Source: Kappaphycus alvarezii (Eukaryota > Rhodophyta > Florideophyceae > Gigartinales > Solieriaceae). Taken from it: a stretch of 64,000 bases of DNA. The notes under the pieces were generated by a model. It searched no databases. It was given only the letters and a program-made list of their open reading frames with translations, and was not told the DNA's origin. Positions 1 through 64,000 of this stretch are shown piece after piece. Position 1 is the first letter of the stretch. Every line of letters begins with the position of its first letter. Made by a program: the position numbers and the translations under genes. The stretch covers positions 62,001-126,000 of the forward strand of contig NADL03000169.1 of assembly GCA_002205965.3 (NCBI GenBank), read 5' to 3'.

Positions 1-686
1 GTCACCGCACCCTCTAACAACTCCTTCTTGGTCTTGAACTTCACCTCTACCCCACTTCCTTCTGATCCAACATTATTGCTGCCAGTGTTACTGCTCGAAC
101 CGGATACTAAATGCTCCCGGAAGCTGCTCATTTTCTTGTTATAGGTATCCGATTCTTTGAGGCGCCGCAACATGTCGACATCCTGCACTGTGGCCTTATT
201 TAAACCACACTCTGCCAAGTCAGAGACCCCAGTTCCTATCTCTCTGAGCGCTGATCGAAGGGAATCCTGAAGAACTCGCTCTGCTGGCAGCTTAGCCTTC
301 TCCCCGCTATTACCCGTAGCCTTGCACTTTGCATCATGATCCTTTAAATAGTCTTGATAAACGAGTTTCCAGACCAGCCCCGGCACCTTTTGAACTACCC
401 GCTTCCGCCCACGGCAGTATTCCGCAAAGTGTCGATTGTAACTTGCGGTCAAAACCACAAGAGCGTCGGCACTAACAGCACTAGTCGCGATTTTTTCGCA
501 TAAGGCCCTTCTAGGCCTCATTGCGGCGCGCCTCCTAACATGAGGTGCAGATGGGCACGGAGATACCAGTTCGGTTTCGGGGGGCACATTGCTGTCGTTC
601 AGGGGTACATCGTCAAGAGGCACAGGGATAGTAGTAGTTTCCAGCACGGCTGCAATACCGTCTTGGTATCTATCGGTGGCATCCAT
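1..686 (-). CDS. Unrecognised protein, 5' part, runs off the window
   Basis: An open minus-strand frame runs from the ATG at 686 to the window edge, about 228 codons with no stop. The frame stays open upstream of 686 to a stop near 820 but has no other ATG, so 686 is the best start. The first 60 residues are acidic and proline-rich. A basic stretch follows (HVRRRAAMRPRR), then a region rich in Lys, Arg, Leu and Glu (about residues 70-190) and a Ser/Asn tract (SSSNTGSNN) near the visible end. I see no domain I can name, no signal peptide and no membrane segment. The basic patch could suit a DNA-binding or nuclear protein, but that is only a guess. It could be a host gene or an ORF of another element. 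Confidence 0.5.
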   Translation of the reverse strand, partial: MDATDRYQDGIAAVLETTTIPVPLDDVPLNDSNVPPETELVSPCPSAPHVRRRAAMRPRRALCEKIATSAVSADALVVLTASYNRHFAEYCRGRKRVVQKVPGLVWKLVYQDYLKDHDAKCKATGNSGEKAKLPAERVLQDSLRSALREIGTGVSDLAECGLNKATVQDVDMLRRLKESDTYNKKMSSFREHLVSGSSSNTGSNNVGSEGSGVEVKFKTKKELLEGAV

Positions 687-2950
687 TTGACGGACTGCTC
701 GGTCACCTCGCTCAGGTTCATCGTAAGGAAAGCTTGACTGGAGGCAGTGACGGATAAAAGAGGACCGAAAGGCGGGTTTTGGGAAGGTTTCAGAGTGGGA
801 GTGTTGTTGGGAAGATTAAAGTGCTTTCGAAGCTCTTTGTGATCGATAGAGGAGGATGGTTGGGGTCGGTTGGGGGGTTTGAGAGCGGGGGTGTTGTTGA
901 GTGTGCTTTAGGGCTGCTTTTTGTGTAAGTCATCGGAGCCCAATGTGAGTCGAGAAAACTCGGAATTTTTTTTTCGAGTTTTGGAGGCCTTGTGAGTTTG
1001 CCCAAACTCGTTCGAAATTCAGTCAAGATTAAAATCCCGTTTTGATTATTTTCGGGAAAAACTCGCAATTTACGTACTTTGGGACAACTCTAATGTGTCT
1101 AAAATAATTTATTATGTTTTTGTCCAAAACGTTCGTGTTTACTTATATTCTTTCTCTTCAGTGTTTAAATTCGGCCATTAGTCAAAAGGCCTGTCATCTC
1201 TGTAATGTCGGTCATCTCTGGTACTCAGTATTTGAATTGGAGATCTATTGTACTGTACAGCAGAATGCGGAATTAGCTTGATTGGCCAGAGTATAAACTG
1301 GTTCGGAACTGCCCAATATCCAAAAATACCCCGCTCGTGTCCTGCTACAACTGTTCGTATCCAGTAATTGAGCAGTACGTACTTTACTCCTTAGTGAAAT
1401 TATAAAGCTTATGTTTGTGTGTTAACTTTACTCCTTGCTGCAGGACGAGTCTGCGCTAAAAACTTCTGTGGCCAACAGTCTACCAGTATTCCTTAATATA
1501 GACAAGTCTATTAGCTTTCACGTCGGTGACAAGAGCGTTCTACCCTACTTTTCGATCACGTGCAATCCTAGCGTTCGCTGTAACTTGCGTTCTGCGTTAC
1601 CGTGACCTGAACGTTTCGCCCTTTTCATAGGACCTCTATGTCCCTTATCCTATCTTGCCGCAAGATTCTTGCGAACTGGACAGGAGATAACAGAATCTGT
1701 TCTGTAATATCACGCCCAAATCCGCAGACACTGCTCCCGCTCAAGCCCCGCCCGGCCAAGTGGTCACTACCATGCCTTCGGTTGCCCAGAATGGCACAGA
1801 GAACGCTCCCCATATTACCCCGAGGTTACCTAAACCGTGGCTAACTCGGCTACCTAACCGTGACCAGGACAGGCCCAGACCAGATCTCTACTGCCTAGCC
1901 ACTAGCCAGTCATGTACTGTAGTGTTACCCATCAGCGACGACTTATCCCACATAACGCATTAGCCGCGTGGATATAACCGACCTCATTTCCATGCATTAA
2001 AATAACCCAAAAATTTTCCCCCTAGCCACTCTGCACCACCTAAAACCAGTCCCGAGCTCGCATTCGCAATCCCTCAGTTTTCATACTACCAAAAATCAGT
2101 AACAACTTACATGTCCCCTCCGTGCTGCACCCAACGACCCAACCACCACGCACGGTGACTTAGTGAGGCTACATCCCTCCCCTTCGAAATGTCGTTCTCC
2201 GCAACGCCGTCTTTCATGAGCCTCATTGGAGGACTCGATGGGGCCAGGAACACTCCCTCCGCCCCAGCACCCGTCTTTTGGGGGCTTGGGAACGAGATGC
2301 AATCTGGCGTGAAGCTCTTTCCGCTTACCAGAGACGAGAAGAGTAGTTCTCCAATTCGTCGTCTCCAGTGCCACAGGAATACGTATTCTCTCCATCTAGC
2401 TAATCCATGTAATCGACGTCAGTCGGAGTGTATGGCCATGCTGTTCGGGGGCTCAGTAACTCCCCACTTGCCATGTCTTTGACTAACACATGTCTGGTGG
2501 AGGGATTCTGGATGTTGTTGAAACAGTTTACTGTACAACACCGTAGACAGATCTGAGGGGCGAAGCGTGATGGGCGCGAAGTTTCATGAGGACCTGGAAA
2601 TCGCGGCGGTGAATTGTTATTGGCGATTCGTTGTAGACTGGAAGGTGATGGTCTTCGGGCATCGCAATATCCCAAAGCACAACTATTTCCACAGCATAAC
2701 TACAGCTCAATCCCCACCATCAATCCCCCGGATTTCATAGCCGACGAGGGCTCTCACCAGACTAATCATGATGGCCAAGACGCCAACGTAGAAGCAGACT
2801 GTGACCGACTACATTAGCGTTAGGCACAGGAGTCGTTCGATCAGTGTACCCCTCGAAGGTTCGGGGATTCACCACTCCCGCTCAAAAGCTAGTCAGTTTT
2901 AGTGGCCCAGTATTGAAGAAAATTAATGAGTCAAAAATCCGTTAACTACA
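687..2950. other. No convincing gene
   Basis: Only short frames without recognisable motifs occur on either strand (for example 1638-1963 plus and 2096-2710 minus). Tracts near 860-1010 are T/G-rich. A TACTGTAC palindrome lies near 1249. I see no RNA gene. Confidence 0.5.
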
Positions 2951-2960
2951 GAACAGTAAC

Positions 2961-3414
2961 TGTATACTCCAATACTGCATCCACGGAACCAAATAACAGG
3001 GACACACAGTCCCAACAGGTAACGTCGCAGAGTTACCACCAACGCTCTCACTCTGGCCCTAGCCTTACAGAGAACAGTCACTGCTCTCGAACAGCAAACA
3101 AACAGCTTGCTCACCACGATAACCTAGCTAGTCATAGACGGAAACACTTTACTCTCAAGATGCCTATCCCTTTCCCTCTCACTGCGAGTGTCTACATTGT
3201 CCTACTTATACAAGAGCAATCGTTCTCATACGCTGTCTGTACGTGCAACTTTGGCCTGCCCCTTTGGGAACTCCGAATTGTATTTGTCAGCCATCCTTGG
3301 CTTCCGACGTCAAACTTCTTAAATTTGATCCTCGTCGACATCGTACGGTCGTGAATCTGGTGCAATGACTATCAGCATTGTTACAAGATGTCACCTAGAC
3401 TACGTTCTGCCACA
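2961..3414 (-). repeat. Gypsy-1 LTR (3' LTR in element orientation)
   Basis: Near-identical partner of 8336-8787. Both end in CTGCCACA. The outer start is placed at TGTATACTCC, but homology becomes weak just there. Confidence 0.8.
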
Positions 3415-3474
3415 CTCGTGCCTTACAGCTTCTTCGGTCTGTTCCGCCTGTTAATTTCATGAGATACACCAAAT

Positions 3475-6400
3475 TTAACTTCTGAAGTTCAACAGCTTGA
3501 GTCTTGGATCTTTGTCACTCCCTTTGTTTGCATCATCCTTCTCGTTGTCTCCCTTTATTACCTCGCGCGTTCCCTGGTCAGTTTCTTCTGAAGCCGTTCT
3601 ATTCATTCTGTCATACAAGGTGACTACAGATGCTGGGAGATCATATTCTGGCGTCCATGCCGGCGACCGCCTTCCACTCAAATTCACTTTGACTGACGCT
3701 GCAACTTTCCGCTGGTTAGGTCTCTTACCATCCTTGTACCTTATATTCTGTGCACCGTTCGGAGGCTATCCGGGAAAACTCCATCTCGCGGCTCCACTGT
3801 CTCTACTGCACCATTTGGTATGCGCTGCAATATGTTCACAGTTGAGCGCACGATCTTACCACCAACCTCAGACTCCAAAATGCACCCAACCCTTCCTAGT
3901 TTCTCCTTTACACGATAAGGTCCAAGCCATGGTTTGATGATCTTCTTTCCTTCCTTGCTGTTAAGCTCCACCGACCATAGCAGCACACGATCACCCTCCT
4001 TGTACTGCTCCGGGTTGCATTTCTATCATACTGCCTCTTCGCCAGTTGGCGCGAAAGCGTCTCTTTAGACAATAGTTGCTTGTGTAGTGCATCCAATCTC
4101 TTGGCTAGATCTTGCGGTTCCTCTTCAAAACAGGACCTATCAAACTCACCCCAAGCCTCGAATGATTCGACACCAAACATAGCTTTGAAAGGTGTTATCC
4201 CAGTCGCAATACAAATTTTACTGTTGTACTTCAGGCATTCTAACGCTATATGCTGGTCCCAGTCCTCTTCACCTGTCGCCACAAAACTGGCAAGGTCACG
4301 TGCAAGAGTCGATTCCACCTTTCAATTGTTCCATTGGCTTGCGGGTGAAGTGGGAAAATCTGGATCCTAACGATGACTAGGACATCCGTCAAGTTGTTCA
4401 GAACACCACCAATAAGGTTAGGACCCCCTCAGATCTTAACGTACTCCATGGGACCAAACACCGATACCAATTCATCTATCAGGACCGTCGCGATCGTTTC
4501 CGCTTTCTCGTCAGGTATCGCCTTGGCCCGTGCGTATCTTGTGAAAAAATCTATCATTGCCAACACCTTAATGTTTCCACTACTCGTTCTTGGTGTGATG
4601 GTTTGAACGTCGAAAGCCACTTGCTCAAACCTTCGACGCCGGTGGGTTATCTCCATCGGCGCTTGTTTCCCAGGCCGTCTATCTTCTGCTACATTACACT
4701 GTACGCAATTCTTCACATACTCTGCAGCTTCTCGTGACATCCCTTTCCACCGGAAACGTGTAATCAAACTCCCTGGCGTTCATTGTAACCTATATGCCCG
4801 CTTAATCGTTCCCCACGGACGAACGCTAAAAATTCACTCACTAAGGTCTTAGGAACTACAATTTGCAGCTCGTCTCTGTGTAAGCTGCGAAGTATTCCTA
4901 AATCATCTACGAGGAATCTGGTTTCATGTTTCGCATATTCTTCGAGATTTCCGAACTCTTCTTCCTGTGAAGCCTTAATTTCCAATTCAGAGGGTCCAGA
5001 TCCCATGCTTCTAATACGGCCTACCATCTATGTAGCATTCTCAACAATAACAGCTACTTCTTCCGCTTCGAGTTCTTCAGTTAGCTCTTCCAGCCTTTCC
5101 TTGCCGATCTCTCCGTAACAACGTTGGCAAAACGGTTTGGCACCGCATCTCGGCTGAGTGCGTCAGGCACAACGAGCTCAGGTCCACTTCTGTGTTCTAT
5201 CCTGAAGTTGTAATCCTGTATTTCAACAACCTACCGGGCTCACTTATCCCGTGGATCCTTCAAGCTTAACATCCATTTCAATGAGAGGTGGTCAGTGACT
5301 ACGCAAAATTCTTCTCCATGCAAGTACCGTCTCCATTTGAGAAGGGCATGAACTACGGCCAAGCACTCCCTTTCAGTTGGTGCGTAGTTACGCTCCGATT
5401 TGCGCAACAAGCGGCTGGTAAAGCTGACAGGCTGCCACTTATTTCCACATTCTGTTGCAGCAATACACTACCAAGACCATATGCACTCGCGTCTGTCATT
5501 ACACGCTTCGGTGCCCCTCGGAGAGGTGGCGACAGAATCTCTGGGTTACTGATAGCCTCCTCAACTCGCTCCAGGCACGCTGCTGCTGACCTCCCCACCT
5601 TTCCTTCCAATCTGGGATCACTAGCCTCTGCCCATGTCTTCTCTATTTCGAAAAACCGGTACCTTTGAGCACCAGATAGAGCGGCTCCGCTGTCTCTTTG
5701 AAGTAGTCGACGAAATCGGAGAAATAGTTCGCCAAACCCAGAAACCGCATAAGCTCATCACCAGATACCGGCCTACAAGTGTCGTATCGACTCTACGTGT
5801 TTCTCTGAGGGGCGAAGTCCCTTTCATCGACAACATGTCCTAATATTTCAGCCTTTCGGACTCCAAATTCACACTTTGAGAGCTTCAGACGGACCCCTGC
5901 ATCGTACAACAAATCCAGTATTTCTGCCAAAGACCGCAAGTGCTCGTCCTCAGTGAGCGTTCCCACACTGGAATCATCCATGAAAGCGAATACACCCCTC
6001 TTCTTCCTATCTCCGAGGATGGCATTGACGATTCTTTGAAACGTTCCTGGGGAGTTTTTCACCCTTGTCGCAGTCGCATATACTGTAGTAGACCAAAACT
6101 GTCCTTATTAGTGTATTTCTTCGAATCCTCTCGGAGTTCGACCTGATAGAACCCATCCTTCAAATCGAAGACTGAAAACACTTTTTTGCCAATCTATTGT
6201 ATCTCTCACGCTTTCCATTGGATACGAATCTGTGACGGTGAGGTCATTCAAATGGCAAAAATCAGACGTCATCTCCTACCTCCGTCCTTTTTCCTAACAA
6301 AAACATTATTGGCCGCCCATGGTGAATCCGCTGGTTCCAACACGCCAAGCTTCAGCAACTTTTCCATTGCCGCTCTTTCAACTCCTTCTTCTTTTGGTGA

Positions 6401-6994
6401 CCGACGGCGTAAGGGTCACAAACAGGCTTCAAATTCTCCTTCAGCAGGATCTCGTGCTGTAAACCCTTAATGCATCCGGTTCCTTTGAAAACATCTCGTC
6501 TTTCCAACAAAAGATTCCTCAGGGCAGTCTGCTTCTCTGTGTCATCGGAAAAAGACCTCAAATCCATAGACTGTATCGAGGAATCAACATCTGCATCCTC
6601 TATTATCGCTTTCACTGCTTCTGAGGAGCGGCAATCCTCTCCTTCCGGGCTTATCGGGCCCCGCACCCTAACATTATTATACAACACCGATCATCCACTC
6701 CTTTCCAGGTTCAAGCGTAGGACCACTGACCTCCAGAACCGTCTTCCTATTATCATTTGTCTGGTAATGTCTGCATGACTTTTACTTCCTCATCGAATGT
6801 CAGACCCAGAACACAAACTTCAATCTGCCTTCCCCAACAACATCAATTCCCTTCCCATCAGCGCCACGACCTGTGCCGCCCGTTTGAAGAAATACTCCTC
6901 CATTGGAACAGAACCAGGCGCCATCTACCCAGACAGATACAGCACCTGTATCAATAGGAGCTAGGATTTCCTCACCGAAAACCGACACATTCAC
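3475..6994 (-). pseudogene. Gypsy-1 pol remains (protease, RT, RNase H, integrase)
   Basis: In transcription order the minus strand shows an aspartic protease core (PIDTGAVSVW, about 6950), the RT entry region (ADSPWAANNVFV and a KKDGG motif near 6300), the RT active site FMDD at 5973-5984 in place of the usual YIDD, and RNase H (VMTDASAYGLGSVL near 5560). Integrase follows with a zinc-finger remnant (CVQCN near 4700), a core (AFDVQTITP) and a C-terminal segment (WLGPYRVKEKL near 3900). The domains are separated by repeated frame changes and local deletions, so no functional polyprotein is possible as read. The order identifies Ty3/Gypsy. The tail at 3687-3475 is low-complexity and unassigned. 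Confidence 0.8.
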
Positions 6995-7092
6995 AGCAAC
7001 CTCATCCTCGTCTACACCCGGTCGCTAGTGCGACTTCGGACAAGCACATACTGCTTCCGGCTTGCCACTGCCCGATGTGATGGTATCAGTAA

Positions 7093-8214
7093 TTAATTTT
7101 CCCGGGGCCTGCGGACCCCCTTCCCCTTTCCCGCCTTCTGGGCGTCTTCTTTCTCTTTACCGCAAAACCTAGCAATGTGCTCGAGCTTCTGGCAGTAATA
7201 GCATTTCATGTGGGCGAAGCGGTTGTCTCCTGCAGCATTCCGATACCCTGCACCTTCGTTCTTCTCTTCCTTCACCTCTCTTACGGGCTCCCTGTTGATG
7301 ACGGCTGGGCCATGGAAAGTCTGGAAACGGTGCTGACCACGGTGTCAAAATCACCAGATGCCAAAACTGACTGATTTTTCAAGCTCGGAGGAAGTACAGC
7401 TTTGCAGTTCAGCAGAAAATCGTCGGGTATGGGGCTGGCAGCATCAGGGATGCGGTACGCAGTCGGTCAGCTATGCTGCAACGGACACACGTTTATCGTC
7501 CACCGCATCCCAAAAAATCATCCTGTAGCGCTGTACAGTGTGCCATGTTACACGAACGTCTCTCTAACTTACACCACAGTTCGTGTGCGGTGGCATCAAC
7601 GGAATGGCATGCAACTTCTTCATATACCCGTAGCGAATCCCGATCAAAGGCATGCGGCATGAGTTTCCTTTCGTCTTGTTCTCGGATGGGGAAGTCTTTC
7701 AGTAACCTATACCACGTTCCACGGGCATCAAAGGAAGATCCATCTCCCATCTTCTTACAACAAGAAGTCTCCAATGCCGCCTTGTAAATCTTGAAAACGG
7801 TTTCAACTGGATAACACTCTTTCCCTACGGTGTCCTCGAACTAATTTGACCGACTTCACTAGGTCCTTGAACACCGCCATTGTCGTTAAAAGTGTTCACT
7901 TCACTCGACGCCGACTGACTGACGTTTCCCAAAACTTTCGGGATGTTTCTCAAAACCTCATTCAGGTGCCTTATCGCAGACTCTACTTCATGAGTGGAAC
8001 ATTCACATTCACGTTCCATTCTATGAGCATTCGCTTTAGTGCCGTCTCCGCCTGACTCATTTTGAACGTTAATAGCTTCAGTAAGGACCTGCAGGGTATT
8101 CTGAGACCCGATTCGGTCTTCCTCATTCCCAAATACAGCTGAACCAGCTTCTGGCTGCTCAGTGTCTTTAAATGGGTTCGATCTCGTTCCCTTTCGACTC
8201 ATTTTGATGTACAA
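7093..8214 (-). pseudogene. Gypsy-1 gag remains with zinc knuckle
   Basis: The product would be the capsid and nucleocapsid protein that packages element RNA. Three frame segments can be followed: 8214-7825 (polar, starts MSRKGTRSNPF close to the LTR), 7774-7493 (capsid-like, WYRLLKDFP) and 7275-7093. The last holds a CX2CX4HX4C knuckle (CYYCQKLEHIARFC, about 7161-7206) followed by a basic tail, as in retroelement nucleocapsids. Changes of frame between the segments break the gene. Assignment rests on the knuckle and on position between the 5' LTR and pol. Confidence 0.7.
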
Positions 8215-8328
8215 TCCTTACAAAAATACCAACACCAAATCTCAATTTTTTTCTCTTCAATCTCGTACCTTGACAGCTCTTCGTCAAGAACCGGCCTGGT
8301 TACGCGATATAGACTAAATAGATTTAAT

Positions 8329-8787
8329 GTTACAGTATACTCCAGTACTGCATCCACGGAACCAAATAACAGGGACACACAGTCCCAACAGGTAACGTTG
8401 AAGAGTTACCACCAACGCTCTCACTCTAGCCCTAGCCTTACAGAGAACAGTCACTGCTCTCGAACAGCAAACAAACAGCTTGCTCACCACGATAACCTAG
8501 CTAGTCATAGACGGAAACACTTTACTCTCAAGATGCCTATCCCTTTCCCTCTCACTGTGAGTGTCTACATTGTCCTACTTATACAAGAGCAATCGTTCTC
8601 ATACGCTGTCTGTACGTGCAACTTTGGCCTGCCCCTTTGGGAACTCCGAATTGTATTTGTCAGCCATCCTTGGCTTCCGACGTCAAACGTCATAAATTTG
8701 ATCCTCGTCGACATCGTACTGTCGTGAATCTGGTGCAATGACTGTCAGCATTGTTACACGTTGCCACCTAGACTACGTTCTGCCACA
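8329..8787 (-). repeat. Gypsy-1 LTR (5' LTR in element orientation)
   Basis: Partner of 2961-3414. Its inner edge in the plus direction (about 8329-8336) is uncertain. I could not find a convincing primer-binding site beginning TGG next to it. Confidence 0.75.
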
Positions 8788-8992
8788 GTACAGTACAGTG
8801 TACAGTATTGGGGTTATTCTTTTTGTAACAAAATTCAAATTTTTCCTCAAAAACGCACTGTACTTACGAAATGGAGAGCTTTAATTTGATTTTTAGCGGG
8901 CCTGCTAAACAGACTCAACCCAACACCGGCTAAACCGATGCCCACGCCAACAGAAGGGAAGGAAGAAAATTCCACCACCGACACACCTGAAG
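8788..8992. other. Short spacer between Gypsy-1 and Gypsy-2
   Basis: It begins with a run of TACAGTACAG-type repeats (8785-8805), otherwise featureless. It is presumably the pre-insertion sequence of Gypsy-2. Confidence 0.4.
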
Positions 8993-8997
8993 GCCTA
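8993..8997. repeat. Target-site duplication GCCTA, left copy
   Basis: The five bases immediately left of the TG that opens the Gypsy-2 LTR match the five bases right of the other LTR. Five bp is the usual Ty3/Gypsy duplication length. Confidence 0.85.
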
Positions 8998-9717
8998 TGA
9001 TAGGGGTAAATCGTCGGGAGAAGAGATACTTAGAACCAACTACCCCAAGACGGAGGTGTTGCGAGCGACAAAAGTGCTACCGTGGTATAGTTGAACAAAT
9101 AAAAAGCAGTGTATATGGGAGAGAGTTGAGAGGGCTACAAGCAAGTATAAAAGGGGCAGCGTCTACCACTGATTCTCTGCGACTTGCTTAGGAAAAAGTT
9201 TTCTTGGGTTTGAAGTTGACTCTCAACTTCCTACTACTCGGAGCTTGACCTGAAGTTGTCTGCCAACTTGCTTCACCTCCACTAAAGGAAGCAGTTTACG
9301 CGGCTTATATAGACTTTTCGGCTAATCCTTAAGTCTCAATCAAACATACTAATAACCATAAAACGCATTCACGGGAATCGTGTGAACCAGAGAGACCATT
9401 AGAAGATATTTCCTCAAGGTAAATATCTAGGTGCCATACCCATGCCAGCCACCCATCAGCCAGGGGTGGGAATTGATGTGGCCATTATATAGACCTTTCA
9501 GAGTCACTCGTAGTATCACCCACAACCTAGAACTGTACTGACATCCACTATGACAGCGTGTCCTAAAATAAAAAATCAACCGATGAATTTGCCACACTCA
9601 CCCAAATTAAAAATATCTTGCAAATTCAAAAACTGTAAAAATATCTTCCCAGTTCCAATACTGTATACAATTATGGTCCTCATCTAGATTTTTTCGTGTG
9701 CGAATTTGCGCACATCA
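8998..9717 (-). repeat. Gypsy-2 LTR (3' LTR in element orientation)
   Basis: 720 bp, TG to CA. It matches 15781-16474, which is about 26 bp shorter through scattered small deletions. Confidence 0.9.
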
Positions 9718-9748
9718 CGCCCTCCGCTCAAGACGAACGTCCCGCTCG

Positions 9749-10201
9749 TCACTGCTCTTCTTCTGTTTCCGTTAGTGTTCGCTGTCTTATTGATAAAATA
9801 TATGGTCTCTCAAACGGGTACGGATGCAATTGATTACCAATATGATGCTCTAAAAAGTAGGTTCGCATTACTGGTACCTCACTTTGTAGCATAGCCTCAT
9901 ATATTGGTTTGATAACATCGAGGTGGGGTTGAATACATTCTTCTTCCGTGACTCTTCCGAATCTTCCAAGAGTGAAAAAATATATGTGATATGCAAACTC
10001 TTCTGGAAGATGCCGGAGGAATGGATGCCGATAAGAAAAGAAGACGCGCATCATCAAGAACGAATCTTCGTAAGATAAGTGCGGTCCATGTAGCGCCCTA
10101 AAACATAAACAGATGCTTATCATGAAATAAGAAATGACCTGCGCATCGTTCGCATCCTCGGAGATATTGCGCAGCCAAAAAGATAATCTTCTTCTTCCGA
10201 C
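9749..10201 (-). CDS. Gypsy-2 accessory ORF, distal copy (unknown function)
   Basis: A minus-strand frame ends at 9749 and stays open upstream past its first ATG (10123) to about 10200. It contains ICLCFRALHGPH, an EDSFLMMRVFF stretch, LGRFGRVTEEE, DVIKPIYEAML and a YPFERPYILS segment, and ends in acidic residues. Each block has a counterpart in the same order in the ORF at 10231-11066, so the two are diverged tandem copies. The place between integrase and the 3' LTR is where env or env-like genes sit in some Gypsy elements, but I see no signal peptide, clear membrane anchor or cleavage site. I do not recognise the family. Confidence 0.6.
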   Translation of the reverse strand, partial: VGRRRLSFWLRNISEDANDAQVISYFMISICLCFRALHGPHLSYEDSFLMMRVFFSYRHPFLRHLPEEFAYHIYFFTLGRFGRVTEEECIQPHLDVIKPIYEAMLQSEVPVMRTYFLEHHIGNQLHPYPFERPYILSIRQRTLTETEEEQ

Positions 10202-10230
10202 TGTATGCTGTGCATGGTTGTGAAGGAGAG

Positions 10231-11066
10231 CTAGAGATGAAGTTGTGGTGGACGGTCCCGATGAATGGCCGCGACCAGCTCCTGACGTACTGGGACCTGC
10301 ACGAGGTCCTCTCGGGGGACGACCGGAACCTCTTCTGGGCGGGTTGTTGTCTCCGAAGGTCCTCCTCTGGTCATCATCACTGCTTCAGGAGGATCCTCGC
10401 CGCCTCCAACGTTCCCAATTTGTGGCGGAGAAACGTAAGGTTCCCATAGAGGATACGGGACCAGTCTGTATTCCATATCCGGGGGTAAGGCGTAACCTCT
10501 CAGTCGCACGTCTTGTTCTTGAGAAATACGTAAATTGGACGGATAATATTCAGATACGTTTGCGACAAGTCTCCAGCAGCTACCATTCCATATCTTCCTA
10601 TAGAGTAATGATATATTACCTCCACAAACTCTGGACCTGCTTCCGTGAACCTTCCGTTTTGGAATGAAAATAGAACTCTTATTAATAGTCGGAAATCTTC
10701 TTCAGGTAGCAATGGTCCGTTCAACGTACGAAAACATAGGCATATATTAATGTAGAAATGGATGATTACGTGGAGTTCGTAGTAGTCCCGCGTAATCGAG
10801 ATGATCCATTCCCAGGCCCTTTTTCCTCCCATAGGAATCATTCTATAGTTAAAGATGAGTATGCCCCGTGGTTGCGCATAGTCCTGTGTGAGAAGGAATT
10901 CTTCAGGCCTCTGATGGTAAGGGACCAGACGACGTGCATGGATGGCCCTCCTTGATCTCTTCCCTGAGCTTGAACAGAGCTGATAGTGCGGGTGTCTTTC
11001 CTCCGTGACGATGCAAGGGTTCGAGTACTTGGTTTGGAAGGCCGGCCACTTCACAGCCTGCTGCAT
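10231..11066 (-). CDS. Gypsy-2 accessory ORF, proximal copy (unknown, one frameshift)
   Basis: It begins about 25 bp after the integrase stop. The first frame (11066-10500) reads through ICLCFRTLNGPLL, EEDFRLLIRVLF, IGRYGMVAAGD and NIIRPIYVFL. The protein then continues after a one-base shift near 10505 into the frame 10509-10231, with LVPYPLWEPYVSPP and a proline-rich, charged tail. It is clearly related to the distal copy at 9749-10201 (shared ICLCFR, IxRPIY/IKPIY and YPxxxPY blocks) but has about 120 extra N-terminal residues rich in Arg and His. Tandem duplication within the element is inferred. No known domain is apparent to me. Confidence 0.6.
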
Positions 11067-11090
11067 TGCTTTCCATGTACTACAAGTACT

Positions 11091-14083
11091 TTAGAGCCAA
11101 CTGAAAAGGTTTGACTGAGGTTCTGCATCCTTATTTCTTGTCTGTGTTAGCGCGCGGTGTGATCTCCAGCCTTCGGTGGCCAGTAGTTCAACTTCCCTAC
11201 TCTCTTCATCGATAATATTTGTTTCCATGTCTCTCTGTAACATTCTAGGAGCCCTTCCGTACATTAGCTCGAATGGTGAGCGTCCATTTCTTCCTCTTCT
11301 TCGACGATAGCCGTATAACACTTTTGGTAAGGCATCTTCCCACTGGATTTCATTCTCCGACATAGTTTTCGATATTGCTCGTTTGATGGTTCCAACCATC
11401 CTCTCCGCTTTCCCGTTGGACATAGGAGCGTATGCGAGAACGGTCTTCAGCTGAATCCCTTTCTCTTCCAAAAAACGAAGCAGTGAAGTTGCAGTAAAAC
11501 AAAGGGCGTTATCCGAGATGATCCTTTTTGGAAGACCAAACGGTTCAATTATTTCTTTTTCGATGAATCTCAGTACCACCTCAGCATTTGCCTCCTCAAC
11601 TGCAACTGCTATTGGCCATCCAGTAAGATGTTCCACCCCTATAAGGAGATATTTGTTTCCGGAAGGTTTCCTTGAACGGGCCCGCGAAGTCAATTGAGAA
11701 GGTTTCAAAGAGACCGGAAACTGGAAAACTTAGAGTTGTCTTATACTTCCGTATTGGAGTGAATTTTTGGCAGTTGTCGCAGCTTTTCACGAAATTATAG
11801 ACGTCCTTATGGATACCGGGCCACCAGAATCTCTCAGTTACGAATTTTTTGGTTGTTTCGAGATCCCAATGCCCTAGCTCATCATGGAAAGTCCTCAAGA
11901 TCTTCATTCTTTCTTTCAAAGGGGCCACTAGTCGGGGACCGGCTTTAGTGTGCCGGAAGAGTTTCCCATTCCACAATGTAAAAGCCTTTTGATTCCTGCG
12001 TACCCAATTTCTGTGTTCAAGATCAACCTTTCTCATTTCTAGTCCATCGAGGAATTTGATCAGTCCGTGAATATTAGCTTCGTACTCGTTATCGTTCGGC
12101 AACTGCAACTCGGCGACTCCGACGATGTCCTCCGAAGCTTTTTCATTTGGAATCAGTGCGTCCCTCAAGCGGGATAGGTAATCGGCAGGCTGATTATTGC
12201 GTCCGGGTCTATACACAATTTCAAACCGATATTCTGCGAAAATGTCGAGCCATCGGGCCAAGCGGTGATGTACATCCTTCTTTTGGAATGCTGTTTAAGT
12301 GCCTGGTGATCAGTTATCAAGACAAATTTCTCGAGTGATAAAAGGTATACGCGAAACTTTTTCAGCGCGAAGACGACAGCTAGCGCTTCTTTCTCGCAGA
12401 CTGAGTATCTCTTTTCCGCATCATTCAGAGTTCGGCTTGCGAATTGAACAGGGTGTAGTCTTCCGTTTTCATCTTTTTGGGACAAAACGGCACCCAAAGA
12501 CCGTTCTGAGGCATCTGTCTCCACAACGAATGGTCTCTTGAAATCTGGGTACATGAGAACTGGGGGGACACATAGCTTATCTTTAAGCTCCTGAAATGCA
12601 GTTTCCATTTCCTTGTTCCAGTAAAATTTTCCGTTCTTCGTAGTGCTGGCATGTAACGGTGCTGCAGTCTTGGCGAAATCTTTGATAAATCTTCTGTAAT
12701 ATGAGGCCAGTCCTAAGAAGCTTCGGACCTCCGTCTTTGAAGCGGGCCTTGGTGCCAACTTTATTTTTTTCGTTTTCTCTGGATCCACTCTAATTCCCTC
12801 TTGGTCGACGATATGACCGAGTAATTGGATAGAAGTTTTCGCAAAGAAGCATTTGCTCAACTTAATTTTCAAGCTATACTCCGATATCCTCTCCACAACT
12901 GTCTTGACGTGCGAGATGTGCTGATCCAATGTTTCTGAGAATATGACGACATCATCGATATAGACTCTTGCGAATGGAAGTCCTTTCAAAACCTCGTTCA
13001 TCATTCTTTGGAATGTAGCTGGTGCATTCATGAGACCAAAAGGCATCACTTCGAACCTGAACGTACCGGCTTTGCTGGTTAAAGTTGTTATTCCTTACAT
13101 TTTTCATCCAATGGAATCTGCCAATAGCCAGTGTAAAGGTCAATTGAGGTGAAATATCTCCCGTCCTTCAGGTCCTCGAGGATCTCCTCCATGTTCGGAA
13201 TCGGAAATCGATCGGGTATCATTCTCTGGTTCAGTTGTCGGTAATCGACGCAAAAACGCAGCTTTCCATCCTTCTTTGGTGCGACCACAACTGGAAACGA
13301 CCATGGGGATGAAACTGGTCGAATAATATCATTTTTCAGCATACTTGTAACATTTTCTGAGATAAATTGGTCATATTTTGGCGGTTGACGTCTAGGCTTG
13401 TGGTAAATCGGTTGAGTGTCGGTAAGTTCGAACGAGTGAGTAACCGGTACACTTGCTTGTCTTAAATCTGAAACGCTCCATGCAATTACTTCGGAAGATG
13501 TTAACATGTCGGATATTTTCAGTGAGGCGGGGCGGGAAGGTGCTGCACTTTTCCTTGGATTTCTGCCATTTGGCGCCCTTTTTCTTCTTGATCCTCAACC
13601 TCAATATTTTGAAGGACCTCTTCCGTCGTGCTCACATCTTCATATATGGAATTCGCGTATTCTTATTTTCTTTGCAAAGGTAATCTTCTTTCATGCTCCG
13701 AATTCTGTCCTTTGATTCGATATCATCGCAAAAAGAAACACATTCGGGTTTCAAACTTATCCTAGAATTCCAGTCGTCATCTGTTTCAAACCCAGAATCA
13801 TAATCGTCCCATGCCATGTTCATTACCCCCGAGGGTACCCTTTTCCACTTCCGAAAGTGTTAGTTGGTTCCGAATCTTCGCTGTCATAGCTAGAAGTGAA
13901 ATCTTCACTGTCCGTTTCTTTTAAATCTTCAGGATGCGTGCTTTTGTCGAAATCCAGGGGCATCTTCACGGTTCTGCCGTCAATATTAACTGAAACCATT
14001 TGGTTGCCCAAGTCAATGCATGTCCTAGTCTTTCCATGGTGGGCAGCCAATGATTGCATCGAAAGGGAGATCCGGCATGACAA
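11091..14083 (-). pseudogene. Gypsy-2 pol (protease end, RT, RNase H, integrase), frameshifted
   Basis: Reading leftwards: the protease C-terminus and an acidic linker (14083-13632), then RT from about 13507 with SIDLYTGYWQIPL and, after a shift near 13090, VMPFGLMNAPATFQ, the catalytic YIDD (12951-12963) and LLGHIVDQEGI. RNase H follows with ETDASERSLGAVLSQ and ADYLSRL, then integrase with an HHCC finger (HDELGHW ... CDNCQKF near 11780-11890). The integrase core has IDFAGPF, ISDNALCF and NGKAERMVGTIKRA, which supply the D,D,E residues. Domain lengths are normal for Ty3/Gypsy. Frame changes occur near 13850, 13600, 13080, 12210 and 11650. No chromodomain is visible; integrase stops at 11091. 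Confidence 0.88.
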
Positions 14084-15694
14084 GAAAGTCTACATCAACT
14101 TTAGAGTCCCCAAAGAACACGGAAACCTTGTCAACAGTGCCCATGCATTTTGAGACGGTTCCATCCGCTACAGTTATTTTTCGAGTCGTTGGAGTAATTT
14201 CGAGACCTAGATCTGTCACCAAAGTTTCTGAAATGAGGTTTGGAACAGCACCCGAATCGAAGAGAGCTTGGGTTTTCATACCCAATACTTTGACTGGTAC
14301 CAGCTTAAGACGTCTTGGTGCTGTCGAGGCCGATTGAAGAAACAGTTTCTTACCCTTAGCGGACTTATTAGACCTGATAATTTTTTTGAGTTCTTTTCTC
14401 GCATCCTCTGCGTCGCCCCTCAAAAGTTGACCAAACGTTATCCCAGTTGGGGCCGATGCAAGCTCAGCCACCAAATTGTACCTCTTCACATACTCTAGTA
14501 CGTCCTTAGAGATACTCTTAACTTTCTTACTCTTTTTCGTCTTCTTGGCCGGAGTGACTCCCACTCCTGGAACAACTTGATCAGACCTCTTGGTTCGAGG
14601 AGGTACAGGTGCTGGGATATGCTCCAGCATTCCATAATCTAGCCTAGGTTTCTTCGATAAAATGTTCCCTTCCCCATCCCTTTTTGTCACATTGACTTGA
14701 CTAATCTCTTCAGCGATGGATACGTTACCGGCATCCGTCAACCTTTGATCCCTTCTATTTTGTAAGATTTTCACCTCTGGTCCTGACTCACTCCTTGCTT
14801 CCGATAAATTTGCTCTTCTGTTGTCTTTAGACCAGCAGTTACTTTCATGATGCCCATATCGACCGCACTTTCCACAACGAGTGTTTCTATGTGGATTATC
14901 AGGACACCTGTTTGCAAAGTGTCCAGGCTTGTGACAGTAAGAACAGACTTCTGCGGCCTTAGGGGCCCCAGACTGGTTCTTCTTAATGGTAAGAGTAAGG
15001 CTTTCCAACTGCGAGGTTATCATGTCAAGTCGATTATCGAATCGGGTTTCCAACCTTTCTTCCAAGTTTTTGACATCGCTCCTGACAGATTCTAATGCTG
15101 CACTAGTAGCCGGCCTTTGATAATTCTTTTCAGGATGTACGATAGACATCGATGTGCGGGTTTCCCTCGGTACCTCACTCAGTGACTGAAACGTCTCCGA
15201 ATTTTTGACAAATTCTACTATGGTACCCTTCAGTTCATCAAAAGTGTGAGGGCCCTTGATGAGGAGGAAATCGGAGAGCCGCTTATCCCCCATAGCCGCC
15301 TTACGCAGCATTCCGTACTTGGCTTGGGCGTTGAACCCAGCCTTTTCATAAAGATCACACAAGTACACCAATGAGCTTAACAAATCGTCGAAGTTGAGCC
15401 GGGCCTCTATGGCGGTACGAATCATCTCATCTGGTTCTACCTCCTTAGCATACTCTTTCACAAGCCACTCACATACCTCACCGAAGTTACGCCCATTCCC
15501 GTTAAGAGACCACCCGTCGATAAACTTGGACTTATATTTGTGCTTTGCGTCACCATGAAGATAGGCGAAGATACTTGCGGCCTTCTCTTCATCGCCCTTC
15601 TCACGCATCACAACGTTGACATATGTGTAAGAAACTCCTCAACGTCTTCAGTCTTGCCCCCTGTGAACGTTATACGAGCAGCGTTGAGATCCAT
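14025..15694 (-). pseudogene. Gypsy-2 gag-protease
   Basis: The likely start is the ATG at 15694 (MDLNAARITFTGG), 84 bp from the 5' LTR. One base appears to be missing near 15615, after which 528 codons run open to 14025. The order is a capsid region, a coiled-coil stretch (about 15090-14990), two zinc knuckles CSYCHKPGHFANRC (14905-14946) and CGKCGRYGHHESNC (14835-14876), a Lys-rich linker, then an aspartic protease with the catalytic FDSGA (14247-14258) and a flap-end motif PFDAIIG before the frame breaks. Gag and protease fused in one frame is common in this superfamily. This is the longest uninterrupted frame in the window. Confidence 0.88.
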
Positions 15695-15760
15695 GATTAC
15701 AGAAAAGAAATCCCCCGAAGTGTTCCTTAACTGCTCAACTCGAATACCTCGGGTGCAACC

Positions 15761-15778
15761 CCCTCCACAAGAGTACCA
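15761..15778 (-). other. Gypsy-2 primer-binding site
   Basis: On the minus strand, two bases after the 5' LTR, the sequence reads TGGTACTCTTGTGGAG. A TGG start, matching a tRNA 3' CCA end, at this spacing is expected for minus-strand priming. I cannot name the tRNA. Confidence 0.6.
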
Positions 15779-15780
15779 AA

Positions 15781-16474
15781 TGATAGGGGTAAATCGTCGG
15801 GAGAAGAGATCTTAGAACCAATACCCCAAGACGGAGGTGTTGCGAGCGACAAAAGTGCTACCGTGGTATTGTTGAACGAAAAAAAAGGAGTGTATAGAGA
15901 GAGTTGAGAGGGCTACAAGCAAGTATAAAAGGGGCAGGGTCTACCACTGACTCTGCGACTAGCTAGAAAAAGTTTTCTTGGGTCTGAAGTTGACTCTCAA
16001 CTTCCTACTACTCGGACTTGACTGAAGTTGTCTGCCAACTTGCTTCACCTCCACTAAAGGAAGCAGTTTACTCGGCTTATATAGACTTTTGGCTAATCCT
16101 AAAGTCTCAATCAAACATACTAATAACCATAAAACGCATTCACGGGAATCGTGTGAACCAGAGAGACTTAGAAGATATTTCCTCAAGGTAAATATCTAGG
16201 TGCCATACCCATGCCAGCCACCCATCGCCAGGGGTGGGAATTGATGTGGCCATTATATAGACCTTTCAGAGTCACTCGTAGTATCACCCACAACCTAGAA
16301 CTGTACTGACATCCACTATGACAGCGTGTCCTAAAATAAAAAATCAACCGATGAATTTGCCACACTCACCCAAATTAAAAATATCTTGCAAATTCAAAAA
16401 CTGTAAAAATATCTTCCCAGTTCCTGATACTGGTCCCATCTAGATTTTTTCGTGTGCGAATTTTGCGCACATCA
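15781..16474 (-). repeat. Gypsy-2 LTR (5' LTR in element orientation)
   Basis: 694 bp, TG to CA. It matches 8998-9717 but carries around ten small deletions relative to it. Confidence 0.9.
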
Positions 16475-16479
16475 GCCTA
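16475..16479. repeat. Target-site duplication GCCTA, right copy
   Basis: Exact match to 8993-8997, immediately after the terminal CA of the right LTR. Confidence 0.85.
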
Positions 16480-16900
16480 CTTACCAATTTGTACCAATTT
16501 GTACCCTAAGGTTTGACAAAAAAAAGTTTAAAAACTTTTTGAATTTGTGTGTGGGCATTTTTCGAATTATGGCTACTGGTGGAGCCTTTTTTTGAGTTCG
16601 CAGAGCGTGTAAAGCGCAAATACGGAAATGAGGCTAATGCCACACAATAGCAATTGCAGCCGATGAAAGCAAATTGAATTTCTGGATCAAGGTTCACATT
16701 AGCGAGTGCCAGCATTCCAGTCACAGATACCTACACCATTGTACAATCTGCAAGTAAGCCCTGTTGTGAGGCCGCTTCAATTCCGCCAGGTCGAAACAGT
16801 CGTGAGCCATTGTACTCAAGACTTCATCGCATTTCTGTGGCAATCAACGGCAGGTCAAGTAACATCTCGTTCATTTGTATCAGACTTTTCCGCGTCCTGC
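16480..16900. other. Host sequence upstream of the GCP2 gene
   Basis: Presumed 5' flank of the gamma-tubulin complex gene. A frame matching the gene opens at 16703 (after a TAG at 16700), but its first ATG is at 16901. I see no TATA box I would defend. Confidence 0.4.
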
Positions 16901-19040
16901 ATGAGCAACGTCGCACCACTGCCAACGCCAGGTGCGCCAGAGTGGGACGCAGATCGCCCCTACTTAACTGGGGCATCCCTTTTAGAGCCCCGCCCTACAC
17001 ACCACCTCCACTACGCACGTACCCGTTAGCCTCCCAACAAGCACTGGCCATTGACGATGCCCTCTACGCACTGCTAGGAATGCGAACCTCTTATACCTCC
17101 ATTTGCTTTCAAGAGGAAGCACCGGTCTATGAGCCGCAGCCCTCCCTTCTCCTTCACGCTGCTCCAGAGGTATCTCCGCTACTCGCTCGTATTCTTCCAC
17201 TTGCCTCATATCATGCAGCTATTTCTGCCTTTGTTGAAAATACTCGAGTCGCGAAAAGGGGCTGTGGGTTTGTGCTTCAGGCCGTTAGTCTCGCTCTATC
17301 GGAGCTATTGACTGACTATCGCGCTTTGATTCTCAACCTCGAGGAGGCTCTCCATAAGGGAAATTTACATTTACAAAAGCTTTTGTATTACATTCAACCA
17401 GGCCTGCGAACAATGGCTCTGCTGCACTCAGTTGTCGTCGCATGCCATGGGAAGAATGGAGGTTCCGTTTTGGATGCACTGTACAAGCTTGCTATGACTC
17501 ATGTTGGCGCCGATGATGTGGGGCACGTATTAGAGTTCATCGTCGGCAAAGCCGCAGCCCCAGTGTTTGCCATAATGGATGTATGGATTAGAACTGGTGT
17601 TGTCGATGATCCGTACAATGAGTTTTTCATCTCCGAGAATACCACATATGCCGGTGGTGCTTCAAAGTCAACTATAGCAACGAGCTCCAGTGCATGGGAA
17701 CTGAGGTATACGGTAAACCGCGAAAATCTACCAGACTTTCTCGCTCCTTTTGTCGAAAAAGTCTTACGATCAGGCAAGTACTTAAACGTTCTGCAGGAGT
17801 GCGGCCTAGATGCTGCCAAGGTAGCAGCATCTTCGGCAAAGCCCAGCGCCAAAGATCCGGGTTGCTTAGCAATACTGATGGCCCCTTCGCACATTTCGAG
17901 CTTTCCGGAGAAGTTCTGCTCGGACCAGAGGCGTCAAGGAAGATTGCCTCTGCGGTGGAAAACAGTTTCACGGTTTCGTCGAGGGCATTGATGGAGTACT
18001 TGGACGGGGAAATTAAGATTATGCAGAGGCTGCGAAGTTTGAGAAGGTACTTTTTGCTGGAACAAAGCGATTTTCTCGCGACGTTTTTCGATGCGGCAGC
18101 TTCGGAATTGGGGAAACGGAGGCAAGATGTGTCTAGAAGCCGGCTTGCGTCTTTGTTGGAGCTCAGCATGCGGACGAGTGCGTCTTCTCACGATGCATTT
18201 CAAGATGATGTGTTATCGATATTGTGTCACGAAGATTTCGCGTCTCAAATCATAGGTGTGGCTGTAGGGGATGCGAGAGGCCGAGATTTTCGCTCAAACT
18301 CTGTCCGTGGCGGAGTGACTACAATATCAGGATATGAATCATTTGCTTTGGACTACCGCTTGCAGTGGCCTGTTAGCTTGATTGTCTCGAGCATGGAGAT
18401 TCTCAAGTACCAGTTCATCTTCCGTTACCTGTTCTACTGCAAATATGTTGAGAGAGAACTTGAGGAATGCTGGAAGTATCATATTCGGGCAAAGGGACCC
18501 TTACGGAAAGCACCAAGCAGCATAATTCGGTCTTTTGCACTGCGAAATCGAATGCTGCAGTTCATCAGAAACATTCTTTATTACACGACCGCAGACGTGT
18601 TGGCGCCAAATTGGCGAGTGCTGGAAGTCAATATTCGAAAGGCCTCAACAGTAGACGAGCTTATGATGCATCACACGAAGTTTCTGGATGTATCCGTAGA
18701 GCAGAGCCTCTTGTCTAATGAGACACATCTTAGAGTTTTCAAAAGCGTGGCGGAAACCTGCATTTCCTTTGCGACGTACAGCGAGAAATACTCTTATATT
18801 TTTCGGTCAATGGTGAACCCGGAAAGTATCGAAGAAGAGCTTCGCACACACAACTACTCGAGGACATTATCCAAATTTGAGACTGCGTTCGATATGCATC
18901 TCAGTAAGCTGCTAGATGGATTGTCTGCGTTTTCAAAGAAGAGAGCAAATGATCATCTATCTAATTTGTGTGAGAGGTTAGATGTTGATGGATTTTATAA
19001 CCGAACAGTAGAGCGATCGCTTGCCTCATATGGTCTGTAG
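16901..19040 (+). CDS. GCP2: Gamma-tubulin complex component 2 (GCP2/Spc97 family), read in three frames
   Basis: GCP2 pairs with GCP3 and gamma-tubulin in the small complex that nucleates microtubules at spindle poles and other organising centres. The start at 16901 (MSNVAPLPTPG) precedes the conserved WDADRPYLTG. After a shift near 17000 come the GRIP1 region (YPLASQQALAIDD, LYALLGMRTSY), LYYIQPGLRTM and the GCP2 hallmark SGKYLNVLQECG (17770-17805). After a second shift between about 17810 and 17880 the GRIP2 region follows (RSLRRYFLLEQSDF, LDYRLQWPVSLI, FRYLFYCKYVERELEECW, LDVDGFYNRT) to a stop at 19038-19040. The total of about 710 residues is normal for the compact family form. Both shifts equal one missing base, and no plausible spliceosomal intron explains them. 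Otherwise conservation is strong, so assembly errors are more likely than a dead gene. Confidence 0.9.
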
Positions 19041-19420
19041 ATATGTTTGCTCAACAAGAAACTTTGCTCAAGTTATGGTGGTGCGTCTGCGCCCTGAATG
19101 TGATCCGTCCCGAGGTTGCGGACAGAAATGACGACATGTTGCGCAGCTCGACGACAGACAAGGCAAGTTCGCGGATGAAGTGTCATTGTCCGCAAATAGT
19201 TGAGCTTCAGATTTGCGCGAGGTTGAGGCTCATCCATTCCGCGGTGCCCCCCCTGCAAGTTCAATATTCCGAGCTCTGCCCTAACGAAAAGCTTGTAAAA
19301 CCTAGGAAGGGTGCGGTACTTCTCCAGCCAGCCAAGTGACCATGATTTCCAGCGGGCGTAGGACCCAAAAGCGTTCGAGCGAGATGCCCCAAGGAGGGGA
19401 TCAGATCTCAAGGGACATGA
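19041..19420. other. Spacer between convergent host genes
   Basis: 380 bp between the GCP2 stop and the stop of the minus-strand coiled-coil gene. It presumably holds both 3' untranslated regions. No coding signal is seen. Confidence 0.4.
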
Positions 19421-20439
19421 TCACGGCTTTTCGCCATTTGCAGTTGGGTTTTGGTCATTGGAATGTAAATGAATACCATCCAGTGACAAGGACGGCAGAC
19501 CGTTCATATTGGCCTCGTCTCCGTCGCTAGAGGCCTGATGGTCGACTGCGGAGGCCGTGTCAATGCGGAGTTTCATCTTTGCCACAGAATCGGTCATGAT
19601 CTTCAGAGCCCTTCTGGCAGCGGCTGCTTCCCCTTCAAACTCTGTTCGCAAGCGAATCTGTTCGGCCAGCAAGTCCTCTGTTTCAGCAGCAACTACAGCG
19701 CTAAGTTTCTGTTGATGTTCCCAAAACTGTTGACGCTCTGCCTCAATTCGGAGCAAAGCTTCTGCTCTTCTCTTCTCGACAGATTCAAGTAAACTCTTGG
19801 CGACAGATTCCCTCCTTTCCAAAGTGGCTTCCCTTTCCTTGATGGCGGCCTCGATTCTCCTCTCACGCTCGCTGACAAGGAGCTCTCTCTTTGTTACAGT
19901 TGCGAGTCGGTTTGCAATGCGTTCCTTTTCTCGGAGTTCTGCATCACCAACCCTCCTCTCTCTTTGCTCCAAGCGGTTAGCCCAATCATGCAATCGTTTC
20001 TGTTCAATGGCGGAATATTTAACCCAGCCTCCCTTGCAGCCAACAAGGCCTCGCGATCTCCAACGCCGGATACAGCCCTGTGAATCTGGCGCTCCTTTTC
20101 CTCCAGTCGGCATTTCTTCTCGACAAGAAGGGCCTCATCACGCTGTACACTCAATGCGCGATTATCCAATTCCAAAGCTTTGATGGCAAGTGTGCTTGCA
20201 GCTCGCTCGGCACGCTCGGCGGCGGCATTGTGCTTATCCGCCAAGCGTTGCAACTCGATTTTGACCGTGTCGCGAAGGGTTTCAATATCATGCTTGAGGG
20301 TTTCCGCCGTGGCGGCGTCAAGTGGTTGGAATTGGTCAGGTTGCGGTGAAGGGATTTGATGGGTAGTTGAAGAAGGAATCGGATGTTGTTGACTTGGCAA
20401 GGAATTGTGAAGGTGCGCGGCATTGCGCGACGACTGCAT
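19421..20439 (-). CDS. Coiled-coil protein of unknown function (one frameshift)
   Basis: The start ATG at 20439 opens MQSSRNAAHLHNSL, followed by a Pro/Gln/Ser-rich segment of about 35 residues and then about 250 residues of dense Glu/Arg/Leu/Ala heptads, a long coiled coil. The tail is acidic and Asp/Ser/Asn-rich (ASSDGDEANMNG) and ends NGEKP. The frame 20439-19894 and the frame 20113-19421 join by a single-base shift near 20020 (AAREAG to VKYSAIEQK), again equal to one missing base. Length would be about 340 residues. Such proteins act as cytoskeletal or scaffold factors, but nothing here defines a family, and convergence with GCP2 is not evidence of a shared role. Confidence 0.65.
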
Positions 20440-20725
20440 CGGCCCGCATTAAGAGGGGTGGGTAGTAGCAGGGATGCTTGTTTTTTCTCGGCAGTGCAGG
20501 GCCTGAAGCGTTGAGGTAGAGAATTGCTCGGCTTGTTTTGAAGGTAAATCGTATTTGTAACGTGGTTAAAACGCGGGTGTTGATGTTCATTGTTGCGAGA
20601 TATGAATGTGATGGCAACGGCTGATGGGAACCTCTGCTGAGGCGAGGAAAGGGTTTAATAAATTATAAAATAGTTCAGTATACTGGGGCAGCACCAATGG
20701 CCACTTTTTCCCTTGCGGCAGTATC

Positions 20726-20806
20726 GTACAGTACGTACAGTACCGCAGAGATTATCTTTACTGTATACTGTACATCCTGTACTGTACAGTACTGTACAGT
20801 GCAGTT
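20726..20806. repeat. TACAGTAC/TACTGTAC palindrome cluster 1
   Basis: Overlapping palindromes: CGTACAGTACGTACAGTAC at 20725-20743 and CTGTACTGTACAGTACTGTAC at about 20777-20797. Confidence 0.75.
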
Positions 20807-21051
20807 TGCTAATATTTGGATTGGAAGAACCCCTCTGTTCATGAAACCACTCGCAGCAAAACGATCACAAATATCTCAATTTCCGTCTTCTGGACTGACT
20901 CATCAGCACGCCGCCCTTCATTCCATTCATACTTTGACACGTGTTCAATGCATGTAGAACTCAGGTTGTTACGGTACATTAAACTTTGGATAGATGTTAA
21001 TGTCAATGTTGCTGCGAAAGCCTCCACTTGCATGTGTATTCTACTCCGCAT

Positions 21052-21091
21052 AGTACTGTACTGTACTGTACTGTACAGCAGGATACAGTAC
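21052..21091. repeat. CTGTA tandem repeat, cluster 2
   Basis: About four to five CTGTA units in a row (AGTACTGTACTGTACTGTAC), then a GGATACAGTACCG tail. Same sequence family as the cluster at 20726. Confidence 0.8.
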
Positions 21092-24000
21092 CGCAAATCG
21101 ATGAGACACAAAGCCTCAACCCTAATTCTTTCAAGCGGGCCACTTTCAATCCACTGCCTGCGCTCAATATTGATCCGTACACTACTGTTCTGTCTTCAGG
21201 CATTACTGTAAGCGTAACCACCAAACCAAGAAAATTAACGAGTAAACCCCCATTATACCAAACCAAATGTATGATTGGATTGTGTACTGTTAATAGCTAC
21301 TGTACCGTGATTGGTGCTGAACCTTACTCAAAAATACAGTACGGTACAGACAGTGGAGAGAAGAGAAGAGAAACTTTACTTCAATGAGTGCCTCTGCAAC
21401 GTGTCTATGCCTTCCCGACAACACCCGCCTCATGGACGATCATCGCGAGTCATCCCCCCTACGGTATCATCCGTTTCAGTATAAACCCCAAATATCCGCT
21501 ACAGTACGGTATCGCCCGCAGCTCCATTGTGGGTAACCGCTATGGTTCGCTGCAGATTCCACCCTAATTCCATCCGCGTTTTGATTCAATGGTACCACAG
21601 AGTGGGGTCGTCTACGGTGATGTCCGCCCTGTCACGGTCCGCTTGCACGCCCCTAACATGGCATATCTGTGTACCTCCTATGCAATCACCAACGGTACTT
21701 GAAGAGCGGATGAAGAAATAAATGAATACTGCCCACAAAGCAACAAATAGTTAATTTGGTAGGGGAGATACTTGGGCAATTTATTATTTTGGAAGTAATG
21801 TCATTTCCTGCAGTAAGGCCACATGTTCCATTAGGAATCGAGGTGAGTGGGTGTGAGCTTTGGTAGGTATTGTACTATGGGCAAGGTTAACCTTCAGTAA
21901 ACGGCTCGGGGAAAGCCCGAGCGCTTTCTTGTTTAATGGTTTTTTTTTATTGCGGAGGGTTCCTATTTCAGGAGATGGGGAACTTCATGGCCACGTTGCG
22001 GGGGCTCGAGGACAGGTTGTCGGGCCGCTTTGGAGAGGTCTGCGGCAAACAACCGTGTTGGCGAGTCATATCGCTACCCGCGGGTGGTTCCCTAGGCACA
22101 GCACAGCGCGTGGTCACCGTACTGACCCATAAGTGTCATGCATCCCCCTTGTGCCATTTCAAAGCAGGAGGAAACAATGGTACCCTGCAATAACTGCAAC
22201 CACGTCTTGTAATTGCGGTTCGAGATAGGTACCCTAGCTAGAGCCGCTTGGCATGAAAGTCAGTCCTCGCAGCGATCCGTAGACAACGAGGCTCGGAATG
22301 CCACGGTGCTTTCATCCCCCTTCGGCGTGGCATCAAAGGCCTTTTCCTCAACTGAGCGAACGAGTTGACCCTGCCCAAATCGTTGCATTGAGGTGATAGC
22401 CGTGAACTGGACGTCCTTTCGTGTGCCATTGTGTCTTCCATTGTCATGCGCCCGAACTGCGGATGTGTAAGATCAGAGAGCAGTGTTCGGTAGCGCAAGA
22501 AGGGAAGAGTACAGAACACGCCTGAGGAACACGGGGAAAGGAACGCAGCGGTCGCAATAGGGGTGGCTTACTGCGAGGGTCATGGAGACCTTCGGGCGGG
22601 TAAGATTCGTCCTCATGCAGAGACGCCGCGGCAGCCGCTTCTTCAACGTCGCGTGTCTCGCGGCTGGCCCTACGCCAGTCCTGTAACAACGTCGCCCCCT
22701 GTCCGCTCCTCTTGCTTAGGTAAAACCCTTTCGGTTAATAAAATCCACTGCCTCGTAAGTTGGTAACGCACCAACGCTTTTCCCCGTTTACTGCGAATGT
22801 TGCGGATATTTTTGACACCTACAGAGTTACACTCAAACAACATAGCTCTGATATCCGGCCTGGTATTGTATTCCCGTGTGGCCGACGGTCAAAAATAGGT
22901 GCCTCGCGCGAGGCTCAACCGTAACCCACCAAGAGACCTGGTCATCGTGGCGTGCGATCCCCAGGGAACCGTTTTTGCACTGGATGGGTGTTCGCTGAGA
23001 ACGTCCACGGTTTTCTGGGCACTTTACACCCCGGCTAGGAGGTCCCGGTTCAAACAATGGGGACCGACAAAAATTTTTTTCGAATCATAAACAAGTGTCA
23101 GGGAGAACTGGGGTGGGTTTACAGTTCTGTGATGGCAAATTAAGCTCAAGGATGCTTTCGATACGGCGACGTCGAGGGGTTGCCAGTGAAAGAGGATACA
23201 GTGAACTCATTCTCCAATGTCTATTCGACATGTATGCACAGTACTCATTTGAGTATATTTTCAAAATCCATAAAAGTAATTTCAAAACTATTACATCCCG
23301 CCCTTTTTTGTCCAGACTTAATCTATCTGACATCCTTTGGGGTGGCAAGCTGAAAATTTTCTAGTCCGTTGCTGATTCCAGTTGCTTGAGGCTGTGTTCA
23401 TTCTGTTAGCTGAGAAAACCCATCTACAATGACCCGTGCACAAGACCCTCGAACCATTATCGGAAACCGTGTTAACACACGAGCAAGAGTTCTAACGTCT
23501 CACGTCAAACGTAGGCGCTTTGTGGGGCCTTATGGGATACGAAAATTGTCAGTGGAACCGTCGTGAAAGTTAACCGTGAGGAATAGAACGGCAGTTTTCG
23601 CACAATGGTGGCAGCAGAATGGGAACTTCAGATGGAAACAAGTTTGTATCTTTATCTGGGTAACATTAAGCCGAAGGAGGCTATGCTGACACCCAAATTC
23701 AGAGAAATCTCTCCTCACTGTTCGCTAGTGCACAAAAGTCAAGAAAGAAGCGAGTTGCATTCGATTATTCCTCTTGTTGTCGAGTCTCCCGCTATTTTAA
23801 GCCTGAGTACAAGCCCGGCTACCACTCCGAGCATAATTGCCATCTCGAATCAAACTACTTGCGGTAATCAAGAAATGAAAATCAGTGGAAGCGCTGATTG
23901 GTCTGATACATTTTTTATGCAAACGGACAGAAAAGGATTGAGGGTCACGTAACTGATTGCCTCAATGGATCAATTCCTGCGCTTAAATCGAAGACATATG

Positions 24001-24099
24001 ACCCGGGAGATGACTTCATTATGGAAGGGCAAGGACCGATTGACATGTCGCTTTTTGACTAATTTTAGTGGATGTTTCCAGTGAGCTATCTTTCATATA

Positions 24100-25604
24100 T
24101 TTCGCAACTAGAAATATTGGCCTGGAAGGAGACAATCTGGAACCATGCACATGTCGAAATTTAAGATTTTTCGGTATTTGGTTCTGATACCGCGATTGGA
24201 ATTCAGTGACAGAAGATCTCTATGGAGTTCAAAGTCGCCATCCGTATTTATCGAAGCACCGCATTTTGACATATTATGTCCAGAGGCCGGATTGAAAGCC
24301 TTCTCAGGTACATTTCTTTCAGCGGTGTAAGGCTCCTAACAGAGGCTGAAATGGAAAGTCCAATAAGGCGATTGGACCTCATCACTGGTTTCGTGAATGC
24401 GATAAATAACCATGGAAGTCTAAATATCAGACGGCTGACCGCATCTGCATGGATGAAAGTATGTCACGTTGGTATGGAATAGTATGGAATGGATGAGAGG
24501 GTTATCCCAACCATGTCACCTTGGATAGGAAACCGTAAAATGGTTGCGAGCTGAGGACTACTGCTTGCGGAAAGAGTGGAATCATGCTTCGTATAAATAT
24601 TTGCAAGTCAGCAGAAGATGATACTGAAGATACAAAGCAGTTATTGCAAGGTAAAAAGGAGCTATTGGACCTAGTTGAGCCTTTGTTGGGATCAGAAAGG
24701 GTTATATGTGCAGATTCGTTTTTTATCTTGCAAGCAGCTGATGTTTTGCTTGAGAGGGGTTTACGGTACATTGGAGTTGTCAAAAAGGCTACGAAAAGCT
24801 ATCCTATGAAGTTTCTTTCTGAGAGGGAAGTTACGAACCTTGGAGAAAACTTTTCACTCGTCTCGAAGACAGATATTGGAAAAGTCATTGCTGCAGTTAC
24901 GTGGTGGACCGTGACAGAAGATACTTTTCAGTACAGTTGTACTACGAGGAGAGGCAATCTTATTTACAGGGAAAGATGGAGAACTGTAGGTGGCCACGCG
25001 AAACTTGTAAGTCTGAAGACATATATTCCTGAGATGTGTGGGATGTACTATGACAAATTCGCCATGATTGACGGTCACAACCGATTCCTTCAGGATGATC
25101 TGCAATTGGAAAAGAAATTTGAGGTTGAGGAGTGGTCGATCAGATTGAACACTACTTTGCTCGCTATTTCTTGCGTTGATGCCTGGAAACTTTACAAAGT
25201 ATCTAGAGGAAGCCGTGATTCGATATCACCGAATTAATTCTACTGTAGATTGGCTGATTGACTGATTCAGAACAGTTACGACGACATTAAATTCAGGAAA
25301 AGGCAAGGTTTATCTGATACCTCTTCAGGTGATAAGATATTTCGTGAATTGTACGGAATATATCTTGTTTCAACCAAAAAAGAGGATTATTAGGGGAAAA
25401 GAATCAAATTTTGCCCACCAATCAAGACGTAAAATTTGCATTCAATACAGGGCAAAGTACATTTGTACTGGAAGCGTTCGCTCATTCATGAGCAAAGTTT
25501 CATCTGTCACCCTGACTCTGGCAGAGACTGTGTCAAAAGCATTCCATACATGTGCACTAATTTGGAAGCCTTCGTTAGAGGATTATGGGAAAAGCAATTC
25601 GTAG
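24100..25604 (+). pseudogene. piggyBac-type transposase remains
   Basis: This DDE transposase (DDE_Tnp_1_7 type) would cut and paste its element at TTAA sites. Going right: MSRGRIESLLRYISF (24276), a DESMSRWYG motif in another frame (about 24452-24480), and an NGCEL-like patch with ACGKSGIMLR (24540-24590). Then an open frame of 218 codons (24584-25237) carries VICADSFF, ERGLRYIGVVKK and DGHNRFLQDD followed by NTTLLAISCVDAWKLY, as in piggyBac proteins. The segment to 25604 may be the C-terminus. Several shifts and stops break the N-terminal half. I did not find terminal inverted repeats or flanking TTAA copies, so the element limits are unknown. Confidence 0.75.
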
Positions 25605-27126
25605 GATTCCCTTGAGATAACGTGACACGTACAGAAAAGTGTCTCATGCAAGCCATATTTGCCACATCCACCAATTCATTTTTCGTCTGACTCGAGGACT
25701 AAACGAAACTGTTCGCTTTACTCGCAATGCCTAATTTTATTTTAATTTAACTCAAAGGCATACCCAATGTAACAGTCACATTTGCAAAAATTGTTTCCCG
25801 TCGAAAAGAAACGGAAAAAAGCTATCCATCTTCTCAGCAGATCATCTTCATGATGATCTTGACGAAGATATCCGAACAATTTCGTTCGGAGGCCTGATTC
25901 CCCTAGGTCTCGCACTTGCCAACAATTCTACGCCTCTAATCTATACAATCATCAAAGCAAACACAATTGGTGCCATGGGTACAGTCATCACACCCAGCGT
26001 AGGCCTACGCAACAATCCTTAGTTAACCCCAACATCAAACAATTTCCAAGTAACTCCCTCTACCACTATTAAAAGCCCACCACAAACCCCAGCGACGCCG
26101 ACAAATATCGCTCTTCCGCAAGCCCCGGCCCTCTGAAAATCAACCCGGAACAATAGCATGTGACAGGCAACAACTACAAAAACGCCCTCCTTGTAAACGT
26201 TACAGCCAAGAAACGGAGAATCCATTTCTCAAGCGCATATGACTTACTCCTCCTGAAGGCGGTTATTTTCACGGACGCACAACTGTCCCCCATGGTGAAG
26301 CACAAACGCGTTTTCGGGATGCCTTGACGCACTATTATTTCGCTCTACCGCCATCTGTTCTTGACGCAGTGAAAAAACCCTCATGGAAACGATAAATGAT
26401 CTCTTTAAAAGTTACTAGGAGACCACAGGTAGGCTGTCAGAGTGAATGAATCGACTTACGGAATTATTGAAGTACGAAGGGAGCGCGAAGTCTTGCTTGA
26501 TAATAGTATGCAGGCTTTGGACGAGATGCATGCTAGTCCGACTGGAAGAATGCGGAGAAGGCAAGAATATAGAGAAGATTCGGAGCTACGTTTATGGGCG
26601 TCTGGGCCCGTAACTCTTTGGTTATTGGAATGGTCACGTTAATTTTTATGTTCGTTAGGTCTACCAGTTGTGCCCAAAACTTTACTCAGACTAAATTTAA
26701 GTACCCTCGCGTAGAGCAGAACACAACAATTATAGCGCAGGAAACTCACCCAACCCGAGCCACTTAATTCGACCTAAACCACCACGAAAGCGATAGGAGA
26801 CGGTTCTTGCCACTGAATTTCTCCAGAATTCAACCTGATTCCTTCTCCAGCAAATCTTTTCCATAGCCTCGTATTACCCGTCTGCATCCAGACCTCGCCA
26901 CAGTTCGAACCTGCTGATTTCACACCTGGACAAAGGATACCATCAGAAATGCTGAGACTCATCGATAGTGATATGCATTACGATATAAAGTAAATATCAA
27001 AACACAAAATAAATATCAAAACAAAGATATGAGAGAGAATCGCACAAAGAAATATTCTCAACATATTTCGCATCGTATTCAAACGATGGTCCTAAATTAT
27101 CGGATTCCTAAGACGAATAACTCGTC
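25605..27126. other. No recognised gene
   Basis: Only short frames (for example 26442-26642 plus). A/T-rich in places. It may contain eroded ends of the piggyBac relic and of Gypsy-3. Confidence 0.4.
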
Positions 27127-27577
27127 TTGGTCATAAAAAGACGTCCCAAGCACAAAGACGGACGTCCATGCAGCGGAAAATGCACCACCGAGAATGAAGA
27201 TCAAAAGGAAGAAAATTTCACTGCTTTAAGGGCTCAATTCGCATATTTGCGAGATGAGACACAAGAGAAGATTAATAGATCCCTTCGCGACACCGGAATC
27301 TTCGCTTGGACCATAGAAGAGCTACGCCCTGCAGCCCTCCCGACGAAAAATATCTTCAGTTGAAGGACCTTACACCGATCTACCAAACGCCCGAAGAATG
27401 TCGCCTTGTCATAACCAATCGCCAGACAAGAAATCGAAAATATATTAGATGCGGTGATCATTACCCGTGCTTCGTCTTCATTTTAGTTCACAGTCTTTAT
27501 CGTAACGAAGAAGGATAGTAGGCCTCGTTTTTGCGTGGATTACCACACCATGACCGGCAAAATGAAGTCAGAATGCT

Positions 27578-28400
27578 GTGGGAAATAAGTTAGAAGAAAT
27601 CCTTGGTGACCTATGGGGTAGCTCCATCTTCTGTACCATCGATTTGTTCCCAGAATACTGTAAAATCCGTATGGCCGGGGAATGCAAAGAAATGACTACC
27701 TTCGTCAGCCGCTTCGGCACTTTCAAATTTGAAGTGATGCCATTCGGGTTAGTGAACAGTCCGTCTAGATTCCAGCTAATGATGGAATACGTCTTGAAAT
27801 ACATTCTCTTCGCCCGAGCTTATTTCAATGATTTCGTAATATTCTCTAACTCGATAGAGGAGCATATTGATCACCCAACTGCTGTTTTCAATGCAGTAGG
27901 TGAAGTAGGACTTAGCCTGAAGATTACGGAATTTTGTTTCTTTTATTCCAAACGTAAAGTTTCTTAGTGACTTCGTAGACAAGCGTGGAGTGCATTTTGA
28001 TGAAGCCAAGATTTATCCATCAAGAAGGCCCCCGTTGCTACCAACTCGACGGGTTGCGTACATTTCTTTCCCTCGCCGGTACTACTGCTGGTTTATCAAG
28101 TATTTTGCCGAAATATTCGCTGTAATTCAAGCAGCAGCTTCCGGTAACAAGAAATTTCAATGGATTGAAGAGATGACTGTCGCTTTCGAAACAATAAAAA
28201 GTAGAAGCTTACTCCCTGTCGTTGGTAGCCTTCTCGTAATTCGATTCCTCATTCGTCGTAGAAATTGACGCTTCTAGTGTCGCCATGGGGCAGTTCTGGA
28301 CCACAAAAAGGAGAATGGCAAGATCCATCCCGTGTAGTACGCAAGCAGGACAATGGACTCAGCGGTTCGTAACTATTCTGCATGTGAGAGGGAAGCCCTT
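27578..28400 (+). pseudogene. Gypsy-3 reverse transcriptase and RNase H remains
   Basis: The RT shows TIDLFPEYCKIRM, FEVMPFGLVNSPSRFQ (about 27728-27775) and LKITEFCFF. At the catalytic tetrad the sequence reads YFND (27820-27831) where Gypsy elements have YxDD, so one catalytic Asp position is Asn. The frame breaks near 27967. RNase H-like residues follow (KKFQWIEEMTVAFETIK; then VEIDASSVAMGQF near 28260-28300 in a further frame). It is inactive on both counts. Confidence 0.75.
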
Positions 28401-28659
28401 GCCATAATTTTTGATTTTATGGAAATATAGAGTGTATTTATTGTCAATGTAACCGTTCATGCTGATAACTAGCCATCAGACCCTTCTTTTCGCCTTCATG
28501 AAAGGCGATATTCATGGAAAGCTGGCTTGCTGCATGGAATTCCCCGCGGAGTATTAGTTCGAGGTACGTATTGTATATGCCGGGCGTAGTCAACGGAGCA
28601 GCCGGCTACCACTCGCATATAGTACCAGCTATTTACTCGCTTTCCCTGAACACGATGAA

Positions 28660-30054
28660 GTAGACTTAACTGCCGCGTTGGAATCTGTCACTGTCGAGGG
28701 GAATCCCACACTTGAGCCTTTCCTGCTCGACGTCGCCGGTCATTTGCAAGGTTTGAATATCCGAGTTGATGATGGTACAAGCGTCCTTCGATCAAGCGTG
28801 TATCAAAATAAACTTCATGATGTGGGAAGGAAAGCCTCTGACACGCACCAAAAACCAGCTCAAATCTTTACCGTTTATGAAGGACGGGATCACAATATTG
28901 CAAACCTTCCATGAAGGACACTGGTACAAGCAGACGAGAAAGAAGTTCGTCTAGACCGCTATTGGTGGCCACAGATACACCGGGAAATTCAGAAACTATG
29001 TAAAGAGTTGCTACTGATACCAGATAACGAAGCTTCTTCTGCCATATCGCAAAACGTTAGATTTTCCACTGAATAAAACCCTCGAGACTTATTCAATCAA
29101 CTTTTAGGGGCCTCTACCGATACTAAAGGTAGGAAGGAATTAGTTGCTCATCGCTGTCGATTAGTTGACAGGTGGAACAATCGTAGTTGCCACCATGGAA
29201 TCTTCGGCCATAACCACTGCCAAGTTCATAGAGCACTAATTTATTTACCCTTTTTGTCCCCAAAGACTGTTATCTCCGAAAACATTCGGCGCTTCACCGC
29301 TACCGCCATTGCAGACTTCATGAAGGGTCATTGAATTATCTGGTTCAATTTTGTCGCGTAAGCTCCCATGCCTAATGGTAGAGCCGAAAGGATGGTACGA
29401 ACCATTAAGCCGTCGTCAGGAAGATTTTTATTGGCCAAGGAATGGATTGGGAAGAATATTTGTCCCGGTTTTGTATGAATACCGCGCCGCCGTCGCCTCT
29501 CGGATGGAGCTTCGCCGTTCGAACTGATGTTCAGAGTAGTTTCCCGCACGGATCCCTTTGAACTCGTCGCATTGATATCCAACTCTTCTGATACGCACCG
29601 AAAGTTGGTACTGCTGCTCTCCTCGGTCCTTCCAGCTCAGCGTCGAGATGAAAAGATGCGTATAGTGGGTGATTGAAACAGACTCCTGTATATTCAATTT
29701 GGGGGATTGGATTCTAGTTGCGTATGAGCAGGAGTTAACATCAACAGCTAGGCGGCCTGGCCTCCGGTCCGCTATTGTGGGCCTGGTCGCGTTTAGAAAG
29801 TTTTATATCCCCGATATCGGCTCATTTCATACGGGAGTCGCCATTCCGCAGCTACATTCACGCAAGGAGATTAGCTTCCTAAGTCTTGCACCTGCCACAC
29901 CTCGAGAATTGAGTTTTAGACGAGCCGCCTTGTTGGGAGGCTCGAGCCAAGGAGACCTCCCACCGTCGAGCGACGGTAGGCTTTTTCGTATGCGCCATCT
30001 TTCAAATCTACGTAGGGATTTTGAGATAGTGCTACCGACTGTCCTTCGTCCCTA
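28660..30054 (+). pseudogene. Gypsy-3 integrase remains
   Basis: Scattered over three frames: FHEGHWYKQTRKKFV (about 28905) and YWWPQIHREIQKLC (28955-29000) are the HHCC finger region. A core with PNGRAERMVRTI-like coding lies at 29368-29405, and a C-terminal FNLGDWILVAY starts at about 29695. Identification is by these short blocks and their order after RNase H. Confidence 0.6.
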
Positions 30055-30413
30055 AACGCTCATTAGATGAGCTAGTCACAGTGGCTTTGTCTGACCTGAG
30101 TTGACACTGAGCTTCGGGGCGAAGAAGCGCACGTGGAGTTCTGGCTGCTTGGTTGCGGATGGTGGCAGGCGTGTCGCGTCAGACTAGCGGAGAGGGCTCA
30201 GGTTGTTGTAGGCGATGAGTAGTAGCAGGTTCGGAGTGTTGCCAGGGTATGGGGTGCCCCCGTTGAGAGAGCTGACCGAGCTCGCTCTATGCTTATTATT
30301 GCTACATTGAGTGGATGGAGTGGACCATTTTGATTTGGAACGGTCCGTGCTATTTTATCTGTTGGCCGAAACCATTAGATAAATGGCCTACCATGTCTGT
30401 ACTGTCGGCCATC
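30055..30413. other. Spacer between Gypsy-3 and Copia-1
   Basis: GC-richer, no coding signal. It could include an unrecognised Gypsy-3 LTR. Confidence 0.35.
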
Positions 30414-30734
30414 TGTAGTATGCGCGGTAAAAGCGAGGGGAGCGGGAAAGGAAGGCACATTGAAAGGGTACAAAGGTTCCCGGGATGCAGTTGCAGTCCC
30501 ATATTTGAGCAGTTAAATAGGGCGAGCTAGTACAGAAAAACGATGGATTCTCGGAGTAGCTCCTTTTTCTCCTTCAAGCTCTCGTCCCTCACCTGCCCGA
30601 TCGGCTGGTGAGGACTGACTTATATATTCATTCGGGTGGCCATATAGAAATATATTTAGCTCCATAGATACTGTATTATCGGTTGCACTATAGAATATTT
30701 CTGCCACCTGTCGAATACGGCACCACTCATCACA
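30414..30734 (-). repeat. Copia-1 LTR (3' in element orientation)
   Basis: On the minus strand it starts TGTGATGAGTGG and ends GCATACTACA. Partner of 33273-33595. Confidence 0.8.
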
Positions 30735-32386
30735 ACTGCCAAATCACTGCAGTCGCGGTCCGCGATTGGCCGCGACCGTTTGTACAGTATTTGCTGTACA
30801 ACATATCCCCACCATTGGGCCGAAATGGTCCTTACACAGTAAAAGGCTCAATTAAGTAAATCCTTGAACTGAATAATACGAAACATGAATAATAAGTGTG
30901 CACGCGGATTAAATTGAAATTAGCCGTTTGCTATGCGAATTACAGTACAGTGCATCTTAAAAAGGCCTTCTTACTGGTTCAGAACGAACATTATCCGCAC
31001 CATAAAAAGAAAACTGCAGCTTTGATGTCAGCAATGTTTGCCAAATGACGCACTTGACAAAAGCAATCGACATCTGATCCGTCGAGAGGTTGTATATATA
31101 ACCTCCAATCTTCTTCAGCATTCGAATTTATTCTTCAGCCACAGCGTTCATCAGCCATGTCTTCTTCCCCAAGGTTCCATTCAACAATCCAGACCTTGTG
31201 AATGGCCACGCCCGCATTCAGTCACCATCCCCTCATCCCTCGAAATGACTAGGTTTTCCCCTTGTGCTGGTTCGACAGCAATGAAGATGAAACTTCAGAT
31301 GTCATTTTTGTCAGCATGACAGCCCAAAATTTGAACTGGACGATAGCGGTTCTTCGAGCGCGAGCGACATGTCACCAAAACCGTCACCGTCTACACAGCG
31401 TGTCGTCTACAAAATCAGCGAAGACACCTGACAAGACTACCCACGACACCGATTGGTAGATGACGAGGCGGTAGAGGCAGATTTAGACAAAGAAGATTGT
31501 ACACACCAAACAGTGGACACGTGTGAACATAAGGATCTCCATGGACAGAAGGGTGAGGAGGAAATTATAGTTCAATTATTTCCCAATTAAAGTAAGGATG
31601 GCCAATTGGTTGAAGTGGTTCCAAATATCCCGCGTGTCCAACTATCCAAATCGAGGAAGAAGGTGCATATTAAAAGGTGCTCGTATACAGTGCATTATTC
31701 GAAATCGGCACCAGTGAATGGTTCTGTCAAGAAACTTGGCATATGTAATCAAGCTTGCAAACCTGTAACGAAGAAATCCAAGATTGTTGAACGGAAACGC
31801 AGTCCTTAATCAAGTAGTGTATCAAGGTCATGGTATTAAGCGGCCACCATGATGGCACACAATCGGAAAATGGTTTGTCGCTCAATGAATCACTGGATAT
31901 CCGTTTCGATTTCCCCTTCTGGTTTGATTTTCTCGGCTTCATGAAGAATATCAGAGTCCAAGAGTCCAAGAGCACAGGTTTGATTGAGTTTGCGGAAGGT
32001 GCCAAGTTCCTCTTTTCAGGGCATCAGCGATGTTGTTGGCGCCCTTTATCCATTGCAGAACAGCGATTTCTCCTGACTGAAAGGAGTATCTCAACCTTTC
32101 GACTGTTGGTCGCAGCCTGTAATCGCGACCTTCGTGAAGAGTGTGATGGTCGAGTAGAGTCCATGTGAGTCAACCGTCAAGACAAGCGGCAGAGAACGAT
32201 CAGCCGCGTACATCTTCGACAAGCAGTATGCCATGAGTCCAGCCCGATCGGCTGACTCTGCGGCTGCTAGTATCTCTCCTCTATGGACGAAAACGAGACT
32301 CGAGCCTGCTTAGAGCTATGCTAGTCAATGTTATGAAATATAGTAGAGCTCGAAAAGAAGATTACAGAGAGGTAACCTGTTTGACC
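30735..32386. other. Copia-1 interior without recognised coding
   Basis: Short frames only (for example 31606-31809 plus, 31727-32005 minus). By position it should hold the RNase H end of pol, but I cannot recognise it. TACAGTA palindromes occur near 30780 and 30945. Confidence 0.4.
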
Positions 32387-32991
32387 TTAGGAAGATTTGC
32401 CTTGGATCGCTTCAGAGAAGTCTAAGTAAGCCGAATTTTTGCTACTGACGTCATTATTAGAAGGAACTCGATACGTGAGAACCGGAGAGAGCTGTCGAAT
32501 TTCATGGACAGCGCAATTGGCTCCATTCAAGTGGTGCACTCTCGGATAGGAGTCCCTTTGCTGCAAAGTACTCGATAAAACGGCAGCAGGGCTGATAAAT
32601 CCATGGCCAAGCCAATTAAGCTGCCCAGAAAGTGCTTGGAATAACTTAATCTCATCCAGTGAGCATTTACGTTCTTGGTCTTTCCTCCTAATACGGTCCA
32701 ATGGATTTTGTCAATGGTTTCCATGTATTCCTTCATCGAGACTGTGATTTTGAGATCGGTTTCTTGAAGAATATGGAGTCTATTGAGGACCAGGTTCGAC
32801 TGAGAAACGAATCTACCGGTTTTGAATCGGTTAGAAATCGCATCATGGAAATCTTGAATCTGTTTAGCGTGACCGGCAAGTAGGATACAATCCACAACTT
32901 TGGCGACAATGTGAAGAAAATTTACAGATGGATCCTGTTTCAAGAATAGTTGAGGTATTCCAGGAAAGCATCCAGGCTCACTGCTGAACAT
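32387..32991 (-). pseudogene. Copia-1 reverse transcriptase remains
   Basis: Two overlapping minus frames (32991-32527 and 32701-32387) join to give VVDCILLAGHAKQI at the place of the Copia YVDD(I/M) active site, so the tetrad is damaged. RFKTGRFV, LKITVSMKEYM and CSLDEIKLFQALSGQLNWL with SPAAVLSSTLQQR follow, the typical region after the Copia RT palm. The upstream half of RT is absent. Confidence 0.7.
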
Positions 32992-33099
32992 ACATTCTTC
33001 AACTTCGAGTTGTAACAGTCGATCTTTCCTTGTTCTTGCGCTTCATCTATAAGGCTCTGCTGGGCTTGAAGAAGGCCTCGATCATATAACTAGCGCCCA

Positions 33100-33235
33100 A
33101 GTGTGTGGAATCGTCTTGTAGAACTTTTCTCTCCCTTCTCAAATGCTGTTTCTGTTAAGGCAACCCAACTTGCAACGTTCTTTCTCCAAGATAGGAGGTC
33201 TTGGTCTGGCTCGAATACCGGAGTGTTCATCATGC
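33100..33235 (-). pseudogene. Copia-1 gag N-terminus
   Basis: About 40 bp from the right LTR a minus frame reads MMNTPVFEPDQDLL then SWRKNVASWV, consistent with the start of a Copia gag. It is followed within about 250 bp by RT coding, so the middle of gag-pol is gone. Confidence 0.55.
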
Positions 33236-33258
33236 CAAAATCTTTCTCGAAGTACTTC

Positions 33259-33272
33259 CCTGGGCTCATAAC
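33259..33272 (-). other. Copia-1 primer-binding site (internal tRNA-Met half)
   Basis: Directly against the 5' LTR the minus strand reads GTTATGAGCCCAGG. This complements the anticodon arm of a tRNA-Met (loop CTCATAA), as in Drosophila copia and its relatives, which prime from a tRNA-Met fragment rather than the 3' CCA end. It fixes both the LTR edge and the element class. Confidence 0.7.
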
Positions 33273-33595
33273 TGTAGTATGCCCGGTGTAAGCGAGGGGG
33301 ATCGGGAAAGGAAGGCAAAGTGAGCGGGTGCAAAGGTCCCCGGGATATAGTTGCAGTCCCGTATTTGAGCAGTTTAATAGGGCGAGCTAGTACAGAAAAA
33401 CGATGCATTCTCACAGTAGCTCCTATTCCTCCTTTAAGCTCTCGTCCCTCAACTGCCCTGATCAGCTGGTGAGGACTGACTTATGTATTCGATCGGGTGG
33501 CAATATAGAACTATATATGGCTCCATAGGTACTGTACTACCGGTTGCACTATAGAATAGTTCTTGCACCTGTCGAATACGACACCATTCATCACA
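33273..33595 (-). repeat. Copia-1 LTR (5' in element orientation)
   Basis: Direct-repeat partner of 30414-30734. Minus-strand TG...CA ends. Confidence 0.8.
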
Positions 33596-34419
33596 ACTGG
33601 AATGTGGTAAATAAGTGGGTATGAATGTGAGCTTAAAATGGACGGCAGGGGTACCTAAAGAAGGAGAGGGGTATCTTTCGATAAAAAGTAAAAGAAAATA
33701 AGGAGAAGGAGGAAAAGGAGAAATAAGATTAAAAAGGAAGAGAGAGGTGGAATGATGGAAGGGAGCGTTACTAAGTTGAAAGCTGTAACGTTCGGATGAA
33801 GAGAAGTCACGGAAAGGGGCTGCGGCATTTGGCACAAGTGTCAAGTTGCACTGTATTTCTTTGACATATCAGCGAGTTACCCACTCTATTACACGTATTA
33901 AGTCGATGAAAGACCAATTGACCATCACGGTAGCAATTTTTGCTTACTTCCACTTCAGTTTGACTGCTATGCCTTCACGTTGGGCTAATATGATCAAGTG
34001 GGCCATCGGACCCCTTGACCATCATTTACTTTCATCGCTCAATACTTGCATGAATTTTTTTTGCAGTAATTCCCATTCCGACCTAGGTGGAATTCAAATC
34101 GGATTTGAGTAAGCAATAGATTAGCCTTATATTGAAGAGATAGTTTACAGTGATTGCAAACTTTTAAATTCAACTCATTCATTCATTCATTGAATGGAAA
34201 AATTCACTTATCAAGTTAGATCAGGGGCACAGGTGTAGTAATTGGTTAACTGCACTAAAGCTTCTTTTTGATATATTTTCGAGGAGCAGGCCTCTGCTGA
34301 AAAGGTGTCGGAGAAAAGCAATTAGGAAGAAAATTATGTTTTTTAAAGTATTTTGTACTTAAGAATTAGAAGCCAACAAGAAGCAACGAAATTTACAAGT
34401 GGTGAAGTAGTTTAAAGAA
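33596..34419. other. No recognised gene
   Basis: A purine-rich stretch (33655-33760) and A/T-rich DNA. A CATT microrepeat lies near 34175. Nothing coding is evident. Confidence 0.4.
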
Positions 34420-34550
34420 CGCCTATTCGGCCCCTGTGCTGTAAGGGGAGCTGAATAACGTTGCTATAAATACCTGTAGGGTATTGGATAACGTTCCTAT
34501 CAATACCTTAGGGTATTGATAGGAACGTTATTCGGACCCCAGGAGTCCAT
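34420..34550. repeat. Nested inverted repeats (foldback/MITE-like)
   Basis: A perfect 20-bp stem (34488-34507 with 34512-34531) closes on a 4-base loop. A degenerate second copy of the arm (GAATAACGTTGCTATAAATACC, shown here by its position 34452-34473) lies just left, so two imperfect hairpins share one arm. The outer ends also pair loosely (CTGAATAACG with CGTTATTCGG). Confidence 0.75.
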
Positions 34551-34769
34551 TCATTGTCGTAAAACGTACCCCCTCCAACAGGACGCTAGCGACCTAGGAG
34601 ACATACATATTGTGTTTTAAGTCATCAAAGTGTTTTATTGAAGCCCTTAAAGCCACAAAAAAATATAACACATGAGAACCTATCATACTCGCTCCTTACC
34701 TGACCGGGAAGCTTGCAGCGCAGTAATCGTGATGCCAAATCGGCAACTTGAAGACTGTTTCAATCATGT

Positions 34770-36215
34770 TTGCCGGGGAAGTTACGTGATACCCATGAAA
34801 CAGAGAAGCAAGTGCTATTACAAGCAATTGGGTCAATTCTGCACATTAGTAACATGTTGATGTCTGTCATTAGACGAAACCATGCATTTGGAAACATGGA
34901 TATTACCATTTATGTTAATACTAAGTCCCCAGGTGACAACTCTACCAAGATTGCTACGTTAATGGAACCCGCTGCTGACTTTGAGGAACATAAAAATAAA
35001 GACCATGACGGGTCGCCCGCAACCCAGTAGGAAACTGAGAGGCGAAACATCACGGTAAAACATGAATACCGATTTAGCTTTAAATGCTCCCAATCGATCA
35101 TCTTGACAACCTTGAACTGTTGAAAGGATAGAACACCAAGACCGTCTGTATCTAATCCCGTGATTCCTCCCATTCGACCACCCTTTCATGAGCAATCTGG
35201 GCATGTTCCGCAGATAACTCGTGCTATACAATCAACTGGCGACGGTGATGCAGGCAAAGAGGGTGCGGCAAACGAGACTCCTAAGGGCCCCCATTTCGAG
35301 CCGCAACATAAATCAACAGCAGGAAACTGACGCATCGCATCAATATTTCGGATGCATTCGTTGCTCGAGGATTTTCTCTACTACGAGATGCAAGTAGAAT
35401 TTCATCACATTCCAGAATTTTAAAGCACAGTGATATGGAGAGTATAAATCCTCCACTAGCAGCAGAAATTATGACAGCTCTATTTAACAAGGTTAAAGAG
35501 AACTGCAAGGAAGCAAGACGAAGCACACAAGGCTTGAAGTACACGAGTTTGGTTCCATCGTTTTTACGCGACAAAGTTGTATCTATTGCTTCAATTCAGA
35601 TGAAAGAAAGGTAACCTAACCATATTGTGTTATTGGAGACGTAATTGTCTGTTGAAGATTGTGAAGCTGAGCAAAAAATTCGAAGATGACTCATGTAGCA
35701 TTAATTTTCGCGTTGTTAGAGAACGAACCTCCTCATTTGCGAGTGGAAGATGTATTGAGACAATTCGCAATGGAGGGATTTGGGTCTAAGAAATTTCGTT
35801 ACTTGAAAAGGGAAGACCATTTCCTGTGCGAAAGGAAATGGGACACTAACGTCCTGTACTCACCTGATGGTAAGATCCTAGGGAAGGGATCTTTTAATCC
35901 CTTTTTGACTCTCATCATGGGTGAGAAGGTAATGGAGCAAAAATCGTGGTTTATTTTGCTATTGCCGAGGATGAAGCAAGTGAGGCTGTAGGAGTACCTC
36001 CGGCGGAATTATTGAAGAGGCCTGTCCAGTTATTGAAAAAATGTGGAAGTAGAGTGACTCTGACCGGGGAATATGAGGCAGGCATTGGTACTGCAACAAT
36101 GGTTGAAGAAAAATTCTTCAAATCACTCACCGAAGTGGGAAGCGATAATCGATGGACATATCGTACTGCTGCTTGCTTTGTGATTTCAAATGTTGCTACA
36201 GAACAACAGCAGTGA
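34770..36215 (+). pseudogene. Unrecognised ORF in several frames
   Basis: Plus-strand coding-like stretches occur at 34770-35030, about 35340-35610 (ARGFSLLRDASRISS ... SFLRDKVVSIASIQ), 35686-35935 (ENEPPHLRVEDVLRQF, DHFLCERKWDTNVLY) and 35946-36215 (VPPAELLKRPVQLL, VTLTGEYEAGIG). They are roughly consecutive and rich in ordinary globular-protein residues, so a single decayed gene of about 400 residues is likely. I do not recognise it. A copy of the GGGAC-N6-GTCCC palindrome sits inside it at 35840-35855 and another just before it at 34580-34595, which links the segment to elements X and Y. Confidence 0.4.
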
Positions 36216-36979
36216 CCTAGACAATGTGTTAAATCTGTAATATCCTGTATCGGAATGGTACGGACACAAGACTGCGAGCCGATATAGGAGACTCCGTTTG
36301 ACAGAAAGTCCCGAACAGTATCAAAGAAATAGAAACAGTTACTGCGTTTTTCTGGCACATATTTGTAAAAACAAGTAGCTATCAGTGTGTCATACAGGGT
36401 TCTAGTTTCACAAATTGTTGCATTTTTGGGAACAAGTGGATCTATTTTGGATATGGGGGGAAATTTGGTTGGTTTATTGGGATCTATTTGAAGGTTGAGA
36501 ACATGTACTAGTTTATGTGATGACGAAAGGGATCTAACGCCGGAAAATTAAAGCAGTGCATATGTCAACTGTACATCCTGTATTTTTTCAACATGCAAAT
36601 CCTTTCGATTGTGAGCACGGTGAGCTGTTGGACGGCATCTTGTAGGCTCGCTACTTATTTAAATATTTTGGGTTTCGCTTCCTTGGTTTTGTAGAGCGCC
36701 TGAACTCCACTTTATTGTGCCTATCTGCTTGTGACCGCTTAACACCTTGTCGCAACGTGGCTCTAACGTCCTGGTCTGCGCGTGTGAAGCATGACGGGGA
36801 CCCTTTTCCTCATCTCCCTGATGAACTTTTTGCGTCGGTTGAATACCACCTCAGTGTAGGGGTCCGAGCGCCCTCCCTTGCCAAGTTTTTGCTGCAGAGC
36901 TACTTCCGCTTCACCTTCTTTGGACGCGGACCAGTTTTTCCTAGCGATTTAATTCCTTCTGAGATTACTGTTTCTCCTC
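36216..36979. other. No recognised gene
   Basis: One 92-codon plus frame (36715-36993) without motifs. The left end of element X may lie here, but I found no terminal repeat. Confidence 0.35.
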
Positions 36980-37489
36980 CTAGACCTTTATGAGGTCGCT
37001 TTGTGTCGCGAGATTTTGCTGGCCAGCCGGTACAGAATGATCGCCGGGGTCCATCTTGATTCGGCGCACGTCCTCCGAGGGATCGCCAACCAGCTGAGAC
37101 GCTCGCGTCTCAGTCGCTTCTTGAAGCGCTGCACGTTGATCTTCCTGGGGTGCATCTTGCTTCGGAGCGCTGTCCTCTGATGGATCGCCAATCGGCTGAG
37201 ACGCTCGTGTCCCGGTTTGAGATGGCTGTAAAATACCGGATACAACTTTGTTGTTGTGCAAAATGACATCAACTCCTGTGCTCTTCATATCTCTCACAGT
37301 ACCAACTCCATCCTTAACATCTGACATCTGACTATCCTGTTGTGCCAGTGATGTCCCTAACATCACCCTTTTCGCTTTCACTAGCATTCCCACCTCTGCC
37401 ATTTCCATTTCCATTTCGATGTCTATCCGCACCCCCGTTGGCATCCTCCGGACTGCTGTCTTCATTCCCCTCCTCATCACTTTCATCAT
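36980..37489 (-). pseudogene. Low-complexity ORF with two in-frame 34-residue repeats
   Basis: A 169-codon minus frame, acidic and Met-rich in the first part (possibly the C-terminal tail of the Ulp1-like ORF in another frame), then SDVKDGVGTVRDM and two related units containing TRASQPIGDPSED and TRASQLVGDPSED. Each unit includes one palindrome copy. No domain is recognised. It may be a continuation of the protease gene. Confidence 0.4.
37049..37213. repeat. 102-bp tandem repeat carrying the palindrome
   Basis: GATCGCCAA recurs at 37081 and 37183, a 102-bp period (34 codons, keeping frame). Each unit ends in TGAGACGCTCG(C/T)GTC, the first being a perfect 18-bp inverted repeat (37095-37112). 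Confidence 0.75.
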
Positions 37490-38550
37490 TAACGCCCCAT
37501 CTTCATTTCCATCATCACTACTACTTCCGTCCTCGCTGTAGTCAGTGCTTTCCTCGCCCTCCCCCCTTCCGCAACCTCTTCGGCTTCCCCATCTTCTGAG
37601 CTTCTACTTGAAATGATTATTGGAACAGCATGCAAGTCAACACCCATTAGGAAGAGGAGAAGCCGCCTACGAGGGAGAGTAATGTGCTCTTGTGAGAAAT
37701 TTGGAGAGCCGCTCCGCTCGTAGTGTTCCATTACCCACAGTACGAAAACCCCACAACAGCCGGCATCCGTCTGCTTCGGATACCCTCCATTGATTGCAAT
37801 AGGTAATTCTTTATCCCTTGTACACGAGCGGTGTATACGGAGCACTCATCGGAGGACCGGTTATCCCACGCATCTGCTTCGTCTCGGATGTACTTTCTTA
37901 TAGTCTTGAGGTACGGCTTGAAAGTGTCCCGTGGATGACAAAGTGAATCATATATCAATATACTCTTCTCCAATAGGTTCACGACAACCAAAACCCAATC
38001 GCAAATTGTCAATTTCATAGGGAAAAACGACATATCGACGGTTGAGATATCTCAGTACCCCTTCCCCAATCAACCCCTCACTCTCTCATATTCATAATCG
38101 GGCATCAACAAGATCATGATTTGTGTAGAGAAGATGTAAACCTTTCTTGCAACATTGTCGCGGGTGACACGAAATTTGTTCCCGTAATTACCTGTACAAC
38201 AGAAAAAATCCATTGAATCATAGTTTAGCATGCCTTCATGCAACAGAATCAGGTCAATAAGATATTTCGTGAACTTATAATTTTTGAAACGAAACGGTTT
38301 CATGTTCTCCAGAAACGATCTTTCCCTCGGTGAAAGCGACCTAAGCACCGGGTCTACCTCCATGGCTTGATTCTGATGCGGATCCGGTACCTCTCTGCTT
38401 GGTGTATGTCCAGTATCTCCGTTGTCGATGTCTACAACAGAGACGTATAATGACGGAGTGTGGAGCTTCATCGTAGCCAATCGTGCTATAGTAAATGATG
38501 TGCTGTAAACGCCTAATTGCGGCCCAATCGGTTTTGGGATGGTTCGACAT
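37489..38550 (-). pseudogene. Ulp1/SENP-like (C48) protease, element X
   Basis: C48 proteases remove SUMO or related tags and are carried by several eukaryotic DNA transposon classes. Frames at 38480-38070, 38033-37731 and 37845-37489 together give NRRYVV, DWVLVVVN (about 37980-38005), SILIYDSLCHP, KYIRDEADAW and then QTDAGCCGVFVLWVMEH (37735-37780). The block around the nucleophilic Cys is well preserved. The residue before the conserved Trp, normally the catalytic His, reads Asp. At least two frame changes and the lost His make it inactive as read. The upstream part (SLSPRERSFLENMKPF) is unassigned. Confidence 0.65.
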
Positions 38551-39206
38551 TGTGGGACCGGTCGGACGCTAGTGTCGCAATAGTTGGGCTCCGGGAAGGC
38601 GAGAAAAAATGTTTATCGAAGATCGATTACAGGGAGAGGAGCAGCAGACGTGTTTGGAACGTAGTGGGGAGTTGTGCGGCGAGGAAGGGTTGTCGATGGA
38701 AGAGTTTGTTGGAAGTTCCCTCTTTCAATGCTTGTTAGAGAAAGCGTGTGTTTTGGTCAATGAATCTGTGGGAAACTATAACCCGTCGGGTAAATGATCT
38801 CATATGTCAGTGAATGTGACCAGCGAGAATTAGTAAATGAGGTGTGATAAGGAAAGTTGCAGTTGTTGAGAGACTTATGATAGCTCAAACTTGATTTGAT
38901 TCGCAGGGGCATGTCCTCATTTTTTTGCATTTCGCGCGATTTTAGCGTTAGAAACGTTACAAAGTAAACTGTTGCAATCGTTGCAATCATTCCGATTAGA
39001 CACTCATGACACATGCTGATTTATTCTTGGGGAACATGCTATAACTATCATGCAAATCCAAATATTCGTCAGTTTAGGAAACAGGTGATATCATACCTGC
39101 CCCTAGTATAGTAATCCACTAAACCCGCCCAGCTTGTACTGTTGCCCGCCCTAAGACGCTAGTGTCCTGAGATTATATAATCCGACTTTAATCTTGTAGG
39201 CCTACA
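38551..39206. other. Element X spacer with palindromes
   Basis: Palindrome copies at 38563-38578 and 39153-39169. A plus frame at 38517-38797 (EGLSMEEFVGSSLFQ) has no recognisable domain. Confidence 0.4.
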
Positions 39207-39451
39207 GTGTCGGCCTCCACAGAACCATACGTCGCTGTTGCCCCATTCGATTTTCATACAAACGAAGACTTAACGGACAAAGCGGCATCCCATCCCACAC
39301 CTTCACCAACAAGCCCGTCCTTACCTTCCCTCATTTCCTCTCTCATTTGCCATACTCCCTCTTCGATCCCAGCACATTGCCTACAGACAAGCTACAATAC
39401 CCATCATCTCTCCATTTACTTCCTGTCTGCAGTCGCCGTCAATTCTGCTGA

Positions 39452-40694
39452 GTGGAGACGCTAGCGTCCCGGGCTCAAGACTTCGTAGTCATGGAACGAT
39501 TTGTGACTAGCGATGCACCGACTCATTATTCCGTATTCACATACGTCTTACGGGCACTGGGAATTAAGAAGAGAAAGTCAAGAACTATGGCCTGTACTCT
39601 TCGTCGAAGAAGTCCTCGTTCTTTGAAGACTACGGAAAGATGGATTTATTGGATTAGTCTGCACCGAATTTGTATTTTCTCCAACACTGACAATCCTGTC
39701 GCTGGATACACGATATACTCTGATTGTATGCGCCACGCGATCTGGTAAGGCTTTCAGTAGTTCTCCGTTGTCACATTTGAGCAAGCACGGGATGCTCGAG
39801 TGTTCACTTTGAGAAGTGCTCCGGATGAAGGGACAGCCCTTGCTCACATAATGGGTTCCATAACAGAGCTTCTACAACATGGCCTACGTTATCGTCTTCG
39901 CACTGCAGTGCCTCAGTTTTTCTGAATGGAGATGGGGTTTCTCGAATGTCTATCTTCGCGACAGGTTGAGCCCGCGTCCAGGGTAATCATGTATTTGGGA
40001 CTTGGGGTGATGACTCCTACATTTATGACACCGAGTCTCAATATGAGCACATCACCGTTGCATGTAATGATGCGATTCAAGTTCTGGACACTACTCCACC
40101 GACACAATGCATCAGATTCTCGCGTATACTGGGAAGGAGAGAGGAGTTTCAGAATGCATGCTGGTAATATTTTGATTGTGCATGGTACGAAATGCTTTAC
40201 TTTCAATCTCCCTATTGAGATACGTACTCCGGATGCTCGAATGATCTCGTGGCCTTTAATTTATTAGGATAATCTAAGTGACAGGATACCGCGCGGGATT
40301 ATCAGTTTACCACAGACTGTTTGAAAAAGTCTATCCAGTAAATATGTATGCCAGAGTGAGCCAGAAAGCGTTCGATTCGTACATCCAAGATATCGAAGAA
40401 ATAAATCCTGATCCTATGCCTGTGACGGAACCGAAGAAATAGGAGAGGAAGAGGGTTACCTCACAGAAGTATAAACCGGAAAAAATAGGTTACATGGTCG
40501 GTAGTCGTCATTCTATCGTGACAACATCAAGCACACAGTTCTGGGAGGCAGATCACTCTTCGACCACTTCCGATGTTCCTGAGTTGCAAGTGGACCCTGA
40601 AGCTGTACCAGTGAGGGATTCTACGGAATCGGATAGCTCGGAGAGCATTAACGGAAGCGACATGAACGACGGCAACGGTACTCGAGAAGAGTAA
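39452..40694 (+). pseudogene. Element X convergent ORF (homologue of 62043-63166)
   Basis: Unknown protein, transcribed against the helicase. Blocks shared with the Y copy are the N-terminal YVLRALGI (Y: YVFRSLGV), GERSFRMHAGNILIV (Y: GKRSFRMHVGDILIV), CFTFNLPIEIRTPDARMISW (Y: CFTVNLPVEVRLPDAKMVSW), YPVNMYARVS and ERKRVT near the C-terminus, then an acidic Ser/Glu/Asp tail. Frames change near 39930, 40100 and 40267, and a TAG interrupts at about 40440. The conserved core looks beta-rich with hydrophobic alternation. I cannot name a family. Confidence 0.6.
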
Positions 40695-40986
40695 CAAAGG
40701 AGATGTCGGAGCGAATTACTGTGGGAGATTCAAATGAGGACAATGGTGATGAAGACAGTGGTGATGAGGACAATTAGTGGTTAAGGTTTCATACGTCCTG
40801 TAAAGTTCTTGGTACAAAGCAAAGTAGTTCGACACGAGTCTGTAAGCGATGGAATGGGACTCTCGCGTCCTATCCATTTTTTATATCGATTCCAACTACA
40901 GCACTGTATAGTACAACGCATGCCCTCACTGCAGTAAAGATGACACTTGAACATCTCCAACCTCAACTTGGCATCGCCACCAAATA

Positions 40987-41004
40987 TGGGACGTTAGTGT
41001 CCCA
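40987..41004. repeat. GGGAC-N6-GTCCC palindrome, best X example
   Basis: TGGGACGTTAGTGTCCCA, perfect 6-bp arms. Other copies in or near X, by position: 34580, 35840, 37095, 37197, 38563, 39153, 39454, 40856, 41081, 42205, 42758, 44221, 44317, 45720, 46317, 46365, 46829, 47635, 47741, 47821. In Y: 53883, 54576, 55895, 57408, 57511, 58843, 59168, 60547, 61667, 63493, 63869. Some are degenerate. Confidence 0.8.
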
Positions 41005-41087
41005 CTCGAACATCGCGTAGGTCTTATTTGGCGTGATGTAATAATTCTGGTTTTCAGAAGACATCACTGTATGTTGGATGTGGGACG

Positions 41088-42500
41088 CTAGTGTCTCACG
41101 CTCGGTCGATGTCTCTTCACATTATCCACATGTTCATGAACAATATTTTCGTAGATTCTACGTTTCCTGAGAACTCCTTGCGGATTCAGCTCCTTCCATT
41201 TCAGAATCCTCCGTAGATGTTGTAGCGTAAATGGACTAACCTGGACATGACTCCGAGACAATCCTTTCACGTAAAGACCTGAGAACGAAGTGCAACGTGA
41301 TAATTCCACGTAAGAATACCTGAAGGTCTCCATTTCCTGGCACTGGAGAAATCGACAGCAATCCTGCATAAAGTCAACCCTGCCATTTGTGAATCTTTAT
41401 TGCATAGCCGGATATGAAGGGGAACTGCGTGCGTGTCGCAATCACTTCTGCACTCCTGATCCTTATGGAATGATCCACTGGAATGATGGCAATGGTAAAT
41501 CTTTAAGCGCCAACGGATTCTTCAACCACAGTAACAGGAAGCACATCCCTTTTCGATATCTACTTCACCAATCATTGCTTGCCTGGAGGACATAGTCCTG
41601 TCTTATGTGTCAATATCACTAGGCACCCAACTTTCACTGGAATAACTATTCCGCTACTTTTTCCAGTTTTTTTCACGAATCCCGAGCACGCTTGTCTCTT
41701 ATCAATTCGAAAAGTGGTACTCTGTACCAGGAAGCCTAGGTAAAACGACGGAGTTGGTGTTCTTGACCTCATCTCTATAAAAATACAATTTCGTGTGCTG
41801 CGGGATGTCACGTTGAAGTCGCCTACTTGTTTCGTTTACTCTCCGTATGGCTGCGTCCGTCATGCGACCAACACGTATACGCTCAATTAATTCATAGAAA
41901 GACTTATCATTCTTCTGGCCGATGATTACAGTTGAGTGTTAAAGTTACACCTGCTCCGAACGTCCCGAATGTAAGATACCATGGATTCGCTAAAAATCTG
42001 TCGGTTCTCATCTCGCAGTGCATCATCTTGCTGAATAGCTTCAAGTTGAAATGGATCCCTCGTACACAGTATTTGTCTCCCTCCAAATGGAAGCACGGAA
42101 TAATTATCGGAAGGTGCCATTCTCTCAAACGTAGTCAATACCTCAAATATCCATAATTAAGCATAGCGCATTCGTCAATCGCCATCACCTTTAACATTCT
42201 CAATCGAGACGCTCGCGCCCCGTCACTGCATGTCATCTGTACTAGTTTATCCTTCTAAATACACCAATTAGGTGGAGCCCCGAATAGACTATGAATAGTA
42301 TCTCCTTTCAATCTTTCCGCGGCTTGATTTGTCAGGGAGCCGGCAGCAACTTCATCGTTTCCGAAACATTTTCTCAAGCATGTCAGAATCTTGTCCAACA
42401 CATAGGTCTTTCCGGTACCAGCCCCACTCAATATGGCCAGTGATTTTCCTTCCAGAGCCAACTCTAATGCCTTAAGTTGGGTGCGATCGGTTGTTAGAGG
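41088..42500 (-). pseudogene. PIF1-type helicase, element X
   Basis: PIF1 helicases are 5'-3' DNA helicases. Transposon-borne copies are best known from Helitrons and other large elements. The start region reads LTTDRTQLKALEL, then Walker A SGAGTGKT (42406-42428), NQAAERL, and Walker B VMAIDECAML (about 42160-42185) in the next segment. LPFGGRQIL then DPFQLEAIQ follow (42095-42040), then CNHR, and near the C-terminus YVELSRCTSFSGLYVKGL (41300-41260). The middle (about 41900-41370) is too eroded to follow. At least three frame changes occur. A palindrome lies between Walker A and B at the same place as in the Y copy. Confidence 0.7.
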
Positions 42501-42509
42501 CTGTTTACA

Positions 42510-45072
42510 CTACGATACGGCAGAGCTCACCCGCAAAGATTCATCATAGTAATAGTAAAATTCTGTTACTCGCGAAGCCGTGGCATTGACTAGTTTGCCG
42601 AAACTGATCCTTACGTTTTCTTGAATACTGTGATCCACTACTTCCATCTCTGTGATGCTGATAAGTCCTGCCCGAATTGCTCTTTTTGACACCACAATAC
42701 TTGTCTGACCTTTGTGAAGGTTGTTTGAAATCGTCGCATCATTCCTAAGAATCTATTTGAGACGCTGATGTCCTGCTACTCCATCAATGCACAACTCACT
42801 AAGAAAACGCAGCGATTGAATATCACTCTTCCAAAAAACTTAGCGACGGGACCTTGAAAGAACATTGTGAACATATTGAGCAATTCATTGCGAGAATCCA
42901 CTGGTAGGGAATTCTGGATGATCGGTAGCCAACTATATCCACTTTCAATAATACTAGAGGACATGATTTCGAGAATTTACAATCCTTTCCTTACAGTTTC
43001 TGTTACTGAGGGATGCTGCGGTGGACGACTTTCCGTACGCCGGGAGGTGGATGAGGTTTCCCACAAATTCTATCGAATTCTTTCGAATTAGTTGCGTTCA
43101 ACCACTTAACATAACAGTGGAGAGGAAACAACAGGCGTTGCTCAACAGTGTACTCGTGGAACAAAGATTTATGGACATGAACGATTGCGTGACGGTATCC
43201 CTCTGGCCCAATATCGTTAAGAAAATCTCCCGTAGTACGATCGCACACGGATTCTGGACAGAATTGAGGATGGATGTATTCCGAATCAATTAACGTAAGA
43301 CATGAAGCAAATCACAAACATTTTCTCGACTCACATGTGCACGCTTACAGCGAAGCTCATTTAGAAACAGCCATGGGGTCTTCTTTCTCCTAATCAGTGA
43401 CGTATTCGGTCTTTATGTACTGCAGAAGTTGTCCGCTACAGAAGGTGCTATTGCATCGCACTCCTCAGTTATGGACCGAAACTGAATTTGGTGCCTTTTC
43501 GCAAAGCCTTGTTGAATCCCATCCACGCAAACAGCTTCCATTCTTCCATCAACCTCACCTTTCGTGCATTTGAACAGGTCAATATCAGGGTCTTCGTCAT
43601 TAGCTCCAAATGAGATTACACATTTGCCGCATATATTTCACAGACCTTCAGTCAGGAGTTGGTGTAGAATTCCAGATTGTATAGATTGTATCAGAGACAC
43701 AGTTTGTGAATGATACTCCTTTAACATCCCCGTAACAGTTCCATTCCCCATTAACACTCCAGTCAGTTGGACACGTAGAAAAGCATGCGCAGCAGCTGAA
43801 GTTGATGTCATGAATAAGATGCATTCCTTCCGTCCTTCGGGTTCAATAAGCATGCAGCAATGCTGAAATGTGTAGTATTCTACATGCATTGCACATGGAC
43901 CCAGCGTGCACAAGATTACCCCAGATCGAATAACTTCACTCTTACGGTTTTCATTATCCGAACTACATGCTGGACATAGCAAGGGAGACTGAATGGTAAA
44001 AGGCTCTCGGTTTCGTGCTGCTTCACAGACAACAGCGTCTACATCCATCGCACGTTTGCAGTTTACGGGACTTAGAAATAGGTGCGACTGTTGTAGGTAA
44101 CGTGTCTTCCAGCCAGAATGGTACGGTCCTGTTCCCCTCCATGATGTGCTCCACCATCGGGGCTTTCATGCAAAGTAGTGTCGGCATCTTCTTCTTCAAG
44201 AATTCCATCCCCGTTTCCGCGCGGGACAAAAGCGTCCTGGTGATTTCCTTGGCCATTCCCATCCCAGTTACAGTCGAATCATTAGCGTTCTTCTCATCCC
44301 CATCCCCATTATCTCCCGGGACGTTAGCGTCCTGGTCGTTTTCATGCTCTCCTCCATCCCTCGCGTCCGCATTTTTTAGACGGTGAGCTTCTATCGTATG
44401 GACACAAGCACCTGTGCTCTTCGTATCACAGAACCCACATAGATAAGCCCCGCGCCTCTCACATACTCGTAGCGGAATGAATTACAGACTGTGGCCTGTT
44501 CTACCATTTCATAGCATTGACATAATCAATGTTCGACCGTTATGGGCACTCATTGCTGTCGTGCACCGTTCCAGAAAAGTGTGCCGTGAAACAGTCGCTC
44601 CTTTGCTGCACGCTTCCGAAATTAAAACCCCGGTTTGTGTATGTGAGATTTCCAAACACTTCCCAATGTCGTTCAACAATTATTTCACAGCTGCGACATG
44701 AATGCAATCCATTTCGCCATTTTGAATCCTGAATGCTGTCTTTCCAATACACGAACATAGTAAAATCCCATTCGACTCAGGCCAAAATAGTACAACTTGG
44801 CGGTTTTTTAGTTACCCTCCACACCACAGTGAAAACGTTAACTTCAGCGATATAAAAAGATATGATGACAAAGGTAATATCTGGAATAGTCGGCGTGTAG
44901 GTGTGTTCATGTGAGGAGACCCCTGGAAATATTCTTTCATCGAAATCACCCAGTTATTTGAAATCCCTGGAATGGATGAGGTCGCAATAGTCTGCGAAAT
45001 CCTCTCCAAAAAGCTGTCCAAGTTTCCCCGCCGTTTCCAGTTAAAGCCTTTGCAGTAACAACCTTGACCCAT
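42510..45072 (-). pseudogene. Cysteine-cluster transposase-like ORF, element X
   Basis: Homologous to 56686-59932 in Y. In order: TRRLFQILPLSSYLF (44900), a CRSC pair (44690), YLCGFCDTKSTGACVH (44440), MDVDAVVCEAARN then LLCPACSS and CTLGPCAMHVEYY with a further Cys pair and EPEGRKECILFM (44048-43800). Then VCVDGIQQGFAKRH (43534-43495), NMFTMFFQGPVAKF (42870) and ISFGKLVNATASRV (42620). The layout (Cys clusters, then a VDG that could be the first catalytic Asp) resembles CxC-cluster or HMGXB3-like transposase-related proteins as I recall them. Unlike Y, it passes almost directly into the helicase, so the segment with the second and third putative catalytic residues is missing. Confidence 0.5.
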
Positions 45073-45779
45073 TTCAGTATTTCCAGTCGCCTAAGTTCCC
45101 CATGCAGCCCCCTTGTCTACAGCCTTGTCCATGATGAGGTCCTACAAACTCTTGAACACATGGTTCCATTCCATCAGTATTGTGTTGTCTCATATTCTCG
45201 GTCCCAGTCCTCTCTCTTTGCTCCGTTTGTTCTTCACGGAGTCCTTGTTCCGCTGAAGATCCTTCTGAATTCGATTCATGTCGCTTTCACAAAAAAAACC
45301 CATACTGCAGGTCATCCTGGATTACCAGGATTACTTCAGACTGCTGTACTTCTACTTCTCGTCGTGTAGCGCTTACCTTCCGTCTCGAAAATCGGCCCAA
45401 CGCATCATATAATACTCCATTAACACTCTCCCACATATTTCACCTAGATTTTCACCTTGAAACTTGGAGATTGAGGCCTTCAGCACTTTCCAACGTGAAT
45501 CAGTGAGCTGATCGTGAATTTATCTCCTCTTCACTTTGCATTGTGTGTCCCAAAGGAAATATGAAAAGAATCGTGCGACACTTAAGATTGCTTCAAAGCC
45601 CCGTTACGATACCAGGTACGTATTTATTTGAGTTCATGCCAATAATCGTAAGTATCGTCGTAACGGTCATATTCGCTAAGGATATCTCTAAAATTAGCCG
45701 AGTGAGGTACCATTGAATCCCGGGACGTTAGTGTCTCAGTTTATTTAATCACACACGTCTCAAATGCCTATCCTCACGA

Positions 45780-46604
45780 ATGAAAAATACTGTTCCACGT
45801 TATCACACCACGCCACGCGCCGAAAGATTCCTATTTTTCATGGTTTTCTCTACTTGTACCTGCAATGAACAAAGGTCATCATATTCCAACTTATCAAGAT
45901 TGGAATCTTTCATCTTCAATACTTCGATTTCTTCACGCATTTTCACTATTTCGCGACGTTTTTCTCCAGACTAGCAGCTGCCTCCTTTTACCTCTGAGAC
46001 GGAACTAGAGGACTCTTTGATCCACATCTTCCACTTCGAGCCCCAGATTTCACATCAGATCCACCCGCCCTGTCCCTCAACGTTTCATTTCTCTCGTGGT
46101 TGTGCCTTCAATTCCTCAATTTCCGCCTTGACTCTTCAGTCATCGGGCCCATTTATTCTTTCGCTACGTTCAGTGCAGTCGTGGCTCTTGTCACCCTTCC
46201 CCGTCCGGCATCCTCGGTGCATTATCAATACTTGCATTCGAAATGTGCCTTGGGCTCTTCTTTGCTTTCCTGCGGGGGGGTGCGTCTCCTCATTCTTCGG
46301 TGACTCTGCCCACCGGTCGGGAATTAGCGTCCTGGCCATGAAAAGACGGCCCCCGCTGTTGCGTCGAGACGCTGGTGTCCTGCGTTTTCCTTATCTTCCC
46401 ATACCATTTTACTCTCTGGACCTTCGATTTCTTCGATTTCTTCTTCTTCGAGGCGGCAGGCTTCACTTCAAGTGTGTCATCGCTTCCGGTTGGTCGTTAT
46501 CGTTACCATCACGGCTGTTTGGCCTCTTCTTTCCTCTCCCGCTCCCCTCCGCCAATTTCCTCTCTTCTTTCTCCTTCCTCGCGGCATTGATTTCTCTCTT
46601 TTGA
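45780..46604 (-). pseudogene. Element X ORF2, basic region plus coiled coil
   Basis: Broken counterpart of 55665-56415. The first part is very basic (PRGRRKKRGNWRRG). The end at 45960-45800 reads REIVKMREEIEVLKM, LDKLEYDDLCSLQVQVEKTM, a coiled coil matching Y's LWEEIEILKTQ and LHDEKLRLLRNCVEDAM. A small nucleic-acid-binding or dimerising protein is possible. I do not recognise a family. Confidence 0.45.
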
Positions 46605-47530
46605 CGATTGCTAAGCGGGTTCTCAATGAAATTCCATTTTCTGAGCCAATTGAGGGATCATGACGGTAAATGCATCTATTTGCTTCTGTATGCTTCGACA
46701 GGTCACCCTGTGTGATCTCCCCGGCGTTTGCAACAGTGTTTGTACCAATATCCTGTAAAACCTTCATATGCTCCGAATATGAGCACATCCAACACGCCTT
46801 TGTTGGTTTTGGAAGCGCTCACGGAGGGCGAGACACTCGCGTCTCGATAACTTGCATTGCCTCTTTCAGTTTCCCGTTCGTATGTCGTCTGCACACACTA
46901 TCATTTAGAAGAAAGTTTGTGCGTTGTGAGAATCACCAGGATGGTTTCCAAACAACCCTCTCCTCAGAAAACTCTTTCCACCATAAACCTTGTTACTGAA
47001 TCCTGGAGCAAGATTGCGCGCGTTCACATGTGTCCGAACTACTGCAATTTGGTTAAGGATCGACAATGGTTTCGGGTTGCTGCAGTTCAAATTCGCAGAA
47101 ATCATTAGCTTCTTCATACTGCGTGAAAGGACGGTTGTGAACCTTTTTCTTCTTATCGACCTCCCCATTAGGCTCCGTATACCCTTCTTCCATCTCGAAT
47201 TCACTCCGGACAGCTCGGTACATGCCATGAACGATTTTTTTCCACCTCATGAACCCAGATGAGGTGAACCTGAGTATCTCTTGTTGCCGCACACAGATGG
47301 TTGCCATTGAGTATAGAATACATCTGCGCCACTATAATTCCATCAAGCTCAAGAATGAAAGGAGTTACCACAACTGGTTCCCGAGATCTTAACCCTCCTT
47401 CATTACTTTCTTTGACAAGTTCGCAACGTCAAAGAAGTCTAATATCGAACACGAGCAATGAAACCAGGAATGTGTTTCAAACATCTCACTGGAAACTTTT
47501 TGGCTGGCGAAGATAACGCTTCGGTGTTTG
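46600..47530 (-). pseudogene. Element X ORF1, unknown protein
   Basis: Counterpart of 54629-55610. Shared blocks are FFDVANLSKKVMKEG (Y: FDVANLASKVIREG), an acidic ANDFCEFELQQPETIV (Y: VNDFSECDMQHPQTFV), VYGGKSFLRRGLFGNHPGDSH (Y: LYGGKRALKRNIFGNHPGDSH) and LQDIGTNTVANAGEI (Y: LEDIGINSIGIAGEI). At least four frame changes. No known domain. The FGNHPGDSH block is the strongest family signature. Confidence 0.5.
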
Positions 47531-47640
47531 CTGAACTCGAACGAGGAGCAACGGGAGGGTACATTTTTCCAGGGTAATATGAAGCGTACCGAGACACGAA
47601 TAAGTGCACAGCCAAAAACTGCAACCTCACACCCAAGACG

Positions 47641-47850
47641 CTAGTATCTCACCGCCACAAACGGAGCACCAATAAACACCGACAACAGCAACCAACAACA
47701 ACAACCGACAGTAGCAACCATCAACAAGGACTACACACACGGGACGATTGTGTCCTAGCGCCGCAAACGGAGCACCGACAAACGCCGAAATCAGTAACCA
47801 AGAACAGCGACTCCAAACACAAGATGCTAGTGTCGCAGCGACAGTCGAAT
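47641..47850. repeat. About 106-bp tandem repeat at the ORF1 end of X
   Basis: CGCC(A/G)CAAACGGAGCACC recurs at 47653 and 47759. The units also carry palindrome copies at 47635, 47741 and 47821. Confidence 0.65.
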
Positions 47851-47937
47851 CCAACCAAGCGCAGGGGAAATCTACAACAATGAATATCATTCCAAACCAA
47901 AATCTCCCCACCACACGAAACAGTCAGCAGTGGAATG

Positions 47938-48735
47938 CTAACACAGGAGGCACGAACGGTGTTTGTTTAGAGTTGATCGGTTGACAGCCTTGGTTAGGAT
48001 GTCTGCCAATTGATTTTCAGTCCCGATATGAACTAACTGCACTGACTCCTTCTTAATGTGGTGGCGCACATGGTTGTACTTGACCTCGATGTGTTTGCTC
48101 TCTGCAGATACTTCGTCCCGTTTCGCGATAGAAATTGCAGCAGTATTGTCTGTGAAGACAAGAGTCTTGGTGGTTTCATCTCCACTTGGTATAGCGCGAC
48201 AAATATCATTTCAAAGAAGGGCCTTCGCATCCATAGTAACTCCTTGACACAGGAAGACAAATAAACATACTCATCTTCCGCTGAGAAAAGGGCTACAATT
48301 GTCTGGCGTTGGCTTTTCCACGCAACGGGCGCATCGTTGACCAAAACAATAAAGCCAGTGGTTGATTTTCTAGATTTTATCACCAGCCCAGTCTGAATCC
48401 ACAAATGCTTGGATTTTTGGTGGGTCGGCAGATCCCCTTTGGTGGCTACGATTCTTCGAGAATTTGATTCCAGAGCAGCGAGTTCCAGAGACATAAGGTA
48501 GTAAGCGCTTCAACAGAAATGCGTGGCGAGCTGTCGGCATGTGCACTTGACGTGCTAACACATTCACTGAAAATTCAATGTCAGGACGTGTGCACACTGC
48601 AAGGTGTGGTAGCTCGCCTATGGTTGCACGGTAACTCGACTGTTCTTTCTTGGTAAGCTTTGTATCATCCTCTGTCGCTGCGGTGACATCCGCATACTCA
48701 GGTAGGGGAGTCCAGGTCCCGTTTGCCTCATGCAA
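47938..48735 (-). pseudogene. Copia-2 RNase H and C-terminus
   Basis: SYRATIGELPHLAVCTRPDI and FSVNVLARQV (48640-48540), then KSTTGFIVLVNDAPVAWKS (48360-48300), ALFSAEDEYVYLSS with its catalytic Glu, and the terminal LADILTKAVNRS before a TAG stop at 47938-47940. The C-terminal Copia signature is intact although frames change around 48380 and 48090. Confidence 0.75.
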
Positions 48736-48746
48736 TCCATGTTTCC

Positions 48747-49565
48747 TTAAAAGCTGTTCAACAAATCGCTGTGATTAACCCTGATTCTGTCTTGGTCTAG
48801 ATCCACTTCCCATCCAAGAAAAGATTTGAGTTGTCCAAATAGTTTGACGTCGAACTCCTTGCTGAGCCTTTTCTTGAAGTGCTCCAGTAATGCTTTGGAG
48901 TTGCTTGCAAAGGCCATATCATCAGCGATGATAACAAGGATGATAAACTCCTTGCCAACCGACTTTTTAAAGTACTCTTGGGTCAACAAGAGACTGCTTG
49001 AAATCCCAGCTCAGTATTGTCACAACGAAAAGGTAGCCCCAAATTATGCCTGCCTGACGAAGTCAGTAAATTGACTTACGTAGCTTGCATACGAAACTTG
49101 GGCGCTCTTGCTTTCCAGTTGAGTCGGTGGGTTGTTCCATGTAACAGTAGTGTCTATCTCACCGTAGAGATACGCACTACTTACATACCCTCCTTCAACG
49201 ATGAGGCCTGTTGCTGCGGATATGGCCAGAAGCATTCGGATAGCTTCGCGGGATGTGACGGGGGCATATAATGAATCAGGATCAAAGTCGACTCCGGGAA
49301 GTTGCAAGTCACCTCGGATGACGCATCGGGCCCTGTGAAGAAAATTGAGTCCATATTGTCCAGTAACTTGAGCGAAACACCCACGTAAATGGATCACATT
49401 CATTGATGAATCGCGGGGAACTAATTCCCATGTTTCGCGATTTCGGAGTGCACAGTACTCCCTATCAATAGCTTGGCACCAAAGCGGGTCTTGAATTGCC
49501 TCTTCAAAAGAAAGTGGCAAACTAGAGTCTGGATGGCCTCTTTGAAAAGCGGAAGTGTGAGGCAA
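48747..49565 (-). pseudogene. Copia-2 reverse transcriptase
   Basis: RVT_2-type start SFEEAIQDPLWCQAI and NRETWELVPR (49500-49430), then ARCVIRGDLQLPGVDF and YAPVTSREAIRMLLA, the palm region, and IIADDMAFAS (48930-48917) at the YVDD site. LSKEFDVKLFGQLKSFLGWEV follows (cited by position 48880-48820). The frame is interrupted near 49040-48990. Confidence 0.75.
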
Positions 49566-49786
49566 ACTGCAAGAGATAAAGGAATACGATATACAGAGAA
49601 TGCCTGCGTAAGAAGATCATCCAGGTGGGATTCATTGAGATTTTGTGAGCTATCAAGTTCACTTTGTCTTGAATACCATCAATAGCGAGGTCAGTCCAGG
49701 GAGTAGATCTGTAGAGCAGAGGCGGAAGTCTTGTGCTTGAGTAATGATGATACTCCTCTTTTCTGGTATGTAGATCCGATACAGCT

Positions 49787-50440
49787 TTAGTCGCTCTCGA
49801 GCCCAACGAAATGCCCATAAGCAGCTCTCGCGGATAGCTTTTTACCTTGCCTTATTTCGGACTGAGACAGAAAGGCAAATCCAGGTTGTCTAAAGATGGG
49901 TAAGTCCTTAAACTTAATGCGAGTCCGAACATCCCATAAGAGGATCGGTATACCTCCGTTCACTCTATCTGATGGAAGACGGTTGCGAAGCCAGTTGCTG
50001 TGGCTCATTGCTTCAGCCCACAGCTCGTTTCCAAGCTTTGCCTCGAATAGAAGAATAAAAGCAGGAACGCCCAATTCTTTCATGAACCTTTCCGCAACGC
50101 CTTTGCTTTGCGGAGCATGTGGCGGGCTCGTCTCCAAACGGATTCCATTCATTAGCGCTAAATTCTTGACCAAATCGGGCATATTTTCGCCAGCTCCATC
50201 GAGCCGTATGTTTATAACCCTGCATCTGGTTGTATTCTCTGATTTTCCTTATAATAAGTCAGTGCTGAGAATAAATCCGACTTCTTCTTGATAAAGTAAA
50301 CCTCGCTCTTTGCAGTGCGATCACCGACGATTCCAACGGAGTAATTGCTTTTTCGAGTGAAGGCTGAACCATTATTCCACTAATGTCGACATGCGCGATC
50401 TCAAGCGGGTAGGAAGTGATTCAATGGCTAGGTAGTATGG
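49787..50440 (-). pseudogene. Copia-2 integrase
   Basis: The first catalytic Asp is in IAHVDISGIM (about 50390). The segment to 50182 is eroded. Then comes NGIRLETSPPHAPQSKGVAERFMKEL (cited by position 50150-50075), whose Glu is the third catalytic residue, and GHFVGLESD near the end. Confidence 0.7.
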
Positions 50441-50459
50441 GTCGTTGTTGTGCTTTAGC

Positions 50460-51062
50460 AATTGCGCAGGGAATACAGATCATTTCTTCCAAAACATTTT
50501 CGCGAAGTAAATAACATCTTGAAAAGTGTTTGCCAACTGCATATATCTTCCAGGGTGCGGTTGTCCTGTTCGACTATGCCATTCCAATGCAAGCTCTCTC
50601 ATTGTCTTCTTACCACTGGATGCAGAGCAAATATTGGTACCAATTTCATTTGGGATTGCGGCCTGGATTTCCAAAGGCACTTGAGCTTTGCGAAGAGCTT
50701 TATGGTTTTGATTGCTACCTTTGGATGGCAATGTAAGTCGATAGAGGCCATCATTGTCAATCTTCAACACAAGTGCTTACCCATTCTATTCCTGGAGGGT
50801 CCATTGTGAACAAGATGTTGAGGGGCTGGGTTAGCAAACCAACAGAAAGTATGTCCGTCTGAAAACGGGGGGCGTGATATGCCTCTACGAAGAATCCTCC
50901 TGCCAAAGGAATGTAAATTTGTCCCTTTCCTACCAAAACAGAGAGTTCTGATGCAGCTTGTACATCTTGAGTTTGAATTTTTTCATAGCTAAGGAATGAG
51001 CTCTTAGAGTGAAAAAAAATGATGTGAACCCCTTGAATCAATCAGAGCATCACAAGACTTGG
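50460..51062 (-). pseudogene. Copia-2 protease and GAG-pre-integrase
   Basis: The protease active site reads ALIDSRGSHHFF (about 51050), with Arg where Copia proteases have Gly in D-S-G. The C-terminal FQTDILSVGLLTQ is intact. GAG-pre-integrase follows with LALEWHSRTGQPHPGRYMQL (50600-50540). Confidence 0.7.
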
Positions 51063-51108
51063 CCATCCCACATCTTGCAATTGCAGACTTGAACTTGATC
51101 TGGGCCAT

Positions 51109-52235
51109 TCATCCATACTTGTAACTTGTGTTCGTTCCTCTGTTTCCTTGAGAACCCTCTTGACTTTGATAACGACCTTGACAATTTGGTGTCAGCTGAT
51201 CCGTTATGCGAACCGGCATCGCCGATTGACCAGGAGCAGATGAGTTTCTTTGATGTTGACGGTCATTACTCCAAAGGATGCTGTTGTTATATTGTTGGCT
51301 GCTTTCATATGGGTTGTTCCCATATCCCCGAGTAAGGACGCCGACAACGGCCTCGACCACCTCGGAATTGACATCTTCCGAATCCTCGGCCTCGCCCACG
51401 AAAGCTGCCACAATCTCTGTTGTTTGGCTTGTCAGCGCGAAAGTAGCAGTCCCTAGAGCGATTCAAACCCGCAAATCCAACATAGATCAGAATCATTCCG
51501 TCCTTTGTTCTTGATCACCTTTCCAGCTTGAACTCCGTTGCTGCGATCCCTATTACTTGCTCCTGCAACGGAAGCCTTTGGAACGTTGAGCCCACCATTA
51601 GGTCCTTTGTCATTTTTTCGTGAGATTTCGGTGGCGAATGTGTTGACAAGCTCCTCGTATGATAATTTGCTTGAAATCATTGCGATCGGAGCAATGTGCT
51701 CCGGCAATGTACGAATCAGTTTGGGCAACTTTTCTTCCCTCGGAATGGCCTTATCGAGCGACGCCAGCTTGCTCAAAATTTCATGAAACTTGTTCAGATG
51801 TTCTTCCCAGATTGAGCCTTCCTTGTATTGCAGGCTCTCTAATCCTTGAAGGAGGTTGATTACAGTCTGTTCGTTCGACACAGGTAAAGTCGGGCAAGTG
51901 CGTCCCAAAGACCTTTGGCTCTTTGTTCATCATCTTCAATAATAGAACTTGTTTGGGCCATGGGCCATTTTCCAGTGTCAGGATGATGACCGATTTGGCA
52001 CGAATGTTAGCCTTATTCCATCGAGCGAGCAGAGCTTGCGAAACATTGTCGGGTCTTGACTTGAGTCCAAGTAGCTCCAAATCTTCTCTCTGGATGTAAG
52101 CTTTGAGTCGTCGACGCCACGGGATGAAGTCCTTGATGCCGGTAAGCCTTGGAAGTTTTCCAAGAGAATCGCCTTAGCTAGCCATGTTCGGCCGTGATGT
52201 GTGCAGCGAAGATCCGAGAGGTAGGTGTGATACAA
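51109..52235 (-). pseudogene. Copia-2 gag
   Basis: Frames 52235-51978, 52080-51781 and 51908-51453 overlap in register as a Copia gag: ALLARWNKANIRAKS, then INLLQGLESLQY, IRTLPEHIAPIAM and SYEELVNTFATE. A CWICG start of a zinc knuckle at about 51480 continues in another frame to RDCYF, giving a broken CCHC. A Gly/Arg/Ser/Gln-rich tail (51411-51109) follows. Confidence 0.7.
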
Positions 52236-52350
52236 TGTAAAACAAAGGAAAGGAACTAGGGGCAGTGGTTGGAGAAGGGCAGTGAAAGCGGTGACTGTGT
52301 CAGAGGTTGGAGAGTAGTGTTCAGAGAACTCGGCGCGATACTACCATGTG

Positions 52351-53035
52351 AGAATCGGGTATCTTGTCTCTTTCGTGCCTTCACGCACTCGTCCCGTCAG
52401 AGCCCTCGGCGGCCTTCCTTTGATTGACCCTCAGCGGTCTCAACTTCGCCCGTCCAGTGCACGTACAGTAACACGGCGGCGGTCACACTATTACAGTAAA
52501 CTACAACTGTACTTTAGTCACTCTATCTGATGGTCCTTCAGCCGGACCCGGCTTGCCTCTCCTGGGCCAAATCACAACAGTACACAGCGCCGCACACAAC
52601 AAGTCTGCAACACGGATAACTTATGAGGTATTCGTCGGGGTATGTCAATGTCACTGCTGTATTGGTAACATTATTTTAGCCGTTGCTAATTTCAATTTGG
52701 CACTAGTGCTGCACTAGTAGTGCGCTGACATTAAATTAAATTAATTCTCAGCGCTTCACCAACGTCTGTTTCGTTTCTAAAAATTCTTGTAATATACATA
52801 AATCTCAGCATTATTTTTCTAAGCATGTTTCTGTCACGCCTGTAACGTGACAATGTTCCACTCATTGTGGAACAATAGTTTTCGGAAGTAGCGTCCTGTG
52901 ATTGGATTGTTTCAAAGTAAAGTGATTGATTATCACTCTCGGGTTTCTGTCCGTTGTTTTACATCACTGTAATCCGCTGTAATGAAAGCAATGTAAACGT
53001 TACATAGATAGTCTGCATTCAAAGGATTGGTTTAA
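52351..53035. other. Probable Copia-2 LTR remnant and non-coding DNA
   Basis: By position the 5' LTR of Copia-2 would begin with TGTGAGAATC at 52347. No second copy exists in the window to prove it or to set its end. Nothing coding is evident. Confidence 0.35.
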
Positions 53036-53178
53036 GGCCGTTATCCAGACCCCTCAGAGGCCGGAAAAGTGTCTTCAACGGCCTCCCTTATTTCTTCTAT
53101 TGCACAACTGCAATAGAGGAAATTAGGGAGGCCGTGAGACGGTGTCATCCGGCCCTTCGATGGGTCTGAATGACGGCC
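53036..53178. repeat. 143-bp imperfect hairpin (foldback/MITE-like)
   Basis: Two arms of about 69 bp pair at roughly 80% across a 4-base centre (CAAC at 53104-53107). The best stretch is TTGCA/TGCAA plus AGGGAGGCCGT next to the loop, and the ends (GGCCGTTATCCAGACCC with GGGTCTGAATGACGGCC) are also complementary. No protein coding. Confidence 0.75.
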
Positions 53179-53882
53179 TCATCCCGAACATTTCAATATC
53201 AAGAATATATGAGACTAACCAGTTTGTAGGTTTACAGTCAAGTACAGTAACGTACACAACAAGAGAAGTTGTAATGCTATTGTGTACAATCAGTGAACTG
53301 CCCCGTTGAACAGTGGGTGATTGAAACTTTCCGGGTTGGTTGTTGCACGGAAGATGGAATAGTGTCACGGCCGTAACGTCACTGTACCACTAGAACACAC
53401 CATACGTGGCAAAGTATGCACCGAGAACCCCACAGAATTATAAGAAATAATAGTACATGAAAATGGAAGCAGAACCAACACGGTGAATCTGCCAAAATAA
53501 AAAGAAAGTTTTGCACCGGTGCCGTATGGCACAGCATACCGCGACGACATCACAGTATTTAGTGTTCCCATGATATATTATCACGGAAAACAGATCATTT
53601 GCCGCCCCAAAACCACGTTGCTAAATATCATTGGTAGGAGACTCTGACGTATCCATAATTTCCGAGGCGTTTACCATTCACAATTAATCATCCGAATTAC
53701 TATGGAAGGATATGGCCCACCACATGAGAAAGACGCAGACATTCGTGTGGTCAGATGGTTGAAAAGTGTTACAGTACCCCTTTCTGATTGTACCAGCGGC
53801 GATTGTAGACCATTTGTACAAACCCCCAAATCCGATTGCAACGGTCTGTTTGGGGCTATAAATTTGTCATCATATGAGGTAG
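53179..53882. other. No recognised gene
   Basis: Short frames only. The left limit of element Y probably falls between here and 54 kb. Confidence 0.35.
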
Positions 53883-53962
53883 AGAGACACTAACGTCTCA
53901 AGCACTCAAACATTCCATCTGTTGCAAACTGTGAGCAACATCTCCTTTCAGTTATTGCTTGG

Positions 53963-54234
53963 TGGCAGGTGTGTCGTGCATGCGGTTGGTGAGACTTTAT
54001 CTTCTCGATCATTGAAGCACAGTTTTTAGCGTTCGAAGGTTGCAACAGATGTGGGTTTTAGAGGTTTGGATTTGGTAGTGAGGTTGTGACGGCCTGTGTG
54101 GCAGGTGTGGTGTGCATGCGGTTGGTGAGAAGCTAGCTCCTCGATCATTGAAGCACAGTTTCTTGCGTTCGGAGGTTGCAACAGGTGTTTGTTTGAGAAG
54201 TTTGGTTTTGGAAGTGAGGTAGGGTCTGGGTGGT
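53963..54234. repeat. 136-bp tandem repeat at the ORF1 end of Y
   Basis: TGGCAGGTGTG recurs at 53963 and 54099. Each unit includes GCATGCGGTTGGTGAGA and ATCATTGAAGCACAGTTT. X has a different tandem repeat in the matching place. Confidence 0.75.
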
Positions 54235-54628
54235 GAATGAGGTGTGAAACTGGTTTTTGTCGTCGAGTTGTGAAACTGATTTTTGTCGTGAGTGGATTCT
54301 GTTTTGTGCTCTTTGTCGCTCTTTGGGCAGAATTAGGCGTCGTGTCAAGGTTTGAACTGCATCTGTCCGGGTTTTGGCTTCCGTATACCGAGGAGTTGAC
54401 CGTTCTTTTTTTTTTACCGCGGTGATTATTGCGGAGTTTGTTTTTGTACCCAAGAAGGCTGGTTCCGTTTGGTAAGTTAGCTTCTCGACCTTTGGAAAGG
54501 TAAATTGCGAGGTTCATAGGATTGAAAATTGTTGAGTTTTAGTATTACGGTTGTCTACTGTGTTGAGTTGCTGGCCTGAGAAGTCAGCGTCCCAAATCAA
54601 GATCTTGTTGTTGAGTGTCTGACTTCCA

Positions 54629-55610
54629 AGCAGTGCAATGGGTGACGAACAGGTTGGGTCATTTGCCACTCAGTGTGCTAATTTGGCAATTACTAAAGAT
54701 TTAGCGAAACCTGCGAAAAAGTACCAGTGAGATGCTTGGCATATCCCTGGGGTTTGATTCGCTCATCAGACTACTCAATATGTTCGATGTTGCAAATTTG
54801 GCGTCGAAAGTGATAAGGGAAGGATTTCGTGCTTGGGAACCAATGGTGGCCACTCCTTCCATTCTCAACCTTGACGGCATACCGATTGTGCAACTGCAAT
54901 CCATACTGAGTAGAAATCATTGGTGTGCAGCGAATTGGGACAGACATTTTCACCTGATATAGGTTCATGAGATTGAAGAAGAAGGACTTCATGTATGTTT
55001 ACCGCGGTAAAGGGAGAGACTGTTCAAGCAGAAGTATATGTAGATCCGGAAGGAATCGATGATAAGAAGAAGCACGTGCTAGAGTTTTTATCTCAAACAA
55101 TATAGAAGTTAATGATTTCAGCGAATGTGACATGCAGCATCCCCAAACATTTGTCGGTTCTGAACCAGGTTTCCCTAATTCGTACGCATGTTGCTACGCA
55201 CAAGGTCCCCCCAGTTGTGAATATAAATTGTACGGGGGCAAGAGAGCGTTGAAGAGGAACATTTTCGGTAACCACCCAGGGGATTCCCATGGGCGTATGC
55301 ATTTCTCGTTGAATGAGCTGCATTCTTCCCGTCATACGAACAGGGTACTCCGAGGGGCAATGCACCTCATTGAGACAAGGGTTGCTCGTCCTCCGAAAGT
55401 TTAGGGAAACAAAATACCTCTGTTTTGGACGTTTTGACGTATTGGGAGCACACAAGGGCACTAGAAGATATCGGTATCAACAGTATTGGAATTGCTGGAG
55501 AGATTCCACAAAAAGAATTATCGAAATGGATTCAGAAGCACATAAACGCTATGAATTGTCGTGATGGTACTTATGTTGATGTAACGGTAGATTCAACGAG
55601 AATCCTCTGA
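54629..55610 (+). pseudogene. Element Y ORF1, unknown protein
   Basis: A possible start ATG at 54629 (MGDEQVGSFATQ) is followed after a shift by LGISLGFDSLIRLL, FDVANLASKVIREG, an unfollowed middle, AEVYVDPEGIDDKKKHV, the FGNHPGDSH block (about 55262-55290) and LEDIGINSIGIAGEI with LSKWIQKHI (55470-55550). The four or five frame changes match those needed for X only in part, so decay is mostly independent. A palindrome lies about 50 bp upstream (54576-54593), matching 47635 in X. Confidence 0.5.
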
Positions 55611-55664
55611 GCAACACCTCCAAAAGGTACGGTTCGTCGCAACTGGAAGAATTCGGACGAAGTC

Positions 55665-56415
55665 GTGAACAATAGGAAACGAAGCACGAGGAAGAAGATT
55701 GTACAAGTATTGGATTCCGATGATGATGTGTTACTGATCGAATCGCAAGAGCAGTCAAATTGGACAGGTAGAGCAACGCAATCTACAACTTTGAAGCAAA
55801 ACAGTTCTAGAAAAAAGAATCAGAGGAAGATCATCAGGGGCGCAAGGGATTCGAAATCCCAATCGCCGACAAGGGAGAGACATGGACGCCAATCCCGGGA
55901 CGCTAATATTCCGGATACACCAATCCCGGTTGACTATGAGCCTGGTTCCCCTGAACGGGAAGTGATTGTACCAGAAACAACACCCAGATTTATCAGTTTG
56001 AAGGGCGGTTCCGTTATTGCGAAGGGTACGTGAACAAAAATGAGTATGTTGTCTGCTGAGAAATGGCAGCAGGAGACGAATCCGATTATCGACGGTCTGA
56101 GGGCGCAAATAGCAAAACTGGCAGCTCAGTTGCATTGGAGAGGGAGAGGCGAGAACCGGAGCCGGCGGAGCAGGGTGTAGAGCATCTAGATCATCATCTC
56201 CTAATGCGTCTAGGCAGAATTCACCACCTGTACCGTCAAAGTGTTGAGACAAGTTCAGACGCTTCGACAGACGGAGACTGAGTTTCAGGGTTTATGGGAG
56301 GAAATTGAGATACTAAAGACTCAAGAAAATGTCATTGATGAGTTGCACGATGAGAAACTGCGTTTGTTGCGAAATTGCGTGGAGGATGCCATGAGAAGGA
56401 GAAATATACTGTAGT
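55665..56415 (+). pseudogene. Element Y ORF2, basic region plus coiled coil
   Basis: A 122-codon frame (55665-56033) starts with a basic stretch (MNNRKRSTRKK), an acidic patch (LDSDDDVLLIESQE) and a Ser/Arg-rich part containing RDANIPDTPIP, where RDANI is encoded by a palindrome. After shifts near 56030 and 56200 the C-terminal coiled coil reads LWEEIEILKTQENVI and LHDEKLRLLRNCVEDAMRRRNIL (position 56290-56415). Confidence 0.45.
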
Positions 56416-56685
56416 AAATTGCAATGTTGCCAAACTCACCTGTACATTGATTTGAAATAGTATAACAGAACGGAAGTAAATGATTTGGATTTGTAAAGAA
56501 TGAAAGGTTTCAGATTCTCAGAATTTGTTTTTTAATTTTTTTTTAATCAAACATAGGATGAGACAAATACCTTGGAATACTGGAGCACTACTACTATCTA
56601 TGCAAGCGTTTGTGGTATCCTCACATAGGCAACGGGACGGAAAAGGGGACCGCAGGGAGCTTTACGACGAATAGAAATAGGGAAA

Positions 56686-59600
56686 TTGGTGAAGTTGATA
56701 ACTGCGAAGGTCTTGACTGGAAACGGTGGAGGAAACTTGGGTAGTCTCATCCACAGAATAGATCAGATCACGAGAACTGAACAACAGTACACCTTATCGC
56801 AGCATTGGTGTACTAAATTGAAATTTTACTTTCTCGACACTTCTCCGATGTTAAAAGAGACGCGAAGATTGTTTCAGATTCATCCTACCTCACCGTTTCT
56901 ATGCCTATCACTCCGTTTACCTTGCTCCCAGGTTGGTATACACGACAATTTGAAGGACATACATGTCGTTGTCTTCTGGTTATCAGGAGACAGTGTTACG
57001 AGATGTTCTGCGTGGGGAAAACCCGATTCAGAGTAATGGAAGGTGAAATGCAATGTGTTTATGTCAATGCTATGAAACAAACAATAGCAGAAATCGGAGA
57101 ATGTCTCGGGTTATCTCCTGAAGTTTCAGGGGAACTGCCTGCTAAGGTATACTGCGCTGCATGTGAGATGTCACCAACTACATTTGTAGACAAAATTCCG
57201 GATGCAGTTGTTTGGCATAGAGATACTCTCGTAACCCTAGCCATTTCCCGACAGAATGGTACCAATCGGAGCATTTACTTCATACCTTTGAGAATATCGA
57301 AAACGGGTGGATGCTACATATGCTAGTTCTGTTTTACGGGGACAGCAGGTGTTTATCTTCACATTTCTGAATTTCATCGCATCTTTTCGAAATCAAACGA
57401 TCAACAGGAAGCTGATGTCCTTAAAGAACATGATAAAAATCCGTATGATGGTTTCTTGGGTGATGATGAGCACGGAACCGAGTTTAATGAAATCCCGAGA
57501 GGCACTGAACGGGAAGCTAGCGTACTGAAGTAAAATTCGCCCACCAATATACGGAGTTACTGATGTGAATCGTTTCTTGCCCTTGGACCGGTTAAATGCA
57601 AGAGGTCTATGGATGTTGATGCTCGTGTCTGCGATGCAGCACGAAATAATGTATCGTTCAAGATAGATGCCCCTTCTACCTTTCCTATGTCATGAAAATG
57701 TCGCAAAACACCGGCGGACCACACGACCAGGCATTCTGATGAGCACATTGGGACCTTGCCAAATGCATGTTGACATTTACGTGTGCCTGAATTGTGGATA
57801 TAAGATTGAGGCCGAAGGAAGAGATGATTGCATACTATTCTTGTCATCAACTACAGCTGCTACACATGTCGTGATGCGTGCATTATTGACAGGAGTTTTC
57901 ATGGGTAACGGCACTATATCTGGAAGACTGAAGGAATACTATTCCCATATAGTTTCATTGACCGAGTCTGAATTTCCACCATCGTGTATCAAAACGATAT
58001 CTGTGAAGTACTTGCAGCGCATGTGCAATGTAATGTTGGAATTGATGACCAAAGTACCTGATGCAGATTTGTTTTCATGTCGAAAGTGTGAAGGTGGTGG
58101 AAGGCTGGAAGCAATTTGCGTGGACAGAATCCAGCAGGGTTTCGCTAAGAAGAACCAGGTACCATTTTCAGGTGTAACGGAACCATGCGAAGCAATCCCG
58201 CCCTCCAGTGCAGTTCTCAGTGGAAGTAAGTACCGCCCGAACACGCGGTTCATGAGAAGAGAAAATACCCCTGTGATGTCCCTCAAGGTAGTACCTGGAA
58301 GAAATATATCTGTGAACAAAGATAATGTTCGTGATATAGCTTCTTTGCTACGACTGATACGATCACGAAGTGTATCGGTGCAGTTCTTTCCGTAGGCTAT
58401 CTGTGGACGAACACCCGGTGACACACTTATTGACATCAGCCCGGGCAGCTACTTGACGTGTTGAGCAATGTTTGCTAATGTCTATTTCATAAGCATACAA
58501 TGGAGAGTCGTCTTCTGTCAGCATTATAAACTTATGTCGACATGCTCTATTCTACTAATTCAAGCACGCTTGATGAATTAGGAGGAAGTGCTCACGGTCG
58601 TTATCCAGCAATACGTCAGTCTATTGTGCATGGATTAACGGCTCTCGAAAGTGTCTCCTCGTCTATTATTTAAATAGGAGACTGCTGGAGGCCAATTATT
58701 AAGAACATTCTCACAGAGAGACACATTGCGTGATCTCCTTAATATGCTCACTATCTTCTTCCAAGGACCTGTGACTCAATTTGTAACAAAAACTGATGTG
58801 GAATCGTTGCGGTATATTGGAACGTATGCATCCTGAAAGAGACGAGACATCAGCGACTCAAGGAAATTACTCGGGACCCGACGTTAATTTCGAATATACT
58901 TAACGATAATGAAACTAACATCCTCCTAGTGTCACGGAGTATGTAGGAAGGTCTCCAATGTTTGATAGAGATCGAAGAAGGTGACAGGCATATTGGAATG
59001 AATGTCAGGGTGTCATTTGGAAAATGCTTCTTGGCTGCAATTCGCATTGTATGTCAGTTCTACTCCTATTATGATTCACCCATCCGGAAAAGTTCTGCTG
59101 TTACATATGCCGCCGTGTGGAATTCAATGACCTGCGACACTTTGATTAGTGCCATGAAGTCTAAATATGGGAAGCTAATGTCCGAGGCGGGCATTGATTT
59201 GCAACGGGTATTCACCACGGGAGTTACTTTCCCGGTAAACCGCAAGTAAGACCTCTTCCTTTCAATAGGGATGAAGTCCCGGACAACCATGATGCAGATC
59301 TCGGTCCCTGTTCAAATAACTATCTCCAAAAACAGAACTCTTTCACACCTGGAGCGGTGACGGTAACTTGCTCCTGTGCAAATCCGGTATGTTTCGGATT
59401 CAAGGTTCTAAGCCGATTCGAAGGCCCCAAGATTGCTATGAATGTTCTGATATCTATATTCCCTGAGTTACCACGTTATGTAATTTATAACTTTTCTTCT
59501 GGTTTTACTCGGCCAGTATCAACCAACTGTGGTGGTCATTTAGCAGAACTGTCGTGGTAAGTGATAGGTTCCATGTCGGGAATCACAGTGCGTGTTCACC

Positions 59601-59932
59601 GAGTTTCATGCCTGCCGCTCATAAGGGGATGGATTCCCGAAATTCTGTTGCTCAAGAGCAAAGATATAGAGGTATCAATTTATTTTGTCGATCATTACGT
59701 AACAGTGGAATGAAACTATACACAAGCATACTGGCATATCATACCTTGATTGGTAATATCATGGCCACTGCCAAAAGTACTGATGTATACCAAGCGAAAA
59801 CAGACTCCTTATTTGAGTATGACCTGTATTGGTCTTTTTTTTCATGCTTGGGAATGCAATGTTTGTGCTGTCCATATGTCAATTGAAGCTCTTGTTCATC
59901 ACTGTGGCCTTCATACAGCGAACTCACTGTAA
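56686..59932 (+). pseudogene. Cysteine-cluster DDE-like transposase ORF, element Y
   Basis: Order: GNLGSLIHRI, TRRLFQIHP; YCAACEMSPTTF (57150); a GGCYIC patch (57305); MDVDARVCDAARN in another frame (57610); TLGPCQMHVDIYVCLNCG and AEGRDDCILF (57745-57840); CRKC (58080) and AICVDRIQQGFAKK (58111-58152); LLNMLTIFFQGPV (58740); VRVSFGKCFLAAI; then TCSCANPVCFGFKVL and FEGPK (59360-59430), VIYNFSSGF (59480-59506), SDRFHVGNHSACSPSF (59559-59606) and SVAQEQRYRGI (59647-59680). I infer an RNase-H-fold transposase with VD, Y(D/N)F and the Glu of AQEQ as candidate catalytic residues. The second reads Asn here. At least five frame changes. The family name (CxC/HMGXB3-like, KDZ-like) is from memory and uncertain. 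Confidence 0.5.
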
Positions 59933-60299
59933 ATCGCTGCTCAGTAAATTTACTTCACCATTAATTCATTGTAAATTAACAGTGACTTCAAGTCAATGTC
60001 AATGTAAGTTACATTTGGCGGGAGCATAGCAAACTTGGTGATGCAAAATTTTCCTTGGAATCTGGTACCCTTGTAAGGGTTTATTAGAGGAGGTAGAAGC
60101 CTTGGAATGCGACGCGTTACTATCTCCCAGGTACTAACTGTTATATGCCGCTGTTGTTAAATTCGCACCCCTACCTCGCTCCATACACAGTGATCTTCAG
60201 TTATTGTCGTTCAAATCCAAACAAATAGGACCTGACTTTGTTTCAATTCCACCAGATTTCCATGGTAATCAGCCCGGACATCCACTGCAGAACAAGGTG

Positions 60300-61859
60300 T
60301 TCAGTTTTAGCCACACAAGGGAAATCAGTGGCTCTTCTTGGTGGAGCTGGTACCGGGAAGACGTAAATGTTGAATCGAATATTGTGTGAGTTGATAGAAC
60401 GTCTAGGAAATGACGTAGTTGGAGCGTGCTCTCTCTCAAATCAAGCTGCAGACCGAATAGGCGGATAAACGGTCCCTTCAATGTTCGGAACACCTCCCAA
60501 CTGGTGTATAACGAAGGAGAAGCTGCTGCAAATTGCGTGCCGTGACAAGACGCGAGTGTCTCGATTGAAATGGATAATAGTTCTGGCAATAGATGATTTT
60601 TCGATTTTAAGCTGTGGTGTTTTCGAATCCAATGATTGGGTACTGAGAGACTTGTAGGAATGTCATCGCCATTTGGTACTTCCATTTGGAGGGAGGCAGT
60701 TAATTTGCACTGGAGATCCATTTCAACTGGAAGCGATTCAACATGTTGAGGATTCACCAGAAAAAAATCAGGAAATATTTTCGTCAATGGCGTGGTACCT
60801 CATGTATGGTTCCTTCAGTGCGGGTATAACAGTTTTGCTGAGCTGCAACCATCGGCAGAAAAACTATCCTGCGTTTTACAACCTATTGGAACGCGTTCGT
60901 GTTGGCACAGTAACAGATGATGATATTCGTCGTGTCAATGGAACTAGTCGTAACACTCTGCAATGGAATGGTAACTTTCAGTACACGAAACTCTGTCTGT
61001 ATCTCAGTGAGTTAGAAGGTTTAATTCTGTTGCTTTATCTAGACTCCCGGGAATCGAGTATTTCTGTAATGCTGTAGATGACTTAAGGTCGTCGGAGACA
61101 CACATAGCAAGAAAGCTGGAAAGAATTGCTGAAAGGGTTATTCCAGTGAAAATTGGATGCCTTTTTCTTCTAAAAAGGAAGATTGGAGAGTACCCATCTG
61201 GGACCCAGTGCATTGCTCGAGATGTTATCTTTAGAAACACCTCCCCCGGGACAATAATAGTGAGTATTGTTGACAATAACAAAGTACTCCATCTCCATCA
61301 AATGTCACATTCTGTGAGTAAAAGAAGCTCTGAAGTTGTGGCCACACGCAAGCACATCCCCTTAATATCTGGATACGCCGAAACGATTCACAAGTCACAG
61401 GGCTTGACTTTGTCCAATGTTCGTGTCGATTTTTCGGGACCAGCAGGTATGGTATACGTTGCTTTATCGAGGTTTAATTCTCTTTCCGGCCTTCATGTGA
61501 GCGGTCTGAATCGTGATCACATCCGCGTCAGCCCGCATGCACGGCAGTTTATGCGGCGGATTATGAAGTGGCAGGAACTCTCTCCAAATCTTGTTCTGGG
61601 TAAACGACACCCTTGTGACGTACTTGGTAAGAATGAGAAAACCACCATGAAGAAACGTTTCGTTATCCGGGACGCAAACGTCTCGGAGAGAGTTGTAATA
61701 TTTGAAACAGCCGTACACGATTACAGAGATAGTTTGCTCCGCTCCCAGCGTTTCCAGCGTTCCAAAAGTCGCGTGGAAGATGACTCGCGCCTGTGCGACT
61801 CGCAGAGCTCCAACCAATCCTACAGTGGTGTCCCATTGCCGTTCGCATCATCATTCTAA
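60300..61859 (+). pseudogene. PIF1-type helicase, element Y
   Basis: Walker A LGGAGTGKT (60337-60363), NQAADRI, MFGTPPNWCI, Walker B VLAIDDFSIL (60590-60615), LPFGGRQLIC and GDPFQLEAIQ (60675-60740), LLSCNHRQKNYPAFYNLLERV (position 60838-60897), then after a frame change VIPVKIGCLFLLKRKIG, IPLISGYAETIHKSQGLTL (61360-61415), VYVALSRFNSLSGLHVSGL. This is the full PIF1 motif set. The N-terminal half keeps one frame but has in-frame TAA (60364), TAA (about 60468) and TAG (about 60655). The C-terminal 237 codons are open to 61857-61859. Confidence 0.8.
60547..60563. repeat. Palindrome copy inside helicase, homologous to 42205-42222
   Basis: AAGACGCGAGTGTCTCG, coding TRVSRL before Walker B. The X copy at the same protein position codes ARASRL. 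Confidence 0.65.
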
Positions 61860-62042
61860 ACGTCTTTTGCCGACATATTAGCGTTATTATTGATTAGGGC
61901 GACAATGAATTAGATTTCTTTAACAGTATGACCATCTGAAAATCAAGTTCTTTCCTATTTTTAACAACTAGCAGCCTGGTTTGCCTATTTACCCTACTCT
62001 AATTTTGTACACATCATAGCATTATCGCCAATCTCAACCACC
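61860..62042. other. Spacer between convergent Y genes
   Basis: Under 200 bp between helicase and convergent-ORF stops. One degenerate palindrome-like sequence (GCCGACATATTAGCG). No other signal. Confidence 0.35.
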
Positions 62043-63166
62043 TCACTGTCCAGAAGAAGACAAACTGTCCGATAGCACTTCCTGCATGTTCACATTCTCA
62101 AACGGTATTTGGTGATCTTCAACCATAGGTGCGTCTCCCTCCCAGAACTCACTACTCGGAATCTGTGCAATGTTGTTACGACTGTCAACTTTCCTTGTAA
62201 TTTCCCTTGGATTGTACCTTGTGGGTGTAACCCGCTTTCTCTCCCAAGCCTCAGAGTCCAGTTCAATCTTCCCATCGGTTTCCATTTCTAATTCCTCGAC
62301 ATCTCGCATATATGATTCCAAGGCAGTACTGTTCTCCGCTGCGTACATTCGGACTGGAACGACCTTCTCGAAGCTATCCTCAGGTATTTTGAGTATTCCA
62401 GGAGTATTTTGAACTTCATTCTTCAGGCCGTATGGATGGTACACGCACCATGATACCATCTTCGCGTCGGGGAGACGTACCTCAACGGGCAGATTGACGG
62501 TGAAACATTTGTTTCCGGCGACAATAAGGATATCTCCTACATGCATTCGGAAACTTCGCTTCCCTTCCGTCGCATACGCTGAAAACTTGTTCGTTCGCTT
62601 CATCTCAAATACCTCAATCTCATCGTATCCAGCCACTGTAATATACGCATAATGAGATTCTCCCTTGGGGATAATCGAAGTCTTGTCTACATACCCATCG
62701 AAATACATGAATTCTTGAACTTCGGTTCGTCCTTTTCTCGCAAGTAGCATTTGTAAGTCCACTATCACCATTAACAAAAATATGCGGCACAGTAGTTCGA
62801 AGAGGCATGTTGAGTCCACCTGTAAACATTTCAGATATCATTCCCATGATATGAGGAAGTGCAGTTCCTTCCGGGGTCTCACAGTAAGAGTGTAGATCAA
62901 CGCATCTGCATGGTGACTGACATGAGACAATAGCTTCTCAGCGTGCTCTTCCTGTCACATTGGCTTTCTTGAAGTCGTTTATAGAAAGATAGCCGGAAAA
63001 AGGATCTTCTCGTCCCTAAACAACGCAAATTCAGGGCATAGCAACCCAACCACTCCATACTCTTGTAGCTCAGAAAAAACTCCGTCTTGCTTTTGGACGC
63101 ATACACGTTGCACAGCATGATGTTGCTTTTCACCACACCCAGGGATCTAAACACATAGTTGAACAA
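62043..63166 (-). CDS. Element Y convergent ORF, unknown (258 codons open)
   Basis: The open frame 62819-62043 is the longest intact one shared between X and Y. It includes FMYFDGYVDKTSI, YAYITVAGYDEIEVFEM, GKRSFRMHVGDILIVAG, CFTVNLPVEVRLPDAK, FEKVVPVRMYAAENS, ERKRVTPTRYN, IPSSEFWEGD and an acidic Ser-rich end. Homology to X continues upstream in another frame (63166-62897, FNYVFRSLGVVKSN). The apparent start at 62819 is a frame-limited one, so the true start is likely near 63.2 kb. Alternating hydrophobics suggest beta structure. No nuclease, polymerase or protease motif. The function is unknown to me. Confidence 0.6.
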
Positions 63167-63214
63167 CTGATTTCCTCTCGGGATCTAAACACATAGTTGA
63201 ACACTGATTTCCTC
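63141..63214. repeat. About 38-bp direct repeat
   Basis: GGGATCTAAACACATAGTTG occurs twice (63141 and 63179), each followed by CTGATTTCCTC with a two-base difference in spacing. It lies at the N-terminal end of the convergent ORF. Confidence 0.85.
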
Positions 63215-63940
63215 ATTGCGATCCGTAACCGTGGCCAACATTACACCCTATCAATGGTAACTCCACACAGCGTTGATGGTGTCCTGGTGTTTATGTCTTG
63301 ACCGCGCTAAGTCTCAGGTACCAACAGGCCGTCTTGATCGAGATACACTGTCTAGGTCTTCCGGAAACAAAGTTATGACTGCCAAAGGCCTAGTGAGCGG
63401 TTCAGCGTCCAGAAAATTCACTTGCGATCCCAACCTCGGCGCCTGATCTACAAGCGCTCCAGAATCAAAGCAAAGCACAACAAACGCGTGGTGAGGACGT
63501 TAGCGTCCCGAATTTCGATGTGCAAGCCCAGGTTCGGTGCCTACGTCAATACAGTCTGTGAGAGTAATCAGTAACGGAGTGAGACACATCTGAGACACGT
63601 GAATTGATCATTTTAGGGTCTGATAAATCCTGGTACAGTACGTATCATATCAATGAAACCACCAATACTCAAGTTACATGTATTCAGTGCAACGTCCCAA
63701 TCAGTAATTGGCCAATCAACTTCAATTCATTTCGAATTGGGCATCAATGCAGTTTTTGATTGGACGGACGACGAAACTTGTAGTTACTATTCACTGACGC
63801 ACATGTACGAATTTAAAATTCGAACATATCGTCAACTTTTAGTCGTTACGATTTGGTACAGATATTTTCAGGACATTGGCGTCTCGTTTCTTTCTCTCTA
63901 CTGAACATGGAATCCCTTATGCCCTCCTATATTTCATTTA
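63215..63940. other. Y sequence beyond the convergent ORF, no recognised gene
   Basis: Two palindrome copies (63493-63510, 63869-63886) and one 83-codon plus frame (63653-63904) without motifs. Confidence 0.4.
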
Positions 63941-63998
63941 CCCGTCGGGTTCAATGTTACTCGCATACGAATTCCCCGTCGGGTTCAATGTTCCTCGC
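63941..63998. repeat. 34-bp tandem repeat at the window end
   Basis: CCCGTCGGGTTCAATGTT recurs with a 34-bp period (63941 and 63975) and may continue past the window. Confidence 0.75.
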
Positions 63999-64000
63999 CT

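What the first reader, a model, noticed from the sequence alone, without database searches (positions are those of the whole stretch)
36980..64000. Two diverged copies of an unfamiliar multigene element (X and Y)
Five genes occur in the same order and relative orientation in both copies: ORF1 with an FGNHPGDSH block, basic/coiled-coil ORF2, a cysteine-cluster transposase-like ORF, a PIF1 helicase and a convergent ORF. X adds a Ulp1-like protease. The mix of a possible DDE-type transposase, PIF1 helicase and C48 protease with three unknown proteins does not match any transposon class I know in full. Helitrons have PIF1 fused to a HUH Rep, which I do not see. Homologous blocks are visible in the sequence; the mobile nature is inference.
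Basis: partly seen in the sequence, partly recalled or inferred. Interest (0 to 1): 0.9.

Follow-up and report, generated by a model that had tools for sequence, protein, structure and literature searches.

The report
Seven-gene giant DNA transposon, two copies
The two similar gene clusters are decayed copies of a large jumping gene of about 16,000 bases that carries seven genes, among them its own DNA-moving enzyme, a DNA-unwinding enzyme and a protein-cutting enzyme, a combination that I found described nowhere.

Summary
X and Y are decayed copies of a ~16-17 kb DNA transposon with the same seven genes in order and relative orientation: ORF1, ORF2, a SWIM-CxC-DDE-like transposase, PIF1 helicase, a convergent orphan, a C48 (Ulp1-like) protease and a second convergent orphan. 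That only X has the protease is a window-edge artefact: Y's lies just beyond base 64000. X spans 33599-53103, is interrupted by a truncated copia (47881-52610) and has lost its transposase core; Y starts at 53110. They sit head to head in one target: ACAACT flanks X on both sides, and the disrupted repeat resumes right after Y. A third copy (C507) is 89.5% identical to X with matching ends. The 336-Mb genome has at least 31 transposase loci; 16 of 20 convergent-orphan loci lie within 12 kb of one. A 16-base palindrome marks the element: 14 of 17 exact genomic sites. The transposase resembles KDZ transposases, but no Pfam transposase model matched. New variant of a known kind, possibly a new superfamily.

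The parts
33599..47880 (-). Copy X, first (gene-bearing) part; terminus GGAATGTGGTAAATAAG at 33599
   Evidence: Start shared with C507 and C814 copies (window 33596 and 33600); 47880 is the copia breakpoint
52611..53103 (-). Copy X, second part beyond the copia: terminal ~0.5 kb, ends ..CTTCTATTGC
   Evidence: 90.5% identical to C507:23049-23543
47881..52610 (-). Truncated copia element nested in X (not part of the transposon); borders approximate by a few bases on the right
   Evidence: Three of the four best copia matches start exactly at 47881, the fourth at 47879; X-family copies continue past 47880; pol/gag-like ORFs
33593..33598 (.). Target duplication ACAACT left of X
53104..53109 (.). 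ACAACT between X and Y (shared duplication)
35328..36359 (+). X gene 7, orphan, convergent to C48
   Evidence: blastn to L009:3521-4565 (C168:128521-129565), 62%, E 9e-86; also in C507
37642..38558 (-). X C48 (Ulp1-like) protease, broken; His position lost
   Evidence: Pfam PF02902 E 4e-8 on one open piece, 3e-11 on a joined read-through; weak alignment to SENP5, E 0.076
39761..40691 (+). X convergent orphan ORF
41178..42461 (-). X PIF1 helicase, broken
   Evidence: AAA_19 6e-12, PIF1 1e-7
42511..45074 (-). X transposase remnant: SWIM-like finger (block 44683-44751), CxC cluster (43.3-44.1k); core deleted at 42509/42511 relative to C507
45824..46640 (-). X ORF2, coiled-coil; limits approximate
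   Evidence: only block 45824-45934 matches Y (56298-56408), E 1e-5
46672..47564 (-). X ORF1 (FGNHPGDSH)
53110..64000 (+). Copy Y, part inside the window (whole copy runs to about C168:132095, 17 kb); left terminus GCAATAGAGGAAATTAGGGAGGCCG
54710..55559 (+). Y ORF1
55665..56408 (+). Y ORF2, basic / coiled-coil; limits approximate
56576..59883 (+). Y transposase: SWIM region 56.7-57.2k, CxC 57.5-58.5k, DDE-like core 59219-59874
   Evidence: tblastn with P0001: 52-55% identity over the core
60241..61859 (+). Y PIF1 helicase, separate gene
   Evidence: PF05970 3.5e-17 on a stop-masked frame; Pif1 structures 2.4e-37 for the X+Y profile
62046..63118 (-). Y convergent orphan ORF
30437..30802 (+). 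Unoccupied paralog of the target: LTR end plus internal start TCACAACTGCCAAATC
   Evidence: left part 88% to X's left flank 33300-33599, right part 94.5% to the flank right after Y, C168:132096-132168

Best explanation
X and Y are decayed members of a family of large (~16-17 kb) autonomous class II DNA transposons. The element has short, weak terminal inverted repeats, duplicates a 6-8 bp target and encodes seven proteins: ORF1, ORF2, a SWIM-CxC-DDE-like transposase, a free-standing Pif1-type helicase, a C48 (Ulp1-like) protease and two convergent orphans. Shown: gene content, order and orientation in three copies, multi-copy spread, common ends, target duplication. Inferred: the transposase binds the ends through its zinc modules (perhaps with ORF1/ORF2) and cuts and joins DNA with an RNase H-like DDE core; the Pif1 helicase unwinds DNA for gap filling or a replicative step of such a long element; the protease removes SUMO-like marks from the transposase or from host silencing proteins. 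The dispersed 16-bp palindrome may be the binding site of an element-encoded protein. X and Y probably inserted one after the other into the same ACAACT target.
For: ORF1, transposase, PIF1, convergent ORF, C48 and gene 7 lie in the same order and orientation in X, Y and C507; ORF2 rests on a weak X-Y match and on the DNA alignment of X with C507. X vs C507: 13,068 of 14,594 aligned bases identical, with coincident ends. At least 31 transposase loci; 16 of 31 have a PF05970 match and 16 of 31 the convergent orphan within 12 kb; 16 of 20 orphan loci lie near a transposase although such stretches make up 0.23% of the genome. ACAACT on both sides of X, and the interrupted LTR family resumes after Y. 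Relatives of the transposase in other sequenced material: 4 proteins, E 5e-98 to 7e-38, which share PGA..CxC..YDFxCG..DxFHxxNHxCS..EQRN. PIF1 is closest to canonical Pif1.
Against: None of the four copies whose frames I looked at (X, Y, C507, C645) is free of stops or frameshifts, so no activity is shown. TIRs are short and weak: X 11 of 17; Y's and C507's ends align only with an offset. C507's duplication is imperfect (6 of 8 or 4 of 6). C814's right end is missing and C677's ends were not recovered. The catalytic residues are not fixed: the structure model failed (mean pLDDT 29.9), and of the three likely acids only E651 (12 of 14) reaches 85% conservation among copies, many of them decayed. 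Gene order is not fixed in the wider family: C645 is permuted and C592:64-74k and C759 have the transposase turned round. The palindrome is nearly absent (1 site in 25.9 kb) from seven other transposase loci.
Confidence: 0.9

Rival explanations
1. A KDZ-superfamily transposon (Kyakuja-Dileera-Zisupton) with extra cargo genes; nothing new at superfamily level.
For: SWIM-like C-x-C..C-x-H finger read by eye; sub-threshold CxC3 (E 0.044) and CxC5 (E 0.53, 0.97) matches on relatives P0003/P0004; YD..C and FH..H..C motifs as I recall them from KDZ proteins; 6-8 bp duplication, where a paper reports 8 bp for Zisupton (PMC12730594, passages).
Against: No PF18758 match in the scans made; TIRs much weaker than in described Zisupton (recalled); no KDZ element with PIF1 and Ulp1 found by the paper searches (open-licence papers only).
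Confidence: 0.45
2. An ancient tandem/inverted duplication of a host multigene locus.
For: X and Y are adjacent and inverted.
Against: 31 transposase loci and 20 orphan loci on many contigs, insertion boundaries and target duplication.
Confidence: 0.02
3. A Helitron or Helitron relative that lost its HUH Rep.
For: A PIF1 helicase is present; the genome also holds many other PF05970 loci (81 when grouped).
Against: Separate Pif1-type helicase, with Helraiser only a weak partial match (5.6e-8 vs 2.4e-37 for the best Pif1); no HUH match in sense frames; target duplication present; of the eight best PF05970 loci four match this PIF1 weakly (E 0.03 to 0.31) and four not at E below 0.5.
Confidence: 0.02
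4. An endogenous DNA virus or Polinton-like element.
For: Multi-gene, ~16 kb, a cysteine protease of the Ulp1 type, a helicase.
Against: No polymerase B, retroviral-type integrase, packaging ATPase or capsid match in the sense-frame scans of X 37.0-46.9k and Y 54.4-64.0k at E 0.1; several orphans remain unexplained, so a diverged capsid cannot be excluded.
Confidence: 0.06

Closest known systems
KDZ DNA transposons (Zisupton, Dileera, Kyakuja)
   Same: Cysteine-cluster and SWIM-like modules before a putative DDE core (KDZ layout partly recalled); TIRs; target duplication of similar size
   Different: No PF18758 match; separate PIF1 and C48 genes and orphans; weak TIRs; dispersed palindrome
Helitrons
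   Same: Carry a PIF1-family helicase
   Different: Here the helicase is a separate, canonical Pif1-like gene, no HUH Rep is seen, the target is duplicated
Polintons/Mavericks
   Same: Of similar size (recalled), many genes, an Ulp1-like cysteine protease (PMC10175614, passages)
   Different: No polymerase B, retroviral-type integrase, capsid or packaging ATPase match
MULE and CACTA elements with a captured Ulp1 (recalled: Kaonashi type)
   Same: DDE transposon with C48 protease
   Different: Transposase not recognised by a Pfam transposase model in my scans; PIF1 present

Membership tests
KDZ transposon | KDZ transposase domain PF18758 | tested here: not met
   No match on Y read-through, P0001-P0004, core pieces or C507 ORFs
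KDZ transposon | CxC cysteine cluster | tested here: inconclusive
   CxC3 E 0.044 and CxC5 E 0.53 and 0.97 on P0003/P0004, below cut-off; none on the window's own sequence
KDZ transposon | SWIM zinc finger | tested here: inconclusive
   CSCIRKTAFRIDNGEMDCIH in C507 fits C-x-C-n-C-x-H by eye; Pfam gives no match
KDZ transposon | 8-bp target duplication (Zisupton) | tested here: inconclusive
   6-bp exact ACAACT for X, 7 of 8 if read as 8; C507 6 of 8
Helitron | HUH Rep fused to PIF1 | tested here: not met
   (sense frames)
Helitron | No target duplication | tested here: not met
Polinton | Protein-primed DNA polymerase B and retroviral-type integrase | tested here: not met
   No match in three sense frames of most of X and of Y's window part
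Polinton | Capsid proteins | not testable with these tools
   Orphans have no Pfam match above cut-off; no usable structure
Class II DNA transposon | Common ends with TIR and target duplication, several dispersed copies | tested here: met
   TIRs weak, duplication clear for X/Y only
C48 protease | Peptidase_C48 domain with H/D/Q/C | tested here: met
   X PF02902 1e-8 on a stop-masked frame, 3e-11 joined, His lost; Y reads HW..D..Q..SCGVF by eye, one stop inside

The most novel reading that the evidence does not exclude
A new superfamily of giant eukaryotic DNA transposons that bring their own Pif1 helicase and deSUMOylase-like protease and transpose partly by replication, with a dispersed palindrome as an element-wide binding site for one of their own proteins.
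Probability: 0.4. Interest if true: 0.85.

Novelty: new variant of a known kind. Interest (0 to 1): 0.72.

Why it matters
DDE transposons usually carry one or two genes and borrow host helicases and SUMO pathways (general knowledge). An element that keeps its own Pif1 helicase and C48 protease across old, diverged copies (the longer X-Y blocks are about 66% identical in DNA) suggests that long DNA transposons need, or profit from, helicase and SUMO functions. That makes it testable whether large DNA transposons replicate during movement. The transposase family matched no Pfam transposase model here, so repeat annotation may miss it.

Tried and rejected
Structure prediction of P0001 from 4 sequences gave pLDDT 29.9 and was not used; no fold search was run. 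Scans of viral contigs with A1, P0001, P0004 and the Y convergent ORF, and of prokaryote contigs with A1, found no relatives. The convergent ORF has no relative at E 0.001 among 1130 scored candidates of the protein database; the PIF1 search returned 7694 generic hits, best 120 listed, so neighbour genes in other species could not be shown. Considered and dropped: X and Y as LTR or Helitron products; the repeat pair 30437/33297 as part of X (it belongs to a flanking repeat family: 35 matches besides the element copies, 28 of which end at window 33591-33599); 47880 as the true end of X (it is the copia breakpoint). The palindromes are not better conserved than the rest between X and C507 (86% vs 89.5%), so a binding-site function is only a guess. 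A genome search with ORF1 did not complete; gene 7 was never searched genome-wide.
Full report
Observation. Six-frame comparison inside the window shows collinear homologous blocks between a minus-strand region (X, 47.6 to 39.7k) and a plus-strand region (Y, 54.7 to 62.9k). The third codon position differs most often in all five genes, so the orphans were probably protein-coding before decay; the counts come from blocks picked for protein similarity, and a few were read antisense, so they are biased in that direction. Both regions are full of stops and frameshifts.

What the genes are. PIF1: Pfam PF05970 3.5e-17 in Y, AAA_19 6e-12 in X; the X+Y profile is closest to solved Pif1 helicases (2.4e-37; the best entries are yeast Pif1 as I recall), with Helraiser only 5.6e-8. 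C48: PF02902 4e-8 on an open X piece, 3e-11 on a joined read-through; X has lost the His (weak SENP5 alignment, E 0.076), Y reads H, D, Q, C by eye with one stop inside. Transposase: a database search with Y's joined pieces found 4 relatives, E 5e-98 to 7e-38, among 7996 scored candidates; P0001 matches Y's core at 52-55% identity. Across 14 sequences the core mostly keeps PGA, CxC, GFKVL, YDFACG, FHxxNHxCS and EQRN. In Y the acid of YDF reads N, one more sign of decay. Upstream lies a C-x-C..C-x-H finger of SWIM type, read by eye. No Pfam transposase model matched. X has lost the core: C507 has about 1.13 kb between positions that are adjacent at X 42509/42511. The orphans have no Pfam match above cut-off; one open part of C507's gene 7 region shows a sub-threshold Guanylate_kin hit, E 0.018, which I do not trust.

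Beyond the window. The window is C168:62001-126000 of a 336-Mb, 884-contig assembly. Just past its end Y has the C48 gene and a seventh gene, both also present in X. A third copy, C507:7579-23543, has ORF1, transposase, PIF1, convergent ORF, C48 and gene 7 in the same order and orientation; ORF2 was not searched there as a protein, but the DNA alignment with X runs through it. X and C507 agree at 13,068 of 14,594 aligned bases, 89.5%; Y and C507 at 58-63% in blocks.

Ends and target. At its ORF1 side X breaks off at 47880, but C507, C677 and C814 run on past that point with sequence they share, while a copia family begins at 47881. X resumes at 52611 and ends at 53103, matching C507 up to 23543. 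At the other side C507 and C814 begin at X positions 33596 and 33600; C677 starts 70 bases further in. A repeat family ends there: 28 of its 35 matches stop at window 33591-33599. ACAACT lies left of X, between X and Y, and (as GCAACT) right of Y. The bases right of Y match the sequence that follows the LTR end in an unoccupied paralog at window 30730-30802 (94.5%). So X and Y lie head to head inside one former target. The duplication can be read as 6, 7 or 8 bp. C507 shows GCCGTACA / GCGATACA (6 of 8). Ends: GGAATGTGGTAAATAAG and GCAATAGAAGAAATAAG in X (11 of 17 alike), a weak inverted repeat; ungapped, Y's two ends are no more alike than random pairs (6 of 25) and match only with an offset of about four bases.

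Family in the genome. P0001 finds 69 matches, 31 loci when grouped at 9 kb; these are lower bounds. PF05970 gives 100 matches in 81 loci, the convergent ORF 30 matches in 20 loci. Within 12 kb of a transposase locus (0.23% of the genome) lie 16 of 20 convergent-ORF loci and 16 of 81 PF05970 loci; 21 of 31 transposase loci have at least one of the two, 10 have neither. C48 gives 19 matches, many beside the convergent ORF. Not every copy keeps the order: C645 reads gene 7, transposase, PIF1, convergent ORF, C48, then ORF1 on the other strand, and in C592:64-74k and C759 the transposase points away from PIF1 (coordinates).

The palindrome. GRGACRCTARYGTCYC with up to 2 mismatches occurs 15 times in X, 13 in Y, 13 in C507 and 6 in 19.0 kb around the C645 copy; 0 times in the 70.9 kb of C168 outside X and Y that I hold, in C507's flanks, and in 77.3 kb around other PIF1 genes; but only once in 25.9 kb of seven other transposase loci (counts for C507 and C645). 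In the whole genome the exact pattern has 26 strand matches (11 and 15; reversed-pattern control 5 and 3), which I count as 17 places. 14 lie in or beside element copies (C168 5, C507 3, C688 2, C455, C600, C645, C814) and 3 do not (C462, C484, C767). By script 14 of 15 X sites have a C507 counterpart within 3 mismatches (two of them map to the same C507 site), but they are not better conserved than the rest. Role unknown.

Mechanism. Shown: a multi-copy, multi-gene unit with common ends and a target duplication. Inferred: DDE-type cutting and joining by the SWIM-CxC-core protein; Pif1 helps to replicate or repair the long element; C48 acts on SUMO-like marks; ORF1/ORF2 bind DNA. None of these functions was tested.

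Known kinds. I searched held open-licence papers for related elements (listings) and read passages of PMC12730594, PMC9297572, PMC8226300, PMC3424704, PMC10175614 and PMC6431247. None of the passages I saw describes a DDE transposon with PIF1 and C48 genes. The original Zisupton and KDZ papers were not read (recalled only).

Noticed in passing
window 16678-19040 (+): Host gene for a gamma-tubulin complex component 2 (GCP2), two overlapping frames (PDB match 1e-65 for the second), with few or no introns.
   Followed up: partly
window 24539-25234 (+): Transposase fragment matching DDE_Tnp_1_7 (2e-11), piggyBac type by recall.
   Followed up: no
window 11.1-15.6k (-): Gypsy-like LTR element with long open gag-protease and RT/RNase H frames.
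   Followed up: no
window 34446-34540: Hairpin inside X: ATAACGTTCCTATCAATACC and its exact complement 4 bases apart, within a longer imperfect inverted repeat.
   Followed up: no
window 38780-38797 and 63934-63951: Short shared palindromic word ACCCGWCGGGT upstream of both C48 genes, repeated about 40 bases further on in Y.
   Followed up: no
G000:C592:64-74k and C759:170-182k: Related loci with the transposase turned away from PIF1: a second architecture of the family.
   Followed up: partly
G000:C511:466.9k and 482.9k; C586:617-622k and C691:282-287k: Pairs of loci with identical or nearly identical scores: recent duplications or assembly duplicates.
   Followed up: no
window 2956-3255 / 8329-8628 and 9459-9656 / 16227-16424: Young direct repeats, 98% and 100% identical, in the left part of the window.
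   Followed up: no
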